From: an uncultured Winogradskyella sp.
GTDB taxonomy: Bacteria > Bacteroidota > Bacteroidia > Flavobacteriales > Flavobacteriaceae
Reading direction: 5' to 3'
DNA length: 64,000 bases
NCBI RefSeq assembly: GCF_947498005.1
Contig: NZ_CANMIW010000001.1
Location: 558,001 to 622,000 of the forward strand
Below the pieces are notes generated by a model, which made no database searches, was not told the DNA's origin, and saw only the letters and a program-made list of their open reading frames with translations. Position numbers and translations under genes: made by a program. Below are positions 1 to 64,000 of this stretch, in pieces; position 1 is the stretch's first letter, and each line of letters begins with the position of its first letter.

Positions 1-828
1 TATACAGATGAAGTAGAAGCTAAAGCCCCTAAAACACATGCGGTAACAAATGCTTCAGAATTAGTAGCTAAATTAAAAGAAGCTGAAAGCGGAGATGTAA
101 TTGAATTAAATGAAGGTGTTTTTGAAATTTCAAACTCATTAATTATTAATAAATCGGTTACCATTCAATCTAAAGGAAATGCTGAAATTGAATATTCAGG
201 AGCAGCAAATACACCAGCTATAGAATTACAGCCTTATGGTAAATTAACCTTAAAAGGAATAAAATTAAAAGGAACAGGTTCTCAATATGCTTTTGCTAGC
301 TTAAAAGAGAATATGTCTAATCACTTTGGCTTAGAGGTGTTAGATGCTGAAATCAGTAATTTTAATTACGCTTTAAAAGTGTATAAGCAATCTTTTTCTG
401 AAGAAATTACCTTTAAAAACACAGCAATTTCTAACTGTGAAAACGGAATTGAATTGTCAGAAGAAACAAACGATAGAGGTGATTACAATACGGAGTATTT
501 AACAATAGATAACTGTCAATTTACCAACGTAAAACAAAATGTTATTGATTATTACAGAGGTGGTTACGATGAGTCTACAATTGGAGGAAACTTACTTGTA
601 ACAAATAGTACATTTACCAATTGTGGAGCCAAAGAGAAAAACAGAATGTTATTAAATCACAGAGGTATCGTAAATGTAAATATCAATAACAACACCTTTA
701 AAAATAACAATGTACAGTTTGTATCTATTCTTTGGGGCGCAAAGAACAATGTAGAATCTGATAATACGCTGTCTAATTCAGGTCAAATAAAAACTGAAGA
801 AAACTTGAAGCAGAAGTTAATGTATTAA
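1..828 (+). CDS. Alginate lyase family PL6, C-terminal part (cut by window edge)
   Basis: The reading frame is open from base 1 to the TAA at 826-828, so this is the 3' end of a gene that starts outside the window. The first visible residues include ELVAKLKEAESGDVIELNEG, the usual opening of a parallel beta-helix, followed by short Ile/Val/Asn-rich strands such as NNTFKNNNVQFVSI. Two-domain PL6 alginate lyases carry a second beta-helix at the C-terminus, and this piece fits that domain. The PL7, PL17 and KdgF genes downstream support an alginate role. The catalytic N-terminal helix is not visible, so the family call rests on fold and context. Another beta-helix protein of the locus is possible. 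Confidence 0.65.
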   Translation, partial: YTDEVEAKAPKTHAVTNASELVAKLKEAESGDVIELNEGVFEISNSLIINKSVTIQSKGNAEIEYSGAANTPAIELQPYGKLTLKGIKLKGTGSQYAFASLKENMSNHFGLEVLDAEISNFNYALKVYKQSFSEEITFKNTAISNCENGIELSEETNDRGDYNTEYLTIDNCQFTNVKQNVIDYYRGGYDESTIGGNLLVTNSTFTNCGAKEKNRMLLNHRGIVNVNINNNTFKNNNVQFVSILWGAKNNVESDNTLSNSGQIKTEENLKQKLMY

Positions 829-883
829 TAAATTCTTCCGAAAGTCAAGAATCTAATACGTTATAACCATACAAAAAATTGAA

Positions 884-1930
884 ATGAAAAAACAACTATT
901 AACAATACTAACATTATTAGTAATAGTTGCTTGTAAAGAGAACAGTAAATCGATTTCAGAAGCAAAGCAAGACACTGAGAAAACGATAACTTATCCTAGT
1001 GATGTTATTCCTTTTATGGATGAATGGAAGATATTATTAGGAGATGGTACTTTCAGTGATTCATTGGTAAATTTTTCAAAGGAAGATTTTTTTTATGTTG
1101 AAACAAAAAATGAAACGGATTGGGTAGTTTATAAAACGCCAAATTCTGGGATTACATCGCGTACTTCAAGTAATACAAGAACAGAATTAGGTCAGAAAAA
1201 ACATTGGACACCTGAAATTGGAGGTAAATTAACTGGAACATTAAAAGTACAACATGTGTCAACATCTGGTGATGCAAGAGTTGCAGCTTCTTATTCAGTT
1301 GTTATTGGACAAATTCACAGTGATGAAGGTCATGAAAACGAACCTTTAAAGATTTTTTACAAGAAATTTCCGGGTCACACTCAAGGTTCTGTTTTTTGGA
1401 ACTACGAAATAAATACAGATGGTGAAGACAATTCTGGTCGTTGGGACTTTTCAACAGCAGTTTGGGGATATGATATGTCAGTAGTTGGGGAAACTCCAGA
1501 TACTTATCCAGAAGAACCAAAAGATGGTATTGCATTAGGAGAAGAGTTTAGTTATGAGATAAATGTTTATAAAGGAATTATGTACTTAACGTTTACCAGT
1601 AAAGGTCATGAAACCGTTAAGTTCACTAAAAACTTATTGAAGTCAGATTTTGCAACTAGAGAAAATATTCCTGATCAAATATGGTCTTTATATGCAGCAA
1701 TTGGTCGTGACGGTATTGAGCGCAATAACGCTTATGCAGGAGAATTAAATTATTTTAAGCAAGGTGCTTACAACCAATCTAACGGTAAAAGCCCTGAAGA
1801 TAACATCGTGTGGTACACTGGTTCAGATACTTACAATGGCGATATAGCAAAACAATATGCTAATGGTTCTTATGCTGAGGTTTGGTTTAAAGAGACTACA
1901 GTAGGTGAAGGCACGCGTCCTACAGAATGA
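884..1930 (+). CDS. Surface alginate lyase lipoprotein, family PL7
   Basis: This 348-residue protein should cut internal alginate bonds by beta-elimination at the cell surface or in the periplasm. A lipoprotein signal ends in LVIVAC, with Cys17 as the lipidation site. The three PL7 jelly-roll signatures are present: RTELGQ (99-104), QIH (143-145) and YFKQGAYNQ (290-298), which supply the Arg, Gln/His and Tyr of the active groove. It lies 55 bp after the PL6 frame on the same strand, probably in the same operon. The QIH (rather than QVH) variant is often linked to G-rich or mixed substrates, but preference cannot be read reliably here. Confidence 0.93.
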   Translation: MKKQLLTILTLLVIVACKENSKSISEAKQDTEKTITYPSDVIPFMDEWKILLGDGTFSDSLVNFSKEDFFYVETKNETDWVVYKTPNSGITSRTSSNTRTELGQKKHWTPEIGGKLTGTLKVQHVSTSGDARVAASYSVVIGQIHSDEGHENEPLKIFYKKFPGHTQGSVFWNYEINTDGEDNSGRWDFSTAVWGYDMSVVGETPDTYPEEPKDGIALGEEFSYEINVYKGIMYLTFTSKGHETVKFTKNLLKSDFATRENIPDQIWSLYAAIGRDGIERNNAYAGELNYFKQGAYNQSNGKSPEDNIVWYTGSDTYNGDIAKQYANGSYAEVWFKETTVGEGTRPTE

Positions 1931-1987
1931 AATCAAACAAGTGTGAGTATATGTATTTAATTATTAATCCAAATTAGAAATTTAGTT

Positions 1988-3241
1988 ATGAAACAAACTT
2001 TTAAAAATAAATTTTCAAAATGGATGGCATTATTTCTTCCAGGTATATTTTTACTTGGTTTAAATATTGGTACTGGTAGTGTGACAACTATGGCTAAAGC
2101 TGGTGCAGAATATGGAATGTCTTTATTGTGGACCATTGTAGCATCTTGTTTGACAACATTTTTTATGATTAATTTATATGGAAAATATACGTTAGTCACT
2201 GGTGAAACTGCTTTACAAGCCTTCAGGAAACATATACATCCTGGTGTTGGTGTTTTTTTCATTGTTGCATTAACCGTTGGTGTTTGTGGTAGTGTAATGG
2301 GTGTAATGGGTATTGTGGCAGACATTTGTTTTGAGTGGTCAAAAAGTGTCGTAGACGGAGGGATTTCTCCTGTGTATTTTGCCATAACGTTTATAGCATT
2401 AGTCTATTTTATTTTTTGGAATGGAAAAACTCAGTTCTTTGAACGTGCATTAGCAGTAATTGTGGCCATTATGTCGGCAAGTTTCCTTTTAAACTTTTTT
2501 ATTATGATGCCGCCTCCAATAGATATTATTAAAGGTCTCATACCAAATATTCCAGAAACTATAGGTAACGATAAAAGTCCGTTTTTAATAATTGCATCTC
2601 TCGTTGGAACGACTGTTTTCTCAGGTTTATTCATCATAAGAACAACGTTGGTAAAAGAAGCAGGTTGGAAAATATCTGACCTAAAAAAACAACGTAATGA
2701 TGCCATCGTATCAGTAACATTAATGTTTGTTATTAGTGCCTCAATAATGGCAGCTGCTGCTGGTACACTATATGTTGAAGGAATTGGTTTGTCAACGGCA
2801 TCACAAATGATTGGCTTGCTAGAGCCATTAGCCGGAAGTTTTGCAACATCTGTATTTGCAATTGGTATAATCTCAGCAGGTGTTTCATCTCAATTTCCAA
2901 ATATTTTAATGCTACCTTGGTTGCTTTGTGATTATAATAATTCTGAAAGAAATATGACATTGCCAAAATATAGAATAATGGTATTTTTAATCTCTATATT
3001 GGGTCTTGTAGTGCCAATTTTTAACGCTAGGCCAATATTTGTAATGGTTGTATCTCAAGTTTTTAATGCGGTAATTTTACCAGCTACAGTCTTAGGTATT
3101 TTATATTTAAGTAACAGATCTGATTTAATGGGAAAACATAAAAATACGTTATTGGAGAACATTTTTTTAGGACTTATTTTGTTGTTTTCTATTTACACAT
3201 CGTACACTGGTATTACAGGAGTGATAGAAATTTTAAATTAA
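1988..3241 (+). CDS. NRAMP-fold membrane transporter lacking canonical metal-binding motifs
   Basis: This 417-residue protein has about 11 hydrophobic segments and an N-terminus like NRAMP/MntH (COG1914). Classical NRAMP proteins use DPGN in TM1 and MPH in TM6 to hold Mn2+ or Fe2+. Here the TM1 region reads LGLNIGTGSVTTMAKAG, with NIGTGS where DPGN belongs. The probable TM6 reads GTTVFSGLFIIRTTLVKEAG, with FSGL where MPHN belongs. All metal ligands therefore appear to be absent. It sits between the PL7 gene and manA-uxuB-uxuA, 7 bp before manA, so it is surely co-transcribed. It may carry another substrate (Mg2+, a proton-coupled organic acid or a uronate), but nothing in the sequence names it. 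Family call is good; function unknown. Confidence 0.75.
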   Translation: MKQTFKNKFSKWMALFLPGIFLLGLNIGTGSVTTMAKAGAEYGMSLLWTIVASCLTTFFMINLYGKYTLVTGETALQAFRKHIHPGVGVFFIVALTVGVCGSVMGVMGIVADICFEWSKSVVDGGISPVYFAITFIALVYFIFWNGKTQFFERALAVIVAIMSASFLLNFFIMMPPPIDIIKGLIPNIPETIGNDKSPFLIIASLVGTTVFSGLFIIRTTLVKEAGWKISDLKKQRNDAIVSVTLMFVISASIMAAAAGTLYVEGIGLSTASQMIGLLEPLAGSFATSVFAIGIISAGVSSQFPNILMLPWLLCDYNNSERNMTLPKYRIMVFLISILGLVVPIFNARPIFVMVVSQVFNAVILPATVLGILYLSNRSDLMGKHKNTLLENIFLGLILLFSIYTSYTGITGVIEILN

Positions 3242-3248
3242 AAGAAAA

Positions 3249-4340
3249 ATGAAAGAATTGCAAAATTATGCACACATACCATTAAAACAACGTTCCAATA
3301 GAGTTTGGAGAACTTATGAAGGTGGTGCATTAATTGGTAGATGGAAAAAAGCACCTTCAGAAGAGGATGGCCAAATGCCAGAACAATGGATTATGTCTAC
3401 GGTTACAGCACGTGGCAATGGTAGACCAGAAAACGAAGGACTTTCTTTAATTGAAACAGAGCAAGGCGTTGTACCATTAAAGGACATAATTAATTCTAAT
3501 CCAGAATTGTTTTTAGGTAAAGAATTAGCAGAAAAATATGGAACTACAGGTGTACTTATTAAGATGTTAGATTCTATGGAGCGCTTAACCATACAAGTGC
3601 ATCCAGATAAAAAATACGCTAAAACGATTTTAAATTCTGAGTTTGGTAAAACAGAATCTTGGTACGTGCTAAATACACGAGAAATAGATGGAGAAAAACC
3701 TGTAGTTTACATGGGATTTAAAGAACATGTAACTAAAGAAATTTGGAAATCACATTTTGAAACTCAAAACATACAAGGTATGTTAGAGTGTTTACATAAA
3801 ATTGAAGTAAAACCAGGAGATGCCTTTATGATTTATGGCGGAGTTCCTCATGCCATTGGTTCTGGTTGTTTTTTAATGGAAGTTCAAGAACCTACGGACT
3901 ATACAATGCGTGTTGAGAAAACAACACCTGCTGGATTAAAAATAGGACCAGAATTAATTCATCAAGGCGTTGGAGAAGAAACTATGTTAGAGTGTTTTCA
4001 CTATAACACCTATAATTTGGAACAAGCGCTCAAGGAGTGGAAAATTACACCAGAAGTTTTAGAGAGTTCTGATGAATTTACATTTAGAACGTTGTTTAAT
4101 AAAAAACATACCGATTGTTTTGGGTTAAATGAATTACTTTTAGATGGTAATTATACGATGCAAGGTAATGCTAGTTTCTATGTTGCTGTAATTTATTCAG
4201 GAGATGGAATTATAACATGTAATGGAAAAGATTACGACTATAAACAAGGCGATGAAATATTTATCTCTGCAGCAATTTCTGAAATTACATTTAAGTCAAA
4301 AAGCGCTTCAAAAATTTTACTTTGCTATCCTCCAAATTAA
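3249..4340 (+). CDS. manA: Class I mannose-6-phosphate isomerase-like cupin enzyme
   Basis: This 363-residue cytoplasmic protein belongs to the type I phosphomannose isomerase family, zinc cupins that interconvert aldoses and ketoses. Visible signatures are QVHPD (116-120, zinc His118), FGKTESWY (132-139, zinc Glu136) and VPHAIGSGCFLMEVQEPTDY, with His201 the next zinc ligand. A second cupin-like segment fills the C-terminal third. It starts 7 bp after the transporter and 35 bp before the fructuronate reductase gene. The plain family reaction is mannose-6-P to fructose-6-P. Next to uxuB and uxuA, a role as D-mannuronate/D-fructuronate isomerase is an attractive but unproven alternative. The symbol reflects family, not proven substrate. 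Confidence 0.85.
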   Translation: MKELQNYAHIPLKQRSNRVWRTYEGGALIGRWKKAPSEEDGQMPEQWIMSTVTARGNGRPENEGLSLIETEQGVVPLKDIINSNPELFLGKELAEKYGTTGVLIKMLDSMERLTIQVHPDKKYAKTILNSEFGKTESWYVLNTREIDGEKPVVYMGFKEHVTKEIWKSHFETQNIQGMLECLHKIEVKPGDAFMIYGGVPHAIGSGCFLMEVQEPTDYTMRVEKTTPAGLKIGPELIHQGVGEETMLECFHYNTYNLEQALKEWKITPEVLESSDEFTFRTLFNKKHTDCFGLNELLLDGNYTMQGNASFYVAVIYSGDGIITCNGKDYDYKQGDEIFISAAISEITFKSKSASKILLCYPPN

Positions 4341-4375
4341 GGGATAGAGATTAATTTTATTATAAAAAATAGATA

Positions 4376-5188
4376 ATGAATTTATTTAATTTAGAAAATA
4401 AAGTAATTCTTATTACAGGAGGATGCGGAATTCTTGGTGGTGGTATTGCTAAATATTTAGCAGAAAATAACGCGACTGTAATTTTGTTACATTACAAAGA
4501 GCAACCTTTACGCGACGCTGTACAGAAATTAAAAAGTATTAATGCCAAAGTAGAAGGTTACGTTTGTAACGTGGTTGAGGAGGATAGTCTTCAAACCGTT
4601 GCAAAAAAAATTGTTGATACTTATGGTAAAATTGATGTGCTGATAAATGCTGCTGGTGGAAATAAACCAGGAGCAACCGTTGGTCCAAATCAATCTGTTT
4701 TTGATGTTGATGTAGAACAGTTTAAGCAAGTTATTGACTTAAATCTGTTTGGTAGTATTATACCATCTTTAGTTTTTGGTAAAGTGATGGCTCAAAATAA
4801 AATAGGAACAATTATTAATGTATCATCCATGGCTGCAGATAGAGCAATAACCAGAGTTATGGGTTATTCAGCATCAAAAGCGGCAATAGACAATTTTACA
4901 AAATGGATGTCTGTTGAGTTGGCTCAAAAATATGGTGATGGAATGCGCGTAAATGCCATCGCTCCAGGTTTCTTTATTGGTAATCAAAATAGAGCATTAC
5001 TAACTAATGAAGATGGTAGTTACACTGATAGAGGGAATACTATTATACAAAACACACCAATGAATCGTTTTGGAAATGCAGATGAGCTTAATGGCGCTAT
5101 TCATTATTTAGCTTCTGAAGCATCTAAATTTGTTACAGGAATTGTTATTCCTATAGATGGTGGATTTAGTGCATTTAGTGGCGTTTAA
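4376..5188 (+). CDS. uxuB: SDR-type D-fructuronate reductase / D-mannonate oxidoreductase
   Basis: This 270-residue short-chain dehydrogenase should reduce D-fructuronate to D-mannonate with NAD(P)H. The cofactor motif TGGCGILG is at 14-21, the NAAGG motif follows, and the catalytic pair is Tyr164/Lys168 in YSASK. The C-terminal end GGFSAFSGV (262-270) and the segment [17 protein letters not shown] are hallmarks of the Bacillus YjmF-type mannonate oxidoreductases, which are unrelated in fold to the long-chain E. coli UxuB. It is followed 20 bp later by uxuA, which uses its product. This is the second SDR of the locus; the DEH reductase at 23241 is different. Confidence 0.88.
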
Positions 5189-5208
5189 TTTTTTTAGATA
5201 ATTATACT

Positions 5209-6390
5209 ATGGAACAAACATGGCGATGGTACGGTCCTAATGATTCAGTTTCCTTATCAGATATAAAACAAGCAGGAGCAACAGGAGTCGTTACGGCATT
5301 ACATCATATTCCTAATGGGGAAATTTGGGAAATTGATGAAATAAAAGAGCGAAAAGCAATTATCGAAAAATCAGGTCTTTCTTGGAAAGTTGTAGAAAGC
5401 ATACCTGTACACGAAAACATCAAAACACGTTCAGGGAATTTTAAAGCGTATATTGAGAATTATAAAACTAGTATATTAAATTTAGCAGCATGTGGCATTA
5501 ATATCATTTGTTATAATTTTATGCCAGTCCTAGATTGGACAAGAACGTCATTAGATTTTAGTGTTGAAGATGGCTCTAAAGCCTTGCGTTTTGATAGCAC
5601 AGCTTTTGCGGCATTTGAATTGTATTTATTAAAAAGGCCTGGAGCCTCTAAACTGTATTCTGAAAAAGAAAAAACGGATGCTAAAGTCTATTTTGATAAT
5701 CTCACTGAGACGGAAAGAGAAAAATTATCAAATAATATAATTGCAGGACTTCCAGGAGCAGAAGAAGGTTATTCTTTAGAACAATTTCAAGACGTTTTAA
5801 ATACATACAGTAATATTGATGCAGATCAATTAAAAAAGAATTTGGTTTCATTTTTAAATGATATAATTCCAGTTGCAGCATCCAAAAATGTATTAATGTG
5901 TATTCATCCAGACGATCCACCAATGCCAATTTTAGGATTGCCAAGAGTTGTAAGCACAGAAGAAGATTATGCTTATTTATTTGAACAAGTACCTAATATT
6001 GCTAATGGAATAACGTTTTGTACAGGCTCTCTGGGTGTCAGAGAAGACAATAATTTGGTTAAGATCTTTAAAAGGTTTGCTGATAGAGTTCACTTTTTAC
6101 ACTTAAGAAGTACGCAAAGAGATACTAAAGGGAATTTTTATGAAGCTAATCATTTGGAGGGCAACGTAGATATGTTTAGCATAGTAAAAGCCGCTTTAAT
6201 TGAAGAAGATAGAAGGACAAAAACAAGTGGGTTAGATGCTTCTATACCAATGAGACCAGACCATGGACACCAAATGTTAGATGATTTAAAAAAATCAACT
6301 AACCCAGGTTACTCCGGAATCGGAAGATTGAGAGGTTTAGCTGAACTTCGCGGATTAGAGTTTGGTATTAAAAGAATGTTAGATTTATAA
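5209..6390 (+). CDS. uxuA: Mannonate dehydratase
   Basis: This 393-residue enzyme dehydrates D-mannonate to 2-keto-3-deoxygluconate (KDG). The N-terminus [12 protein letters not shown] and blocks such as [36 protein letters not shown] and [15 protein letters not shown] match E. coli UxuA (394 residues) almost throughout, so length and start are secure. The family is a TIM-barrel Mn2+/Fe2+ enzyme; His and Asp of HPDDPP and MRPDHGH lie in metal-binding segments. Its product joins the kdgK-eda route encoded at 25299-28276. It is the last gene of the left operon: 139 bp separate it from the next gene, and that gap holds a promoter and operators. Confidence 0.97.
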
Positions 6391-6458
6391 ATTAAGATTA
6401 GCTGAGGTATAATTTTATGCTTCTAACTTTATAAATTAAGTAATTTTTAACAATATAC

Positions 6459-6511
6459 TTTGTTTAGGTATCTAATAACCATATATTTGGTAAACCAATC
6501 TGGTAAACCAA
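6459..6511 (+). promoter_or_regulatory. Promoter with tandem FadR-type operators before PL17
   Basis: A Bacteroidota promoter is visible: TTTG at 6459-6462, a 19-bp spacer, then TATATTTG at 6482-6489. The palindrome TTGGTAAACCAA (6487-6498) begins inside the -7 box, and a second copy, TGGTAAACCAA (6501-6511), follows with a 13-bp period. A repressor bound here would cover the -7 element and the start point. The GntR regulator at 21160 is the best candidate. Confidence 0.8.
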
Positions 6512-6529
6512 TTCTAGAACTATAATATT

Positions 6530-8806
6530 ATGAAAATTAAATTATCCTTCAGTTTATCATTTGTCATTGTATCAATGCTTTTCTTGTTTTCATGTGCCAA
6601 TGAGAATAAAACCCAAACAGGTAATGACGATGAAAAAATTGCAAACAAGGAACATCCAAAACTTATTTTAACAGCTCAAGGTGTAAAAGATATTAGAGCG
6701 CAGTTAGGAACAATTCCAATTTTCGATAAATCTTTAGAAGCAGTTAAGGAAGAGGTTGATGCGGAAATTGAAGCAGGTATAGAAGTGCCTATTCCTAAAG
6801 ATTATTCAGGTGGTTATACACATTCTAGACACAAGCAAAATTGGTTTGTTCTCTATAAAGCTGGCTTATTGTATCAAATTTTAGATGATGAAAAATATGC
6901 CAAATATGTAAAAGATATGCTAATGGAATATGAGGCACTTTATAAAACTTTGCCATTACATCCAAAAACCAGGTCTTATGCAAGAGGAAAATTATTCTGG
7001 CAATGTTTAAACGATTCTAATTGGTTGGTCTATGTTAGTCAGGCTTACGATTGTATATATAATTATTTAACGGAAGAAGAGAGAAACAAGCTAGAGACTA
7101 ATTTATTTAGACCATTTGCAGATCATATCTCTGTAGACAGTCCGCAATTTTACCAACGTGTTCATAACCATAGTACTTGGGGTAATGCTGCAGTCGGAAT
7201 GATTGGTTTAGTTATGGATGATGAAGAATTAATCAATCGTGCTTTATACGGAATAAAAGATTTAAAATTAGACACAACTAAAAAAGATGATGATGGTGGT
7301 TTTCTAAACAAAGACGGAAAAGCTGGTTTTTTAGCAAACATAGAAGAGCCTTTTTCGCCAGATGGTTATTATAATGAAGGGCCATATTATCAACGTTACG
7401 CTATGTATCCTTTTTTAGTTTTTGCGGAAGGTTTGCACAACGTAAAACCAGAATTGAAAATATTTGAATATAAAGAAGGTGTACTTCTAAAATCTATAAA
7501 CGCGTTATTGAATTTATCAGATGCTGATGGCGATTTCTTCCCATTAAATGATGGTCAAAAAGGAATGTCTTATTATACAAACGCATTGGTAACTGCAGTT
7601 GATGTATCTTATCATTTTGGAGATCAAGATCCAGGTTTATTGTCAATAGCAAAGCAACAAGATAAAGTTTTATTAGACGATTCTGGTTTGGCGGTTGCCC
7701 TTGGTATTAAGAATGGAAATGAAAAGCCATTTACAAAAAAATCTATTAACTTATCTGATGGTCCAGAAGGAAAGCAAGGTGGTGTTGGTATATTGAGAAA
7801 CCAAGATATTGAATTGGTTTTTAAGTATGCATCACAAGGATCTAGCCACGGACATTATGATAAATTGTCTTATTCTTTATATGAAAAAGGAGAAGAAGTA
7901 ATTCAAGATTATGGATTATCTCGTTTTGTAAATATCGAACAAAAAGGTGGTGGTAATTACCTTAAAGAAAATAAAACTTGGGCAAAACAAACTATTGCAC
8001 ATAATACAGTAACGCAAAATGAAACTTCTCATTTTACAGGTAAATATGACATAGGAAGCTTACATCATTCAGATTTACAATATTTTTCTTCGGACAATGA
8101 TAATGTTCAAGTAGTAAGTGCAATTGAAAAAAATGCCTATCCAGGAACAACTATGCTCCGCACCATGGCAATCATTAAAGATGAAGATTTTGAGAAATCA
8201 TTTGTGTTAGACATAATGAAAGTGACTTCTGCCACTGCAAATCAATATGACTTTCCATTTTATTATTTTGGACAAGTATTACAAACAAATTTTAAATACA
8301 ATTCACCCGAAATATTAAAACCATTGGGTTCAAAAAATGGTTATCAGCATTTGTATTTAGAAGGATCAGGAAAAGCTTCAGATGAGAACACTAAGTTTTC
8401 TTGGTTCAGTAATGATAAGTTCTATTCATTAACAACAGTAACCAATACTAAAGATGAATTGATCTTCGCAAGAATTGGAGCAAATGATCCAGAATTTAAT
8501 TTACGTCGTGATCCTGCATTAATTCTAAGAGCAAAAAAATCAAAAAATAGAACCTTTGTTTCTGTTATAGAATCACACGGAAGTTATAGTGCAGTTTCAG
8601 AATCCGCTCTAAATTCAAAAAGTAATATTAAAGACATAAAAACAGTTTTAGATTCTGACGCGTACACGGCTATTTCAATTACTACTATTAATGGTAAAAC
8701 GAAGTTGTTTATAACCGCGAATACAAATACGTCTAAAGAAGTTAAGCATAATGTAAAAATTGATGATAAGAATTACGAATGGTCAGGTTCTTATTATTTC
8801 AATTAA
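6530..8806 (+). CDS. Exolytic oligoalginate lyase lipoprotein, family PL17
   Basis: This 758-residue protein should release unsaturated uronate monomers from alginate oligomers, probably in the periplasm. The signal ends in LFSC with Cys22 lipidated. The N-terminal (alpha/alpha) toroid carries NHSTWGNAAVG with Asn213/His214, and SPDGYYNEGPYYQRY near 276-290 supplies the catalytic tyrosine region. The heparinase II/III-like beta-sheet domain follows, with SHGHYDKLSYSLY and IAHNTVTQNE. Length and order match PL17 subfamily 2 enzymes such as Alg17C. It is followed 63 bp later by kdgF, whose substrate is the monomer released here. Its promoter carries the two-palindrome operator described above. 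Confidence 0.94.
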   Translation: MKIKLSFSLSFVIVSMLFLFSCANENKTQTGNDDEKIANKEHPKLILTAQGVKDIRAQLGTIPIFDKSLEAVKEEVDAEIEAGIEVPIPKDYSGGYTHSRHKQNWFVLYKAGLLYQILDDEKYAKYVKDMLMEYEALYKTLPLHPKTRSYARGKLFWQCLNDSNWLVYVSQAYDCIYNYLTEEERNKLETNLFRPFADHISVDSPQFYQRVHNHSTWGNAAVGMIGLVMDDEELINRALYGIKDLKLDTTKKDDDGGFLNKDGKAGFLANIEEPFSPDGYYNEGPYYQRYAMYPFLVFAEGLHNVKPELKIFEYKEGVLLKSINALLNLSDADGDFFPLNDGQKGMSYYTNALVTAVDVSYHFGDQDPGLLSIAKQQDKVLLDDSGLAVALGIKNGNEKPFTKKSINLSDGPEGKQGGVGILRNQDIELVFKYASQGSSHGHYDKLSYSLYEKGEEVIQDYGLSRFVNIEQKGGGNYLKENKTWAKQTIAHNTVTQNETSHFTGKYDIGSLHHSDLQYFSSDNDNVQVVSAIEKNAYPGTTMLRTMAIIKDEDFEKSFVLDIMKVTSATANQYDFPFYYFGQVLQTNFKYNSPEILKPLGSKNGYQHLYLEGSGKASDENTKFSWFSNDKFYSLTTVTNTKDELIFARIGANDPEFNLRRDPALILRAKKSKNRTFVSVIESHGSYSAVSESALNSKSNIKDIKTVLDSDAYTAISITTINGKTKLFITANTNTSKEVKHNVKIDDKNYEWSGSYYFN

Positions 8807-8869
8807 GATATATCATTTAGAGGGTTGTAAAAAATCTCAAAAAAGCAATAATTCAAAAATTAAATAAAA

Positions 8870-9247
8870 ATGAAAAGATTTAGCGAAAAGTATATTGTAT
8901 CAAAGGATATGGAGTGGGAAGAACTAGGAGGAGGAGTTTCTAGAAAGTTCTTAGGTTATGATAATCAAATCATGATGGTTAGCGTAAAGTTTGAAGAAGG
9001 CGCATTAGGAGCACCACATCAACATTTTCATACGCAAGCTACATATTGTGTGTCAGGTAAATTTGAGTTTGAAATTGACGGTGTAAAACAAATAGTAGAA
9101 GCAGGTGACGGTGTATATATAGAGCCAAACTTATTACATAGCGCGGTATGTTTAGAAGCAGGACAACTTATTGATACTTTTAGTCCTGTGAGAGAAGATT
9201 TTTTAACAGGCGAAGGACCATCTTATTTTGGAGATAAAGAATCGTAA
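8870..9247 (+). CDS. kdgF: KdgF-like cupin that linearises unsaturated uronates
   Basis: This 125-residue single-domain cupin should convert the cyclic 4,5-unsaturated monouronate released by PL17 into the open-chain ketone (DEH), a step that is slow without enzyme. Metal ligands are probably His50 and His52 with Gln56 in PHQHFHTQATY, and His90 in LLHSAV. Glycine turns and the GDGVYI strand are typical of cupins. There is no signal peptide, so it acts in the cytoplasm while its operon partner PL17 is exported. Length (about 110-130) fits KdgF from pectin and alginate pathways. A generic cupin is possible by sequence alone, but the position makes KdgF much the best call. Confidence 0.87.
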   Translation: MKRFSEKYIVSKDMEWEELGGGVSRKFLGYDNQIMMVSVKFEEGALGAPHQHFHTQATYCVSGKFEFEIDGVKQIVEAGDGVYIEPNLLHSAVCLEAGQLIDTFSPVREDFLTGEGPSYFGDKES

Positions 9248-9367
9248 AGATTTATTTTATCCCATTTACTAATAGTTGTTAGCAAACTTATAGTCCATTA
9301 AGCCCTTAAGTTATTTACTATATTACCTTAAATATTAACTATTTTAACATATAAAATTTACGAAAAC

Positions 9368-9432
9368 GTTGTATTTAACAAATATTTATATATATTTGGT
9401 TTTCCAATCTGGTAAACCAATTTGGTTTACCA
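9368..9432 (+). promoter_or_regulatory. susC1 promoter with three phased FadR-type operators
   Basis: GTTG at 9368-9371, a 19-bp spacer and TATATTTG at 9391-9398 form the promoter. Three palindromes follow at a strict 13-bp period: TTGGTTTTCCAA (9396-9407, one arm degenerate), TGGTAAACCAA (9410-9420) and TTGGTTTACCA (9422-9432). The first overlaps the -7 box. CGAAAACGTT at 9361-9370, overlapping the -33 region, recurs before the T9SS gene at 30199. The rest of the 285-bp gap (9248-9532) is an AT-rich leader of about 100 bp with nothing else recognised. Confidence 0.8.
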
Positions 9433-9532
9433 GTAAAAAACTTTAAAAAGATTCTCATTTTATTACGTAAAATATGAGTCTTTACTATTAAAATAAACTA
9501 ATAATAAAACAATCTAATCTAAACAATGAATT

Positions 9533-12500
9533 ATGAATTTAAAATTTAAACTCATTACTGTTATTGCACTTTTCTTTAGTGTAGTAGCTTTTGCTCAAGA
9601 GGCATATACCGTATCAGGTGTAGTCACTGGAGCATCCGATAATATGCCCATACCTGGTGCAAATATTATTGTTGTCAATACAAGTAGAGGTACTTCTACT
9701 GACTTTGATGGTAAATACCAATTGGAAGTAAGCAAAGGCGATGTTCTTAAGTTTTCTTATGTTGGTTATGTAGCTCAAACTGTTACAATAGATAGTCAGA
9801 CTACTGTTAATGTTTCATTAGCCGAAGATGATAATTCATTAAGTGAAGTTGTTGTTGTAGGTTATGGAGCTCGTAAAAAAAGTGATGTAACTGGTTCTGT
9901 ATCTTCTTTGAAAAAGGAAGAATTAACTGCTTTTCCTGTATTGGAAGCAGAACAGGCACTTCAGGGACGTGCAGCTGGTGTAGTTGTTCAATCAAATAAT
10001 GGTGGTGAGCCAGGAGCACCAATTAAAATTAATATTAGAGGTAATACTTCAATTAATGCAAGTAGTGATCCCCTTATTGTTGTAGATGGTTTTGTGGGAG
10101 GTACAATGCCACAAGCTGGAGATATTGAATCACTTCAGGTTTTAAAAGATGCATCAGCAACGGCTATTTATGGTTCTAGAGGATCAAATGGTGTCGTATT
10201 AGTTACTACTAAGAAAGGTAGAAGTGGTAAATTGGTTGTAGAATTTAATTCTACATATTCAATTCAAAATACTGCTAATAGCTTAGATTTATTAAATGCT
10301 AGTGATTTTGCAGATTACCAAAATCAAATTAGAGCTAACCAAGGTAATACAACTCCATACGTACAAGGAGATTACGATACGGATTGGCAAGATTTAATCT
10401 ACAGAGCTGGTAGTACTTCAAATAACCAAGTTTCTTTCTCAGGAGGTTCTGAAAAAGTTAATTATTATGCTTCAGGTACTTATTTCCAGCAAGATGGTAT
10501 CTTAGTTAACTCTGGATACGAGAGAGTTTCTTTCTTGTCTAATCTTGATGCACAAGTTACTGATAAGTTAAAAGTAGGTCTTAACTTAAACGGTCGTATG
10601 AGTAAAAAAGATGGAGTATCTACTCAATCCAATGGATCAGTTACTGTGGGTGGTGATGATGTTGTTTCTTTAGCAATGCGTTTCGCACCAGACAAAGGAA
10701 TCTATAATGATGACGGAACTTTTTCAACAAATGATTTAATTGGTGATGAGGTAGATAACCCATACGCGGTTGCTACACAAAGAGATGATGATACTGAAAT
10801 AGAAGATTTTAGAGCGAATTTTTATGCAAACTACGAAATTATTGAAGGTCTTGCATTTAAAACAACTTTCGGTTTAAGTAATAAGAATGAGTTTAGAGGA
10901 ATATACATGCCTAGAACTTTAGCTGTTACAGCTGGTAGAGGCTTAGATGGTAGAGCTATCATGTCAGAAGATAAAACTAAAACTATTTTAAGTGAAAACT
11001 ACTTAACGTACAATAAAGAAATAGGAAAAGGTAATTTAACTTTATTAGCAGGATATTCTTACCAAAAAACAGTTAGAAAAGGGTTTTACAGCGAAGGTAC
11101 TGGTACTATATCAGATTCATTCTCTTACTACGGTTTATGGACTGCTACTAATTTAATTAATGGTGGATCAGGAGATATCTATGAAACTGAAACTGAAATT
11201 CAATCTCAATTTGGTAGATTAAACTACGATTATGATGATAAATACTTATTAACTGCTACAGTAAGACGTGATGGTGCATCTAACTTTGCTGAAAATGAAA
11301 AGTATGCAATTTTCCCTTCAGCTGCGTTTGGTTGGAAAATTTCAAATGAAGATTTCTTAAGTGATAATGAAACTATCTCTAACTTAAAATTCAGAGCCAG
11401 TTATGGTCTTACAGGTAACCCATCAATTGGTGCTTACGAATCGTTAGCAAGTTTAGCTAGTATTTATGCGTCTAGTAATGGTGGAACTGTACCGGCTATT
11501 ACGCCAAACCAACCTTCTAACCCAGATCTTAAATGGGAAACATCTTACCAATCTAACTTTGGATTAGATATAGGTTTATTTAACAGTAAAGTTTCTTTAT
11601 CATTAGATTATTATAACATTGATACTAAGGACTTAATCATGGTTGATAGAGGATTACCTTGGTATTTAGGTTTCTACAATGATCAAATATTGAAAAATGT
11701 TGGTGAAATAAATAACAAAGGATTTGAAATTTCTTTAAATACTAGAAATATTACTAACGATAACTTTAGCTGGTCTACAGATTTAGTGTTCGCTACTAAT
11801 AAAAACTCTGTAACAACATTAATTAATGGTGATGATTATTTCCAAAATGGTGCGCCAAGTTATTTTAGTGTAAATAACACGGCTATCTTAAGAGAAGGTG
11901 AAGAAGTAGGTTTATTCTACGGATATGATTATGCAGGTGTCTTCCAAGGAGGTGCGTTACCAGCCGGTACAGCTACATTGCCAGGAGCTTCAGCAGGAGA
12001 TCCATTATTTGCTGATATAGATGGAAGTGGTGATATTACTAACGATGACCAAACAATTATCGGTAATCCAAACCCAGATTTTACTTGGGGTATTACAAAC
12101 AACTTTTCGTATAAGAACTGGGATTTAAATGTCTTTTTCCAAGGTTCTCAAGGAGGTGAGATTTTTAACATGACTAATGTGCAGTTAAATAACGGTGATG
12201 CTAATACAACTTATGATTATTACAATAGTGCTTGGACGGCTGCTAGCCCTAACACTGATCAACCTCGTGTAGGGAATAACAGTTTTAGAGAAATTTCTTC
12301 TCGTTTCGTAGAGGACGGTAGTTATATCAGATTAAAAAACATTGCTGTTGGTTACTCTTTCCCTACAGAAATGATTGAAAAATTAGGAATTGAAAACCTA
12401 AGATTAACACTTAGTGCACAGAATCTATTAACGATTACAGATTATTCTGGTTTAGATCCTGAGGTTAACTATTATGGCTCTGCTGGTGATAATAATACAG

Positions 12501-12583
12501 CAAGTAATACGGTTAGAGGTTTTGATTTTGGAAATTACCCGACAGTTAAATCGGTGAGTTTTAGTCTAAATGTGAAATTTTAA
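9533..12583 (+). CDS. susC: SusC-like TonB-dependent outer-membrane transporter 1
   Basis: This 1016-residue protein should import alginate oligosaccharides across the outer membrane using TonB energy. The signal peptide ends at AFAQ. A CarboxypepD_reg-like domain spans about 25-105 (VSGVVTGASDNMPIPGANI to VNVSLAEDD), then the TonB-box-like SEVVVVGYGARKKSDVTGSV, the plug (LIVVDGFVGG, LKDASATAIYGSRGSNGVVL) and a 22-strand barrel ending VSFSLNVKF. SusD1 follows 45 bp later. The first 110 residues are nearly the same as in SusC2 (14431), while plug and barrel differ strongly, so the two pairs probably take different oligomers. Confidence 0.97.
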   Translation: MNLKFKLITVIALFFSVVAFAQEAYTVSGVVTGASDNMPIPGANIIVVNTSRGTSTDFDGKYQLEVSKGDVLKFSYVGYVAQTVTIDSQTTVNVSLAEDDNSLSEVVVVGYGARKKSDVTGSVSSLKKEELTAFPVLEAEQALQGRAAGVVVQSNNGGEPGAPIKINIRGNTSINASSDPLIVVDGFVGGTMPQAGDIESLQVLKDASATAIYGSRGSNGVVLVTTKKGRSGKLVVEFNSTYSIQNTANSLDLLNASDFADYQNQIRANQGNTTPYVQGDYDTDWQDLIYRAGSTSNNQVSFSGGSEKVNYYASGTYFQQDGILVNSGYERVSFLSNLDAQVTDKLKVGLNLNGRMSKKDGVSTQSNGSVTVGGDDVVSLAMRFAPDKGIYNDDGTFSTNDLIGDEVDNPYAVATQRDDDTEIEDFRANFYANYEIIEGLAFKTTFGLSNKNEFRGIYMPRTLAVTAGRGLDGRAIMSEDKTKTILSENYLTYNKEIGKGNLTLLAGYSYQKTVRKGFYSEGTGTISDSFSYYGLWTATNLINGGSGDIYETETEIQSQFGRLNYDYDDKYLLTATVRRDGASNFAENEKYAIFPSAAFGWKISNEDFLSDNETISNLKFRASYGLTGNPSIGAYESLASLASIYASSNGGTVPAITPNQPSNPDLKWETSYQSNFGLDIGLFNSKVSLSLDYYNIDTKDLIMVDRGLPWYLGFYNDQILKNVGEINNKGFEISLNTRNITNDNFSWSTDLVFATNKNSVTTLINGDDYFQNGAPSYFSVNNTAILREGEEVGLFYGYDYAGVFQGGALPAGTATLPGASAGDPLFADIDGSGDITNDDQTIIGNPNPDFTWGITNNFSYKNWDLNVFFQGSQGGEIFNMTNVQLNNGDANTTYDYYNSAWTAASPNTDQPRVGNNSFREISSRFVEDGSYIRLKNIAVGYSFPTEMIEKLGIENLRLTLSAQNLLTITDYSGLDPEVNYYGSAGDNNTASNTVRGFDFGNYPTVKSVSFSLNVKF

Positions 12584-12628
12584 TCGTATATTTTAGAAAA
12601 AAACAGTTTTAATTAAAAAGAAAAAATT

Positions 12629-14149
12629 ATGAAGACTTTTAAAATTTTAATGTTATTGATAATGGGATTGTCAATAATGGGATGTTCAGATTTAGAAGAA
12701 GAGCCTGTTGGTTTATTATCGCCAGATGGTTTCTTTACATCTACTCAGGATATTCAAACCGCTATAGATGGTTCCTTAACACATGCTATTAACGAAGAAA
12801 TTTGGGGAAGAAAACTTTCTATTGCATTGATGTTACGTTCTGATATGGTTAACCTTCAATCTACTCAAACACGTAGAGTTGAAATGGATACACATACAAT
12901 TACAGGTGATAATGAAATGGTATATGATCCATGGACTAGAATTTATTTAGGAATTGCAGCAGCAAATAATGCCATTGCAGGTGCTGAGGATGTAGCGGTT
13001 GATGAAGCTGTTAAAAACCCAGTTACGGCACAAGCTTATTTTGCTAGAGCGTTTTATTATTTTCATTTGGTAAGACTTTTTGGTGATGTTCCTTACATTG
13101 ATACTCCAGTTGATGATATCGGAGCAGCTAGTTCTCTAAGTAATACACCTGAATCTGAAGTATATGATAGAATAATAGCAGATTTACAATGGGCTAAAAC
13201 TTGGTTGCCAAATACACAGGCTTCTAGATCTATACCTTCTAAAGGAGCGGCAAGTTCTTATTTAGCACTAGTATATTTAACTAGAGCAGGAACAAGTGAT
13301 ATGACTTATTTCCAAATGGCATATGATGAAGCTTATGAAGTAATTCAGAATGCAGGGACTTATAATTATGCTTTAGATCCAGATTTTCAAACGTTATTTA
13401 ATGCTAATAAAATTGATAACTCTATAGAGCCAATTTTCGCATTAGATTATAACAATGTAGAAGCTCCAGATAATGCATATGATCAAATATCTCCAATGTG
13501 TGGTATTAGAGGTGATGACGGATGGTCTGTTGCTGTGCCTACAATGGCTGTTTACCAATCATTTGATGCAGATGATTATAGAACACGTGTAAGTTTCCAA
13601 ACAGAAGCTACTATTAATGGTACTACAGTAGATTTTACTCAGTTTGATATTAGTGGACATGAGCATGCAGCAAACCAGCCTTATATGGCAAAGTACTCTC
13701 GTTATCCAGGAGAATTTGCGAGAGGTAGTAAGAGAGCAACAAGTCATAACTATTCTATGATGCGTTATGCAGAGGTTTTATTGATTGCTGCAGAAGCAGG
13801 AGTTGAAGTAGGAAGCCCATTAGCTCTTGGTTTTCTTAACGAAGTAAGAGGTAGAGCAAGAAATGGTGGTGAAACGACTAATGGTGGTTACGTTGAAGAA
13901 ACAGTAGCAGCTAGTGCAGTTCCTGCTGATCTTGGTTCAATTACTGTTGCAGATGTTCTTGAAGAACGTAGAATTGAACTTGCATTCGAATGTAAGAGAT
14001 GGTATGACATCAAAAGAAGACAATTAGGAGACCAGGTTTTTAGTGCTTCAGGTTATGAGGGAGCGAAACCAGAATGGAACTCAGCTGTTGATTACGATAC
14101 TCCAATCCCACAGGATGAGATTGATAGAAATCCTAATTTAACGAATTAA
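12629..14149 (+). CDS. susD: SusD-like surface glycan-binding lipoprotein 1
   Basis: This 506-residue lipoprotein (Cys19 after SIMG) should form the lid of SusC1 and capture alginate oligomers. The N-terminal SusD region (DLEEEPVGLLSPDGFFTSTQDIQTAIDG) and TPR-like helices with AYFARAFYYFHLVRLFGDVPYI are clear, as is the C-terminal RagB/SusD block with VLEERRIELAFECKRWYDIKR. The gene ends in IPQDEIDRNPNLTN, a typical SusD tail. It lies directly after susC1 and is followed by a strong terminator, so susC1-susD1 is a two-gene operon. Confidence 0.96.
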   Translation: MKTFKILMLLIMGLSIMGCSDLEEEPVGLLSPDGFFTSTQDIQTAIDGSLTHAINEEIWGRKLSIALMLRSDMVNLQSTQTRRVEMDTHTITGDNEMVYDPWTRIYLGIAAANNAIAGAEDVAVDEAVKNPVTAQAYFARAFYYFHLVRLFGDVPYIDTPVDDIGAASSLSNTPESEVYDRIIADLQWAKTWLPNTQASRSIPSKGAASSYLALVYLTRAGTSDMTYFQMAYDEAYEVIQNAGTYNYALDPDFQTLFNANKIDNSIEPIFALDYNNVEAPDNAYDQISPMCGIRGDDGWSVAVPTMAVYQSFDADDYRTRVSFQTEATINGTTVDFTQFDISGHEHAANQPYMAKYSRYPGEFARGSKRATSHNYSMMRYAEVLLIAAEAGVEVGSPLALGFLNEVRGRARNGGETTNGGYVEETVAASAVPADLGSITVADVLEERRIELAFECKRWYDIKRRQLGDQVFSASGYEGAKPEWNSAVDYDTPIPQDEIDRNPNLTN

Positions 14150-14173
14150 ATTTAGGATCAAATATTATTTTTA

Positions 14174-14212
14174 TCCCTGTGTTTATTTTAAAGTAAACAT
14201 AGGGATTTTTTT
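14174..14212 (+). terminator. Rho-independent terminator after susD1
   Basis: A 12-bp stem, TCCCTGTGTTTA (14174-14185) paired with TAAACATAGGGA (14194-14205) with one G-T pair, is followed by seven T. It closes the susC1-susD1 operon. Confidence 0.92.
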
Positions 14213-14318
14213 GTTGTATATGCTATAACTTTAGTTAAGTATAATCTCTTGACTTTAAAGTACATATACTGTTATTTTTTGAGGGAATTCTTCTGCTATT
14301 TAATTACTCAGAAATAAT

Positions 14319-14370
14319 TTTGATTTAACAAAAAAATAACATACATTTGGTAAACCAATCTGGTAAACCA
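14319..14370 (+). promoter_or_regulatory. susC2 promoter with tandem FadR-type operators
   Basis: TTTG (14319-14322), a 19-bp spacer and TACATTTG (14342-14349) match the Bacteroidota promoter exactly. TTGGTAAACCAA (14347-14358) overlaps the -7 box and TGGTAAACCA (14361-14370) follows at the 13-bp period. The layout is the same as before PL17, where the 24 bases from TTGGTAAACCAA onwards are almost identical. Confidence 0.82.
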
Positions 14371-14430
14371 GTTAGTAATAGGTTTAAAGTGAGGTAAATG
14401 CTAAATAACTAACTAATCTAATATTTAAAC

Positions 14431-17400
14431 ATGAATTTAAAAATAAGGTTAACAACGATTTTTGCTTTGTTTTTTTGTGTATCGCTTATCGCACAAGAAA
14501 AGTATTCAATAAGCGGAACCGTAACTTCTGCAGGAGATAATATGCCTATTCCAGGAGCTAACATCATCATTGTTAAAACAACCAGAGGAACCTCTACGGA
14601 TTTCGATGGTAAATACCAATTAGAAGTAGCTAAGGGTGATGTTGTTCAATTTTCTTATGTAGGTTATGTAACTCAAACATTTATAATTGATAGTCAAAAG
14701 ACTATTGATGTTTTGCTGGTTGAATCAGATAACTCTCTGAGTGAGGTAGTTGTTATTGGTTACGGAACACAAAAGAAAAGTCATACAACAGGTGCTATTT
14801 CTAAAGTAGTAAATGATGATTTAGGTCAAATAGCCGTTTCTAGGGTAGATGATGCCTTAGTTGGTCAGGTTTCAGGTGTTAATATACAAGCTACAGATGG
14901 TGAGGCTGGTGCTGCACCAACAATCACAATTCGTGGTGTTGGTTCAATGGCTGGTGATTCTACACCATTAATTGTTGTCGATGGTGTTATTGTTGATTCA
15001 GATTTTTTAGGATCTTTAAATATGAATGATGTAGAATCTTTTGAGATTTTAAAAGATGCCGCCTCTTCTTCTATTTATGGTTCAAAAGGATCTAATGGTA
15101 TTATAATGATAACAATGAAATCTGGTATAGAAGGGAAGACTAAAATTAGTTATAATACATATACTGGTTTTAAAGACGCCAGAAAAAGTGATGCTTATGG
15201 TTATACCACTACTGAATGGGCAGAGCAACAAATGGAAGAAAACGGTGTAGTTTCTATTTATACACAAGCACAATTGCAAACAGGTACAGATCGTTCTTGG
15301 CAAGATGTTTTTTTTGATGGAGGTGCTATTACAAGTCATGCACTTTCTTTAAGAGGTGGTAATAAAAGCACAAAATATACAGCTAGTTTAAATTATTCTG
15401 ATGATGAAGGTGTGTTGTTAGGAGATAATTATACAAAATATGGTATTAGACTAAAAGTTGATAATAAAATAAATGATAAATTTTCAGTTGGTGTAAATTT
15501 AAGTCCGTCGTATACAGATAGAGATAGGTTTTCAGAATCTGTACATAATGTTGCCAGACATCAACCTTGGTTGCCAATTTATCATACAGAGGCTACCTTA
15601 CAAATGGTAAATCCTGAATCTTTTCCAGGTTTGCAAGTTGGGGATTACGCAAGACAAGATCACTTTACAATATTTGATTTAGATGGAGATGGTTTAGTTA
15701 ATGACGAGCTTAACAATATTGGTAATAGTACAAATCAGAATCCTTACGGCAGAACTACAGAGAGAAGCAGAGTAGATAAAAAGTTTAAGATGTTTGGAAG
15801 CGTATATGGTAAATATAAAATAGCTTCTGGACTAAATTTTACGACAACTTTATCAGGATCAATTCAAGATACTAAAAGAACGGATTATTTAGGTACTTTA
15901 GCTCGTAGAACCGTAGCTTCTGCATATATGGTAGAAACTAGCCAGAAAGAACAATACTATATTTTTGATAACTTTTTAAATTATAGTAAAACGTTTGGTA
16001 AACATGAGTTAGGAGTGACTTTAGGTAATTCAATTGAAACAAGAGATTATTTCTTTTCTACAATAAAGGGTATTGGTTTTGAAAACGATGCAGTACAACA
16101 AATTTCTGGAGCAACAGAGATTGTATCTGGCGAAACATATGGGCTAGAATGGAAAAAAAGAGGTGTGTCTTTGATTTCACGATTAACTTATGCATATGAT
16201 GACAAATACTTATTATCTTTAAGTATGCGTCGTGACGGAAGTTCAATTTTCGGATCGGATTTTAAATATGGTAATTTTCCTGCGGCATCTGTAGGTTGGA
16301 ATATTGCTAAAGAGAGTTTCTTAGAGGATAGCGACTTTGTTTCAACACTTAAATTTAGAGCCAGTTTTGGTGTAACAGGTAATGATAGACTAAACACAGG
16401 AAGTGTAAATCCAGATGCTCAAGGTAGTAGTTCTGTTTTAAGCTCTGATAATGTGTTACAAGATTATTATCCGCACTTGGCATTATTAGATTTAACATCT
16501 TATGTGGTCGACGGAACAATTACTACAGGTTACTCGCCATTAAATCTAGCAAACCCTGAGCTAAAATGGGAACGATTAATTGAAATTAATCCAGGGATAG
16601 ATTTTGGATTCTTAAATAATAAAATTACAGGATCAATTGATTGGTACCAAAGAACTAGTGACCAGTTATTATTAAACAATCCAGTATCTGCAACAACAGG
16701 ATTTAATAGTGCTTTAGTTAATTTGGGTGAAGTAAAGAATGAAGGATTCGAGTTTGAGTTAAGAACTAGAAATATTAATTCTGAAAAATTCACATGGAAA
16801 ACGTCGATTATAGCTACTACGAATGAAAATACATTAATTGATTTTGCTGATTCAGATGGTCAAGTTACGAGTTTAGATCCATCACGACCAGCAGAATGGA
16901 TTAATCAAGAAGGGCAACCAATATCTTCTTTTTATGGATACGTAGTAGATTCTGAAGTGCCAATTGAATATAGAGATAGACCTTACAGACATGTTGGTAA
17001 CGAGTTTGGTTTAGTTAGAGTGAAGGATTTAAATGGTGATGGTGTTTTAGATGATGAAGATAAAACGATATTAGGTAATCCTTACCCAGAATTAATTTGG
17101 AGTTTAACTAACGATTTTTCTATAGGTAACTTTGATTTTTCATTTATGTTTCAAGGATCACATGGTGCAGAAGTAAGAAATATTGGAGATCATTATTTGT
17201 TTAGTCATAATAACAACAGAACATTAAATGCAGAAGCTGCAACAGCAGGATATGAAACAGACTTCTTAGTAGATAAATACTTCACTAACAGTATGATACA
17301 GGATGCATCGTATATTGCATTAAGAAATGTGAATATTGGTTACAATTTACCTAGCGATGTAGTTACTAAGTTTGGTATATCTAAATTTAGAGTTTATGCA

Positions 17401-17553
17401 TCAGGTCAAAATTTAATGTATAAAACAGCGGATGGTTATACAGGTTGGAATCCAGAAGCTTTAGATAAAACAAGTCCTACACAATACGGATACCAAAGAG
17501 GTGGATCTCCAATTTATAGAACCATATCAATAGGTTTAGACGTAGACTTTTAA
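14431..17553 (+). CDS. susC: SusC-like TonB-dependent outer-membrane transporter 2
   Basis: This 1040-residue protein is the second oligosaccharide importer of the locus. The signal peptide ends near LIAQ; a CarboxypepD_reg-like domain follows to about residue 105, then SEVVVIGYGTQKKSHTTGAI, the plug (PLIVVDGVIVDSDF, LKDAASSSIYGSKGSNGIIM) and the barrel ending SIGLDVDF. It heads a four-gene operon with susD2, a PKD lipoprotein and a secreted PL7, which is the commonest arrangement of core alginate loci in marine Flavobacteriia. The N-terminal domain is nearly that of SusC1, but the rest is divergent, which argues against a recent whole-gene duplication. Confidence 0.97.
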   Translation: MNLKIRLTTIFALFFCVSLIAQEKYSISGTVTSAGDNMPIPGANIIIVKTTRGTSTDFDGKYQLEVAKGDVVQFSYVGYVTQTFIIDSQKTIDVLLVESDNSLSEVVVIGYGTQKKSHTTGAISKVVNDDLGQIAVSRVDDALVGQVSGVNIQATDGEAGAAPTITIRGVGSMAGDSTPLIVVDGVIVDSDFLGSLNMNDVESFEILKDAASSSIYGSKGSNGIIMITMKSGIEGKTKISYNTYTGFKDARKSDAYGYTTTEWAEQQMEENGVVSIYTQAQLQTGTDRSWQDVFFDGGAITSHALSLRGGNKSTKYTASLNYSDDEGVLLGDNYTKYGIRLKVDNKINDKFSVGVNLSPSYTDRDRFSESVHNVARHQPWLPIYHTEATLQMVNPESFPGLQVGDYARQDHFTIFDLDGDGLVNDELNNIGNSTNQNPYGRTTERSRVDKKFKMFGSVYGKYKIASGLNFTTTLSGSIQDTKRTDYLGTLARRTVASAYMVETSQKEQYYIFDNFLNYSKTFGKHELGVTLGNSIETRDYFFSTIKGIGFENDAVQQISGATEIVSGETYGLEWKKRGVSLISRLTYAYDDKYLLSLSMRRDGSSIFGSDFKYGNFPAASVGWNIAKESFLEDSDFVSTLKFRASFGVTGNDRLNTGSVNPDAQGSSSVLSSDNVLQDYYPHLALLDLTSYVVDGTITTGYSPLNLANPELKWERLIEINPGIDFGFLNNKITGSIDWYQRTSDQLLLNNPVSATTGFNSALVNLGEVKNEGFEFELRTRNINSEKFTWKTSIIATTNENTLIDFADSDGQVTSLDPSRPAEWINQEGQPISSFYGYVVDSEVPIEYRDRPYRHVGNEFGLVRVKDLNGDGVLDDEDKTILGNPYPELIWSLTNDFSIGNFDFSFMFQGSHGAEVRNIGDHYLFSHNNNRTLNAEAATAGYETDFLVDKYFTNSMIQDASYIALRNVNIGYNLPSDVVTKFGISKFRVYASGQNLMYKTADGYTGWNPEALDKTSPTQYGYQRGGSPIYRTISIGLDVDF

Positions 17554-17585
17554 TTAATAAATAAACTATTTAATACGATTTTATT

Positions 17586-19016
17586 ATGAAATTTGTAAAA
17601 TATATAGCTGTCCTTTTTATAGGAGTATTGGCATCATCTTGTAGTGATTTCTTAGATCCAAAACCAAATTCAGCGTCAACTTCTAATAATTATTATACAA
17701 CTTTAGCAGAGCTTGAATCAGCATTAATTGGAGCTTATGATGCTATACAGGGAGATGGTAGTTACGATAGAGATGAAAATCATGGTGTACAATACGAATT
17801 TTATATCACAGAGATGAGAAGTGGTAACAGTTCTACTAAAATTGCAGATGCAGATGATTTTTCTGATTCTGGTCAATTTGAATCTTTCAGTGTACTTGCA
17901 ACCAATGGTATAGTTGCTAATTATTACGATAGTTTTTATCAAGTTATTTTTAGAGCGAATGTTGTTTTAGAAAATTTAGGAAACGTTAGCGAAGATACAT
18001 CTGCAATTGAAGCAGAGGCCAAGTTTATTAGAGCTTACGCTTATTTTAACTTAGTAAGGTTGTTTGGAGATATTCCTTTAGTAGATCATGTACTTACAGC
18101 ATCTGAGACAGATACTCAATTTATAAGAGTAGATAAGAATCTAGTTTACGATCTTATTATAAGTGATTTAGAAACAGCTAAAGATGGTTTAGATAACACG
18201 TATAAAACCAGAGCGTCAAAAGCGGCGGCTCAAGGTTTATTAGCTAAGGCTTATTTATCAATAGAAAATCCTGAGTATCTTAAGGCTCAGATACTATGTG
18301 AAAGTATTATTAATAGCCAAGAGTTTGATTTAGTAAACTTTTATGATGTTTTTTATTCAGAATTAAATGATGAAATTATCTTTGCAATTGGGTATCAAAC
18401 AATTGATGATAGTCAAAACTTTTCTGCACAATGGATGAATGCTGTAGGAAGATCAAGTGGTCTAAATTATGCAACTTATGATTTAGTAGGAGATTTAGAT
18501 CTATATGGTGGTGACAGAACACAATTTACTTATAGACAAGATCCTATTCACTTAACTTCAGTGAGATATCAATGTGCTAAATATTTCCCTGATGGTGATG
18601 ATGGAGGAGACACAGGTGAGTTTACTGGAAACCCAGAATTGGCAGGTAATGACTGGATTGTTTTACGTTATGCTGATATATTGCTGTTGTACGCAGAAGC
18701 AATTATGGCTGGAGGACAAGAAACTAATAATGCGGCAGCATTAAATGCTTTTCAATTAGTACGAAATAGAGCAGGTCTTACAGATGTGGTGACTAATTTA
18801 ACTAAAGAAGAGTTATTATTAGAAAGAAGGGTAGAATTAGCTTTTGAAAATCATAGGTTGTTTGATTTGGTACGATTCGGAGAAGCAGAAACGACGCTTT
18901 CGGCTTATTCAGAACTTAATGGATTTGGTTATACAACATCAGATTTATTATTACCAATGCCTCAAAATGAAGTAAATCTAAGTAATGGTTTAATGAGTCA
19001 GAATCCTGGTTACTAA
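17586..19016 (+). CDS. susD: SusD-like surface glycan-binding lipoprotein 2
   Basis: This 476-residue lipoprotein (Cys19 in ASSC) pairs with SusC2, whose gene ends 32 bp upstream. The SusD N-terminus (DFLDPKPNSASTSNNYYTTLAELESAL), the helical AKFIRAYAYFNLVRLFGDIPLV block and the C-terminal RNRAGL...ELLLERRVELAFENHRLFDLVRFG segment are all present, and the end NEVNLSNGLMSQNPGY is typical. It should bind alginate oligomers at the cell surface. It differs clearly from SusD1, in line with separate ligand preference of the two pairs. Confidence 0.96.
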   Translation: MKFVKYIAVLFIGVLASSCSDFLDPKPNSASTSNNYYTTLAELESALIGAYDAIQGDGSYDRDENHGVQYEFYITEMRSGNSSTKIADADDFSDSGQFESFSVLATNGIVANYYDSFYQVIFRANVVLENLGNVSEDTSAIEAEAKFIRAYAYFNLVRLFGDIPLVDHVLTASETDTQFIRVDKNLVYDLIISDLETAKDGLDNTYKTRASKAAAQGLLAKAYLSIENPEYLKAQILCESIINSQEFDLVNFYDVFYSELNDEIIFAIGYQTIDDSQNFSAQWMNAVGRSSGLNYATYDLVGDLDLYGGDRTQFTYRQDPIHLTSVRYQCAKYFPDGDDGGDTGEFTGNPELAGNDWIVLRYADILLLYAEAIMAGGQETNNAAALNAFQLVRNRAGLTDVVTNLTKEELLLERRVELAFENHRLFDLVRFGEAETTLSAYSELNGFGYTTSDLLLPMPQNEVNLSNGLMSQNPGY

Positions 19017-19041
19017 ACATATTAATTTAATACATTTTAAA

Positions 19042-20067
19042 ATGAAAAATATTAATAGAATAAAAAAACAGGTAAAAAATAAGTTAGTTGGTGCGTTACT
19101 CATAGTGGCTTGCATTACTACAATTGCTTGTGACCCTACAATTGATTCTTTAGCATTTGATTTGCCAGATGCTAATTCACAGGAAGATTTAACACCTCCT
19201 GCAGCTGCATTTACAGCATCTGTTACAGCAGATTATTTAACATATACTTTTGCTAATGAATCTACAAGTGCTACAACATATGCATGGGATTTTGGTGATG
19301 GTAACAGTTCAACATCTGTAGATGGTTTAAACACATATCCAGACGAAGGCACATATACTGTAACGTTGACGGCATCAGATGCATTAGGCGCTGTGAATAC
19401 TTACACCGCGGAGGTTGTAGTAGAGGAGCCAGAAGCACCACCAGTTTTAGATCCTACATTGGTAAATGCAGATTTTGTAAAATTACCTAAATCTTCAGGT
19501 TCGGATTGTGCATGTGCTGCTTGGATAAATAAGAGTATAGGAGATCAAGGAGAATCAAGTTCAGGTAATGGATCAGATGTTCTGAAATTTGATAATAACG
19601 AACCAGATGCTATATACCAAGAGTTCGAAGTAGTACCAAATGCTAATTATTTGATAACAGTGGTTTCATCTTTTAAGAGTTTAGAAAGTGGCGGATTATA
19701 CCCAAGTGAGTTAGAATTAAGAATTTTAGCAGGTACTGGTTATACAGATGGATATACACCTGTTTACTATACAGATACGGTAGATTTTCCACAAGGAAAC
19801 AGTGATTCAGGATTTTGGGGATATACATCTATTGCGCAAGTAGAAGACGAAGCAAATAATCTTCTGATAAGAGTAGAAGACAATCCTAGTGATACAAGTT
19901 ACTTATCGTATCAATATTCATTTAATTCTGGAGCTAATACAAGTGTAGCATTATTTATGAGAGGATTAGGTGGTCCTGCAACTGGTGGAGCTGGTGGAGA
20001 CTTTGGATATAATAGTGGAGATGAAGAGATTCGTACAGATTCAATTGTTATAACAGCTTTAGATTAA
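19042..20067 (+). CDS. PKD-domain surface lipoprotein, probable alginate-binding protein
   Basis: This 341-residue protein sits where SusE/SusF-type surface binding proteins are found. The signal ends ITTIAC (Cys30), after an unusually long basic N-region. A PKD domain covers about 52-128 (YAWDFGDGNSS, GTYTVTLTASD). The C-terminal domain (about 139-341) opens with PKSSGSDCACAAWINK, with Cys156 and Cys158, then DQGESS, and ends with GDEEIRTDSIVI. The same domain, with the same opening and closing motifs, makes up the secreted protein at 30199. Glycan binding is an inference from position and the beta-rich pattern. No catalytic motif was recognised. Confidence 0.8.
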   Translation: MKNINRIKKQVKNKLVGALLIVACITTIACDPTIDSLAFDLPDANSQEDLTPPAAAFTASVTADYLTYTFANESTSATTYAWDFGDGNSSTSVDGLNTYPDEGTYTVTLTASDALGAVNTYTAEVVVEEPEAPPVLDPTLVNADFVKLPKSSGSDCACAAWINKSIGDQGESSSGNGSDVLKFDNNEPDAIYQEFEVVPNANYLITVVSSFKSLESGGLYPSELELRILAGTGYTDGYTPVYYTDTVDFPQGNSDSGFWGYTSIAQVEDEANNLLIRVEDNPSDTSYLSYQYSFNSGANTSVALFMRGLGGPATGGAGGDFGYNSGDEEIRTDSIVITALD

Positions 20068-20092
20068 ATTTCAGAGTAATAAATCATTAATT

Positions 20093-21016
20093 ATGAATTT
20101 CATTAAAATTTCAGTCTTCATTTTTATCGCTTGCTTCTATACTAATGGTATTGATGCTCAGAATATTTCTGAAAATGAAACTGAAATATCTGATAAAAAA
20201 GTTGATAAGAAGAAAAAAAAGAAAAAGAAAAAAAAGAAGAAGGTTAAACTTCCAAAAATTGATTTAAGTCACTGGAAAGTTACATTACCAGTTACTAATG
20301 AAAAAGGAAAACCTTATGAAATAGATCCGCCAGAGATTTTAGATTTTGCAGATAATGAAATAGCAAAACCATATATGTACATAGACTCAACAAAAGGCGC
20401 TATTGTATTTCATGCGATGCCAACGGAATCTAAAACTAGGAATACTAAGTATACGAGATCTGAGCTAAGAGAGCAAATGGTACCTGGTGAAAATAATGTG
20501 AACTGGACATTTGCAGATGGTGCAAATATGAAGGGGAAGATTCAAATGGAGGAAGTGACAAAGGATGATGAAGGTAAATACCATCGTGTTATTATTATGC
20601 AAATCCATGGAAGATTAACTAATGAACAGAGAGATTTAATAGGTGAGGACGATAATAATGCACCACCAATATTAAAAATTTATTGGGATAAGGGTAAAAT
20701 TAGAATTAAATCTAAAGTGTTAAAAAACCTTGCAGCTTCAGATACTGAAATTTTACATGAAGATGCTTGGGATAATGATGAAGGATACAATTTTGAACAA
20801 GAAGTTGGTTTCAGAAAATTTACATTAGAAGTTCAAGTTACTGATGGTAAAATGTTGATAATTTTAAATGATACAGAATATAAAGCTTACGAGGGCATCC
20901 ACATAAAAAAGTGGGGAATATTCGAGAATTACTTTAAAGCAGGAAACTATTTTCAGTCTAGAGATGAAGGCGCTTATGCTAAAGTTAGATTTTACGAATT
21001 AGAAGTAAGTCATTAA
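20093..21016 (+). CDS. Secreted alginate lyase, family PL7, with poly-lysine linker
   Basis: This 307-residue protein is a second PL7 endolyase, unlike the lipoprotein at 884. The signal peptide probably ends at GIDA-Q (residues 1-22). Residues 35-52 are almost all lysine, with 12 in a row at 39-50, before the catalytic domain starts at LSHWKVTLPV. The PL7 signatures RSELREQM, QIHGR and YFKAGNYFQS are all present. There is no lipobox of normal spacing and no T9SS tail, so it is periplasmic or released. It is the last gene of the susC2 operon. The AAA/AAG repeat coding for the linker is a possible slippage site. Confidence 0.93.
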   Translation: MNFIKISVFIFIACFYTNGIDAQNISENETEISDKKVDKKKKKKKKKKKKVKLPKIDLSHWKVTLPVTNEKGKPYEIDPPEILDFADNEIAKPYMYIDSTKGAIVFHAMPTESKTRNTKYTRSELREQMVPGENNVNWTFADGANMKGKIQMEEVTKDDEGKYHRVIIMQIHGRLTNEQRDLIGEDDNNAPPILKIYWDKGKIRIKSKVLKNLAASDTEILHEDAWDNDEGYNFEQEVGFRKFTLEVQVTDGKMLIILNDTEYKAYEGIHIKKWGIFENYFKAGNYFQSRDEGAYAKVRFYELEVSH

Positions 21017-21041
21017 AGTTTATTTGAGTTAGTCGCTTATT

Positions 21042-21077
21042 GAATTCTGCCGTTGATTAGTTGTGCAGGTGGAATTC
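21042..21077 (+). terminator. Stem-loop after the PL7 gene, weak terminator
   Basis: GAATTCTGCC (21042-21051) pairs with GGTGGAATTC (21068-21077) over ten positions including two G-T pairs, with a 16-base loop. Only three T follow, so termination would be weak; it may instead stabilise the upstream mRNA. Confidence 0.4.
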
Positions 21078-21095
21078 TTTAAGCACTATTAAATA

Positions 21096-21113
21096 ATCTT
21101 ATATTTATAAGAT
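21096..21113. promoter_or_regulatory. Inverted repeat in the promoter of the GntR regulator gene
   Basis: ATCTTATA-TT-TATAAGAT is a perfect 18-bp inverted repeat 47 bp before the regulator start codon. No TTGGTAAACCAA copy is present here, so the regulator may not repress its own gene through the same site as its targets. Confidence 0.4.
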
Positions 21114-21159
21114 ATATTGCACAATATTAATCGTGTAATTAAAAATTAAAAATTTAGAT

Positions 21160-21864
21160 ATGAAATTGGAAATGCTGGCAAAAATGGAAAGTTTAGATTC
21201 GCAGAACGCTATTATTTCTAAAATAAGAGATTTAATAAATTTAAAAAATCTTGAACCTGGTGATAAACTGCCTTCAGAGCGAACATTATCAGAGAAGTTT
21301 GGAGTTACTAGAAGTAATGTTAGAGAAGCAATTCAAAAATTAGAATTTTATGGGTTGCTAGATTCTATTCCTCAAAGTGGAACTTTTGTTGCAAACATTG
21401 GTGTCATAGCTATGAATGGAATGATCGACGATATTTTGAGACTAGAAACACCAGATTTTAAATCTTTAGTAGAAACAAGAATTTTATTAGAGCTTAAAAC
21501 TGTTAGATTAGCTGCGCTGAGAAGAACGAATGAAGATTTAAAGGAAATAAAGAATGCATTAGAAGCATATGCTGCAAAAGTTTTGGACGGTAAGGATGCA
21601 GTGCAAGAAGATTTATTGTTTCATTTGGCCATTGCAAAAGCTAGTGGTAATAGCTCAATGAACACATTTATGTTAACTATAACTCCTGAGATAATCACTA
21701 ATTTTGAAAAGTATCACGTATGTGATAAGAATCGAGCTAATGTAGGGATTGATGAACATAAGGCTATTTATAATGCTATTAAGGCTCAAAATCCAAAATT
21801 AGCGAAACAAAAAATGAAAGAGCATTTTAACGAGCTGTATAAATATTGTTATAATATTAAATAA
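21160..21864 (+). CDS. FadR-subfamily GntR regulator of alginate use
   Basis: This 234-residue regulator has a winged helix at about 14-80 (DKLPSERTLSEKFGVTRSNV, REAIQKLEFYGLL, SGTFV) and an all-helical FCD effector domain at about 95-230, the FadR layout. FCD domains often bind acids or keto-acids through a metal, so KDG or a related sugar acid is a plausible effector. A FadR-type repressor of alginate genes, AusR, has been described in Zobellia galactanivorans and this is probably its counterpart. FadR-family operators are palindromes with GT...AC cores, fitting the TGGTAAACCA sites at four promoters of this locus. It is 24 bp before the transporter gene. The first ATG (21160) was used; Met5 and Met9 are alternatives. 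Confidence 0.9.
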   Translation: MKLEMLAKMESLDSQNAIISKIRDLINLKNLEPGDKLPSERTLSEKFGVTRSNVREAIQKLEFYGLLDSIPQSGTFVANIGVIAMNGMIDDILRLETPDFKSLVETRILLELKTVRLAALRRTNEDLKEIKNALEAYAAKVLDGKDAVQEDLLFHLAIAKASGNSSMNTFMLTITPEIITNFEKYHVCDKNRANVGIDEHKAIYNAIKAQNPKLAKQKMKEHFNELYKYCYNIK

Positions 21865-21888
21865 TCATCTTAAATTAAAAAAGGGAGT

Positions 21889-23190
21889 ATGAAATTAAAA
21901 GGCTTACGTTGGTGGGTAGTTGGGCTTGTTGCATTAGCTGCTGTTATAAATTATATTGATAGACAAGCGTTTGGTGCTTTATGGCCAGACATTGCTAATG
22001 ATTTATTTCCAGAAATGGATAAGGATGGACATAAAGCTATTTATGGTACTATTTCTACCGTATTTATTTTGTCTTACGCTGGAGGTCAAGCATTATTTGG
22101 AAAAATATTCGATTGGATAGGTACTAGAATAGGATTTGCACTTTCAATAGGTGTGTGGTCTATTGCAACTATGTTACATGCATTCGCTCAGGGTTTATTA
22201 ACGTTTTCAATTTTTAGATCAATTTTAGGTATTGCAGAAGCTGGTAATTGGCCAGGTGCGGCAAAGGCCAATGCAGAATGGTTTCCTACTAAAGAAAGAG
22301 CACTTGCTCAAGGAATATTTAATTCAGGTGCAGCTATTGGAGGTATTGTAGCATATCCTGTAATAGGATTATTATCAGTATATTTTGATTGGAAAGCAAT
22401 TTTTATCGTTGTAGCCGTATTAGGGTTTTTATGGTTATTACCTTGGTTATATGTAGTTAAAGGTGATCCAAAAACGCATCCTTGGTTAACAGCTGATGAA
22501 AAAGATTATATTCTTTCAGGACAAAAAAATCAAGATCTTGATAAAGATGGTAACTACGATGAAGGATATACACCAAATACAGGCGAGTTACTTAAGCATA
22601 AAGAAAGTTGGGGCGTTATTATAGCTTCGGCAGCAATTGATCCTATATGGTGGCTGTTTATAGTTTGGATTCCAATTTACCTATCTGAAGTTTTTGGAAT
22701 GGATGTTAAGGAAATAGCATTCTCTGCTTGGGTTCCTTACGTGGGTGCAATGATAGGCGCAATTTTCGGAGGCTTATTAGCAAAAAATAGAATATCAGCG
22801 GGATGGTCAATCGATAAAACTCGAAAGATGACAATTACCTTAGGTTGTGCAATAATGATCCCTTGCTTTTTTCTATTGAAAGCACCAGGAAGTGCTATTA
22901 ATGCAGTAATAATTATGGCTGTATTACTTTTTGGATTTCAAATTGCTATTGGTAATATTCAAACTCTACCTAGTGATCTTTTTAGTGGTAAAATAGTAGG
23001 TACATTATCTGGATTTGCAGGTATGGCTGCTAAGCTTGGTGCCGCAGGATTAACTATCTTGGTAACATTCATAACTACAGGTGGTAACTATACGCCTGCA
23101 TTTTTAATTGGTGGAGCATTAGCTATTATAGCATTAGTAGCCGTTTGGTTTTTATGCCCTAAAATAGAACCATTAAAACCAAAAGCATAA
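21889..23190 (+). CDS. MFS hexuronate transporter (ExuT-like)
   Basis: This 433-residue inner-membrane protein has 12 predicted helices and belongs to the anion:cation symporter branch of the major facilitator superfamily. The N-terminal NYIDRQAFG and the block GIAEAGNWPGAAKANAEWFP, followed by ERALAQGIFNSGAAIG, are typical of hexuronate and DEH transporters. It should move unsaturated monouronate or DEH from periplasm to cytoplasm. It lies between the GntR regulator and the DEH reductase, 24 and 50 bp away, so regulator, transporter and first cytoplasmic enzyme share an operon. Confidence 0.92.
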   Translation: MKLKGLRWWVVGLVALAAVINYIDRQAFGALWPDIANDLFPEMDKDGHKAIYGTISTVFILSYAGGQALFGKIFDWIGTRIGFALSIGVWSIATMLHAFAQGLLTFSIFRSILGIAEAGNWPGAAKANAEWFPTKERALAQGIFNSGAAIGGIVAYPVIGLLSVYFDWKAIFIVVAVLGFLWLLPWLYVVKGDPKTHPWLTADEKDYILSGQKNQDLDKDGNYDEGYTPNTGELLKHKESWGVIIASAAIDPIWWLFIVWIPIYLSEVFGMDVKEIAFSAWVPYVGAMIGAIFGGLLAKNRISAGWSIDKTRKMTITLGCAIMIPCFFLLKAPGSAINAVIIMAVLLFGFQIAIGNIQTLPSDLFSGKIVGTLSGFAGMAAKLGAAGLTILVTFITTGGNYTPAFLIGGALAIIALVAVWFLCPKIEPLKPKA

Positions 23191-23240
23191 TTACAATTAG
23201 AACATAAAATTAAACAAGAATAATTTAAGATTTATTAAAC

Positions 23241-24002
23241 ATGAGCAATAAAGGAAAAGTAGCTGTTGTGACAGGAGCAACAGGAGGAATAGGATTTGAA
23301 GTGGCAAAAAGATTAGGTCAAGATGGATATACTGTTGTATTAAATGGTATCGAAGATGAAGCAGGTGCAGATAGAGTAAAGCAACTTACTGATGAGGGTA
23401 TTACTGCAGAGTACTATGGTTTTGACGTAACTAGTGATGAAGCTGTAACTTCTAACATTAAGGCGATTGGTGATAAATATGGTAGAATCGATGTACTAGT
23501 AAACAATGCTGGTGGATTAGGTGGAAGATCTCGTTTTGAGGAAATGACAACTGATTTTTACAGATTTGTTATGGCTCTTAATCTTGATTCTGTATTTTTT
23601 GCTTCAAGAGCAGCTATCCCATATTTAAAAAATGGAGAGCACCCATCAATAATTAACTATACATCAAATGCTGGATGGACAGCAGGTGGACCAGGTGCAG
23701 GTATCTATGGTACTTCTAAAGCTGGTGTTCATGCGATAACGAGAGCATTAGCAAAAGATTTAGCCGAATACGGAATTAGAGTAAACGCGGTATCTCCAGG
23801 TACTATTGATACACCATTCCATGCTCAAATTAAAGCAACAAAGCCAGAAGTTTTTGCTTCATGGGCAAATAACATTATGTTAGGTAGACTTGGTCAACCT
23901 GAAGATGTTGCTGGTGTAATTTCATTCTTAGCTAGTAAGGATGCAGCATTTATAACTGCTGAAACTATCCAAATTGGTGGAGGACAAGCATTAGGAATCT
24001 AA
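23241..24002 (+). CDS. SDR-type DEH reductase forming KDG
   Basis: This 253-residue short-chain dehydrogenase should reduce 4-deoxy-L-erythro-5-hexoseulose uronate (DEH) to 2-keto-3-deoxygluconate with NAD(P)H. The cofactor motif TGATGGIG begins near residue 12, NNAGG follows, and the catalytic Tyr156/Lys160 lie in YGTSK. Marine alginate loci regularly pair this SDR type with the hexuronate MFS gene, as here. It is distinct from the fructuronate reductase at 4376: the C-termini and substrate loops do not match. A strong terminator follows. Confidence 0.9.
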   Translation: MSNKGKVAVVTGATGGIGFEVAKRLGQDGYTVVLNGIEDEAGADRVKQLTDEGITAEYYGFDVTSDEAVTSNIKAIGDKYGRIDVLVNNAGGLGGRSRFEEMTTDFYRFVMALNLDSVFFASRAAIPYLKNGEHPSIINYTSNAGWTAGGPGAGIYGTSKAGVHAITRALAKDLAEYGIRVNAVSPGTIDTPFHAQIKATKPEVFASWANNIMLGRLGQPEDVAGVISFLASKDAAFITAETIQIGGGQALGI

Positions 24003-24023
24003 TAAAATAGATTTTAAAATATT

Positions 24024-24057
24024 AAGCGCTATTATAGAAATATAATAGCGCTTTTTT
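24024..24057 (+). terminator. Rho-independent terminator after the DEH reductase gene
   Basis: A 13-bp perfect stem, AAGCGCTATTATA with TATAATAGCGCTT, closes on a GAAA tetraloop and runs into six T. It ends the regulator-MFS-SDR operon and may also act on the converging lacI transcript. Confidence 0.93.
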
Positions 24058-24130
24058 CATGATTAAAAATTGATGTAAATTCTAGGATTTGATAATATTC
24101 AACAATACGAATATGGGTAAATTCAAAAAT

Positions 24131-25150
24131 TTAATTTGAAGAATCCCTAACAATGAGTTCTGCATCAAGAATAATTTTATTTAGACTCTGTTTAAGCACA
24201 TCATTGGATACATGTTTCAAAAAAGTTTCAGCTGCAATTCTCCCAATTTCGGTACTATGTTGTGCAACACTTGTAATTGAAGGACTAACTAATGAGGTAA
24301 ACGGTTCGTTTCCAAAACCAATTAACCTTACAGAGTCAGGTACATTTATATTATTTTCGTTTAATACTTGTAATGCGCCAAGAGCAGCATAATCACTAGC
24401 TACATATACGGCATCAGGTCTATTTTCTAATTTAAGAAGATGTTCCATTTCGCGTCGTCCATCTTCAAGGGTCAGAGAGCTTTCAATGATAAGGCTATCA
24501 TCAATGGGAAGGTTGTGCTTTATAAGTGCATCAACATATCCTTTAATTCTGTTATTAAATATTCGTGTTCTTCTAAATCCTCCAATATGTGCAATTCGTT
24601 TACATCCTTTTTCAACGAGATGTTTTACTATAATTTGACTACTATCGTAATCATTAATTCCTACATAGTCTACATTGAGATCATTCTCTCCTCTATCGAA
24701 AAGGACTAAAGGGATTCCTTTCGATTTTATTTTTTCGTAATGAGATAGATCAACAGTTTCATTAGCCATGGAAGCAATTATGCCATCTACTTGTGTGAAT
24801 AAAAGGGTATCTATACTCTTACATTCCTTTTCAAAAGATTCATTAGATTGTGTAATTATAATACTGTAACCCGCTTTATTGAGAACGGTTTCCATACTTT
24901 CAATGACCGAAGAAAAAAAGTTACTATTTGTTTTGGGTACAATAACTCCAACTAAATTACTCTTTCCTTTTCTTAGTGCACTTGCTAAATGATTAGGCTG
25001 ATAATCCAATTCTTTAGCAACGCGTTTTACAGCTTGCTTCGTTTTTTCGCTTATTCGGGAATCATTGTGCATAGCTTTAGATACCGCAGCTGGTGAGATA
25101 TTTAATTCGTTTGCAATGTCTTTTATTGTTATTCTTTTTTTATTCCCCAA
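24131..25150 (-). CDS. LacI-family transcriptional regulator of the KDG operon
   Basis: This 339-residue protein is a full-length LacI repressor: helix-turn-helix at about 5-50 (TIKDIANELNISPAAVSKAM), hinge helix (NHLASALRKGKS) and a periplasmic-binding-type effector domain (VGVIVPKTNSNFFSSVIESM to ITSVAQHSTEIGRIAAETFL). It is divergent from kdgK with 148 bp between start codons, and the gap holds two LacI-type operators. One overlaps its own promoter, so self-repression and control of kdgK-pfp-eda are likely. The inducer is probably KDG, KDPG or a related sugar acid; the sequence does not say which. Confidence 0.93.
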   Translation of the reverse strand: MGNKKRITIKDIANELNISPAAVSKAMHNDSRISEKTKQAVKRVAKELDYQPNHLASALRKGKSNLVGVIVPKTNSNFFSSVIESMETVLNKAGYSIIITQSNESFEKECKSIDTLLFTQVDGIIASMANETVDLSHYEKIKSKGIPLVLFDRGENDLNVDYVGINDYDSSQIIVKHLVEKGCKRIAHIGGFRRTRIFNNRIKGYVDALIKHNLPIDDSLIIESSLTLEDGRREMEHLLKLENRPDAVYVASDYAALGALQVLNENNINVPDSVRLIGFGNEPFTSLVSPSITSVAQHSTEIGRIAAETFLKHVSNDVLKQSLNKIILDAELIVRDSSN

Positions 25151-25157
25151 GTTTTTA

Positions 25158-25210
25158 TATATTTGCTTAATCGATTAAGCAAATATACTGTTTTAACCAA
25201 AAAAATCAAA
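25158..25210 (-). promoter_or_regulatory. lacI promoter with a perfect 30-bp palindromic operator
   Basis: Bases 25158-25187 form a perfect 30-bp palindrome with core TTGCTTAATCGATTAAGCAA and the central CG typical of LacI operators. Its right end doubles as the minus-strand -7 box TATATTTG (25187-25180), with TTTG at 25210-25207 exactly 19 bp upstream. The repressor would therefore cover its own promoter. The palindrome also shows TATATTTG on the plus strand at 25158-25165. Confidence 0.85.
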
Positions 25211-25243
25211 ATTAGAACGTTTTGATTTTATTTTTTAAATCAA

Positions 25244-25263
25244 TTGCTTAAACGATTAACCAA
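25244..25263 (+). promoter_or_regulatory. Second LacI operator before kdgK
   Basis: TTGCTTAAACGATTAACCAA is an imperfect copy of the palindrome at 25158, with two mismatched pairs and the same central CG. It lies 35 bp before the kdgK start codon. TTTG at 25221-25224 is a possible -33 element 19 bp before it, though the -7 box is poor. The two operator centres are about 81 bp apart, allowing looping. Confidence 0.7.
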
Positions 25264-25298
25264 ACATAAATTTATAACTAAATAAACAAATATTCAGA

Positions 25299-26345
25299 AT
25301 GAAAAAAGTAGTCACTTTTGGAGAAATTATGCTAAGATTAGCACCTCAACAATTTTTAAGATTTTCACAAGCAAATAGTTTTGATGCTATTTACGGTGGA
25401 GGAGAATCTAACGTAGCAGTATCATTAGCAAACTATGGTGTACCAGTCGATTTTGTAACACGTTTACCAAAAAATGATATTGGAGCATGTGCTATGATGG
25501 AAATGCGTAAAAGAGGAGTTGGAGTAGATAAAATTATTTATGGTGGTGACCGTTTAGGAATTTATTTCTTAGAAACTGGTGCTGTAAGTAGAGGTTCTAA
25601 AGTCGTTTATGATAGAGCACATTCTGCCATTTCAGAAATCACACCAGGAATGGTAGATTGGAAAGCAGTATTTAAAGATGTAGCTTGGTTTCATTGGACA
25701 GGTATAACACCTGCAATTTCTCAAGGTGCAGCAGATGCATGTTTAGAAGCTGTAAAAATCGCTAGTGAAATGGGAGTAACTATTTCTACCGATTTAAATT
25801 ATAGAGCTAAACTTTGGACGTTCTGTGATGATGCACATAGAGAAAAAATAATGACTGAATTAACATCTTATTGTGATGTTGTTTTAGGGAATGAAGAAGA
25901 TGCCGAAAAGCATTTTAATATTCATCCAGAAGGTTTAGATGTTCATAAGCATGGTCACGATGTAAAAGCAGAAGCATTTTTATCAGTTTGTAAGCAAATG
26001 ATGGAGAAATTTCCAAGAGCTAAAAAGGTTATTACCACATTAAGAGGTTCTATTTCTGCATCTCATAATACTTGGGCTGGTGTTTTATATGATGGAAAAA
26101 CTATGTTTGAAACACGTCAGTACCAAATTACAGATATTGTTGATCGTGTAGGTGGTGGAGATTCATTTATGGGTGGATTAATTTACGGATTATTGAAATA
26201 TCCTGAAAACGATCAAAATGCATTAGATTTTGCAGTGGCAGCGTCTTGTTTAAAGCACACAATTAAGGGTGATGCTAACTTAGTAACTGTTGAAGAAGTA
26301 GAAAAATTAATGGGTGGCGATGCGTCAGGACGTGTAGCTCGATAA
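25299..26345 (+). CDS. kdgK: 2-keto-3-deoxygluconate kinase (PfkB family)
   Basis: This 348-residue cytoplasmic kinase phosphorylates KDG to KDPG with ATP. The N-terminal TFGEIMLRLAP and GGGESNVAVSLANYG are typical of KDG kinases, and the PfkB signature DRVGGGDSFMGGLIYG near residue 285 supplies the anion hole and catalytic Asp. It receives KDG both from DEH reductase and from UxuA. It heads a four-gene operon controlled by the adjacent LacI site. Confidence 0.96.
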   Translation: MKKVVTFGEIMLRLAPQQFLRFSQANSFDAIYGGGESNVAVSLANYGVPVDFVTRLPKNDIGACAMMEMRKRGVGVDKIIYGGDRLGIYFLETGAVSRGSKVVYDRAHSAISEITPGMVDWKAVFKDVAWFHWTGITPAISQGAADACLEAVKIASEMGVTISTDLNYRAKLWTFCDDAHREKIMTELTSYCDVVLGNEEDAEKHFNIHPEGLDVHKHGHDVKAEAFLSVCKQMMEKFPRAKKVITTLRGSISASHNTWAGVLYDGKTMFETRQYQITDIVDRVGGGDSFMGGLIYGLLKYPENDQNALDFAVAASCLKHTIKGDANLVTVEEVEKLMGGDASGRVAR

Positions 26346-26370
26346 TTTTCAATTTCGTTCTTTTAAAATT

Positions 26371-27588
26371 ATGAAAAAATCAATAGCAATAATTTGTGGT
26401 GGAGGTCCTGCTCCTGGAATAAATACAGTAATAAGTACTTTAGCCAAAACCTTTTTAAAAGATGGTTATGAGGTTATAGGTGTTCATCATGGATATCAAG
26501 GCTTATTGTCAGAGGAGCCAGAAGTGAAAATTTTCGATTTTCATCATGCAGATCGTATTTTTAGTCGTGGAGGATCTACTTTGATTATGAGTAGATTTAA
26601 GCCTAAGGATAGTGATTTTAGAGCTGATTTTTTTAAGAAAAATAACGTAAAACTATTGGTAACTATTGGTGGTGATGATACAGCATCTACTGCCAATAGG
26701 TTAACCAAATTTCTTGGCACACAAAGTTTAGATGTGGCCCACATTCATGTTCCTAAAACCATTGATAACGATTTACCTTTGCCAGACAGAAATCCTACAT
26801 TCGGATTTCATACGGCAAAAGATGAAGGTGTTAGAATTGGTAATACGGTTTACGAAGATGCAAGAACGAGTGAAAACTGGTTTGTTGTTTCGGCAATGGG
26901 TCGTTCAGCGGGTCATTTAGCCTTTGGTATTGCTTCGGCATGTCATTTCCAGATGATGATAATTCCTGAAATGTTCAATAATACCAACATTACTTTTGAT
27001 AAGCTGATCAATATGATTATTTCTTCAATTGTAAAATGTAAAATAATGGGTGTTGAATATGGCGTTGCATTGATAAGTGAAGGTGTTTTTCATTTTATGG
27101 ATGAGGAGGAAATTATTAATTCGGGTATTAATTTTACGTATGATGATCATGGACATCCCGAATTAGGAAACGTGAGTAAATCTCATATTTTTAATTATTT
27201 ACTTCAAATTAAATTGAAAGAAATTGGTTTAGAAATAAAATCGAGACCAGTTGAGCTTGGTTATGAATTAAGATGTTGTAATCCTATAGCATTTGATCTC
27301 ACTTTATGTACGTTATTAGGTATTGGTGTTAAAAAACTATTTGACCAAGGAGTTACAGGTTGTATCGTTAGTGCCAACTCTAGTGGAGATATAAAACCAT
27401 TATTTTTAAAGGATTTTGAAGATGAAAATGGTAAGATTCCACCTAGATTAGTAGATATAGATTCTGATATGGCACAACTATTCATAGATAATTTATTCTT
27501 TTTAAAAGGAAAAGATTATGAAAAAGCGAAAGCATATATAGCTAATCCAGAGGCATATGATTTCAAAAAAATATTAAACTGGAACTAA
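26371..27588 (+). CDS. Phosphofructokinase, PPi-dependent type
   Basis: This 405-residue PfkA-superfamily protein has GGGPAPGINTVI near the N-terminus, GGDD at 100-103 and PKTIDND at 128-134. ATP enzymes usually carry GGDG and PGTIDND; the second Asp and the Lys are the marks of PPi-linked enzymes, which act reversibly between fructose-6-P and fructose-1,6-bisphosphate. It is set between kdgK and eda with gaps of 25 and 19 bp. Growth on alginate yields only triose and pyruvate, so a reversible enzyme could supply hexose phosphate. Donor preference is inferred from motifs only. Confidence 0.85.
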   Translation: MKKSIAIICGGGPAPGINTVISTLAKTFLKDGYEVIGVHHGYQGLLSEEPEVKIFDFHHADRIFSRGGSTLIMSRFKPKDSDFRADFFKKNNVKLLVTIGGDDTASTANRLTKFLGTQSLDVAHIHVPKTIDNDLPLPDRNPTFGFHTAKDEGVRIGNTVYEDARTSENWFVVSAMGRSAGHLAFGIASACHFQMMIIPEMFNNTNITFDKLINMIISSIVKCKIMGVEYGVALISEGVFHFMDEEEIINSGINFTYDDHGHPELGNVSKSHIFNYLLQIKLKEIGLEIKSRPVELGYELRCCNPIAFDLTLCTLLGIGVKKLFDQGVTGCIVSANSSGDIKPLFLKDFEDENGKIPPRLVDIDSDMAQLFIDNLFFLKGKDYEKAKAYIANPEAYDFKKILNWN

Positions 27589-27607
27589 AAAAAATAAACA
27601 TAAAATT

Positions 27608-28276
27608 ATGGCAAATTATACAAGAATAGAAGTTGCGAATGTTATGAAACAGACAGGTATGGTGCCTTTGTTTTATAATGCAGATTTAGAAATAGGTAAA
27701 AAAGTAATAAAGGCAACTTACGATGGTGGTGCGCGTTTATTAGAGTTTACAGCAAGAGGAGATTTCGCTCATGAAGTTTTTGGAGAACTAAACAAGTGGG
27801 TTCTTAAAGAATTACCAGGTATGATAATGGGTGTCGGTTCAGTTACAGATGCAGCTTCAGCGTCACGCTTTATGGCTTTAGGTGCGAATTTTATTGTAAC
27901 ACCTGTATTAAGAGAAGATATTGCAATAGTTTGTAATAGAAGAAAAGTAGCATGGTCTCCAGGCTGTGGTTCTTTAACTGAGATCTGTAGAGCGGAGGAA
28001 TTAGGCTGTGAAGTTGTTAAATTGTTTCCAGGTGGAATATACGGAGCAGATTTCGTAAAAGCTATAAAAGGCCCTCAACCATGGACAAGCATAATGCCTA
28101 CAGGAGGTGTTTCTCCAACAAGAGAAAATTTAGAAGGTTGGTTTAAAGCTGGAGTAACTTGTGTAGGTATGGGTTCAAAATTAATAGCGAAAGGTGCAGA
28201 TGGTAATTATGATTTAGCAAAGATTGAATCTGATACAAGAAATGCATTAAGTATTATTAAAGATTTAAGATCATAA
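27608..28276 (+). CDS. eda: KDPG aldolase
   Basis: This 222-residue class I aldolase splits 2-keto-3-deoxy-6-phosphogluconate into pyruvate and glyceraldehyde-3-phosphate. The catalytic base Glu46 lies in LLEFTARGD and the Schiff-base lysine is Lys138 in EVVKLFPGG. The phosphate-binding loop PTGGVSPTRENLEGWF and the end CVGMGSKL also fit. It completes the alginate route to central metabolism. Only 3 bp separate its stop codon from the TTG start of the short LacI gene. Confidence 0.96.
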   Translation: MANYTRIEVANVMKQTGMVPLFYNADLEIGKKVIKATYDGGARLLEFTARGDFAHEVFGELNKWVLKELPGMIMGVGSVTDAASASRFMALGANFIVTPVLREDIAIVCNRRKVAWSPGCGSLTEICRAEELGCEVVKLFPGGIYGADFVKAIKGPQPWTSIMPTGGVSPTRENLEGWFKAGVTCVGMGSKLIAKGADGNYDLAKIESDTRNALSIIKDLRS

Positions 28277-28279
28277 CAA

Positions 28280-28798
28280 TTGAAGTCGTCTGGCGTAACT
28301 ATAAAAGAGCTTTCTTCTATATCTGGATATTCAATATCTACGGTATCAAAAGCACTGAATAATAAACTTGAAATTAGTAAAGCTACAAGAGACGCCATTA
28401 AAAATATAGCAAAACAGCATAACTATGTTCCTAATAGTTATGCTGTTTCTCTTAGAATGCAAAAAACAGGTTCTATTGCAGTTATTCTACCAAAAGTTAC
28501 GGAACCTCGCTACAATTACGCATTGTGTCATTTACAGAAATCTGCGGAAAAATTAGGCTATAGAATCTTCTTTTATCAATCTTTTGATTCTAGCTCTAAA
28601 GAATTAAATTATATCAAAAGTTTAAGTGATGGCTCTATTGATGGTATTATATTAATATCATCTGAAGAGACTAAAGAAAAATCTAAATATTCAAGTGATA
28701 TTTTTCCAGTTGAGCTGTTAAATGTTAGTTTTAATCAACCTTTAGAGGAAATTAAGTCTATGGCTAATCAAAGTATTTTAAATGTACTTAAGGGCTAA
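28280..28798 (+). CDS. Half-length LacI-family protein
   Basis: This 172-residue protein has a complete LacI helix-turn-helix (VTIKELSSISGYSISTVSKA) and hinge region (NSYAVSLRM), then the first strands and helices of the effector domain (GSIAVILPKVTEPRY, DGIILIS). It stops after SILNVLKG, about where the chain of full LacI proteins passes into the second subdomain. Normal members have about 340 residues. The start codon appears to be TTG, 3 bp after eda, since no ATG precedes the conserved start; translation may be coupled. It could be a decayed gene, but the frame is clean and the cut lies at a subdomain border, so a short DNA-binding protein that lacks a full effector pocket is possible. 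Confidence 0.65.
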   Translation: MKSSGVTIKELSSISGYSISTVSKALNNKLEISKATRDAIKNIAKQHNYVPNSYAVSLRMQKTGSIAVILPKVTEPRYNYALCHLQKSAEKLGYRIFFYQSFDSSSKELNYIKSLSDGSIDGIILISSEETKEKSKYSSDIFPVELLNVSFNQPLEEIKSMANQSILNVLKG

Positions 28799-28819
28799 AT
28801 TTGCAATTTGTAAAGACAT

Positions 28820-29887
28820 TTATTCAACTATACATTTTAAAATTTTAGACCCATCGTTATTTCGAGATAGGCAAATGAAATATATTCCTGTTTCTAAACC
28901 AGACAGATCTATGACTTCATTTTTTAAACGATAGGTTAGTTCAATTTCTTTCCCTGTATTATCAAACATTTGGATAGTATCAAAGTAATTAATTTCTAAT
29001 TTTTTTATTGTGACACTATTTTGAGATGGATTAGGCACTAATTGCAATTCAGTATTTTCCAATTCAACATTTGGGTTAGATAGGAGATCAATTTCTTCAA
29101 TACTAAAATCATTAAAAAGTACATTTTCGTCTCTGAGATCATTACTATTATTTAGACTCCTATAGATGCCCCATTTTGGTCTTGCAAATGATGCACCATC
29201 TTGCCAAGTATCCATTGACGTATTATTATAACTTAATAGATTAGAATTATCTGAAATACGGACAACATCAATAGCATATCTTCCATTGTTGCCATAGGTT
29301 ATTTGCTCCGTAACTTCTATCCAATGCCCTCTAAAATTATCTAATTCTGCCGTTACTATAGTACTTTGGCTATTTGTTGTTGAATAACGAAGTTCTATTC
29401 TATCAGGATTAGCTTTACGAGCTGTAAGTGTAATAAGTGGAATAGATGCATATGCACCATCCACTGATTTAATTTGATGCAAGTGTGTAAAACTCGAAGA
29501 AGGCTGAAAATTAATATCTAATTTAAATTTCCATTTGTATTCTACCGTTTCACCTTCTATGGCTTTTAAATTATCAGGAGAAGAACTATACGTCTTAATT
29601 TCGGTTCGTTGTCGATCAAAGTTAATACATCTGTCATTATCTGGTGTTTTGTGTGCTATAAATCGAAATACGTTTGTATTTAATTCAGTGTCAAATATCT
29701 CATCAATATGTCTACCAAAATTAGTGTGTTCACAATCAGGAACTTCTACGGCATTATATCCAGGTGCGAAAACATTATTAATAATTTCATAGGTAGAGCC
29801 AGGTCCATCCGCACTCAATACAACTTGTGCTCTAACTAAATTCATGAAATTAAAAATTATCATAATCAGAATTATTCTTGAATTCAT
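28820..29887 (-). CDS. T9SS-secreted jelly-roll polysaccharide lyase (PL20-like)
   Basis: This protein (355 residues from the ATG at 29887; an in-frame ATG at 29947 would add 20 residues before a normal signal peptide, so the inner start is preferred) has a signal ending VRA-Q. The catalytic region carries FDRQRTEIKTY, SSSFTHLHQIK and ARPKWGIYRSL...LRDENVLF. These blocks resemble jelly-roll lyases of the PL20 glucuronan-lyase and related Pfam polysaccharide-lyase type. From about residue 275 a type A T9SS sorting tail follows (VPNPSQNSVTI, GLETGIYFICL, KCIVE). It is divergent from the T9SS protein at 30199, which has FadR-type operators between. Substrate may be polymannuronate or glucuronan; I cannot tell. 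Confidence 0.65.
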   Translation of the reverse strand: MNSRIILIMIIFNFMNLVRAQVVLSADGPGSTYEIINNVFAPGYNAVEVPDCEHTNFGRHIDEIFDTELNTNVFRFIAHKTPDNDRCINFDRQRTEIKTYSSSPDNLKAIEGETVEYKWKFKLDINFQPSSSFTHLHQIKSVDGAYASIPLITLTARKANPDRIELRYSTTNSQSTIVTAELDNFRGHWIEVTEQITYGNNGRYAIDVVRISDNSNLLSYNNTSMDTWQDGASFARPKWGIYRSLNNSNDLRDENVLFNDFSIEEIDLLSNPNVELENTELQLVPNPSQNSVTIKKLEINYFDTIQMFDNTGKEIELTYRLKNEVIDLSGLETGIYFICLSRNNDGSKILKCIVE

Positions 29888-30066
29888 TACACTGTCTTTT
29901 AATGAGTAAACTAAATTATAATGTAGAGATATTTTTTTGATGTACATATTACACAGTGCTGAATTGAATCTATTTATTTGTTAATTATATGCGTAATAAA
30001 TAAAACTCCCTATAAATAATTACTGCTCTATGTTAAAATAAATACATTTATTAAGAATTCTACAAT

Positions 30067-30125
30067 CGAAAACGTTATCGCTTATGATTTTTTATTATAT
30101 TTGGTTTACCAATTTGGTAAACCAA
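30067..30125 (+). promoter_or_regulatory. Promoter with tandem FadR-type operators before the T9SS protein
   Basis: TATATTTG at 30096-30103 is the -7 box; the -33 region is CGAAAACGTT (30067-30076), a 10-bp block also present at 9361-9370 before susC1. TTGGTTTACCAA (30101-30112) overlaps the -7 box and TTGGTAAACCAA (30114-30125) follows at 13 bp. The same sites lie 215-240 bp upstream of the divergent lyase gene. The rest of 29948-30198 holds no further recognised element. Confidence 0.8.
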
Positions 30126-30198
30126 TTGGGGTTAAGGTGACTAACAAGCCTTAATTTAATAGATTTCAAACTAAAACTAATAAATTAAAACAACAATT

Positions 30199-31119
30199 AT
30201 GAAAACAAAACTACTTTTTACTTTATCCTTTTTAATTTGTGCTTTTGGCTTTGCTCAAGTACAGCCTACAGTCCACAATGCTGTGTTTGATAATATACCA
30301 AAGTCTTCTGGTTCAGATTGTGCATGTGCAGGATGGATCAATAAAGATATAGCAGACCAGGGTGAATCTTCTACCTTAAGTGGAAACGACGTAGTAAAAC
30401 TAGATGACTTTGAGTCTGACGGAATTTATCAAGAAGTTGAAGTTGTAGCAGGAAGTGATTATACTTTAGATTTAGAGTACACTTATAAAATTGACCCAAC
30501 TACAACACTTTATATTGAAGTGATTGTATTGAAAGGAAGCGCGTACATAGATGGTTACACACCAGCTTATGATCTGCCAGCAACTGCTGCACAAGATGGG
30601 TTTGGATATGAAACCGTAGCATCTGTTGAGAATACTGCAAATCAATTAGCGTATTCAACATCAGTACCTCCAGGAAATACGGATGCAAATGATATTGCAC
30701 AAGTTACTTTTAATACAGGAACGGAAACAAGTATTGCTTTATTTGTAAGAGCCGTTGGTGTATATGATGCAGCTACTCATGGAGATTCTAGTAAAGATAA
30801 AGGTTGGATGAATGGAGATTCTGAAGTTAGAATGGACAACTTGCAATTAGTGAATACAACTGCACTTTCAACACAAGATTTCTTTTCTTCTAGCTTAAAG
30901 GTATATCCTAATCCTGCAACATCAAACTTAACAATTAAATCAGGAGATCAAACTCAAATTGATTCTGTTGAATTATATAATATTCTTGGTTCAAAAGTAC
31001 TTTCGACTTCAAGTTTAGTAAATGATTCAATAAATGTTTCAGAGATGGCTTCTGGTGTATATTTATTAAAAGTTAACGCTGGTTCTAAATCAGTGACTAA
31101 ACGAATTGTAATTGAGTAA
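30199..31119 (+). CDS. T9SS-secreted protein sharing the PKD lipoprotein's C-terminal domain
   Basis: This 306-residue protein has a signal peptide ending FGFAQ, one beta-rich domain (about 24-225) and a type A T9SS sorting tail (about 233-306: VYPNPATSNLTIKS, MASGVYLLKV, KRIVIE). The domain opens with PKSSGSDCACAGWINK (Cys41, Cys43) and DQGESS and closes with GDSEVRMDN. These motifs recur in order in the surface lipoprotein at 19042. The shared domain, in two proteins with different export routes but the same operators, suggests an alginate-binding module. No catalytic signature was recognised. Confidence 0.8.
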   Translation: MKTKLLFTLSFLICAFGFAQVQPTVHNAVFDNIPKSSGSDCACAGWINKDIADQGESSTLSGNDVVKLDDFESDGIYQEVEVVAGSDYTLDLEYTYKIDPTTTLYIEVIVLKGSAYIDGYTPAYDLPATAAQDGFGYETVASVENTANQLAYSTSVPPGNTDANDIAQVTFNTGTETSIALFVRAVGVYDAATHGDSSKDKGWMNGDSEVRMDNLQLVNTTALSTQDFFSSSLKVYPNPATSNLTIKSGDQTQIDSVELYNILGSKVLSTSSLVNDSINVSEMASGVYLLKVNAGSKSVTKRIVIE

Positions 31120-31138
31120 TTAGAATTTTTGATTTTTT

Positions 31139-31175
31139 AAAAAAGGTAACTTAATTAATTGAGTTACCTTTTTTT
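31139..31175 (+). terminator. Rho-independent terminator after the T9SS protein
   Basis: AAAAGGTAACT pairs with AGTTACCTTTT around a TTAATTAATTG loop, with a run of T following. It marks the right end of the alginate locus. Confidence 0.88.
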
Positions 31176-31248
31176 ATTTAAATTGTTGTCTCTAAGAAAT
31201 TAATCATAATCCTCAAAAATTTATATTCTGAAAAAAGCAATTCAATAC

Positions 31249-32064
31249 ATGGTAATAAGTGCACTCGCATTTACATTATTAAATGTATTTGTAAAATCAC
31301 TGAAAGATTTTAGCGTATATCAAATTGTATTTTTTAGAGCGTTAGGCTCTTTGTTTTTTACAATTCCTTTCTTGCTGAAAAATAAGATTTCATTACTAGG
31401 AAATAAAAGAGGTTTAATGATTATGCGGAGCCTTGTTGGGCTCATTTCTATGACCTTGTTTTTTATGTCTATAAAATACATCGCAATGGGAACAGCAGTT
31501 TCCCTACGATATATAGCTCCAATTTTTGCGACTGTTTTTGCGTTATTTATTTTAAAAGAAAAGATTAAACCTATTCAGTGGCTCTTTTTTACAATCGCTT
31601 TTGCAGGTGTTTTAATTTTAAAAGGTTTTGATGATTCAGATATAGAAATTGTTGGTGTATTATTAGCGTTAACTTCAGCTTTATTTGCGGGATTTGTTTA
31701 CATCTTTATTCGTAAAATAGGTAATGCAGATCATCCTGTGGTAATCGTGAATTATTTTATGATAATCTCTGCAGTAATTGGTGGCTTATTATCAATTAAT
31801 AATTGGATAACGCCTGTAGGTAAAGAATGGCTTATTCTAATGAGTCTTGGCGTTTTTGGCTATTTTGCACAGTTGTACATGACCAAAGCTTTACAAGCCG
31901 GAGAAACAAACCAAGTAGCACCTTTAAAATATCTCGAAGTGATCTTCACAATAATTATAGGACTCATTTGGTTTAAAGAAGTGTACACCATCTGGAGTAT
32001 TGTAGGCGTATTATTAATAGTTACAGGTTTAACCTTAAATGTTGTAACTAAGAAAAAAGCCTAA
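31249..32064 (+). CDS. EamA/DMT-family transporter
   Basis: This protein of at least 271 residues has ten hydrophobic segments in two EamA repeats, the drug/metabolite transporter layout, with the family feature that a second repeat ends in LKYLEVIFTIIIGLIWFKE. Substrate is unknown. The first ATG gives MVISALAFTLLNVFVK, which starts inside helix 1. The frame stays open upstream to a stop at 31207 and includes CTG-AAA-AAA-GCA-ATT-CAA-TAC just before it, so LKKAIQY may be translated from CTG at 31228. It is monocistronic and ends 2 bp from the converging metF. Confidence 0.85.
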   Translation: MVISALAFTLLNVFVKSLKDFSVYQIVFFRALGSLFFTIPFLLKNKISLLGNKRGLMIMRSLVGLISMTLFFMSIKYIAMGTAVSLRYIAPIFATVFALFILKEKIKPIQWLFFTIAFAGVLILKGFDDSDIEIVGVLLALTSALFAGFVYIFIRKIGNADHPVVIVNYFMIISAVIGGLLSINNWITPVGKEWLILMSLGVFGYFAQLYMTKALQAGETNQVAPLKYLEVIFTIIIGLIWFKEVYTIWSIVGVLLIVTGLTLNVVTKKKA

Positions 32065-32066
32065 TA

Positions 32067-33020
32067 TTAAAATAATTCCGAAGCAATAGCCTTTACGTTA
32101 TCACTTTTTCCCATAGAGTAATAATGAAGCACAGGTACACCAGCTTCTTGTAATTCTTTCGATTGTTGTATTGCCCATTCAACGCCAACTTGTCTCACGT
32201 CTAGATTGGTTTTACAATCGTCTACAGCATCAATTAAATCTTCTGGTAAATCAATTTTGAACACTTGTGGTAATAGTTGTAAATGGCGTTTTACAGCTAA
32301 AGGTTTTATACCTGGAATTATAGGAACATTAATCCCTTCGGCTTTTGCAGCTTTTACAAATTCGAAGTATTTTTTATTGTCAAAAAACATTTGGGTTACT
32401 ACGTAATCTGCTCCTGCATCTACTTTTTCTTTAAGACGTTTTAAATCTGTTTTTAATGAAGGTGCTTCTAAATGTTTTTCTGGGTAACCAGCAACACCAA
32501 TACAAAAATCAGACTTATCATCGGCTTCAAGAACATCGTGTAAATATTGACCTTTATTAAGATTTTGAATCTGACTAACCAAGCCTTTTGCAAATTGATG
32601 ACCACCATCGCAAGCTTTAAAATATTGTTCATGTTTCATAGCATCGCCTCGTAAAGCCATTACATTATTTAAGCCTAAATAATGGCAATCTACCAACAAG
32701 TATTCTGTTTCTTCTTTTGTAAAGCCACCACAGAGTACATGTGGAACCGTATCTACATCGTACTTGTGTTTTATTGCTGCACAAATACCAACAGTTCCTG
32801 GACGCATACGCGTAATTTTACGATCTAAAAGCCCTTGTTTTTCAATATAAAGGTATTCTTCTCTCGAAGTTGTCACATCTATAAAAGGTGGATTGAATTC
32901 CATTAATGGATCAATGTTATTATAGAGTTGTTGTATGCTATTTCCTTTTCTAGGTGGAATTATTTCAAAAGAAAATAAGGTTTTTCCGTTAGCATTTTTT
33001 ATGTGGTCTGTTACTTTCAT
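32067..33020 (-). CDS. metF: 5,10-methylenetetrahydrofolate reductase
   Basis: This 317-residue flavoenzyme reduces 5,10-methylene-THF to 5-methyl-THF, the methyl donor for MetH. The N-terminus FSFEIIPPRKG carries the catalytic Glu region, and DVTTSREE, CGGFTKEETE, NVMALRGDA, DYVVTQMFFDN and VPIIPGIKPL are all family blocks. It is the last gene of the minus-strand operon metZ-metH(N)-metH(C)-metF, 80 bp after metH(C), with two palindromic repeats in the gap. Confidence 0.97.
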   Translation of the reverse strand: MKVTDHIKNANGKTLFSFEIIPPRKGNSIQQLYNNIDPLMEFNPPFIDVTTSREEYLYIEKQGLLDRKITRMRPGTVGICAAIKHKYDVDTVPHVLCGGFTKEETEYLLVDCHYLGLNNVMALRGDAMKHEQYFKACDGGHQFAKGLVSQIQNLNKGQYLHDVLEADDKSDFCIGVAGYPEKHLEAPSLKTDLKRLKEKVDAGADYVVTQMFFDNKKYFEFVKAAKAEGINVPIIPGIKPLAVKRHLQLLPQVFKIDLPEDLIDAVDDCKTNLDVRQVGVEWAIQQSKELQEAGVPVLHYYSMGKSDNVKAIASELF

Positions 33021-33026
33021 GTTTAC

Positions 33027-33044
33027 TTCCCACGAAAGTGGGAA
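33027..33044. repeat. Small palindromic element between metH and metF
   Basis: TTCCCAC-GAAA-GTGGGAA is a perfect 7-bp stem with a GAAA loop just before the metF start codon. It resembles the widespread small palindromes built around ATTCCC/GGGAAT and is one of several in this operon. Confidence 0.6.
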
Positions 33045-33074
33045 TCTTTTTAATTAATAATATATTTATCGGTA

Positions 33075-33099
33075 GATTCCTGTTTTCACAGGAATGACA
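33075..33099. repeat. Small palindromic element with TGACA tail after metH
   Basis: GATTCCTGTTTTCACAGGAA followed by TGACA: an 8-bp stem (ATTCCTGT/ACAGGAAT) with the tail ATGACA. A near copy lies at 35813-35837. It begins 1 bp from the metH(C) stop codon. Confidence 0.7.
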
Positions 33100-33100
33100 G

Positions 33101-35794
33101 TTAATCCGCAATATTAGGACTCAACCATTTTGTTGCCTCTTCATTCGAGATCTCTCTGCGTTTACTATAATCTTCAATTTGGTCTTCTTTAATTTTTCCT
33201 AAACCAAAATATCGAGCTTCAGGATTACCAAAATAGTAACCACTAACACTTGCCGCTGGCCACATGGCTAAACTCTCTGTAAGTTTTACGCCAATGTTTT
33301 CTTCAACTTTTAGAATATCCCAAATGGTTTTCTTTTCTAAATGGTCTGGACAAGCAGGATAACCTGGTGCTGGGCGAATACCTTTATAGCTTTCTTTAAT
33401 TAATTCATCGTTAGAAAGGTTTTCGTTGTTGGCATAATTCCAATGTTTTATTCTTACTTCCTTGTGTAAATATTCGGCAAAGGCTTCGGCTAATCTATCC
33501 GCTAAAGCTTTTATCATAATGGAATTATAATCATCGTGTTCTGCTTCAAATTGTGCTGCTAATTCTGCGGTTCCAAAACCTGTAGAGACACAAAAACAGC
33601 CCATATAATCTTGTTTGTTGGTTGTTTTTGGTGCAATAAAATCAGCTAGAGCAATATTGGGTTTGCCTTCTGATTTTTTGGATTGTTGACGAAGGGTTAA
33701 GAATTTATAGGTTTGTTCTTTGTTCTCGACTGCGCTCGAACTGACAGATGAAATCTCAATATCATCATCATTTACAGTATTGGCTTCAAAAAGCCCAAAA
33801 ATTGCTTTGGCTTTAAGCAGTTTTTCATCAAAAATACGTTTCAATAACACTTGTGCATCTGCGAATAATTCTGTGGCTTGTTCCCCAACGATATCATCTG
33901 TTAGAATGGCTGGATATTTACCATGTAAATCCCAACTTCTAAAAAATGGTGACCAATCAATAAACTCTTCAAGTTTATTAATATCGAAATCTTCTATAAT
34001 TTGAATCCCTAATTGTTCAGGTTTTACAATTTCAGAAGTATTCCAATCAATTTTGAATTTGTTTTTACGAGCATCAGCAATCGTTAAATAATCCTTTTTC
34101 TTGGTACGTTTTAAGAATTGCTCTCGGAAGGCATCATACTCTTCTCTAATTTGATTTTTATAGATTTTACTGTCTTCCTTAAGTAAATCTCCAACAACGG
34201 TTACCGCTCTTGATGCATCATTAATATGAACCACAGTATTGTTGTAATGTGGTGCGATTTTCACAGCGGAATGCGCTCTAGAGGTTGTTGCGCCACCAAT
34301 AATTAATGGGATTTTTACATTCTGTTTCTCTAGTGATTTAGACACATAAACCATTTCATCAAGCGAAGGTGTAATTAAACCACTCAACCCAATGATATCC
34401 ACGTTTTCTTTTATAGCTGTTTCAATAATTTTTTCTGGTGGCACCATCACGCCAAGATCAATAATTTCATAATTATTACAACCTAAAACTACGCTCACGA
34501 TATTCTTTCCAATATCATGCACATCGCCTTTTACGGTTGCCATTAGTATTTTACCTGCGAATTCTTGTTTACCATCTTTTTCAGCTTCAATAAAAGGTTG
34601 CAAATAAGCCACGGCTTTTTTCATTACTCTTGCCGATTTTACCACTTGCGGTAAGAACATTTTACCACTTCCAAATAAATCGCCAACCACATTCATACCA
34701 ATCATTAAATGCCCTTCGATGACTTCAATAGGTTTCTTTGAAGCTAAACGTGCTTCTTCTACATCTTCCAAAATAAAAGCATCAATTCCTTTTACTAAAG
34801 CGTGTGTAATTCTATCTTGTAAAGGGTCGCTTCTCCATTCTTGTACTTTATGGTCTTGCTCTTTTTTCTGACCTTTTACAGATTCGGCAAAATCTAATAA
34901 ACGCTCAGTAGCATCATCGCGTCTATCAAAGAGAACATCTTCTACGCGTTCTAATAAATCTTTATCAATTTCATCATAAACTTCAAGCATCGTTGGGTTT
35001 ACAATCCCTAAGTTCATGCCGTTTTTAATTGCGTGATATAAAAATGCGGAATGCATCGCTTCGCGTACCACATTATTTCCTCTGAATGAAAAAGATACAT
35101 TACTCACACCTCCAGAAACGTTGGCATGTGGTAAGTTTTCACGAATCCATTTGGTAGCTTCAAAAAAGTCGAGCGCATTTCTGCGATGCTCGTCCATACC
35201 TGTAGCAACCGGAAAAATATTTGGGTCAAAAATGATGTCCTGAGCAGGAAATTTTAGTTCGTTGACTAAAATGTGATACGAACGTTTACAAATTTCAATA
35301 CGTCTCTGGTAATTATCAGCTTGGCCATCTTCATCAAAAGCCATAACCACAACAGCAGCGCCATAACGTTTTATCAGTTTAGCGTGATGCTTAAATAGCG
35401 TTTCGCCTTCTTTTAAACTGATAGAATTAACGACACATTTACCTTGCGCCACTTGCAAGCCAGCTTCTATAATTTCCCATTTAGAACTGTCAATCATCAA
35501 CGGAATTCGAGAAATATCGGGTTCTGATGCAATGAGATTTAAAAAGGTTGTCATGGCATAAACACCATCTAACATCCCTTCATCCATGTTTACATCTAGA
35601 ATTTGTGCGCCTCCATCTACTTGGTCTCGTGCAACTTCTAAGGCTTCGTCGTATTTTTCTTCTTTTATTAGTCGAAGAAATTTACGCGAACCAGTGACGT
35701 TGGTACGTTCACCTACATTAATGAAGTTTGATTCTGGCGTCACAACCAGAGGTTCAAGACCAGAAAGTGTTAGGTATTTTTTATTTTGAGTCAT
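33101..35794 (-). CDS. metH: Methionine synthase, folate/cobalamin/activation subunit
   Basis: This 897-residue protein carries the last three modules of cobalamin methionine synthase. The pterin-binding domain ([16 protein letters not shown]) comes first, then the cap and B12 domains with GDVHDIGKN, whose His is the lower cobalamin ligand, then the activation domain with the SAM-binding [12 protein letters not shown]. The homocysteine domain is a separate gene upstream (35822-36823). Split MetH is common in Flavobacteriia. A small palindromic element (33724-33746) is translated as part of a low-complexity linker, [15 protein letters not shown], at the start of the activation domain. Confidence 0.97.
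33724..33746. repeat. Palindromic element inside the metH coding sequence
   Basis: TTCTCGACTGCGCTCGAACT followed by GACA contains the inverted repeat TCGA-CTGCGC-TCGA. Elements of this form are commonly seen as intergenic repeats in Flavobacteriia, from memory. Here it is in frame and adds a Ser-rich stretch to MetH between the cobalamin and activation domains. Confidence 0.6.
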
Positions 35795-35812
35795 GTGAGT
35801 CTTTTCAAAGTG

Positions 35813-35837
35813 GATTCCTGCTTATGCAGGAATGACA
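35813..35837. repeat. Palindromic element overlapping the metH(N) stop codon
   Basis: GATTCCTGC-TTAT-GCAGGAATGACA matches the repeat at 33075 with one extra stem pair. Read on the minus strand it encodes the last residues VIPA and the TAA stop of the homocysteine-binding MetH subunit, so the element has become the gene's 3' end. Confidence 0.7.
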
Positions 35838-36823
35838 AGTTTTCTCGGTTTATATTTCTGAGCTACATCAGCAATCGCTTTTATATGCTCAGGACTAGTG
35901 CCACAGCAGCCGCCAATGATATTGATAAGATTATCTTTTAAGTAGTCTTCAATATAGCTTTGCATTTGTTCTGGTGTTTCATCATATTCTCCAAAAGCGT
36001 TTGGTAAACCTGCGTTGGGATGTGCTGAAGTGAAAAACTCAGTTTCGTCTGATAAGCGTTGTAAATATGGCTTTAATTGTTGCGCGCCAAGTGCACAATT
36101 AAAGCCCACACTTAATAGCGGAATATGAGATACTGAGGTTAAAAATGCCTCAACGGTTTGCCCAGATAAGGTTCTACCAGAAGCATCAGTAATCGTCCCA
36201 GAAACCATAATTGGAATATCAATATGACGTTCCTCTTTGACTTCTTCAATCGCAAATAAAGCAGCTTTAGCATTAAGCGTATCAAAAATAGTTTCAACCA
36301 AAAGCATATCAACACCGCCATCAATTAGAGCTTCTACTTGTTGTTTGTAAGCAACGCGTAATTCGTTAAAGGTTATAGCTCTATATTCTGGTCGGTTAAC
36401 GTCTGGTGATAAACTTGCTGTTCGGTTTGTTGGTCCAATACTTCCAGCTACAAAACGTGGTTTTTCAGGATTCTCTTTTGTGAATTTATCAGCAACTTCT
36501 CTCGCGATTTTAGCAGATTCAAAATTCAACTCATACACTAAATCTTCCATGTCGTAATCAGCCATGGCAATGGTAGTCCCAGAGAAGGTATTGGTTTCAA
36601 CGATATCAGCTCCAGCTTCAAAATATTTAGCATGAATTGTTGCTATAGCTTCGGGTTGCGTTATGGATAATAAATCATTGTTCCCTTGCAAAGGCGATGG
36701 GTAATCTTTAAAGCGTTCGCCTCTAAAATCTACTTCAGAGAAGCTATATTGCTGAAGCATTGTTCCCATGGCACCATCGAGAACTAAGATTCGCTTTTGT
36801 AATTCGTCTTTAATATTTGCCAT
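35822..36823 (-). CDS. metH: Methionine synthase, homocysteine-binding subunit
   Basis: This 333-residue protein is the first module of MetH as a separate chain. It binds zinc and homocysteine: LDGAMGTMLQ is the family opening, and the zinc cysteines lie in FNCALGA and GGCCGTSPEH. It should work with the product of 33101-35794, which has the folate, cobalamin and activation modules. Its ATG shares one base with the metZ stop codon (TAATG), which points to translational coupling. A palindromic repeat supplies its last codons. Confidence 0.95.
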   Translation of the reverse strand: MANIKDELQKRILVLDGAMGTMLQQYSFSEVDFRGERFKDYPSPLQGNNDLLSITQPEAIATIHAKYFEAGADIVETNTFSGTTIAMADYDMEDLVYELNFESAKIAREVADKFTKENPEKPRFVAGSIGPTNRTASLSPDVNRPEYRAITFNELRVAYKQQVEALIDGGVDMLLVETIFDTLNAKAALFAIEEVKEERHIDIPIMVSGTITDASGRTLSGQTVEAFLTSVSHIPLLSVGFNCALGAQQLKPYLQRLSDETEFFTSAHPNAGLPNAFGEYDETPEQMQSYIEDYLKDNLINIIGGCCGTSPEHIKAIADVAQKYKPRKLVIPA

Positions 36824-37989
36824 TAGTTTAATGCTTGTTTTAAATCGTTAATAATGTCTTCAGGATGTTCTAAGCCAACTGAAATTCTAATTAAGCCAGC
36901 TGTGATTCCTGTTTCTAAACGGATATCTTCTGGTATTTTAGCATGTGTTGTTGATGCAGGATGTGTCACTATAGTTCTTGTATCTCCTAAATTTGCAGAA
37001 AGCGATAATAGCTTAATAGAATTTAGAAATTGTCTTCCGGCTTCAATGCCGCCTTTAATTTCAAAGGCCACTATGCTTCCACCTAATTTCATTTGTTTTT
37101 TTGCCAATTCATATTGTGGATGTGATTTTAGAAATGGATATTTTACCAGTTTCACGTTATCATGACTTTCTAAAAACGTTGCCACTTTAAGAGCATTATC
37201 ACAATGTCTATCGACTCTAACAGGTAAGGTTTCTAAACTTTTAGATAACACCCATGAATTAAAAGGTGATAATGCTGGTCCGCTGATTCTAGCGAATAAA
37301 TATATTTTTTGAATTAATTCTGCACTTCCAACGGTTACTCCTCCTAAAACTCTGCCTTGTCCATCCATTAATTTTGTAGCAGAATGGATTACCAAATCTG
37401 CACCGAACTTTATAGGTTGTTGCAAATAAGGCGTTGCAAAACAATTATCAATAATAAATAAAAGGTTGTGTTTTTTTGCAATGTTGCCTAAACGTTCTAA
37501 ATCTAAAATATCTACTGCAGGATTTGTAGGACTCTCAGCATAAATGACTCTGGTATTCGGTTGAATTAGGCTTTCGATATCATCTAATTCATCAATTTTA
37601 AAATAGCTAGTTGAAATCTTCCACTTTGGTAAAATGTTATTGAATAAGGTTTGTGTAGAACCAAATATGCTTCGAGATGAAATAATATGATCATCGGAAT
37701 CTAACAAAGCTCCAAAAGTAGAAAACACTGCAGACATACCAGAAGCAAATGCATAACCACGTTCTGCGCCTTCCATTTTACAAACTTTTTCTACAAATTC
37801 TGAAGAGTTTGGGTTAGAGTAACGACTGTATATGTTGCGTTCTTTTTCGTCTGCAAATGATGCGCGCATATCTTCAGCATCTTCAAAAACGTAGCTCGAT
37901 GTTAAATACAATGGGCTAGAATGTTCTAAATATTGTGAACGCTCAATTTGGGTTCTTATGGCTTCTGTTTCTATGTGTTTTGAACTCAT
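36823..37989 (-). CDS. metZ: O-succinylhomoserine sulfhydrylase / Cys-Met PLP enzyme
   Basis: This 388-residue PLP enzyme (start at the ATG at 37989, MSSKHIETEAIRTQ; a frame extension to 38019 adds ten residues unlike the family) makes homocysteine from activated homoserine and sulfide. Family blocks include SSPLYLTSSYVFEDAEDM, YSRYSNPN, FASGMSAVFSTFGALL, VIYAESPTNP and SATKLMDGQGRVLGG with the PLP lysine. It heads the operon and is preceded by a SAM-I riboswitch. Cystathionine gamma-synthase cannot be ruled out from motifs alone, but the MetZ-like DGQGRVLGG loop favours sulfhydrylase. Confidence 0.88.
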   Translation of the reverse strand: MSSKHIETEAIRTQIERSQYLEHSSPLYLTSSYVFEDAEDMRASFADEKERNIYSRYSNPNSSEFVEKVCKMEGAERGYAFASGMSAVFSTFGALLDSDDHIISSRSIFGSTQTLFNNILPKWKISTSYFKIDELDDIESLIQPNTRVIYAESPTNPAVDILDLERLGNIAKKHNLLFIIDNCFATPYLQQPIKFGADLVIHSATKLMDGQGRVLGGVTVGSAELIQKIYLFARISGPALSPFNSWVLSKSLETLPVRVDRHCDNALKVATFLESHDNVKLVKYPFLKSHPQYELAKKQMKLGGSIVAFEIKGGIEAGRQFLNSIKLLSLSANLGDTRTIVTHPASTTHAKIPEDIRLETGITAGLIRISVGLEHPEDIINDLKQALN

Positions 37990-38094
37990 TTTATTTTTTA
38001 CTAAATAATTCAAAATCAAATCGTCTTTATGAAGACGTGTAAATAAAAAAATGTTATAAGAAATTAAATTACCATGATGAGGTAATTAGGCTTG

Positions 38095-38216
38095 GTTATC
38101 TATCCAATTAAACGATAAATGAATCGTTAATTACGTAGAATTTAGCACCTTCTTAATAAGTTTAAGGGTTGCTAAGGCTTCAATGGGTCTAATCCCTCTG
38201 CCTTTCTGGATAACAT
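38095..38216 (-). ncRNA. SAM-I (S-box) riboswitch before metZ
   Basis: On the minus strand the aptamer reads GTTATCCAGAAAGGCAGAGG, then GATTAGACCCATTGAAGCC, TTAGCAACC and AAGGTGCTAAATTCTACG, all conserved S-box blocks. P1 is closed by GTTATC (38214-38209) and GATAAC (38100-38095). The remaining leader to metZ holds two further stem-loops (AATTACC/GGTAATT near 38068-38087 and CGTCTT/AAGACG at 38022-38037), possible parts of the expression platform. SAM binding should shut off the whole metZ-metH-metH-metF operon. Confidence 0.93.
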
Positions 38217-38350
38217 CTCAATAAGTTATTTGAACTTTGTGAAGTACAATATTCCGAAAGAAAACGACAAAAAGCAAATTATATTCACTTTATTTAACAA
38301 AATCATATTATGTTTTAATTGTAACTTTGAGGAATCCCAAAGAATTAATT

Positions 38351-38947
38351 ATGTTAGATAATTTTTGGTTTAATGTTCAATATGGCATGAACCATGTTTT
38401 AGATATCAATGGTTACGACCATGTACTTTTTTTAATGGTATTAGCAGTACCTTACCTTTTTAAAGATTGGAAGCGTGTACTTTTACTTGTTTCAATGTTT
38501 ACTTTAGGTCATACACTATCTTTAGTTTTAGCGGCTTATGGTATTGTAGGTGTTAACGGAAAATTAGTTGAATTTTTAATACCTGTAACCATATTGGCTG
38601 CTGCGATTTATAACATTTTTACTTCAGGAAAGAAATCAAAATCCACCAAAGCAGGCTTATTATTTTTTACAACATTATTCTTTGGTATTATACATGGATT
38701 GGGCTTTGCAAGAGAGTTTAAAATGTTTTCTGGCAAAAGTGAAAATAGATTAGAACTCCTCGTTGAGTTTGCACTTGGTATTGAATTAGCCCAAGTTATT
38801 ATAGTGTTTATTGTCTTATTTATAGGTTTTTTATGCCAAACCATCTTTAGAGTCTCTAAACGCGATTGGGTTTTGGTGCTTTCTTCAGTAGTGGCAGGTT
38901 TAGTGATTCCTATGATAATTGGTAGCGAATTATTCAGTAATACTTAA
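38351..38947 (+). CDS. HupE/UreJ-like membrane protein
   Basis: This 198-residue protein (ATG at 38351; an upstream in-frame ATG adds eight residues of no family likeness) has about six membrane helices. The motifs GYDHVLFLMVLAVPYLF, FTLGHTLSLVLA and FGIIHGLGFA, each with a conserved His, are typical of the HupE/UreJ family, some of whose members carry Ni2+ or Co2+. No urease or hydrogenase gene is nearby. A cobalt role beside the B12-dependent metH operon is conceivable but only by proximity. Confidence 0.85.
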   Translation: MLDNFWFNVQYGMNHVLDINGYDHVLFLMVLAVPYLFKDWKRVLLLVSMFTLGHTLSLVLAAYGIVGVNGKLVEFLIPVTILAAAIYNIFTSGKKSKSTKAGLLFFTTLFFGIIHGLGFAREFKMFSGKSENRLELLVEFALGIELAQVIIVFIVLFIGFLCQTIFRVSKRDWVLVLSSVVAGLVIPMIIGSELFSNT

Positions 38948-39041
38948 AGTTTGGTTAAAATTTAAGGAGAGTAAATTGGTTATAAAATACTAAGCGTTTA
39001 TATTCGTTCCTTACAAGTGTACTTTTTTAAGAATATTTTTA

Positions 39042-39485
39042 ATGCCAGACACTAAACAATTACGTTACGATAAAGCTTATTTACGCATTGCTAAAGAATG
39101 GGGAAAATTATCTCATTGTAAACGCAAACAAGTTGGCGCGCTTATTGTAAAAGATAGAATGATAATTTCTGATGGTTACAATGGTACACCAACAGGTTTT
39201 GAAAATTATTGCGAAGACGACGAAGGATACACAAAATGGTATGTATTACATGCTGAAGCTAACGCTATTCTTAAAGTAGCTTCGTCCACACAATCTTGTC
39301 AAGGAGCTACGTTATACATTACATTATCGCCTTGTAAAGAATGTAGTAAATTAATTCATCAAGCAGGTATTGTAAGAGTAGTTTACCATCAAGGTTATAA
39401 GGATGATTCTGGGATTAAGTTTCTTGAAAAAGCGGGCATTGAATTAGAATTTATTGAAGATTTAAAAGAAGATTCCCAATCATAG
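39042..39485 (+). CDS. dCMP deaminase family protein
   Basis: This 147-residue zinc enzyme has LHAEANAIL (zinc His and catalytic Glu) and SPCKECSKLI (zinc Cys pair), the cytidine/deoxycytidylate deaminase signature, and the ComEB-like KRKQVGALIVKD and SDGYNGTPTGF. It probably converts dCMP to dUMP for thymidylate synthesis. The S41 protease gene begins 8 bp later on the same strand. Confidence 0.93.
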   Translation: MPDTKQLRYDKAYLRIAKEWGKLSHCKRKQVGALIVKDRMIISDGYNGTPTGFENYCEDDEGYTKWYVLHAEANAILKVASSTQSCQGATLYITLSPCKECSKLIHQAGIVRVVYHQGYKDDSGIKFLEKAGIELEFIEDLKEDSQS

Positions 39486-39492
39486 GGGAAAT

Positions 39493-41103
39493 ATGGCTAC
39501 AAAAAACAAATACATACCACTAATTATTGGTGTTGCTATTGCAGCTGGTGTTATTATTGGTGGAAGATTAAATTTTACAGATACTTCAGATAATCTTTTT
39601 TCAACAAATAGCAAAAAAGATAAACTCAACAGATTAATTGATTATATAGATTACGAATACGTAGAAGAGGTAAATACAGATAGTATTGTTGATGTTACAG
39701 TGAATGGCATATTGAACAATTTAGATCCACATTCATCATACATACCTAAAGAAGATTTAGAACGAATTACCGAAAATATGAAAGGTAATTTTGTAGGTAT
39801 AGGAATTAATTTTTATCCGTATAAAGATACCATTGCCGTCATAAAACCTACGGAAGGAGGTCCGAGTGAACGCGCTGGTATTATGAGTGGCGATCGTATT
39901 CTGTACGCTAATGGAGACACTATTTATGGTGAAAAATTTGATTACGATTTAATTGGTGAAAAGCTAAGAGGCAAAAAAAACACCTATGTGAACTTAACGG
40001 TTTATAGAAAGGGCGAAGACGATTTGCTTGAGTTTGAAATAAAACGAAAAGAAATACCAATTAAAAGTATAGATGCAGCTTATATGCTTACTGACGACTT
40101 AGGGTATATTAAAATGAATCGTTTTGCAGAAACTACATTTACAGAATTTAAAGATGCCTTAGAAGAACTTAAAGATTTAGGTGCAACTAAATTAACTTTA
40201 GACCTTAGAGATAATCCTGGTGGTTTTTTAGGAATTGCAGAGCAAATTGCAGACGAATTTTTAGAAGATGATAAATTGATATTGTTTACTAGAGATAAAA
40301 AGGGAAGAGAGGAACGTACGTATGCTACAAGGCGAGGCGATTTTGAAGACGGTGAAATCTTTATTCTTATTAATGAGAATTCGGCATCTGCGAGTGAGGT
40401 AATTGCAGGCGCACTTCAAGATAACGATAAGGGAACAATAGTGGGAAGACGTTCTTATGGAAAAGGATTAGTACAGCGCGAAATGTCTTTAGGTGATGGA
40501 AGTGCAGTTAGATTAACGGTTTCTAGATATTATACACCAACTGGTCGCTCTATACAAAGACCTTATGTAAACGGTGGAAATGAAGATTATTATAACGAAT
40601 ATTACAAGCGTTTAAGAACAGGTGAATTAGCAGAAGAAGAAAGTATTGAGGTTGACGATTCGTTGAAATTTACAACACCTAAAGGAAAAGTAGTTTATGG
40701 AGGAGGAGGCATCATACCAGACGTATTTGTACCTGTAGACCGTTTATTTGATAATGAAACCATTAATTACCTGAGAAGACGAGGACATTTTGGTTATTTT
40801 GTATTTGAAGAACTAGATAAGGCTAGAGCTTTATATGAAGATGTTTCTAAATATGACTTTATTAATAATTTTGAAGTGAGTGACGATATTGTTGTAAGAT
40901 TTGAGGAGTATGTCAACGAAAGAGAACGAACAAATATCACTTTTGTAGCTTATAACGACGAAATAAGACGCATAATAAAGGCGACATTAGCACGACAATT
41001 ATTTGATGATAATGCTTTTGAAGAAATAATTAATAAGGAAGATATTATGGTACAAGAAGTTATTTTACTTAGTACAGAATATCCAGATAGCACACAAGAT
41101 TAA
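39493..41103 (+). CDS. C-terminal processing peptidase, family S41
   Basis: This 536-residue periplasmic protease has an N-terminal membrane anchor or signal (IPLIIGVAIAAGVIIGG), a PDZ domain at about 85-170 (GIGINFYPYKDTIAVIKP, RAGIMSGDRIL) and the S41 catalytic domain. LDLRDNPGGFLGIAEQI, NENSASASEVIAGAL (nucleophile Ser) and GRRSYGKGLVQ (Lys) mark the catalytic dyad. The tail of about 130 residues after PDVFVPVDRLF is typical of Bacteroidota homologues. It should cleave exported proteins at the C-terminus. Confidence 0.95.
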   Translation: MATKNKYIPLIIGVAIAAGVIIGGRLNFTDTSDNLFSTNSKKDKLNRLIDYIDYEYVEEVNTDSIVDVTVNGILNNLDPHSSYIPKEDLERITENMKGNFVGIGINFYPYKDTIAVIKPTEGGPSERAGIMSGDRILYANGDTIYGEKFDYDLIGEKLRGKKNTYVNLTVYRKGEDDLLEFEIKRKEIPIKSIDAAYMLTDDLGYIKMNRFAETTFTEFKDALEELKDLGATKLTLDLRDNPGGFLGIAEQIADEFLEDDKLILFTRDKKGREERTYATRRGDFEDGEIFILINENSASASEVIAGALQDNDKGTIVGRRSYGKGLVQREMSLGDGSAVRLTVSRYYTPTGRSIQRPYVNGGNEDYYNEYYKRLRTGELAEEESIEVDDSLKFTTPKGKVVYGGGGIIPDVFVPVDRLFDNETINYLRRRGHFGYFVFEELDKARALYEDVSKYDFINNFEVSDDIVVRFEEYVNERERTNITFVAYNDEIRRIIKATLARQLFDDNAFEEIINKEDIMVQEVILLSTEYPDSTQD

Positions 41104-41106
41104 ATC

Positions 41107-41709
41107 CTATATTTTATCGTGCACTTTAGTATGCTTACCGTTATTCCATAGTGTTAATATATCAGTAGCAACATGCGCTCCACTTCCGCTAGCTATAGCA
41201 AATTGACTACGCCAACCTGCTAACGTACCAGCAACATATAAGTTTTTATCAATACGATGGTCTGTGTTTTTTAACCAGATTCTATCTTTTTCTAATACAG
41301 CTCTAGGATGTGGTTCTATATAAGGTTTTAAACCATCAATATGCATTAAGCTGGTATATCCTACAGCAACAACTACAATGGTAGAAGTGTAACTATTTCT
41401 ATTAGTTTCAATAATAAAGTGCTCATCTTGCTTAGTTACCGACAGTACTTTTTCTTTATGAATTTGGTTGACGTGAGGATATAATTTAGTCAATTGCTCT
41501 AAACCATCATTTAGAATATCTGCACCTAAAGTTCCTGGTTTTAATCCAAGAACATTATTAAATAATGCATTTTGCAAGTGCGATGTTTTTTGATGGGTTA
41601 TAATTGCAATGTGTTTGTTTTCTGCAAAAGGTTTGTTTTTTGCAGAGCCTAATACTAATGCACAAGATAAACCTGCTGCACCAGCGCCAATAATTAGTGT
41701 GTTGAACAT
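41107..41709 (-). CDS. Small FAD-dependent oxidoreductase, thioredoxin-reductase-like
   Basis: This 200-residue protein begins LIIGAGAAGLSCALVLG, a dinucleotide-binding fold, and ends KNLYVAGTLAGWRSQFAIASGSGAHVATDIL, the FAD-closing motif of thioredoxin-reductase-like proteins. The NADPH domain and the redox CxxC of true thioredoxin reductase (about 310 residues) are missing. The two FAD segments are joined by about 80 residues. It may be a compact flavoprotein with an unknown electron donor. It ends 3 bp from the converging S41 gene. Confidence 0.8.
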   Translation of the reverse strand: MFNTLIIGAGAAGLSCALVLGSAKNKPFAENKHIAIITHQKTSHLQNALFNNVLGLKPGTLGADILNDGLEQLTKLYPHVNQIHKEKVLSVTKQDEHFIIETNRNSYTSTIVVVAVGYTSLMHIDGLKPYIEPHPRAVLEKDRIWLKNTDHRIDKNLYVAGTLAGWRSQFAIASGSGAHVATDILTLWNNGKHTKVHDKI

Positions 41710-41795
41710 AGAAATAGATTATAAAATTAATTTTTAGTTATATGAAACATAACTTATTTTTATTCTTAATTCATTATACCTAACAAATAGAGATT

Positions 41796-44700
41796 ATGAA
41801 ATTTATAAAGAACTTATTCTCATTTATATTTTGTTTAGTCATTTTAATGACTTTTTACAGTCATAAAAGTACAGAGAAACGTGAAAAGTTTTTTAAAACT
41901 AACATAGCCGTAAATTTAACTTATAAACAAGGAAATAGGAAGGATAGTACAAATCTCGTGTTTACTAAAAAATTGTATAATGAATATCTTATTAAAAGAA
42001 GATCAAATTTGCCCATAGATTCAATTATGACATTGGCTGAAAAAATACTTATAAGTTATGAGAACGTGGAGCAGAAAGATATCACCTATGCTTTCAAACT
42101 TTATAAAGATATTTGGGGATTTTACGAAGATATTGGTGATCATGCCAATGCTATAAAATGCATGGAAGATTTTATAACTTTTTGTAATACAGAAAATGAC
42201 TTAGATATAGAATTGATACTAGAGACCTATAGTGTACTGATTAATCAATTATTATACACTGGTCAATGCGATAAAGCTATCGAAAGTGTTTTTATTCCAG
42301 CTTTTAATATTATTGATAACAGCCTTGAGGAAGATTCTTCTAAAGAGAAAAAGGAATCTCTATTACTTTCTAAAATAAATATGCAAACACCATACTTATT
42401 ATGTGCGCGCCATTTGGGAGATGGAGATATGCAGAGAAGAATATTAAGATATTCCGAAAAACTTGTCAAAGAAAAGCATGATGATATTCTAAATTACAAT
42501 CTCTATAAAGCAGATTTGTTAGGTATGATGACAAGTACATACATCAGAATGGGAGACTTACCAAAGGCGCATATTTTCCTAGACCTTTATGAGAAGTATA
42601 TGGTACCAGTAGATATTATTGATGATATTCTTGTAAGTTTTAGAAAATTATATTTGTTTTCTAAATCAAAAGAAAAAGATAAATTTTATAAAGAGCTAGA
42701 TGAGCTAAAAAGATTATATGCTATAGCTCTAAAGCAGTTTCCTCCAAATACAGAAGAGTACTTTTTGGCTATAGGTAATATGGCAAATGCGCTTCAAATT
42801 CAAGGATATTTACACGAGAATATTAATCCAAAAGATCCTGAAATTCCACAAATATTTCATAGCGCAATAGATTTAATTAGTCATTTAGACTATGATGCGC
42901 ATATAAATCCATTGAATGCTTACGATGGCTTAATCACATTCTATAATCGCAAAAAACAGAGTGATAGTGCTTATTACTATTTAAAGAAATTTAAGACGAT
43001 AGCTATAGAATTAAATTCGCTTCATAATATTAGGAGTGCTGAAATTTATACGATTGAAAATTATCTTTTAGATAAAGATTTCAAAAAAGTAGATAGCCTA
43101 CTAAAAGTTTATTTAAGTCAACTAAAAATTAATAATCTCGACAAAGCGCTGTCTAACAATGATGATATTAAAAATATTATAGCAGACTCAAATACTATTC
43201 AACGTTTAATGAAATTGGCAGATATTTTTAACACTTATTCTCAATCTAATTTAGACTATTTAAAACCTAAGAGTAATCAACTTTATATTTTAGCAGCAAT
43301 TTTATTAAATAAACTAAAGTTAAATCAAGGTTTCAATCCTAATGAGATTAAATTACTTAAAGAAATAAATGAAGGTATTTTAGCCACTCGAGTAAGATCC
43401 TTAGAGAATGATAACGTTATTATCAGAATTTTAGAGGGAAATCAATCTCTTGAAATGCTACAGAAAAATGAAAATAAGGATATAGTTATGAATCGAGATA
43501 GTGATTTAAAACTATTGATTGATCAACGTGAAAAGGCAACTAGAAAACTCTTTAAAATTACAAAGCAATATCAAAATAAAGTAAACAATACTAGTATAAC
43601 TGAAAATGAAACGTATTTAAAATTTGTTAATTATAGAGATAGTGTTAATTCAATAATCAGAGAAAAATATCCAAAATATGTTTTTTACACCTCACCGAGT
43701 TTTGATTTAGAGACTTATCGTTCTTCTTTGGTTAGCGCTTCAGCAGTTTTAAGATTTTATGTAACAGAGACCAAAATTTATGCATATTTAATAACTAATG
43801 AAGAACTTAAATTTTATAAACTTGGAGAACGAGAAACGTTGAATAATCTTATTGATAACTTTACAAAATCAATAATATCAAAAGATGAGATATTTAATGA
43901 AATTAATGCTATTAAGACTTATTTAAAGCCAGTCTTTGATGATTCTGAGCCGTATTCTATAATAAAAATTATACCTCATGAAGAGCTTAACTTTTTGCCA
44001 TTTGAAACTCTATTAGGCTCCGACTTTTTAAACAGTGAGAAAGCCATAAGTTATAATTCATCTTTAGCTTTAGATACAAAGCGAAATAAAAAAGCAGATA
44101 AGATCTCTATTGTTGCTTACGCACCAAAATACTCTAGTAAAAATAGTAGTAATTCTAAAGTAATAGCTAATGTAGAGCGTTCTGGTAGTTATGAGCTACC
44201 AAATGCTTATGAAGAAGCTTATTTTATTACACAATTATTTGATGGTCGTTTATTTAGTGGTAAAGATGCAAATAAAGGGAATTTTATTGCGCATGTTGAT
44301 GACTACACATTGGTGCATTTAGCGATGCATGCTACCGTTGCTAATCCAGAATCTAATGAGGAGGCAATGCTATTATTCTCAGGAAGCGAAGAGACAGATT
44401 ATATGAGTATTAAAGATATTTATAACCTACAATTGTCGTCTAACCTTACTACACTGAGCGCCTGTAGCACTGCTTATGGAGACATAGATCCAGTTGAAGG
44501 GGTTTTAAGCCTCTCTAGAGCTTTTCAATATGCAGGCAGTGATGCTACCTTAACAAGTTTATGGCGAGTTCCTGATAAAGAAACCTCTTTAATAATGAAG
44601 GAGTTTTATAAGAATTTAAAACAAGGACAACAAAAGAATGTAGCCCTTAAAAATGCTAAACTACATTACTTAAACAATACTGAAGACCCCAATTTAAAGC

Positions 44701-44852
44701 ACCCTTATTATTGGGCAGGTTTTATATTAACAGGTGATACTTCGGCAATTATTGAACCAACCAATTTATCGTGGACTTATGGCATTATTTGTTCTGCTAT
44801 ACTATTAATAATCATTCTTATTATAAAAAGGCGATTAAAACCGAAGTCTTAA
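41796..44852 (+). CDS. Membrane-anchored TPR-CHAT protease-like protein
   Basis: This 1018-residue protein has an N-terminal hydrophobic segment (6-23), a long helical TPR-like region (about 50-600) and a CHAT (caspase-like) domain at about 700-975. His845 in VHLAMHAT and Cys890 in TLSACSTAYGD are the expected catalytic pair, followed by GVLSLSRAFQYAGSDATLTSLWRV. A membrane helix (YGIICSAILLIIILII) and a basic tail close the protein, so the CHAT domain lies between two anchors and is probably periplasmic. CHAT proteins are cysteine proteases or scaffolds; the target here is unknown. Nearby are a T9SS protein and an ECF sigma/anti-sigma pair on the other strand. Confidence 0.85.
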   Translation: MKFIKNLFSFIFCLVILMTFYSHKSTEKREKFFKTNIAVNLTYKQGNRKDSTNLVFTKKLYNEYLIKRRSNLPIDSIMTLAEKILISYENVEQKDITYAFKLYKDIWGFYEDIGDHANAIKCMEDFITFCNTENDLDIELILETYSVLINQLLYTGQCDKAIESVFIPAFNIIDNSLEEDSSKEKKESLLLSKINMQTPYLLCARHLGDGDMQRRILRYSEKLVKEKHDDILNYNLYKADLLGMMTSTYIRMGDLPKAHIFLDLYEKYMVPVDIIDDILVSFRKLYLFSKSKEKDKFYKELDELKRLYAIALKQFPPNTEEYFLAIGNMANALQIQGYLHENINPKDPEIPQIFHSAIDLISHLDYDAHINPLNAYDGLITFYNRKKQSDSAYYYLKKFKTIAIELNSLHNIRSAEIYTIENYLLDKDFKKVDSLLKVYLSQLKINNLDKALSNNDDIKNIIADSNTIQRLMKLADIFNTYSQSNLDYLKPKSNQLYILAAILLNKLKLNQGFNPNEIKLLKEINEGILATRVRSLENDNVIIRILEGNQSLEMLQKNENKDIVMNRDSDLKLLIDQREKATRKLFKITKQYQNKVNNTSITENETYLKFVNYRDSVNSIIREKYPKYVFYTSPSFDLETYRSSLVSASAVLRFYVTETKIYAYLITNEELKFYKLGERETLNNLIDNFTKSIISKDEIFNEINAIKTYLKPVFDDSEPYSIIKIIPHEELNFLPFETLLGSDFLNSEKAISYNSSLALDTKRNKKADKISIVAYAPKYSSKNSSNSKVIANVERSGSYELPNAYEEAYFITQLFDGRLFSGKDANKGNFIAHVDDYTLVHLAMHATVANPESNEEAMLLFSGSEETDYMSIKDIYNLQLSSNLTTLSACSTAYGDIDPVEGVLSLSRAFQYAGSDATLTSLWRVPDKETSLIMKEFYKNLKQGQQKNVALKNAKLHYLNNTEDPNLKHPYYWAGFILTGDTSAIIEPTNLSWTYGIICSAILLIIILIIKRRLKPKS

Positions 44853-44857
44853 TCGCC
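44825..44857 (-). terminator. Minus-strand terminator inside the CHAT gene end
   Basis: GGCGATTAA (44830-44838) and TTAATCGCC (44849-44857) form a 9-bp stem. Only on the minus strand is it followed by a T run, so it ends the T9SS gene at 44883-46514. It overlaps the last codons and stop of the CHAT gene. Confidence 0.75.
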
Positions 44858-44882
44858 AAGTCTAAAACTTTAAAGTTGTGAA

Positions 44883-46514
44883 TTACTGCTTTAAAAATTT
44901 TAAAGTGCTATGTTTCCCATCCTTAAGTTTTACAGACAGTAAATAAGTGCCAGATGATAAATCGTGTATAGAAATATATCCAAAATTTGAATTTATAGTT
45001 TTGATTTCTCTACCATCCATAGAAAAGATAACTACTTCATTAATATTGTCTTTATTAGAAATAGCAATAGAGTTTGAACTTGGGTTGGGATATACTTTTA
45101 ATTTATTTGAAATATTTTCTTGCTCTAAAACCGATAGCAGGTTGGTATCTACACTCCATAAATTTAGACCTTGATTTGAAAAATTACCTTCTGGAGTAAC
45201 GTCTGCTTTAAAAAGGAGTTTGTCATTAATATTGAAAAATGATTCTGGATAGCTACCTGTTGAGGTTTGATTTATAGTTGTGTGTAAAACTGTTCCTGTT
45301 GTCGTTCCATCAGATGTCCATAATTCTCTATGTAAATCTGGATCTGTATTTCCGTCGTCGTCATAATATACTGCTTGAAAATAAAGTTGATCACCTCCGT
45401 TTCCCAGGTCATTTTCAGATAAGTTAGATAGTAATCCATCTTCTATTCCTGGAACGATATCTCTTGTTAAGTGTGTACCGCTAACAGTTCCGTCAGTACG
45501 CCAGAGTTCATAACCATGTGTATCATCTTGAGCAGCAAAAAATAAGATGTCGTTTGTGCCTTTAAATACATCAGCATAATTAAGATTGCTAACTAAAATT
45601 GTGCTTCCAGCTGTAGTTCCATCTGTTTTCCAAAGATCTACTTTGTTAAATGAAGCATCGTAAGCTGTAAAATACATATGATCTTTATAAATATGAAAAG
45701 GCGTTTCAGAATTATCATGGCCTCTAAGGTTGAGGAAGATTATAGTACCTTCTTCTGTTCCGTCGGTTTCCCAAATATCATTTCCTAATTGAAAATAAGC
45801 TTTACCATTGAAGCTTGTTAACCCGTTTATAGAGGCATTACCGTTAGGATTGATGTCTTTAACTAAATTCGTGCCAGTAGTTGTGCCATCTGTTACCCAA
45901 ATTTCCTTGCCATTACTGCCATCGTTGGCTATAAACACTACTTTGTTATTAGCTATTTTAGAGAAGTAAATTGGAGCGCTAGAATTTGAGCCTGGATTAA
46001 TATCCTTAACCATAGTATGGTTGTTCGGTGTTCCATCGCTAATATATAATTCGTAGCCTGTTGCTTGTGAGCCATGACTAAAAATAAAATTAGTATTTAG
46101 TACAGCCATTGTTCTATTCTCTATAGCTAAATATGGAGATTCATTTGTTGCTTCTAAGAATGTGACGCTTGTAGTTCCGTCTGTTTTTAAGATTTTAGAA
46201 ATACCGAGTTCATTTATTAAATAATAGAGTTCATTGTTAAACACAAACATTGCTTGAGCACTGTAAATGTCATCTTCATTATCAATGAAATCTATGGTCT
46301 CAGTTGCTGTGCCATTTGTTTTCCAAAGTGTTGTACGCATTAAGTATGTTGAGGTGGCTGCAGTAAAATAATGATATCCGTTAAATTCTATTCCAGGACT
46401 TACTGTGCGGTTAGTTTCACTTGTGGTACTTACAGTCTTGAAAAAACTAGCTTGTGCATTTATGGATATAATGAAAAGTACATTTGAAAATATTAGGATG
46501 TATAAGTGTTTCAT
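44883..46514 (-). CDS. T9SS-secreted ELWxTDGT-repeat protein
   Basis: This 543-residue protein has a signal ending INAQ, then at least seven repeats of the form ELWxTDGTxxGT about 45-65 residues apart (LWKTNGTATET, LYISDGTPNNH, IWVTDGTTTGT, IWETDGTEEGT, LWKTDGTTAGS, LWRTDGTVSGT, LWTSDGTTTGT), probably the blades of a beta-propeller. A type A T9SS tail follows (VYPNPSSNSIAI, LSSGTYLLSVKL, STLKFLKQ). Function unknown; adhesion or surface-matrix roles are typical guesses. It converges on the CHAT gene. Confidence 0.85.
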   Translation of the reverse strand: MKHLYILIFSNVLFIISINAQASFFKTVSTTSETNRTVSPGIEFNGYHYFTAATSTYLMRTTLWKTNGTATETIDFIDNEDDIYSAQAMFVFNNELYYLINELGISKILKTDGTTSVTFLEATNESPYLAIENRTMAVLNTNFIFSHGSQATGYELYISDGTPNNHTMVKDINPGSNSSAPIYFSKIANNKVVFIANDGSNGKEIWVTDGTTTGTNLVKDINPNGNASINGLTSFNGKAYFQLGNDIWETDGTEEGTIIFLNLRGHDNSETPFHIYKDHMYFTAYDASFNKVDLWKTDGTTAGSTILVSNLNYADVFKGTNDILFFAAQDDTHGYELWRTDGTVSGTHLTRDIVPGIEDGLLSNLSENDLGNGGDQLYFQAVYYDDDGNTDPDLHRELWTSDGTTTGTVLHTTINQTSTGSYPESFFNINDKLLFKADVTPEGNFSNQGLNLWSVDTNLLSVLEQENISNKLKVYPNPSSNSIAISNKDNINEVVIFSMDGREIKTINSNFGYISIHDLSSGTYLLSVKLKDGKHSTLKFLKQ

Positions 46515-46720
46515 AATAAATTGATTTTAAAAAAAATAGGAGGTTTTAATCTTTATTGAATGCTCAAAGCAGTTGCGATGTAATTACATACTTTGAAGAG
46601 TCAGTTTTTACACTTTTGAAAAATTGAGGTTTAGAATAAGTAGTGGTTTTTTCATATAATGTAGCATTAATAAGTTGTTGGTTTCTTATTAATGACAATG
46701 ATGATAAAAAGTAAACTTAT

Positions 46721-47428
46721 TTATTTTATTTTTTTAAGAATATCTTTGGCAGCCTTGTGTTTAAACGAGTTTTCTGCGCTTATAATTTGTAGTAAAATTT
46801 TAGCCTCTGTTGTATTATTCGTTTTTAAATAAGCTAAGGCCAAATACCAATTAGTATGCATTTTCAATTTATCTGTAACACCTTCTCGTTTTTTAAGAAG
46901 AGTAATTGCACTGTCGGTTTTGCCTAATTGTAATTGACAAATGGCATGATAAAATAAATAATAAGGCGTGTTGGTAGATTTATACAATGCCTCAAATTTT
47001 TGAGAGGCTAGATTATAGTTTTTAGCATCGTAATAGTTAAAAGCCTCAATTTTGGCATTTTTAGTTTGGTTGCCTCGAGATGCTGGCGAAATGATATTTG
47101 GGTAAGGCTCAAAATAATTAGCAAATAGTTGCTCATTAGTAACGCGGTTTGATGGTTGTAGCAAGCTAAAAATGCCTAATGCAATAATTAATGATGCTGC
47201 AATTGCAATAGCATAAAATTTAAACTGTTTTTTAGGTGATTCTAATAGTTCTAGCTTTTGTTTAAGCTCGTCTTTTTTTACAGAAATAATAGCGGTTTTC
47301 GTCTGTTCTTCAAATTCAACTTGCTTTTTAAATTCATTATCATTTGTCATTAATTCAATAAACAAGGCTTTTTGTTTGGTATTGAGAGTACCATCGAAAT
47401 AGTGTGCTATAAATTCTTCTCTTTTCAT
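46721..47428 (-). CDS. Membrane anti-sigma-like protein with TPR-like periplasmic region
   Basis: This 235-residue protein (ATG at 47428, 2 bp after the sigma gene stop; a frame start at 47467 would overlap the sigma gene by 37 bp) begins KREEFIAHYFDGTLNTKQKA, like the cytoplasmic heads of Bacteroidota anti-sigma proteins. One membrane helix (FYAIAIAASLIIALGIFSLL) follows, then helical TPR-like repeats (YNLASQKFEALYK, AKILLQIISA). It probably holds the neighbouring sigma factor at the membrane. The periplasmic TPR part could sense protein partners. Confidence 0.75.
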   Translation of the reverse strand: MKREEFIAHYFDGTLNTKQKALFIELMTNDNEFKKQVEFEEQTKTAIISVKKDELKQKLELLESPKKQFKFYAIAIAASLIIALGIFSLLQPSNRVTNEQLFANYFEPYPNIISPASRGNQTKNAKIEAFNYYDAKNYNLASQKFEALYKSTNTPYYLFYHAICQLQLGKTDSAITLLKKREGVTDKLKMHTNWYLALAYLKTNNTTEAKILLQIISAENSFKHKAAKDILKKIK

Positions 47429-47430
47429 AT

Positions 47431-47970
47431 CTATGCATTTACGAGTTGTTTTAGTGTTCTTAAACATCTCGACTTTAAGCTTTTTACGACATCTGTGTTG
47501 TCGTAGTTTTCAATTTCTTTAATATCATTTAATGTTTTTCCTTTGAAATAAAAAAGTTCTAAAATACGTTGACACTTCTTTCCTAATTTTTTGAAATTAG
47601 CTTTTATTAGCTGTTCTCTTTCTGATAATAGTTCATTTTCTAAAGTTAAATCATCAAGTGTAATCTCCTCATTAATTGGAGTATCTATAATTTTTAATTT
47701 AGAGTTAGCTCTCAGGTATTCATATATTTTAAACTTCCCTATGCTAAATAAGTAGGTTTTTATACTACTTGTAAATTCTGATATTTTTCCATTCAATAGA
47801 TTTTCATAAAGTGTTAAAAAACTCTCTTGATAAATATCTATTATTTCATTTTCTTTTAATGAGAACTTTCTACCAAAGGCAATGAAATCATCTTTATAAT
47901 TTTTATAAAGCAGTTCAAAGCTATTATTCTTATCCTTCAAAAGATCTTTTAGTGTAGGTTCTTTTTCCAT
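47431..47970 (-). CDS. ECF-type sigma-70 family factor
   Basis: This 179-residue protein has sigma region 2 (NEIIDIYQESFLTLYENL, IKTYLFSIGKFKIYEYLR) and region 4 (KANFKKLGKKCQRILELFYFKG, DVVKSLKSRCLRTLKQ) and no region 1 or 3, as in ECF factors. It heads a two-gene minus-strand operon with the anti-sigma-like protein. Targets are unknown. The sequence is AT-rich with many Lys/Glu, like other proteins around it. Confidence 0.88.
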   Translation of the reverse strand: MEKEPTLKDLLKDKNNSFELLYKNYKDDFIAFGRKFSLKENEIIDIYQESFLTLYENLLNGKISEFTSSIKTYLFSIGKFKIYEYLRANSKLKIIDTPINEEITLDDLTLENELLSEREQLIKANFKKLGKKCQRILELFYFKGKTLNDIKEIENYDNTDVVKSLKSRCLRTLKQLVNA

Positions 47971-48117
47971 TAATGTTACATAAGCTAAAAAGTAAACTCA
48001 AAGTTAGAGAAAAAGAATTGCAATGAAATTAAATTTGGATATCTAATATTATGATGTTTACATTTTTAGAAAACTTTCATTAATAAATAAATTAGTTAAA
48101 TTAAATTCTATTTTAAA

Positions 48118-48591
48118 ATGAAAGTATTAAAATCAATTTTATGCATGGTATTAGCAATTGTCATAGCGTCTTGTGGAGATAATGATAATTCGTCTCCAAA
48201 TTCTGTTAATGATAATTCTTTTTATTCAAAAATTAATGGCTCAGATTACAATCCTGAATTTGTAAACGGTTTTATTACAGTTCAAGGCTCCACAATTTCT
48301 ATCTCTGGTAGTGAGGCTAACGGTAATAATGTTGTTATTAATTTTCCTATTAGTGCAAATGCAGGCGATTCATACACTGTAGAGGGTTTACAATTGGTAG
48401 CAAGCTATGATGATAGTAATGGTGATGGTTTTATATCATCAGAGGGTAGTTTAACCATTACGGCACATAATGTAGAAGCCAGAAAAGTTTCTGGTACATT
48501 TAATTTTGTAGGAGAGGCTCTTTTAGCTGGTGGTACTACATATACTTTTACCGAAGGTTCTTTTGATGTCACTTATACATCGTTAAACTAG
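48118..48591 (+). CDS. Hypothetical DUF6252-like lipoprotein
   Basis: This 157-residue protein has a lipoprotein signal ending VIASC (Cys19) and a short Asn/Ser-rich linker. A beta-rich domain follows (FYSKINGSDYNPEF, TVQGSTISISGSEANG, GSLTITAHNVEARKVSGTF). Small Bacteroidota lipoproteins that report a 'material-exchange' type beta fold look like this; no function is known. It stands alone with a terminator behind it. Confidence 0.65.
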   Translation: MKVLKSILCMVLAIVIASCGDNDNSSPNSVNDNSFYSKINGSDYNPEFVNGFITVQGSTISISGSEANGNNVVINFPISANAGDSYTVEGLQLVASYDDSNGDGFISSEGSLTITAHNVEARKVSGTFNFVGEALLAGGTTYTFTEGSFDVTYTSLN

Positions 48592-48612
48592 TATAAGAAC
48601 ACCAGTTTTACA

Positions 48613-48660
48613 AGCCTAAATACTAAGTTTTAAATTAGTTATTTAGGCTCTGTTTTTTTT
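48613..48660 (+). terminator. Rho-independent terminator after the lipoprotein gene
   Basis: AGCCTAAATA (48613-48622) pairs with TATTTAGGCT (48640-48649) and eight T follow at 48653-48660. It overlaps the 3' end of the minus-strand small membrane protein. Confidence 0.82.
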
Positions 48661-48848
48661 GAAAGTTTCTCTATTTTTTTAGATATCCTTAAAATTTGTA
48701 ACAGTATAATTGCACAAAGTGCTGTAATAATTGTGATTAATGCCGTTTGACTTTCTCCAGTTAATAGAGCATCAAAATTTAATTTAGTTGTATTAAAAAT
48801 GATAAGTGCTACTGCAATTACAGTTAGTATAATTGTGAAAATTTTCAT
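48639..48848 (-). CDS. Small membrane protein after marC
   Basis: This 69-residue protein (ATG at 48848, MKIFTIILTVIAVALII; a longer frame begins inside marC) has two membrane helices and a basic, charged tail (RISKKIEKLSKKTEPK). It starts 10 bp after the marC stop and is presumably co-transcribed. I do not recognise a named family. Confidence 0.65.
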   Translation of the reverse strand: MKIFTIILTVIAVALIIFNTTKLNFDALLTGESQTALITIITALCAIILLQILRISKKIEKLSKKTEPK

Positions 48849-48858
48849 GATTAATTTT

Positions 48859-49446
48859 TTAAGATAACAATTCTTTAATATTATGAGCAAATAATTTTAC
48901 AGCAATCGCTAGTAAAATTACGCCAAAAACTTTTCTTATTATTTTAATACCATTAGCTCCAATAAAATTTTCGATTTTAGATGAAGTCTTTAATACAATG
49001 TAAATTAAAATAACGTTGCAAATAACAGCAACAATAATGTTTTCGATCGCAAATTCTGCACGTAAAGATAACAATGTTGTTAAACTACCAGGTCCTGCCA
49101 TTAGAGGAAACGCTAATGGAAACACAGAAGCCGTCATAGCATCGTGGTCATCGTCTTTATAAAGAGTTACGCCTAAAACCATTTCTAGTGCAATAAAAAA
49201 GATTACAAATGCACCTGCTACAGCAAAAGAATTGACATCAATACCTATTAGGTTTAAGAGACTTTTCCCTACAAATAAAAATATAATCATAATGACACCA
49301 GCAATGATAGATGCTTTTTCACTTTGTATATGACCAACTTTTTGTCTTAAATCCATAATAATAGGAATGTTACCTATAATATCAATAACTGCAAAAAGTA
49401 CCATAAAGGCTGTAAATATTTCTTTAAAATCGAATTGTAATTCCAT
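48859..49446 (-). CDS. marC: MarC-family integral membrane protein
   Basis: This 195-residue protein has six membrane helices. FMVLFAVIDIIGNIPIIMDL at the start and SVFPLAFPLMAGPGSLTTLL in the middle are MarC/UPF0056 hallmarks. Members were once linked to multiple antibiotic resistance, but the role is not established. It is followed 10 bp later by the small membrane protein. Confidence 0.92.
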   Translation of the reverse strand: MELQFDFKEIFTAFMVLFAVIDIIGNIPIIMDLRQKVGHIQSEKASIIAGVIMIIFLFVGKSLLNLIGIDVNSFAVAGAFVIFFIALEMVLGVTLYKDDDHDAMTASVFPLAFPLMAGPGSLTTLLSLRAEFAIENIIVAVICNVILIYIVLKTSSKIENFIGANGIKIIRKVFGVILLAIAVKLFAHNIKELLS

Positions 49447-49634
49447 ATTAAAATGTGTTTTAGAATATAAAAATAGACTTTAAACTGCTGTTTTTTAGTG
49501 CTTTAAAATCAAATAAAACCTTTAGGGTCTCAAATTTTTTGCAAAGGTGCGACATTATTGGAGATATGCAATATTAATTGATGATAAATAACATTTCAAC
49601 TTTGAAATAGTTTAAGTTTAAGTATTTTTACAAC

Positions 49635-50207
49635 ATGTTTCAACTCGGAAAAACTATTGTCTCAGAAGACATCATAGAAAAGGATTTTGTCTGTAATCTT
49701 TCAGCATGTAAAGGCGCTTGTTGTATTGATGGAGACGCAGGTGCGCCTTTAGATAAAGATGAAGTAAAAATACTTGAAGATATATATCCTAAAGTAAAAC
49801 CATTTTTACGTAAAGAAGGCATTGAAGCTATTGAAGCACAAGGTACATCTGTTGTTACTGCTTTTGGTGACTTGGAGACACCATTAATTAATGGAGCGGA
49901 TTGTGCTTATGTTATTTTTGATGAGAAAAAAACGGCACTTTGCGGCATTGAAGAAGCATATAACCAAGGAGAGATTACTTGGAAAAAACCAGTGTCTTGT
50001 CATTTATATCCTATAAGAGTTAGAGAATATACTGAGTTTTCTGGTGTTAATTACGATAGGTGGGAAATCTGCGATGATGCTTGTACTTTGGGGAAAGAAT
50101 TACAAGTGCCAATTTACAAATTTGTAAAAGAAGCTTTAATTAGAAAATTTGGAGAAGATTGGTATGCTGAATTAGAGAAAGTTGCCGATGGTTATAATCG
50201 TAAGTGA
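49635..50207 (+). CDS. DUF3109 cysteine-rich protein
   Basis: This 190-residue protein carries nine cysteines in a fixed pattern: Cys20, Cys25, Cys29, Cys30 (CNLSACKGACC), Cys90, Cys103, Cys122, Cys146 and Cys150, with SCHLYPIRVREY in between. The CxxxxCxxxCC opening resembles the YkgJ-type iron/zinc-chelating families, so a bound metal or iron-sulfur cluster is likely. The family is conserved in Bacteroidota and has no assigned reaction. It stands alone. Confidence 0.85.
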   Translation: MFQLGKTIVSEDIIEKDFVCNLSACKGACCIDGDAGAPLDKDEVKILEDIYPKVKPFLRKEGIEAIEAQGTSVVTAFGDLETPLINGADCAYVIFDEKKTALCGIEEAYNQGEITWKKPVSCHLYPIRVREYTEFSGVNYDRWEICDDACTLGKELQVPIYKFVKEALIRKFGEDWYAELEKVADGYNRK

Positions 50208-50371
50208 TTAATATTTTCCAATTAGTTGTGTTCCATCTTAATTTGTTCTTTTAATAAGAGTGGTAAATTTATCTTCCGATTATACAATATTGGCCTCTGT
50301 TTATACATAAACTTCTGATATATAGATTTTAATTGTTAATTTCAGAGTAATTAATCTAAAAAATAAACCTA

Positions 50372-51085
50372 GTGAAAACTTCAATTATTTCTAAAAACTT
50401 ACTATTTATATTTTGTTTATTAACGCTTCAAACTGCCTTCTCTCAAATTGGTAAAGCAAGTAAAGTAGAACTTCCAGATTCATATGAATTTGATTATATC
50501 TACAAATTAAAAATGACCCATAAAAAAGGCGATATTACTTTTGATTATTATCTTAATGAAGATGAATCTTATTTTGGTTTTAACAGCGAAGAAATGTCTA
50601 AATCTGGTTCAGACTCAGAGATTTTTATGGTAATGGATTCTGATCTACAAATTACAGCAATGTTTATGGAAATGATGGGAAAAAAGGTAGTACAAAAGAC
50701 TAAATTAAAAGCATCAGATATTAGCTCTAATGATGATATGTCTGATTATTCATTTACTGAAATAGATTCTAAAACTATCAATGGCTATGAATGTGAAGGC
50801 TACGTTACAGAGAATGATAAAATGAAAATTACATTTTACATTACGGATGATGTTCCTGTAAGTCTGAGTAGCGCATTTGCTTCTAATTCTAAAAACTTAC
50901 CAAAAGGGCTTGATGCAGACATTATGAAAAAGTACACAGAAAATGGGTTAATGATGGAAATGATTTATGAAGACAAAAAGAAATCTAAAAACAACATGAC
51001 AATGGAGTGCGTTGGCTTAGAAGAAACAGACTTTTCTATTGATACTACCAAATATGGTTCTATGTTAAGCGCTTTTGGAGGTTAG
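50372..51085 (+). CDS. Exported DUF4412-like protein
   Basis: This 237-residue protein starts with GTG at 50372, confirmed by the following signal peptide (KTSIISKNLLFIFCLLTLQ to FSQ). The mature part is a beta-rich, Met-rich domain (MSKSGSDSEIFMVMDSDLQI, MFMEMMGKKVVQKT, TINGYECEGYVTEN), similar to DUF4412/LolA-like proteins of Bacteroidota. Its last 21 bases overlap the 3' end of the converging histidine kinase gene. Function unknown. Confidence 0.78.
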   Translation: MKTSIISKNLLFIFCLLTLQTAFSQIGKASKVELPDSYEFDYIYKLKMTHKKGDITFDYYLNEDESYFGFNSEEMSKSGSDSEIFMVMDSDLQITAMFMEMMGKKVVQKTKLKASDISSNDDMSDYSFTEIDSKTINGYECEGYVTENDKMKITFYITDDVPVSLSSAFASNSKNLPKGLDADIMKKYTENGLMMEMIYEDKKKSKNNMTMECVGLEETDFSIDTTKYGSMLSAFGG

Positions 51086-53038
51086 TTTGTGAATATTTTC
51101 CTTTAATTTTTTTGTAGGTATTTGCAGTGTTATTTTAGTACCACATGGTAGATTATTCTCATATAAATCTTCAATTTTTAGAGTGTATGAGTTTTCAAAA
51201 GATTCAGAGAAGTTTGATAATCGCGCCTTTGTTATGTCAATACCTACAGAGTCTCGTTGTAGTTTCTTTTGTTTTTTTATTTTCTGTGATGCAGCTCTAC
51301 CAATACCATTATCAATAATTTCAACATTAATGAAATCTGAAGACGTTTTACTAACATTTAGTTCTATTTTCTTATTACTGTCTTTAGAAGATAAGCCATG
51401 CCATAGGGAATTTTCTAAAAAAGGTTGAAGAACTAAAGAAGGGATTTTAGTGATTTCAGTGTTTATAGAAGGATCTACATTAATTTTAAAATCTATTTCA
51501 TTAGAAAAACGGATGTTCTCTATGTTCATATAAAGTTTCATAGTTTCAAGTTCATCATTAAGCGATGTTTCTTTTTCTTTTGAAGCCATTAAAATCTTTC
51601 TAATGAGTTTAGAGAATTTGTTGAGGTAATAAACAGCGTTTTCTTTTTCGTTATTAATAATGTAAAGCTTTATGGAATTGAGCGAATTAAAAATGAAATG
51701 AGGATTCATTTGACTTCTCAACATATCTTGCTCTAAAGTTAAAATATGTTTATCGCGTTTTAAAGCCTTGGTCCTGTTCATGATATATAAAATGGTTCCT
51801 ATAATGACCAAAAGTAGAGAAGTAAATAATAGTATATTTTTATTACGCTCTAATCGAAGTCTAACCGATTCGTTTTCTAAAGCCAAAGCTTTAATTTGAT
51901 TATTCTTGTTTACATTTTCATATTCTACAGCAATGTCGTTAACGTATTGTAAGTTTTGCTCGGTTAAGATGGTGTTTTCAATGTCTACGGCCTGATGATA
52001 GTAATCTAAAGCAACTTCGTAATTTTTATATTCCTCATTAATTTTAGACAGCATTTTGCTAGCTTCGGCAACTGAGGATCTAAGATTATAAGAACTAGCA
52101 ATATTTAGTGCTTTCTTTAAGTTTTTTTCCGATGTTTCATAGTTCTTTAAATTATATTGTAATGTACCTAAATTGAGATACGAAGATGCAATATAGAACT
52201 GGTCATCTAGGTTTAAGGCTTTATCAAGAGCTGTTCTTATAATTGGTTCTGCTTCATCGTATTTTTTTTGTTTTAAGTAAATGGCACCAAGGCTATTGAA
52301 ACAAATTACACGTCCTATTTCAGAGTCTATAGCATTATTGTATTCTAATGATTTTTGATAATTAGTCAAAGCACCTTCTAGGTTGCCTTTTGCTTCCTCT
52401 GCATATCCTATGTTGTGGTAGTTAATGGCAAGTCCTAATTTGTTATTGCCATCCTTTTCAATTTTTAGAGACTTTTTAAATTGGGTAATGGCTAAATCAA
52501 ATTGCTTCAATGCCATATATATATTACCAATACTATTTTGTGATACAGCAATACTCCGTTTTACAGTCTGTGAAGGGCTTTCAACAGAATAGGCGGTTTT
52601 TAGAGCTTCAGTGTGGTAATCTAGTGCTGGTTTAATAATATCCATTCTTCGGTAAGCAACACCAATCATATTAAGGCTAATGATTTTTAATTCTATGCTT
52701 TTAGCAGAATCTGCATATATTTTAGCTTTTTGATGGTATCGTATAGACGAGTCGTAATTAGAAATATTTCTATTAACAATACCAAGAGCATTTAGCGCAT
52801 AACATGAGGCCTCGTAATTACGATTCTTTGCAGAAACTGCGAGTAGATGTTTCATTTTTAAACTGTCTTGTTCAAACGGCTTTAATATTGAATCTAATTG
52901 AGAATATTGAGTGGGATGATTTTTGTTTACAAATGATAGTGAGTTTTCAAATGATAATTGCTGTGCACTACTATTTAAGCTGATAAGTAAGATAATTAAA
53001 CAGAGACAAAATACTTGCTTTGGGTACAAAGATTTCAT
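51065..53038 (-). CDS. TPR-containing LytS-type sensor histidine kinase
   Basis: This 657-residue protein has a signal peptide (CLCLIILLISLNSSAQ), about eight TPR repeats in the periplasm (such as AINYHNIGYAEEAKGNLEGA and ASSYLNLGTLQYNLKNYE), one membrane helix (ILLFTSLLLVIIGTILYIM) and a cytoplasmic His_kinase domain. The phospho-accepting His447 lies in MNPHFIFNSLNSIK, and the ATP site includes IPSLVLQPFLENSLWHGL and IIDNGIGRAAS. It is co-transcribed with the LytTR regulator upstream (3-bp gap). Its signal is unknown. Confidence 0.93.
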   Translation of the reverse strand: MKSLYPKQVFCLCLIILLISLNSSAQQLSFENSLSFVNKNHPTQYSQLDSILKPFEQDSLKMKHLLAVSAKNRNYEASCYALNALGIVNRNISNYDSSIRYHQKAKIYADSAKSIELKIISLNMIGVAYRRMDIIKPALDYHTEALKTAYSVESPSQTVKRSIAVSQNSIGNIYMALKQFDLAITQFKKSLKIEKDGNNKLGLAINYHNIGYAEEAKGNLEGALTNYQKSLEYNNAIDSEIGRVICFNSLGAIYLKQKKYDEAEPIIRTALDKALNLDDQFYIASSYLNLGTLQYNLKNYETSEKNLKKALNIASSYNLRSSVAEASKMLSKINEEYKNYEVALDYYHQAVDIENTILTEQNLQYVNDIAVEYENVNKNNQIKALALENESVRLRLERNKNILLFTSLLLVIIGTILYIMNRTKALKRDKHILTLEQDMLRSQMNPHFIFNSLNSIKLYIINNEKENAVYYLNKFSKLIRKILMASKEKETSLNDELETMKLYMNIENIRFSNEIDFKINVDPSINTEITKIPSLVLQPFLENSLWHGLSSKDSNKKIELNVSKTSSDFINVEIIDNGIGRAASQKIKKQKKLQRDSVGIDITKARLSNFSESFENSYTLKIEDLYENNLPCGTKITLQIPTKKLKENIHKLTSKSA

Positions 53039-53041
53039 AGG

Positions 53042-53776
53042 TTAGAGTTTTTCTAAAAAATCTGATTTTCGTTGACGTGCTACAGGAATTTTTTGATCAC
53101 TATCCATAATAACATAGCCTTCGTTTTTTATAAATGCCTTAATCTTATTCAAATTAATAATATAGGAGTTATGAATCCTGAAGAAATAGTGCTCAGGTAA
53201 AATAGCATCTACCTCTTTAAGTTTTTTGGTAACTACAATTTTTTTTTGATTCTGTAAAAATAATGTGCTGTAGTTGCCGTCTGATTCTATGTAGACTATA
53301 TCATCAACATCTAAAAAAAGCAATTTACCATCTGTGTTTATTGTAATCCGTTTTTTGTCGTGTTGAGAATTAAAATTTGTGAGCATTCGCTCTAATTTAT
53401 TAGAGTTAATGCTGCGCTCGTTGTGTTTTTTAATTTTATAGATGCTCTCTCTTAAGTCGTCAGAATCAATAGGCTTTAAAAGGTAATCTATGGCTTCGTG
53501 CTTTAAAGCTTTAATAGCATACTCATCATAAGCAGTAGTAATAATTACGGCAAAATCGGAGTGATTTATTTGTTCTAAAAATTGAAACCCACCAATAGTT
53601 GGCATTTGCACATCTAAGAACAAGCAGTCTGGAGTATTAGAGTTTAAAAACTTTAGGGCTTCATCTGGGTTTGAAAAAGAAGCCATAATTTCAACTTCTT
53701 GTTTAAAATTACTAAGCTCCCAAATTAAACTTTGGATAGCCTTAGGTTCATCGTCTACAATTACTGCTTTTAACAT
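53042..53776 (-). CDS. LytTR-family response regulator
   Basis: This 244-residue protein (ATG at 53776, MLKAVIVDDEPKA; an upstream ATG adds three residues) has a receiver domain with Asp55 in CLFLDVQMPTIGG and Lys in YLLKPIDSDD, and a C-terminal LytTR DNA-binding domain (FLDVDDIVYIESDGNYSTLF, FFRIHNSYIINLNKI). It is the first gene of the pair with the TPR kinase. LytTR proteins bind pairs of direct repeats about two helical turns apart; such repeats lie 120-155 bp upstream of its start. Confidence 0.93.
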   Translation of the reverse strand: MLKAVIVDDEPKAIQSLIWELSNFKQEVEIMASFSNPDEALKFLNSNTPDCLFLDVQMPTIGGFQFLEQINHSDFAVIITTAYDEYAIKALKHEAIDYLLKPIDSDDLRESIYKIKKHNERSINSNKLERMLTNFNSQHDKKRITINTDGKLLFLDVDDIVYIESDGNYSTLFLQNQKKIVVTKKLKEVDAILPEHYFFRIHNSYIINLNKIKAFIKNEGYVIMDSDQKIPVARQRKSDFLEKL

Positions 53777-53895
53777 GTGGTGCATTTATTTCATATAAAT
53801 ATATGTATATAATAAATATTTTGAGTGTAAAGATGTGTGCAATGCATCGTTTTGTGTATAGAATGCTAAATATTTAATTCGGATTAATAGGTAAA

Positions 53896-53931
53896 ACCAT
53901 TTATACATTATTTTTTACCATTTATACATTA
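53896..53931. promoter_or_regulatory. Direct repeats spaced 21 bp, candidate LytTR binding site
   Basis: ACCATTTATACATTA occurs at 53896-53910 and again, identical, at 53917-53931, a 21-bp period. LytTR regulators such as AgrA and YpdB bind direct repeats with this spacing. The site is upstream of the LytTR response regulator gene, so feedback control is likely. Confidence 0.55.
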
Positions 53932-54140
53932 GAATCGTGATTATAAGCATATTATAATGATATTTGAGTTATGAAACCGAATGCATATAAGCACAATGAG
54001 GGTTTTGCTTTTTCGGATTCAAGCTATTAATTTGATAAAATTACGATTTAGAAAATCTGATTTTTCATTTCAGTGTTAATTATTGTAATCAATTTGTGAA
54101 AAAATTGATGCGCATTAATTTAAAGTTAGTTATTAGGGGA

Positions 54141-54169
54141 AAAAGAGCACTTAAACAGTGCTCTTTTTT
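54141..54169 (+). terminator. Orphan rho-independent terminator
   Basis: AGAGCACT (54144-54151) pairs with AGTGCTCT (54157-54164) with A and T runs on each side. On the plus strand six T end it. No coding gene lies before it on that strand, so it may end a small RNA. The flanking A run means it could also work leftwards. Confidence 0.75.
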
Positions 54170-54546
54170 GTTTGTAATTTTAACATTATTTTATAAGTAT
54201 CACCACTAATAAACTTCACTGCTAGGCCTAGTTTTAACACGATAAAACCTACATTTTTTTAAATTTAAAAATTATTTTAAATTACTGTAAATCAATTGGT
54301 TAACCAGTTTTTATGCAGAATGTACGTTTTATGGGCGATACAAGAGTTTGTTAAAAACTTGTTGAAAACGTTTATAACATACCCTTTCTTTTTTAACAAC
54401 AAATGTCAATCTTTGTTCAGGACAAAATATTATCATTCATTCTAATTTTTTTCGATCTAGAAACTGAATTTTATACAAACGTTGTCTCAGTTATTCCTTG
54501 TTAGGGAAAAATAAAACACATTTTACGGATTTATTAATATGGTTTT

Positions 54547-54564
54547 GAACGGTTAAAATCGTTC
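54547..54564. promoter_or_regulatory. Inverted repeat before nrdB
   Basis: GAACG-gttaaaat-CGTTC lies 32 bp before the nrdB ATG. It may be an operator or a leader hairpin. It does not match the NrdR box. Confidence 0.3.
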
Positions 54565-54595
54565 TAATGACTGTTAGGCTTTAAACTAAAAATTT

Positions 54596-55870
54596 ATGGA
54601 AATTACGCAGATTATAAAAAGGGATTATGAAACAAGTCCGTTTGTTTTAAATAAGATTTCTAATGCTATTGAAAAGGCAATGATGTCCGTTGGTAATGGA
54701 TCAAAAGAAGATGCGAATAAAATTTCTGTAAATGTTTTACAAACGCTTTTAGAAAGAAAAGGTTTAGACCATAATTACTTGCCTACTGTAGAAGAAGTAC
54801 AAGATCTTGTAGAAGAAAAGTTAATGGTTAGTTCTTTTCCAGGTGTTGCTAAGGCATACATACTGTATAGAGATGAACAAGCTAGAAGCAGAAAAACAAA
54901 TATTTTTGAAAAACGTATTAATTTAAAGCCTTACGAATATCCTGCTTTAAATGAATATGTTGATGCGATAAGACACTCATATTGGATTCATTCTGAATTT
55001 AACTTCACAAGTGATATTCAAGATTTTAAAACAAGATTAACTGTTGTAGAACAGAATGCTATTAAAAATACAATGCTTGCAATTTCGCAGATTGAAGTTG
55101 CAGTAAAATCTTTTTGGGGAGAGATTTATAATAAAATGCCTAAGCCAGAAATTGGAGCAGTAGGTGCAACATTTGCAGAGAGTGAAGTACGTCACCATGA
55201 TGCTTATTCGCACTTATTAGAAATATTAGGTCTTAACAATGAATTTAAGCACTTAAAGAAAAAGCCAGTAATAATGAGACGTGTTCATTATTTAGAAACG
55301 GCTTTAAAAAACGCTAAAAGTGAAGATAATAAGGAGTATGCAGAATCAATTTTATTGTTTTCTCTTTTTATTGAGCATGTGTCTTTATTCTCTCAATTTT
55401 TAATTATTATGGCTTTTAATAAGCATAAAAACATGCTTAAAGGAGTTTCTAATGTTGTAGAAGCAACTTCAAAAGAAGAGCAAATTCATGGTGATTTTGG
55501 TATTGACATTATAAGAATTATTAAAGAAGAAAACCCAACGTGGTTTGATGCAGAGCACAGTGCTTTAGTAAGAGAACTTTGTGAGGAAGCATTTAAATCT
55601 GAAAGTAAACTTGTGGATTGGATTTTTGAAGCAGGTGAATTAGAATTTTTACCAAAAGATGTGATTAATGAATTTATTAAAAATAGATTCAATAATTCAT
55701 TAGAAAGTATTGGCATTGAAAAAGTATTTGATGTAAACGATACACTATTAGAGCAAACCGAATGGTTTGATGACGAAATTATAGGAACGAAACATGGAGA
55801 TTTCTTCGTGAAACGTTCTATCAACTATAGCAAAAGAACAAAAAGTATAACTAGCGACGACCTATTTTAA
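54596..55870 (+). CDS. nrdB: Class I ribonucleotide reductase R2 subunit with N-terminal ATP-cone
   Basis: This 424-residue radical-generating subunit has an extra N-terminal ATP-cone at about 4-100 (KRDYETSPFVLNKISNAIEK, TVEEVQDLVEEKLM, AYILYRDEQA), a domain usually found on R1. The R2 part has metal ligands Glu167 (ISQIEV), Glu197 and His200 (ESEVRHH), and EEQIH, with Tyr204 in the radical-Tyr position, and ends SDDLF, the R1-binding tail. R2-linked ATP-cones are known from Leeuwenhoekiella blandensis NrdB, where dATP turns the enzyme off through R2. The R1 gene 3 bp downstream lacks the cone, as expected. Confidence 0.95.
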   Translation: MEITQIIKRDYETSPFVLNKISNAIEKAMMSVGNGSKEDANKISVNVLQTLLERKGLDHNYLPTVEEVQDLVEEKLMVSSFPGVAKAYILYRDEQARSRKTNIFEKRINLKPYEYPALNEYVDAIRHSYWIHSEFNFTSDIQDFKTRLTVVEQNAIKNTMLAISQIEVAVKSFWGEIYNKMPKPEIGAVGATFAESEVRHHDAYSHLLEILGLNNEFKHLKKKPVIMRRVHYLETALKNAKSEDNKEYAESILLFSLFIEHVSLFSQFLIIMAFNKHKNMLKGVSNVVEATSKEEQIHGDFGIDIIRIIKEENPTWFDAEHSALVRELCEEAFKSESKLVDWIFEAGELEFLPKDVINEFIKNRFNNSLESIGIEKVFDVNDTLLEQTEWFDDEIIGTKHGDFFVKRSINYSKRTKSITSDDLF

Positions 55871-55873
55871 ATT

Positions 55874-57670
55874 ATGAACGACCACATTAATCCAGACCTT
55901 GAACTAAAAGCAAATTTAGAAACTACAAAAACCTCAAATCACGATGAATTATTAAAAGCCAGAAAAGAAGCTATAAAAGAAGCAAAGTCAGAGCCAGAAA
56001 TTAAATGGTTAACAGACCATAGTCGTCAATTCTTAGCATCTGGTTACCTTACTGAAGACACAACACCTGAAGAGCGAATTAGAGAAATTGCTAATAACGC
56101 AGAAAAGATTTTAGGTATTGACGGTTTTGCAGATAAGTTTTATGGCTATATGGCAGAAGGTTATTATTCATTAGCATCGCCAGTTTGGTCTAACTTTGGT
56201 AAAAAGAGAGGTTTGCCAATTAGTTGTTTTGGTTCGCATATATCTGATGATATGGGTGATATTCTTTACACACAATCTGAAGTAGGTATGATGTCTAAAC
56301 TAGGAGGTGGTACTTCTGGTTATTTTGGTAAACTTCGTCATAGAGGTGCACCAGTAAAAAATAATGGAGAGTCTTCTGGAGCTGTACATATTATGCAATT
56401 GTTTGAAAAAATGGTTGATGTAGTAAGTCAAGGTTCTGTAAGAAGAGGTCGTTTTTCTCCATATTTACCAATTGAGCACAATGATATCCATGAGTTTTTA
56501 GAAATAGGAACAGAAGGGAATCCAATTCAAGAGTTAACGCATGGTGTTACTGTAGGTAACGAGTGGATGCAAGAAATGATTGATGGTGATACAGATAAGC
56601 GTGCTATTTGGGCCAAAGTATTACAACGTAGAGGCGAAATAGGATATCCTTATATTTTCTTTAAGGATAATGCTAACAATAATGCTCCAGAAGTATACCG
56701 AGAAAATAAACATGAAATTTACGCAAGTAATTTATGTTCTGAAATAATGTTGCCAACCAACGAAAGATGGTCTTTTGTATGTGTGTTATCGTCTATAAAC
56801 TTATTACATTATGATAAGTGGAAAGATACTGACGCAGTAGAAACTATGGTTTATTTCCTAGATGCTGTTTTAGAAGAATTTATCACTAAGCTAGAGGTTT
56901 ATAGAGATTCTGCAGATAGAGATGACAGACAGACGTTTATGTTTATGGAGAAGGCTTACAATTTCGCAAAAGAAAATAGAGCTTTAGGATTAGGCGCTTT
57001 AGGATGGCACTCATTATTACAATCTAAAATGGTTGGTTTTGATAGCAAGGAAGCTTTTGATTTAAATAGTGAAATATTTAAAACAATTAAAACAAAATCG
57101 GTTAAGGCTTCAGAAGAATTAGCAAAGTTATTTGGTGAGCCAGAAGTCTTAAAAGGTTACGGAAGACGTAATACCACTTTAAATGCTGTAGCACCAACAA
57201 CATCTTCAGCTTTTATTCTAGGTCAAGTATCACAAGGTATTGAGCCAATATGGTCTAATAGTTATGTAAAAGATATTGCTAAAATTAAAACAACGATTAA
57301 GAATCCTTTTTTAACAGCTTTATTAGAAGAAAAAGGAATGAATACATCAGAAATTTGGAGAAGCATTAGAGATTACGATGGTTCAGTACAGCACTTAGAA
57401 GGTCTTACAGATCACGAGAAGGATGTGTTTAAAACCTACTCAGAAATAGATCAAATGACTATTATCTATCAAGCTGCTAATAGACAAAATCATATTGACC
57501 AAGCACAGTCATTAAACATTATGGTGCATCCAGATATGCCTGTAAAGGATATTAATAAGCTTTATGTTACTGCATGGCAATTAGGTGTAAAATCATTGTA
57601 CTACCAACATAGTATGAATGCTGCACAGAAGTTTAAGCAAAAGAAGGAATGTACTAGCTGTGAAGGGTAA
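55874..57670 (+). CDS. nrdA: Class I ribonucleotide reductase R1 subunit without ATP-cone
   Basis: This 598-residue catalytic subunit reduces ribonucleotides to deoxyribonucleotides. Active-site blocks are LASPVWSNFGKKRGLPISCF (redox Cys), SNLCSEIMLPT (Asn, thiyl Cys and Glu) and LGVKSLYYQHSM (radical-transfer Tyr pair), with the C-terminal CTSC that is re-reduced by thioredoxin. It is shorter than E. coli NrdA (761) mainly because no ATP-cone is present; overall activity control is moved to NrdB. It follows nrdB by 3 bp. Confidence 0.96.
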   Translation: MNDHINPDLELKANLETTKTSNHDELLKARKEAIKEAKSEPEIKWLTDHSRQFLASGYLTEDTTPEERIREIANNAEKILGIDGFADKFYGYMAEGYYSLASPVWSNFGKKRGLPISCFGSHISDDMGDILYTQSEVGMMSKLGGGTSGYFGKLRHRGAPVKNNGESSGAVHIMQLFEKMVDVVSQGSVRRGRFSPYLPIEHNDIHEFLEIGTEGNPIQELTHGVTVGNEWMQEMIDGDTDKRAIWAKVLQRRGEIGYPYIFFKDNANNNAPEVYRENKHEIYASNLCSEIMLPTNERWSFVCVLSSINLLHYDKWKDTDAVETMVYFLDAVLEEFITKLEVYRDSADRDDRQTFMFMEKAYNFAKENRALGLGALGWHSLLQSKMVGFDSKEAFDLNSEIFKTIKTKSVKASEELAKLFGEPEVLKGYGRRNTTLNAVAPTTSSAFILGQVSQGIEPIWSNSYVKDIAKIKTTIKNPFLTALLEEKGMNTSEIWRSIRDYDGSVQHLEGLTDHEKDVFKTYSEIDQMTIIYQAANRQNHIDQAQSLNIMVHPDMPVKDINKLYVTAWQLGVKSLYYQHSMNAAQKFKQKKECTSCEG

Positions 57671-57702
57671 TTAAAACTCTAATACAAGTAAAACTAAATA
57701 GG

Positions 57703-57733
57703 AAAAAGCATCTCAAAATTGAGGTGCTTTTTT
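57703..57733 (+). terminator. Rho-independent terminator after nrdA
   Basis: AAAGCATCTCA pairs with TGAGGTGCTTT (one G-T pair) around an AAAT loop, with A and T runs on both sides. It closes the nrdBA operon. Confidence 0.9.
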
Positions 57734-57749
57734 AATTTAAATAAAGGTC

Positions 57750-57776
57750 TGTCATTCTGAACTTGTTTCTGAATCT
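57750..57776. repeat. Degenerate palindromic element with TGTCATTC end
   Basis: TGTCATTCTGAACTTGTTTC followed by TGAATCT is a slightly decayed TTCTGAA/TTCAGAA palindrome with the same TGTCAT end seen in the repeats of the met operon. Elements like it are scattered through Bacteroidota genomes, from memory. Confidence 0.5.
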
Positions 57777-57846
57777 AATAGTCATGGATACATAAGATGC
57801 TAAAATAAATTCAGCAAGTCAAAACTATTAAAGTTCTAAATAATCT

Positions 57847-58569
57847 TTAATCTTCAATCAAACTATCAGTCCCCAAATACTTGTCCCCTTTATTATAATA
57901 CCATGCTCTTACTTTAGGCATTTTAATATCATTTACCATAGCTTCTTCAGATAGTAGAATATACTCTCCAGAATCTGGTTTTTCGTTTCCGTTATCATCA
58001 GTTTTAAAAAACTGATAGATTTCCATAGCATACGTTATAGGATCAAAATAAAAATACCAAACATCACTACCAACAGCTTCATCGTAAGTAACTTTTAATA
58101 CTAAATAGTCTTTTCCTTTAAAAGTTTTATTTTCAACTTTATCGCTAAGATTGGTGCCAGGATCATTCAGTTTCATTGGTAAGCCATATAGATAAGTGTA
58201 GTAGTTTTTATAAAGTAAAGCTCTATCACAAGACATCTTTTTTTCTTTAGCAGCTATACTATCTAATAACATGCCGTTATAGTACATTGCACACTTTTTC
58301 TTCGTTAGAGTATAGGTTGTAGTAACTGTGTCTCTTGTAGCTTCTACTTCAAAATATTCATCAGGTAAATTAATAGAAATATGACTTGTACGTTTTGCAG
58401 AATTTGGTGTCGTCATCTCTACTGTGAACTTATCATTAAATGATTGCCAGTTACCGTTTGGATCGTGGTAGTCAATAGCTTTTTCTAATACGTTTTTGGC
58501 AGAAACGTTCTGAGCCATAGCTATTAGTGAAGTAAAACATAGAAATGCAACGAGAATAGTTTTAATCAT
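57847..58569 (-). CDS. Exported DUF6503-like protein
   Basis: This 240-residue protein has a signal peptide ending IAMAQ and a LolA-like beta domain: AIDYHDPNGNWQSFNDKFTV, LPDEYFEVEATRD, LYGLPMKLNDPGTNLSDKVE and DVWYFYFDPITYAMEIYQFF. Such proteins are frequent in Flavobacteriia and are listed as DUF6503; no role is known. It stands alone on the minus strand. Confidence 0.72.
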   Translation of the reverse strand: MIKTILVAFLCFTSLIAMAQNVSAKNVLEKAIDYHDPNGNWQSFNDKFTVEMTTPNSAKRTSHISINLPDEYFEVEATRDTVTTTYTLTKKKCAMYYNGMLLDSIAAKEKKMSCDRALLYKNYYTYLYGLPMKLNDPGTNLSDKVENKTFKGKDYLVLKVTYDEAVGSDVWYFYFDPITYAMEIYQFFKTDDNGNEKPDSGEYILLSEEAMVNDIKMPKVRAWYYNKGDKYLGTDSLIED

Positions 58570-58647
58570 AACGAGTATTTATTGGATGTTTACTAAAGTA
58601 GATACTTTTTTTCTATATTGTTGAAATAATTCCCCAAATAAGCTTAG

Positions 58648-59151
58648 ATGGAAGAACCTATACTTACAGAAGTTAAGAATTTAGAGTGTTCTAAATGCAA
58701 CACACTTATGATTGCTGAAACTGTTTTTTGCCCAGAATGTGGCTTCCCAGAACATGGTACAGAAAAAGATGTAGCTCAGTTTCATGCTAGAAATATCATG
58801 AAAAAAAGCAATGAATTAGATGCTGATAAAAAAATTAAATCGGCGAGAAATGTGTTGTACATCATCGCTGGAGTTACCATGCTATTTGGCTTTATTTTCT
58901 TTTTTACAGATCAAGATGCCTCTGTACTTGTAACTAACGTAGTTTTAGGTATTATTTATCTTCTTTTAGGATCTTGGACGTCCAAAAAACCTTTGGTGGC
59001 CATTTTATTAGGATTACTTTTATATTTAACCACCATTATTATTTCAACAATTATTGATCCTGCAACTATTATAAAAGGTATAATTTTTAAAATTTTAATA
59101 ATTGCTTATTTGGGTAAAGGTGTATATTCTGCCTCATCTATAAGGAAGTAA
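58648..59151 (+). CDS. Zinc-ribbon membrane protein
   Basis: This 167-residue protein begins with a zinc ribbon (CSKCNTLMIAETVFCPECG, two CxxC pairs) and ends with about four membrane helices. It is 18 bp before another zinc-ribbon membrane gene, a CPBP protease, and the two probably form an operon. No function is assigned to the first protein. Confidence 0.75.
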   Translation: MEEPILTEVKNLECSKCNTLMIAETVFCPECGFPEHGTEKDVAQFHARNIMKKSNELDADKKIKSARNVLYIIAGVTMLFGFIFFFTDQDASVLVTNVVLGIIYLLLGSWTSKKPLVAILLGLLLYLTTIIISTIIDPATIIKGIIFKILIIAYLGKGVYSASSIRK

Positions 59152-59169
59152 ATTAATAGCTGTATCTAA

Positions 59170-59922
59170 ATGACTTTTAGTTGTAAAAAATGTCAAGTAA
59201 CTTTTGAGAATGAGATAAAATTTTGCCCAAATTGTGGTGTAGAAATAAAGAAATCTATCATAGAAAATAGAGCAGGAACGTTAAATCTTATTATAGTTTT
59301 CTACGTTGTATTTTTAGTTTTTATAGCTCTGAGTTACTACGTGAATTCTGAGATAGAGCAAAGTCTTAGTTCGGAACTTACTACTGAAGGTATATTCGCT
59401 TTATTAGTTTTGGGCTTTGCAGTGTTTGATTTTAAAGTCATTTTAAAGCTTTATAAATTACCTGTTATAAATTGGAGAATAATAATATTCACTATTATAT
59501 TCCCCATCTTTTCTGCCTTCTCAGTGTATTACACATTTGAGTTTTTAAACACGTATTTTTTTGAAGCTATAGATGAAAATTATTATGAAACCTATGTTTA
59601 TTTAAATTATCCATTATTTTGGTCCATAATATTTATAGCCATTTTGCCTCCAATATTTGAAGAACTAGCCTTTAGAGGTTTCTTGTTTAATCAACTACAA
59701 AAGATAGTCAGTGAAAGAATTACAATAATTGCGACAGCTTTTATATTTGCATTAGTTCATTTTTCGTTTATAAGTTTGTTATGGATTTTTCCATTTGGTC
59801 TTGTTTTGGGCTATTTAAGGAGTAAGTACAACACATTGTGGTATGGTATTGTAATTCACTTTATCCATAATTTAATTGTGCTGTTGCTAGATTATTATAT
59901 GTATACAACGCTTACTTTATAG
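59170..59922 (+). CDS. CPBP-family intramembrane metalloprotease with zinc ribbon
   Basis: This 250-residue membrane protein has an N-terminal zinc ribbon (CKKCQVTFENEIKFCPNCG) and a CPBP (Abi) domain with the expected motifs: FEELAFRGFLFNQL (EExxxR), FALVHFSFIS and IVIHFIHNLIV, the Glu and His residues of the intramembrane active site. Family members process prenylated or other membrane proteins and some give bacteriocin self-immunity. Substrate unknown. It is paired with the zinc-ribbon protein upstream. Confidence 0.88.
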   Translation: MTFSCKKCQVTFENEIKFCPNCGVEIKKSIIENRAGTLNLIIVFYVVFLVFIALSYYVNSEIEQSLSSELTTEGIFALLVLGFAVFDFKVILKLYKLPVINWRIIIFTIIFPIFSAFSVYYTFEFLNTYFFEAIDENYYETYVYLNYPLFWSIIFIAILPPIFEELAFRGFLFNQLQKIVSERITIIATAFIFALVHFSFISLLWIFPFGLVLGYLRSKYNTLWYGIVIHFIHNLIVLLLDYYMYTTLTL

Positions 59923-59942
59923 CGTTATAAACGTTTCAAAAC

Positions 59943-59986
59943 AAAAAAAGCATCCAATGCCGATTTGTTCGGGAGGATGCTTTTTT
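59943..59986. terminator. Bidirectional terminator between CPBP and OmpA genes
   Basis: AAAAAAGCATCC (59944-59955) pairs with GGATGCTTTTTT (59975-59986), with an inner CCGA/TCGG stem. A and T runs flank both sides, so it can stop both converging transcripts. Confidence 0.9.
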
Positions 59987-60024
59987 AGTAAGTTTAAATC
60001 AACTTATATTTTATAAACAATGTC

Positions 60025-60876
60025 TTATTTTTCTTCCATCATTGCAAAGAACTTGTCAATGTTTGGCATTAAAATAATACGTGTTCTTCTGTTTTTAGCT
60101 CTATTAGACCAAGTATCATTTTCTACTAGAGGTTGGTAACTACTACGACCAGAAGCGATTAATTGCTCAGGAGCAACGTTAAACTGGTTTTGTAATTTTT
60201 TTACAACTGAAGTTGCACGTAAAACACTTAATTCCCAGTTATCTGAAATCTTCTCTGTGTTGATTGATCTAGAATCTGTATGACCCTCTACCATGACGTC
60301 TAAGCTTGGCTCTGAGTTAATAACGTCTGCTAACTTCTTTAAGATTTTATCAGCTTTGTTACCTACTCTGTAACTTGCAGTGCTAAATAACATATCATCA
60401 TCAATAGAAATCATTACTACAGTTTCGTTAATATCAACAACGATGTCTTCATCTTCGTTAAGATCATTGGTGTTCATTGCCTTACTTAAATTGTACTGAA
60501 TCGCTAAATTCATTGAATCTTTTAAAGTTTTAGCTCCAGCTAATTTTTCAGGACTAACATTTAATAATGTAGCACGCATTTTCTCTTTGCTTGCTCCAGA
60601 TGCTACAGTACCATCCTTAGAAACTTGAAATTTAGATTTGTTTTCTAAAGTTAAGCCTTCTACATCACTATTTAAAGATTGAATCTTAGAGTTGTATTGG
60701 TTAACACGTGCCTCTATAATTGCAAATTTATTTTCTAATTCTTCTTTTTCTACTCGAGTTTTAGTTAGTTCACTAACTGTTTCTCCATGTTCTTGCTCTA
60801 AAGCTAAGAACTTTTTCTTAGATACACATGAACTTAATAAAACTGCTGTTACTAATAAGATTGAAATTTTTTTCAT
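60025..60876 (-). CDS. OmpA-family peptidoglycan-binding lipoprotein
   Basis: This 283-residue lipoprotein (Cys17 in LLSSC) has a coiled-coil stretch (about 25-75: LEQEHGETVSELTKTRVEKE) and an OmpA domain at about 145-280. The peptidoglycan contacts lie in VMVEGHTDSRSI and NRAKNRRTRIIL, and ELSVLRATSVVKKLQ is typical. It should tie the outer membrane to the cell wall. It stands alone on the minus strand between two terminators. Confidence 0.92.
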   Translation of the reverse strand: MKKISILLVTAVLLSSCVSKKKFLALEQEHGETVSELTKTRVEKEELENKFAIIEARVNQYNSKIQSLNSDVEGLTLENKSKFQVSKDGTVASGASKEKMRATLLNVSPEKLAGAKTLKDSMNLAIQYNLSKAMNTNDLNEDEDIVVDINETVVMISIDDDMLFSTASYRVGNKADKILKKLADVINSEPSLDVMVEGHTDSRSINTEKISDNWELSVLRATSVVKKLQNQFNVAPEQLIASGRSSYQPLVENDTWSNRAKNRRTRIILMPNIDKFFAMMEEK

Positions 60877-60973
60877 TATTTTAATTTTGGTTTAAATTTA
60901 GTTTTATAGTTCTATATACGATAGGTTGATTGTTTTGGACGTTGAAAGACAAAAAAAATTAACATTTGGTCAA

Positions 60974-61003
60974 ATAAAAAGCCCAATACGCTAATATTGG
61001 GCT
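60974..61003 (-). terminator. Rho-independent terminator after the phosphate transporter
   Basis: On the minus strand AGCCCAATA and TATTGGGCT form a 9-bp stem followed by TTTTTATTT. It ends the PiT transcript before the OmpA gene. Confidence 0.88.
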
Positions 61004-61024
61004 GTTTATTGTATCCTTATATTT

Positions 61025-63298
61025 TTATTCTTCTTGGTCGTTAGCTAGTTTGGCTGGTTCTACAGAACTGTCATGGGCGCCAAAGTATTCTTCAAGCAGA
61101 TTCATTGTTGCAGTTAAAAGATCTTTAGTCTCTAACAATAAGCTAAAATATAGCGTTGTGTTTTTAGGACTAGACTCTTCACTTCGTGTACGCTCAACTT
61201 GTTTTTGAATCTTTTCTTTAACTAAACCATAGACATCAGAGCGTTCTGCTAAAACTGCACCAATTTGTTCAAATGAACGAGATTCAAAAGCGACTTGAGT
61301 TTTAGTAAATAAAGCTTCCATACGAGCATCTAACTCTTTTAACTCCTTAATTTGACTAAACTTTAATTTTTTGTGGTTATTGTTAACATGCTTATGACTT
61401 ACTTTAGATATGTAATCTAATGACTGCGTCATATCTTGTAAATAACCTAATATATTGATGTAGAAATTACTTGCTGATAAACTTGGCTCTTCAAGATTCT
61501 TAATAAAATAAAAGATATGATCTCTTAAGTCATCAATTTCATTTGAAAGCTTATCTATCTGTTTTCTATTTTTCTTTAATAATTTTAAATCTTGAACTGC
61601 AAGACCGTTAATTGCCGAAGTATATATTTTGTTTCCTCGTCTTACAACACTAGCAATATTAGTAGCACTCTCTTGGATAACACCTTGAGTAGAACTGCTT
61701 TCAGCTTTTTCTAACTGATCTTCTACCTTCATTACCTTAGACTTCTGAATGTGCGCCATGTAGCTACGTATTAATAAAAGCACAGCTAATACTAATAAAC
61801 CAACTAAAGCGTAACCTTGACCGTAATATAGAATGTAAGCCATTATCGCAGCAGCTACAAAAGCACTAAATGCTGTAAAAAACCAACCGCCAATTACATT
61901 TAAAACACCAGCAACTCTATACACAGCACTTTCACTGCCCCAAGCTCTATCTGCTAAAGAGGTACCCATGGCAACCATAAAAGTAACATAGGTTGTAGAT
62001 AATGGTAATTTCATTGAAGTCGCTATAGAAATCAAGACACTGGCAACCATTAAATTTACGGCAGCTCTCACTAAATCAAAAGCCGGAATATCTTGTTCCT
62101 TAACAATCACTTTAGGTTTTATAAATTGCTGATCTGACCAAACTTTATATTTATTTGGTAGCACTGCGTTAAGACTTTCTGAGATACCCATTGAAAATCT
62201 AACGATACTTCGAGATAGGAAATTTGGTTCAAAACGTTCTTTTACATCATCTTGTCTTGATAAATCTACTGAGGTTTTTACAACAGCTTTTGCCTTACTA
62301 GAAAACCAAAGTGTTAATACCATTATGAGTCCGGCAATTAATAAAAGATAGGGTTGTGTTTGTACAGGTTCGCCTAAAGCGGTCATTACATATTCAGTTG
62401 GTTGAGCACCACTTGCAGACCATGCTTCGTAAGAGTTAAAAGCGGCAATAGGAACACCAATAAAATTAACTAAATCGTTACCTGCAAAAGCCACTGCTAA
62501 TGCAAAAGTACCTACGACTATAATTACCGTATATATATTGGTTTTACTATACTTTATAAGTAAATATGATACTGCAGTAAGAACTAAAAAGCTGATGCCA
62601 ATTAAAGCTATTGGATTTGTAGAAATTAATGACTTTATATCGTCATTCATAAAGCTTGCATTCTTAATCCCTTTAATAAGTATAAAATACAAAATTGAAG
62701 AGGTTGCAATACCACTAAAAATTGCACCATACCAAGATGGTTTTTCTTGAAATTTAAAGGATAACAACAATCTAGAAGCATATTGAATAATGGCTCCAAC
62801 GGAGAATGCTACAACAACGGACAGCAGTATTCCTAATATAATTTGAATCGCTTTGTCGTTATTGATATAAATTGATAAGTCAGTTATAGACTGTTCGCTA
62901 TCAGCATAAATTTTAATTAAAGCGACAGCAACGGAAGCTCCTAATAATTCAAATACAATAGAAACTGTAGTGGAAGTAGGCATTCCGAGTGTGTTGAAAA
63001 AATCAAGAAGTAATATGTCTGTTAACATTACAGCCATAAAAATGACCATAATCTCATTGAACATAAATTCGCCAGGATTAAATATGCCTTTTCTGGCCAC
63101 TTCCATCATTCCACTAGAGGTCATTGCACCTACAGCAACACCAATACTAGCGACAATCATTATGGTTTTAAATGAAACAGCTTTAGATCCTATTGCAGAA
63201 TTTAAAAAGTTAACAGCGTCATTACTTACACCAACTACTAAATCTGCTATGGCTAAAAAAGCCAATGCAGCAAGCATATAGACATATAGGTTTTCCAT
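61025..63298 (-). CDS. PiT-family inorganic phosphate transporter with PhoU-like tail
   Basis: This 757-residue protein has the two PHO4 halves of PiT transporters: GVSNDAVNFLNSAIGSKAVS near the N-terminus and AGNDLVNFIGVPIAAFNSYE in the second half, both with the conserved (A/S)ND motif, and MKLPLSTTYVTFMVAMGTSL. About 12 membrane helices are visible. The last 230 residues are soluble and helical, like DUF47/PhoU proteins that regulate PiT; here they are fused to the transporter. It should take up phosphate with H+ or Na+. Confidence 0.92.
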   Translation of the reverse strand: MENLYVYMLAALAFLAIADLVVGVSNDAVNFLNSAIGSKAVSFKTIMIVASIGVAVGAMTSSGMMEVARKGIFNPGEFMFNEIMVIFMAVMLTDILLLDFFNTLGMPTSTTVSIVFELLGASVAVALIKIYADSEQSITDLSIYINNDKAIQIILGILLSVVVAFSVGAIIQYASRLLLSFKFQEKPSWYGAIFSGIATSSILYFILIKGIKNASFMNDDIKSLISTNPIALIGISFLVLTAVSYLLIKYSKTNIYTVIIVVGTFALAVAFAGNDLVNFIGVPIAAFNSYEAWSASGAQPTEYVMTALGEPVQTQPYLLLIAGLIMVLTLWFSSKAKAVVKTSVDLSRQDDVKERFEPNFLSRSIVRFSMGISESLNAVLPNKYKVWSDQQFIKPKVIVKEQDIPAFDLVRAAVNLMVASVLISIATSMKLPLSTTYVTFMVAMGTSLADRAWGSESAVYRVAGVLNVIGGWFFTAFSAFVAAAIMAYILYYGQGYALVGLLVLAVLLLIRSYMAHIQKSKVMKVEDQLEKAESSSTQGVIQESATNIASVVRRGNKIYTSAINGLAVQDLKLLKKNRKQIDKLSNEIDDLRDHIFYFIKNLEEPSLSASNFYINILGYLQDMTQSLDYISKVSHKHVNNNHKKLKFSQIKELKELDARMEALFTKTQVAFESRSFEQIGAVLAERSDVYGLVKEKIQKQVERTRSEESSPKNTTLYFSLLLETKDLLTATMNLLEEYFGAHDSSVEPAKLANDQEE

Positions 63299-63425
63299 TT
63301 AAAAGGATGCTAAAAATTGAACGCAAAGTACCGTTTTTATCTCTAAAATAATGTTATCTAATTGTTATTATTAAAAGTTGTCATTTCATCCAAATAAATT
63401 GAATTTTAACGACGAATTTTAGAAT

Positions 63426-64000
63426 TTATACCTTTAGAATATAAGATGTAAGAATAAATAATTTGTGTTCAGTATTAATGTTTAAAGCTTCAAATCGATA
63501 TTCAAAACCAAATTGAAATTTAGACTTTTTTGATAGAAGCCAACCCATTTGGTATGTAGCTCTATGATCTAATTCTGGTTTTAATTTAGAACTTGTACTA
63601 AGTAATCCTTCCATTGATGCTACCAGATAAGGCTCTCCAATATCTAGTTTTTCACCATTTAGCGGAAAATCTATAGCAAAACGGTAACGCGTGCGCAAAA
63701 TAGTAAGGTCTTTAAGAAAGCGTTGCTCAGTTCTAAATCTGTGGCCAAAACGAATAGCATTCTTTTTTTTGGTATAATTAAATTGTTGTACCAATCTAAG
63801 TTCGTCGCTTCCTTCATCTATAGATTCTCTTATTCTATATTGTATACCTAAGCTAAGACTGTGGTTATAATCTAAGGCAAGCGTAGAAAAATGAACTAAA
63901 TCTATTTGTCTATTTATAAAACTGAAGGACTCATCTTGATACAAATAATAACGACTTTTAATGGCAAAATTAGTCTTATATGTGCTATTAACTTTGTGGT
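63426..64000 (-). CDS. DUF2490-like outer-membrane protein (cut by window edge)
   Basis: The minus-strand frame is open from the stop at 63426 to the window edge at 64000, so the start lies outside. About 190 residues are visible, with alternating beta-strand pattern: RYRIRESIDEGSDELRLVQQ, AIRFGHRFRTEQRF, ILRTRYRFAIDFPL and FQFGFEYRFEAL. The H/E-rich RFRTEQRF motif fits DUF2490 barrels. Function unknown. Confidence 0.72.
   Translation of the reverse strand, partial: HKVNSTYKTNFAIKSRYYLYQDESFSFINRQIDLVHFSTLALDYNHSLSLGIQYRIRESIDEGSDELRLVQQFNYTKKKNAIRFGHRFRTEQRFLKDLTILRTRYRFAIDFPLNGEKLDIGEPYLVASMEGLLSTSSKLKPELDHRATYQMGWLLSKKSKFQFGFEYRFEALNINTEHKLFILTSYILKV

Follow-up and report, generated by a model that had tools for sequence, protein, structure and literature searches.

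Putative AusR operators at 13-bp spacing overlap the -7 boxes of alginate promoters in a Winogradskyella locus

An alginate utilisation locus of an uncultured Winogradskyella sp. carries short palindromes that recur every 13 bp on top of the start signals of four promoters. Which protein would act on these arrays, and what does their geometry mean? The window analysed here is a stretch of 64,000 nucleotides. We consider it highly probable that the four arrays serve as operators for the protein encoded at 21160, an AusR-type repressor of the FadR family, which would repress the alginate promoters.

Palindrome arrays at four alginate promoters

The promoters and genes in question are as follows.

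6460-6462, + strand: TTG of the -33 box of the PL17-type lyase promoter
6482..6511, + strand: promoter/operator of the PL17-type oligoalginate lyase; -7 box TATATTTG at 6482-6489, copies at 6487-6498 and 6500-6511
6530..8806, + strand: PL17-type oligoalginate lyase, putative target (PF07940, PF05426; NCBIfam oligoalginate lyase below its cut-off)
9369-9371, + strand: TTG of the -33 box of the susC1 promoter
9391..9433, + strand: susC1/susD1 promoter/operator; -7 box at 9391-9398, copies at 9396-9407, 9409-9420 and 9422-9433
9533..14149, + strand: SusC1 and SusD1, putative targets
14320-14322, + strand: TTG of the -33 box of the susC2 promoter
14342..14371, + strand: susC2-susD2-PKD-PL7 promoter/operator; -7 box TACATTTG at 14342-14349, copies at 14347-14358 and 14360-14371
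14431..21016, + strand: putative target operon of SusC2, SusD2, a PKD protein and a PL7 lyase (PF08787)
21160..21864, + strand: probable AusR-type repressor, with a GntR winged helix (PF00392) and an FCD effector domain (PF07729); assigned from co-occurrence and fold
30096..30125, + strand: promoter/operator of a secreted, T9SS-sorted protein; -7 box at 30096-30103, copies at 30101-30112 and 30114-30125
30199..31119, + strand: secreted protein with a T9SS sorting tail, putative target, in which no catalytic domain was recognised

Read directly, the final TTG of the -7 box TAnnTTTG also forms part of the first TTGGTnnACCAA-type palindrome at all four sites, and the palindromes follow at a period of exactly 13 bp in all four arrays, with two or three copies each. 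The period reported in the first-pass annotation is confirmed, with matching coordinates; the fusion of operator and -7 box that it described also holds at all four promoters, except that the box overlaps the palindrome by the TTG and does not run into it. The window arrays are not chance, because 300 first-order Markov copies of the window contained a mean of 0.6 exact TGGTnnACCA palindromes and no 13-bp pair, against 12 palindromes and four exact 13-bp pairs observed. A single palindrome at 54296, in a long gap 5' of a ribonucleotide reductase gene, consists of one copy with no fused -7 box and was set aside as chance.

The exact tandem pattern occurs five times in the whole genome, four times inside the window and once at 2.4 kb before it, and all five sites belong to the alginate cluster, 5' of its genes. 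A one-mismatch site without a good -7 box adjoins a gene for a chondroitinase-B/PL6-type lyase, upstream, and the reversed control pattern had no match in this genome, exact or with one mismatch. Looser matching drowns the signal, as expected: up to three mismatches gave 24 tandem matches versus 25 for the control, and the fused single-copy pattern with one mismatch gave 100 and 94 matches per strand versus 112 and 109. Exact and one-mismatch sites are restricted to alginate genes in this genome; a two-mismatch site (C4:338546) lies inside a coding frame and was rejected. The motif had been proposed as a search pattern for the whole regulon, and it did recover PL7 lyase and chondroitinase-B/PL6-type lyase promoters outside the window; occurrence at unrelated genes, named as the counter-case, was absent among the exact and one-mismatch sites.

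Spacing and copy number among relatives

Spacing was compared over 80 loci, the surroundings of orthologues of the 21160 GntR protein; all are alginate neighbourhoods, they are related and hence not independent, and no record titled Zobellia is among them. Among their 281 exact palindromes, neighbours are separated by 13 bp (85 pairs) or 26 bp (nine pairs), all other distances within 80 bp being absent, and the reversed control gave 38 palindromes with zero pairs within 60 bp. With one mismatch allowed in one partner, 10 of 293 pairs within 60 bp fall off the 13-bp lattice. Over 254 copies the operator unit is palindromic YTGGTWAACCAR. A sense-strand -7 box is fused to 101 of 112 arrays, an antisense box to one of 112; six of the 11 arrays without the exact fused box are PL17 promoters, where the box is one base short. 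One exact copy lies 5' of ausR in 41 of the 80 relatives, and most of these single sites hold the copy-2 register; no operator site was found upstream of the window's own ausR. Strict spacing and placement on the start signal recur widely across the bacterial family.

The first-pass annotation further held that copy number tunes repression, with the three-copy susC1 promoter the tightest. Copies do vary in number, from a single one at ausR of relatives up to two, three or four, but copy number as a dial for promoter tightness now appears rather unlikely. The 106 arrays at the 80 loci comprise 66 with two copies, of which 56 have every copy exact, and 40 longer ones with at least three copies, of which 10 do; the detection rule exaggerates this poorer match of the longer arrays. 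The commonest three-copy pattern is weak-strong-weak (15 of 40), and copy 1 of susC1 itself (TTGGTTTTCCAA) is off consensus. SusC promoters have two copies in 37 cases, three in 34 and four in one; since two and three are about equally frequent, number may compensate for weaker copies.

Distinctly less probable is the proposal that the 13-bp period has no function in phasing and merely survives from the tandem duplication of a 13-bp unit. Head-to-tail arrays could grow through slippage, yet the arrays of unrelated genes (PL17, PL7, PL6-type, SusC, T9SS protein, ausR) keep the period in many genera, spacer letters vary between copies (ATC 53, ATT 45, GTT 14, AAT 11, GAT 9 and others), and the restriction of exact palindromes to 13 or 26 bp up to 80 bp also argues against it.

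The protein that would bind the arrays

Among 397 genomes of the family, at least two tandem matches (one mismatch) occur in 102 of 103 genomes with AusR and in none of 294 without it, and at least one match occurs in 103 of 103 and 15 of 294, respectively, as tallied by eye; the reversed control pattern matched in 24 of the 397. A gap-tolerant scan gave matches in 13 AusR-less genomes, 12 of which have no 13-bp site at one mismatch. In a phylum sample the exact site occurs in 10 of 395 genomes, all of the same family, one being a coding chance match. The exact 13-bp site of one genome with no AusR at the E-value used (G154) lies within a SusC-like reading frame and is therefore taken as a coding chance match. 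The repressor gene at 21160 sits within the alginate utilisation locus, and no second AusR-like GntR protein was found in its genome at E<=0.01. The co-occurrence and the lack of a second such protein thus favour the binder named in the first-pass annotation: very probably, the cognate AusR-type repressor is the 21160 GntR protein.

The protein matches PF00392 at residues 16-77 (E=1.9e-18) and PF07729 at residues 103-224 (E=8.2e-26). Its AlphaFold model is of modest quality (mean pLDDT 70, 45 residues under 50); Foldseek matched it to GntR/FCD structures (best E 6.3e-9) with a TM of about 0.47 and an rmsd of 11-14, and the domain orientation is therefore not reproduced. The FCD metal-site motif is D-x3-H, H, H, and D151, H155, H200 and H222 are invariant in 23 aligned orthologues. 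Both features of FadR-type (FCD) GntR proteins, a winged helix with an all-helical FCD domain and the metal-site residues, are present. E. coli FadR (structures 1hw2 and 1h9t) has a winged-helix fold, binds fatty acyl-CoA and recognises TGGT...ACCA half-sites with three bases between them; the fold and half-sites are the same here, but two bases separate the half-sites.

A LacI-type protein is encoded at 24131 in the same cluster, adjoining kdgK. That it binds the arrays while the GntR protein acts elsewhere is very improbable, however: the LacI-kdgK intergenic region has its own sites, with at least one exact TGCTTAAWCGWTTAAGCA in 21 of 25 regions, and a LacI match (E<=1e-80) was found in only 18 of 37 AusR-bearing genomes, drawn from 40 of the 80 loci, whereas AusR and the tandem pattern occur together in 103 of 103.

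Separately, the -33 region of some alginate promoters is overlaid by a AAAACGTT element (also written ACGAAAACGTTG) that is so far unexplained.

9362..9373, + strand: second element GAAAACGTTGTA, containing the -33 TTG of the susC1 promoter
30068..30079, + strand: second element GAAAACGTTATC, located at the -33 region in the promoter of the 30199 gene

The LacI protein at 24131 was rejected as the binder of this element: its orthologue is missing in many element-bearing genomes and its own operators differ. The two are weakly associated across the 80 loci (p=0.03), of which 11 have both, 12 the element alone, 13 LacI alone and 44 neither. A AAAACGTT-like site at about 25211-25227 in the window is probably chance, because no such site lies upstream of the LacI gene in 24 loci. 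A role as a general promoter element is not supported either; nine of nine places inspected, in five genomes and chosen by look and not at random, directly precede the AusR array of an alginate gene. Sixty genomes of the genus contain 56 places with the element versus 24 reversed-control matches (summed by eye). The other 47 places include two in the own genome, both at AusR arrays, and some with 20-bp spacing. Several resemble coding sequence by eye. Widening the gap to 14-26 bp gave a third match in the own genome, on C10, which is not an array.

A repression switch at the start signal

In F. johnsoniae, transcription starts 4-5 nt after the -7 position, according to part of PMC6847099. With a start predicted likewise for this organism, dimers of the 21160 protein would bind each 12-bp palindrome when alginate is lacking. 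Copy 1 overlaps the -7 box in its TTTG half, and its centre lies about 1-3 bp upstream of the predicted start (predicted -7 to +5); a dimer there and the sigma factor would be rivals for the same base pairs, and melting would be blocked. Copies 2 and 3 are predicted to fall at about +7 to +18 and at +20 to +31; dimers bound to them would block promoter clearance and probably stabilise a neighbouring dimer. An alginate breakdown intermediate, the presumed effector, would free the repressor from DNA. The placement of adjacent dimers on different helix faces, suggested earlier, agrees with the ~86 degrees between adjacent copies (13 bp at 10.5 bp per turn), while their simultaneous occupancy is something that we infer. 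Cooperativity of the 21160 protein on the arrays is conjectural: only ~15 residues precede the HTH, with no long N-terminal extension of the kind that couples NanR dimers; the N-terminus is short in all 23 aligned orthologues.

That the repeats instead work in the transcript, as leader hairpins or an RNA-level switch, is hardly credible: copies 2 and 3 would fall within the 5' leader given a start 4-5 nt past the -7 box, and inverted repeats could pair as RNA, but copy 1 straddles the predicted start, so that half of it would be untranscribed, the array tracks one DNA-binding protein, and single ausR sites mostly keep the copy-2 register.

Protein operators of this type have a precedent in the AusR alginate regulon of Zobellia galactanivorans (Dudek et al. 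2020, via portions of PMC7874173, PMC8286568 and PMC8073546). Passages of PMC7874173 and PMC8286568 describe Zobellia AusR as repressing most alginate genes through single, double or triple operators, from which degradation products release it. The present locus belongs to a different genus and likewise has a GntR repressor in an alginate locus with multi-copy operators at alginate promoters, two and three copies in the window and single ones at ausR of relatives; measured here beside that system are the family-wide 13-bp rule, the -7 fusion numbers and the ausR copy-2 register. E. coli NanR on (GGTATA)3, as partly described in PMC8012715, is also an FCD-type GntR repressor of a sugar-acid regulon, and two or three of its dimers crowd on adjacent repeats. 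The NanR repeats are direct GGTATA units, and its cooperativity relies on an N-terminal extension of 32 residues, whereas full palindromes at 13 bp and an HTH match from residue 16 are found here. Overlapping sites of the LacI family, an unrelated DNA-binding family, show an unexplained preference for a 13-bp centre distance in 110 operons, one of three peaks at 13, 22 and 32 (parts of PMC4052901); exact sites in the present arrays show no base period other than 13.

A broader reading, possible but doubtful, is that the promoters are fixed composite switches in which AusR dimers take only two registers (start-centred or +13 bp), extra copies continue the lattice, and one genus group adds a second, CG-centred LacI-like operator joined to the -33 box. 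In that case the 13-bp lattice would represent a packing rule common to repressor dimers of unrelated families, which would crowd on a start site through shared DNA distortion and not through protein contacts.

The alginate switch is of a known kind, to which strict spacing and -7 placement are added family-wide. With the search pattern, genomes that have an AusR-type alginate regulon can be told from those that do not (102/103 versus 0/294), and sequence alone therefore suffices to list the members of the regulon, among them unlinked lyases and secreted proteins of unknown function. For the old puzzle of 13-bp palindromic operator crowding, this single protein with its single strict spacing offers a clean test case.

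Palindromes fused to the −7 box in alginate promoters

The genome analyzed is a 3.88-Mb draft in 46 contigs, with the window at C1:558001-622000, and its GntR/FCD protein of the AusR type (21160-21864, +; the 21160 protein) has 93% identity to the Winogradskyella eckloniae counterpart; no second protein resembling it was found in the genome at E≤0.01. At all four sites in the window the TAnnTTTG box and a TTGGTnnACCAA-type palindrome have TTG in common, and this first palindrome is followed by one or two more copies at a step of exactly 13 bp. All four read as the first-pass annotation had described, and the integration of operator and −7 box was borne out.

Arrays and associated elements (PL family numbers are interpretations of Pfam names; L117 and L118 are stretches of the same genome outside the window)
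6482-6511, +: array 5' of the PL17-type oligoalginate lyase gene
9391-9433, +: array 5' of the first SusC/SusD pair
14342-14371, +: array 5' of the second SusC/SusD pair, with a PKD protein gene and a PL7 lyase gene further downstream
30096-30125, +: array 5' of the gene for a secreted T9SS-sorted protein
L117:7542-7571, just before the window: fifth fused array, 5' of a PL7 lyase gene
L118:4412-4434, other contig: unlinked array with one mismatch, 5' of a chondroitinase-B/PL6-type lyase with a T9SS tail
9362-9373 and 30068-30079, also L205-L210: second element ACGAAAACGTTNTA, overlapping the −33 region of alginate promoters

TTG is located at 6460, 9369, and 14320, exactly 22 bp 5' of the −7 box start in three of the four sites and at the expected −33 position; the fourth site (−7 box 30096) has TTA instead, one base closer to the box. 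Relatives carry TTG at the same 22-bp distance in 49/96 fused arrays.

Exact 13-bp pairs were absent when the window was simulated 300 times with a first-order Markov model, and single palindromes averaged 0.6 in the simulations versus 12 in the window. The genome scan that had been proposed for exact tandem copies returned five places, the four sites plus the PL7 lyase array 2.4 kb before the window, and the fused pattern TANNTTTGGTNNNCCA occurs exactly 10 times in the genome, five of these being the arrays. Relaxed patterns gave no excess genome-wide, either for the tandem pattern at three mismatches (24 versus 25 in the reversed control) or for the fused pattern at one mismatch (100 and 94 versus 112 and 109 in the control). 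The L118 array is without a good −7 box, so the lyase promoter there may be weak or may use another register.

The protein encoded at 30199-31119, predicted to be under AusR control, is secreted and T9SS-sorted without a recognized catalytic domain. Relatives of the 21160 protein are encoded at 383 loci, and in the best 80 of these the secreted protein was the best match at seven arrays; it is a candidate new alginate-active or alginate-binding protein.

Arrays in related loci and co-occurrence with AusR

The best 80 of these 383 loci contain 281 exact TGGTnnACCA palindromes; neighbors up to 80 bp apart are spaced by 13 bp (85) or 26 bp (9), and by no other distance. Reversed sequences of the 80 loci gave 38 palindromes and no pairs within 60 bp. 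When one mismatch was allowed in the second partner, 283/293 offsets within 60 bp were multiples of 13 and 10 were not, each pair being counted in both orders. Arrays, defined as at least two copies at 13 bp, each with at most one mismatch and one exact, numbered 114 in the 80 loci and three stretches of the genome under study taken together, counts that are not independent because all loci are alginate neighborhoods of related species. None lies within a long reading frame, and 112 have a frame start within 350 bp. TANNTTTG is fused to the array on the sense strand in 101/112 and on the antisense strand in 1/112; six of the 11 exceptions are PL17 promoters reading TATATTGG, in which the box is one base short. 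The consensus from 254 copies is YTGGTWAACCAR, then A or T; TGG and CCA hardly vary.

The choice of the 21160 protein as regulator of the arrays held in an evenly drawn sample of 397 family genomes, 103 of which encode the GntR protein at a chosen cut of E≤1e-45. With one mismatch allowed, the tandem pattern was found in 103/103 genomes with the protein versus 15/294 without it, and at least two matches, which may be two steps of a single three-copy array, in 102/103 versus 0/294 (Fisher p about 1e-95 for co-occurrence, relatedness ignored and counts tallied by eye from tables). Since the reversed pattern matched in 24/397 genomes, the 15 single matches are regarded as background. A gap-tolerant exact scan identified 111/397 genomes, of which 98 encode AusR, and 12 of the 13 AusR-less ones have no 13-bp site; the five AusR genomes lacking an exact pair all carry one-mismatch sites at 13 bp. 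The exact site in one AusR-less genome was rejected as an operator, being located within a SusC-like frame. A sample of 395 genomes from across the phylum had exact sites in 10 genomes, each belonging to the 41 from the same family and one of them owing its site to this coding match; outside the family the count was 0/354.

The second element and LacI-type operators

The second element keeps an almost constant distance to the −7 box. AAAACGTT is present in 26/106 arrays of the best 80 of 383 loci, at −28 (25) or −27 (1) from the box start, and therefore abuts or covers the −33 TTG; in total it occurs 132 times on both strands in the 1.57 Mb of these loci. The genome has two occurrences of GAAAACGTT followed at 17-22 bp by a −7 box, both at AusR arrays, and widening the gap to 14-26 bp added a third, unrelated place. 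In other genomes of the genus, all nine places examined, picked by look and not at random, are directly 5' of AusR arrays. The element and LacI-family operators have a CG center in common; the cluster's LacI protein is not a likely binder.

The intergenic region common to the LacI-type gene 24131 and kdgK (25158-25265) contains the LacI-type operators TGCTTAATCGATTAAGCA and TGCTTAAACGATTAACCA, at a distance of 81 bp from each other and each beginning on the minus strand within a TAnnTTTG box. Here too the operator is set into the box, but for a repressor of a different family. LacI-family sites are known to show a 13-bp peak, for which no explanation is given (PMC4052901, section 9).

Proposed repression and its regulation

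A Flavobacterium johnsoniae study places the −7 element at −12 to −5 and the start 4-5 nt beyond (PMC6847099). By this rule, copy 1 would cover about −7 to +5, its center 1-3 bp 5' of the start; copies 2 and 3 would cover about +7 to +18 and +20 to +31, respectively. Copy 1 would then contain T−7, T−6, and G−5, which are read by sigma, so binding of repressor and sigma should be mutually exclusive. Dimers one 13-bp step apart would face directions differing by about 86 degrees. Dimers of NanR, a fold relative, are described as coupled through a 32-residue N-terminal extension (PMC8012715), which is absent from the 21160 protein. The suggestion that copy number tunes repression was unsupported.

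A single exact palindrome lies within 220 bp 5' of ausR in 41/80 loci (best 80 of 383), with a TA center in 39/41; the other upstream regions have an array (7), a one-mismatch site (6), or neither (26). In 36/41, the site starts 18-20 bp beyond the first base of a TAnnTTTA-, TAnnTTTG-, or TAnnTTA-like box, a loose pattern with further matches in 10/41 and no match in 3/41. This is the copy-2 register of the arrays (19 bp), and the relatives' ausR promoters therefore look like arrays minus the copy over the −7 box, from which leaky autoregulation would result. No operator was found before the window's own ausR (21010-21160), versus an exact, one-mismatch, or tandem site in 54/80 relatives; the array promoter at 14342 may drive this gene.

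AusR of Zobellia is reported to act on alginate genes through single, double, or triple operators (PMC7874173). The 13-bp spacing or −7 overlap was not found stated for AusR in the secondary literature searched, and no priority is claimed. We conclude that the sites are a well-supported new instance of the AusR alginate regulon, whose layout rule is now measured over a family sample.
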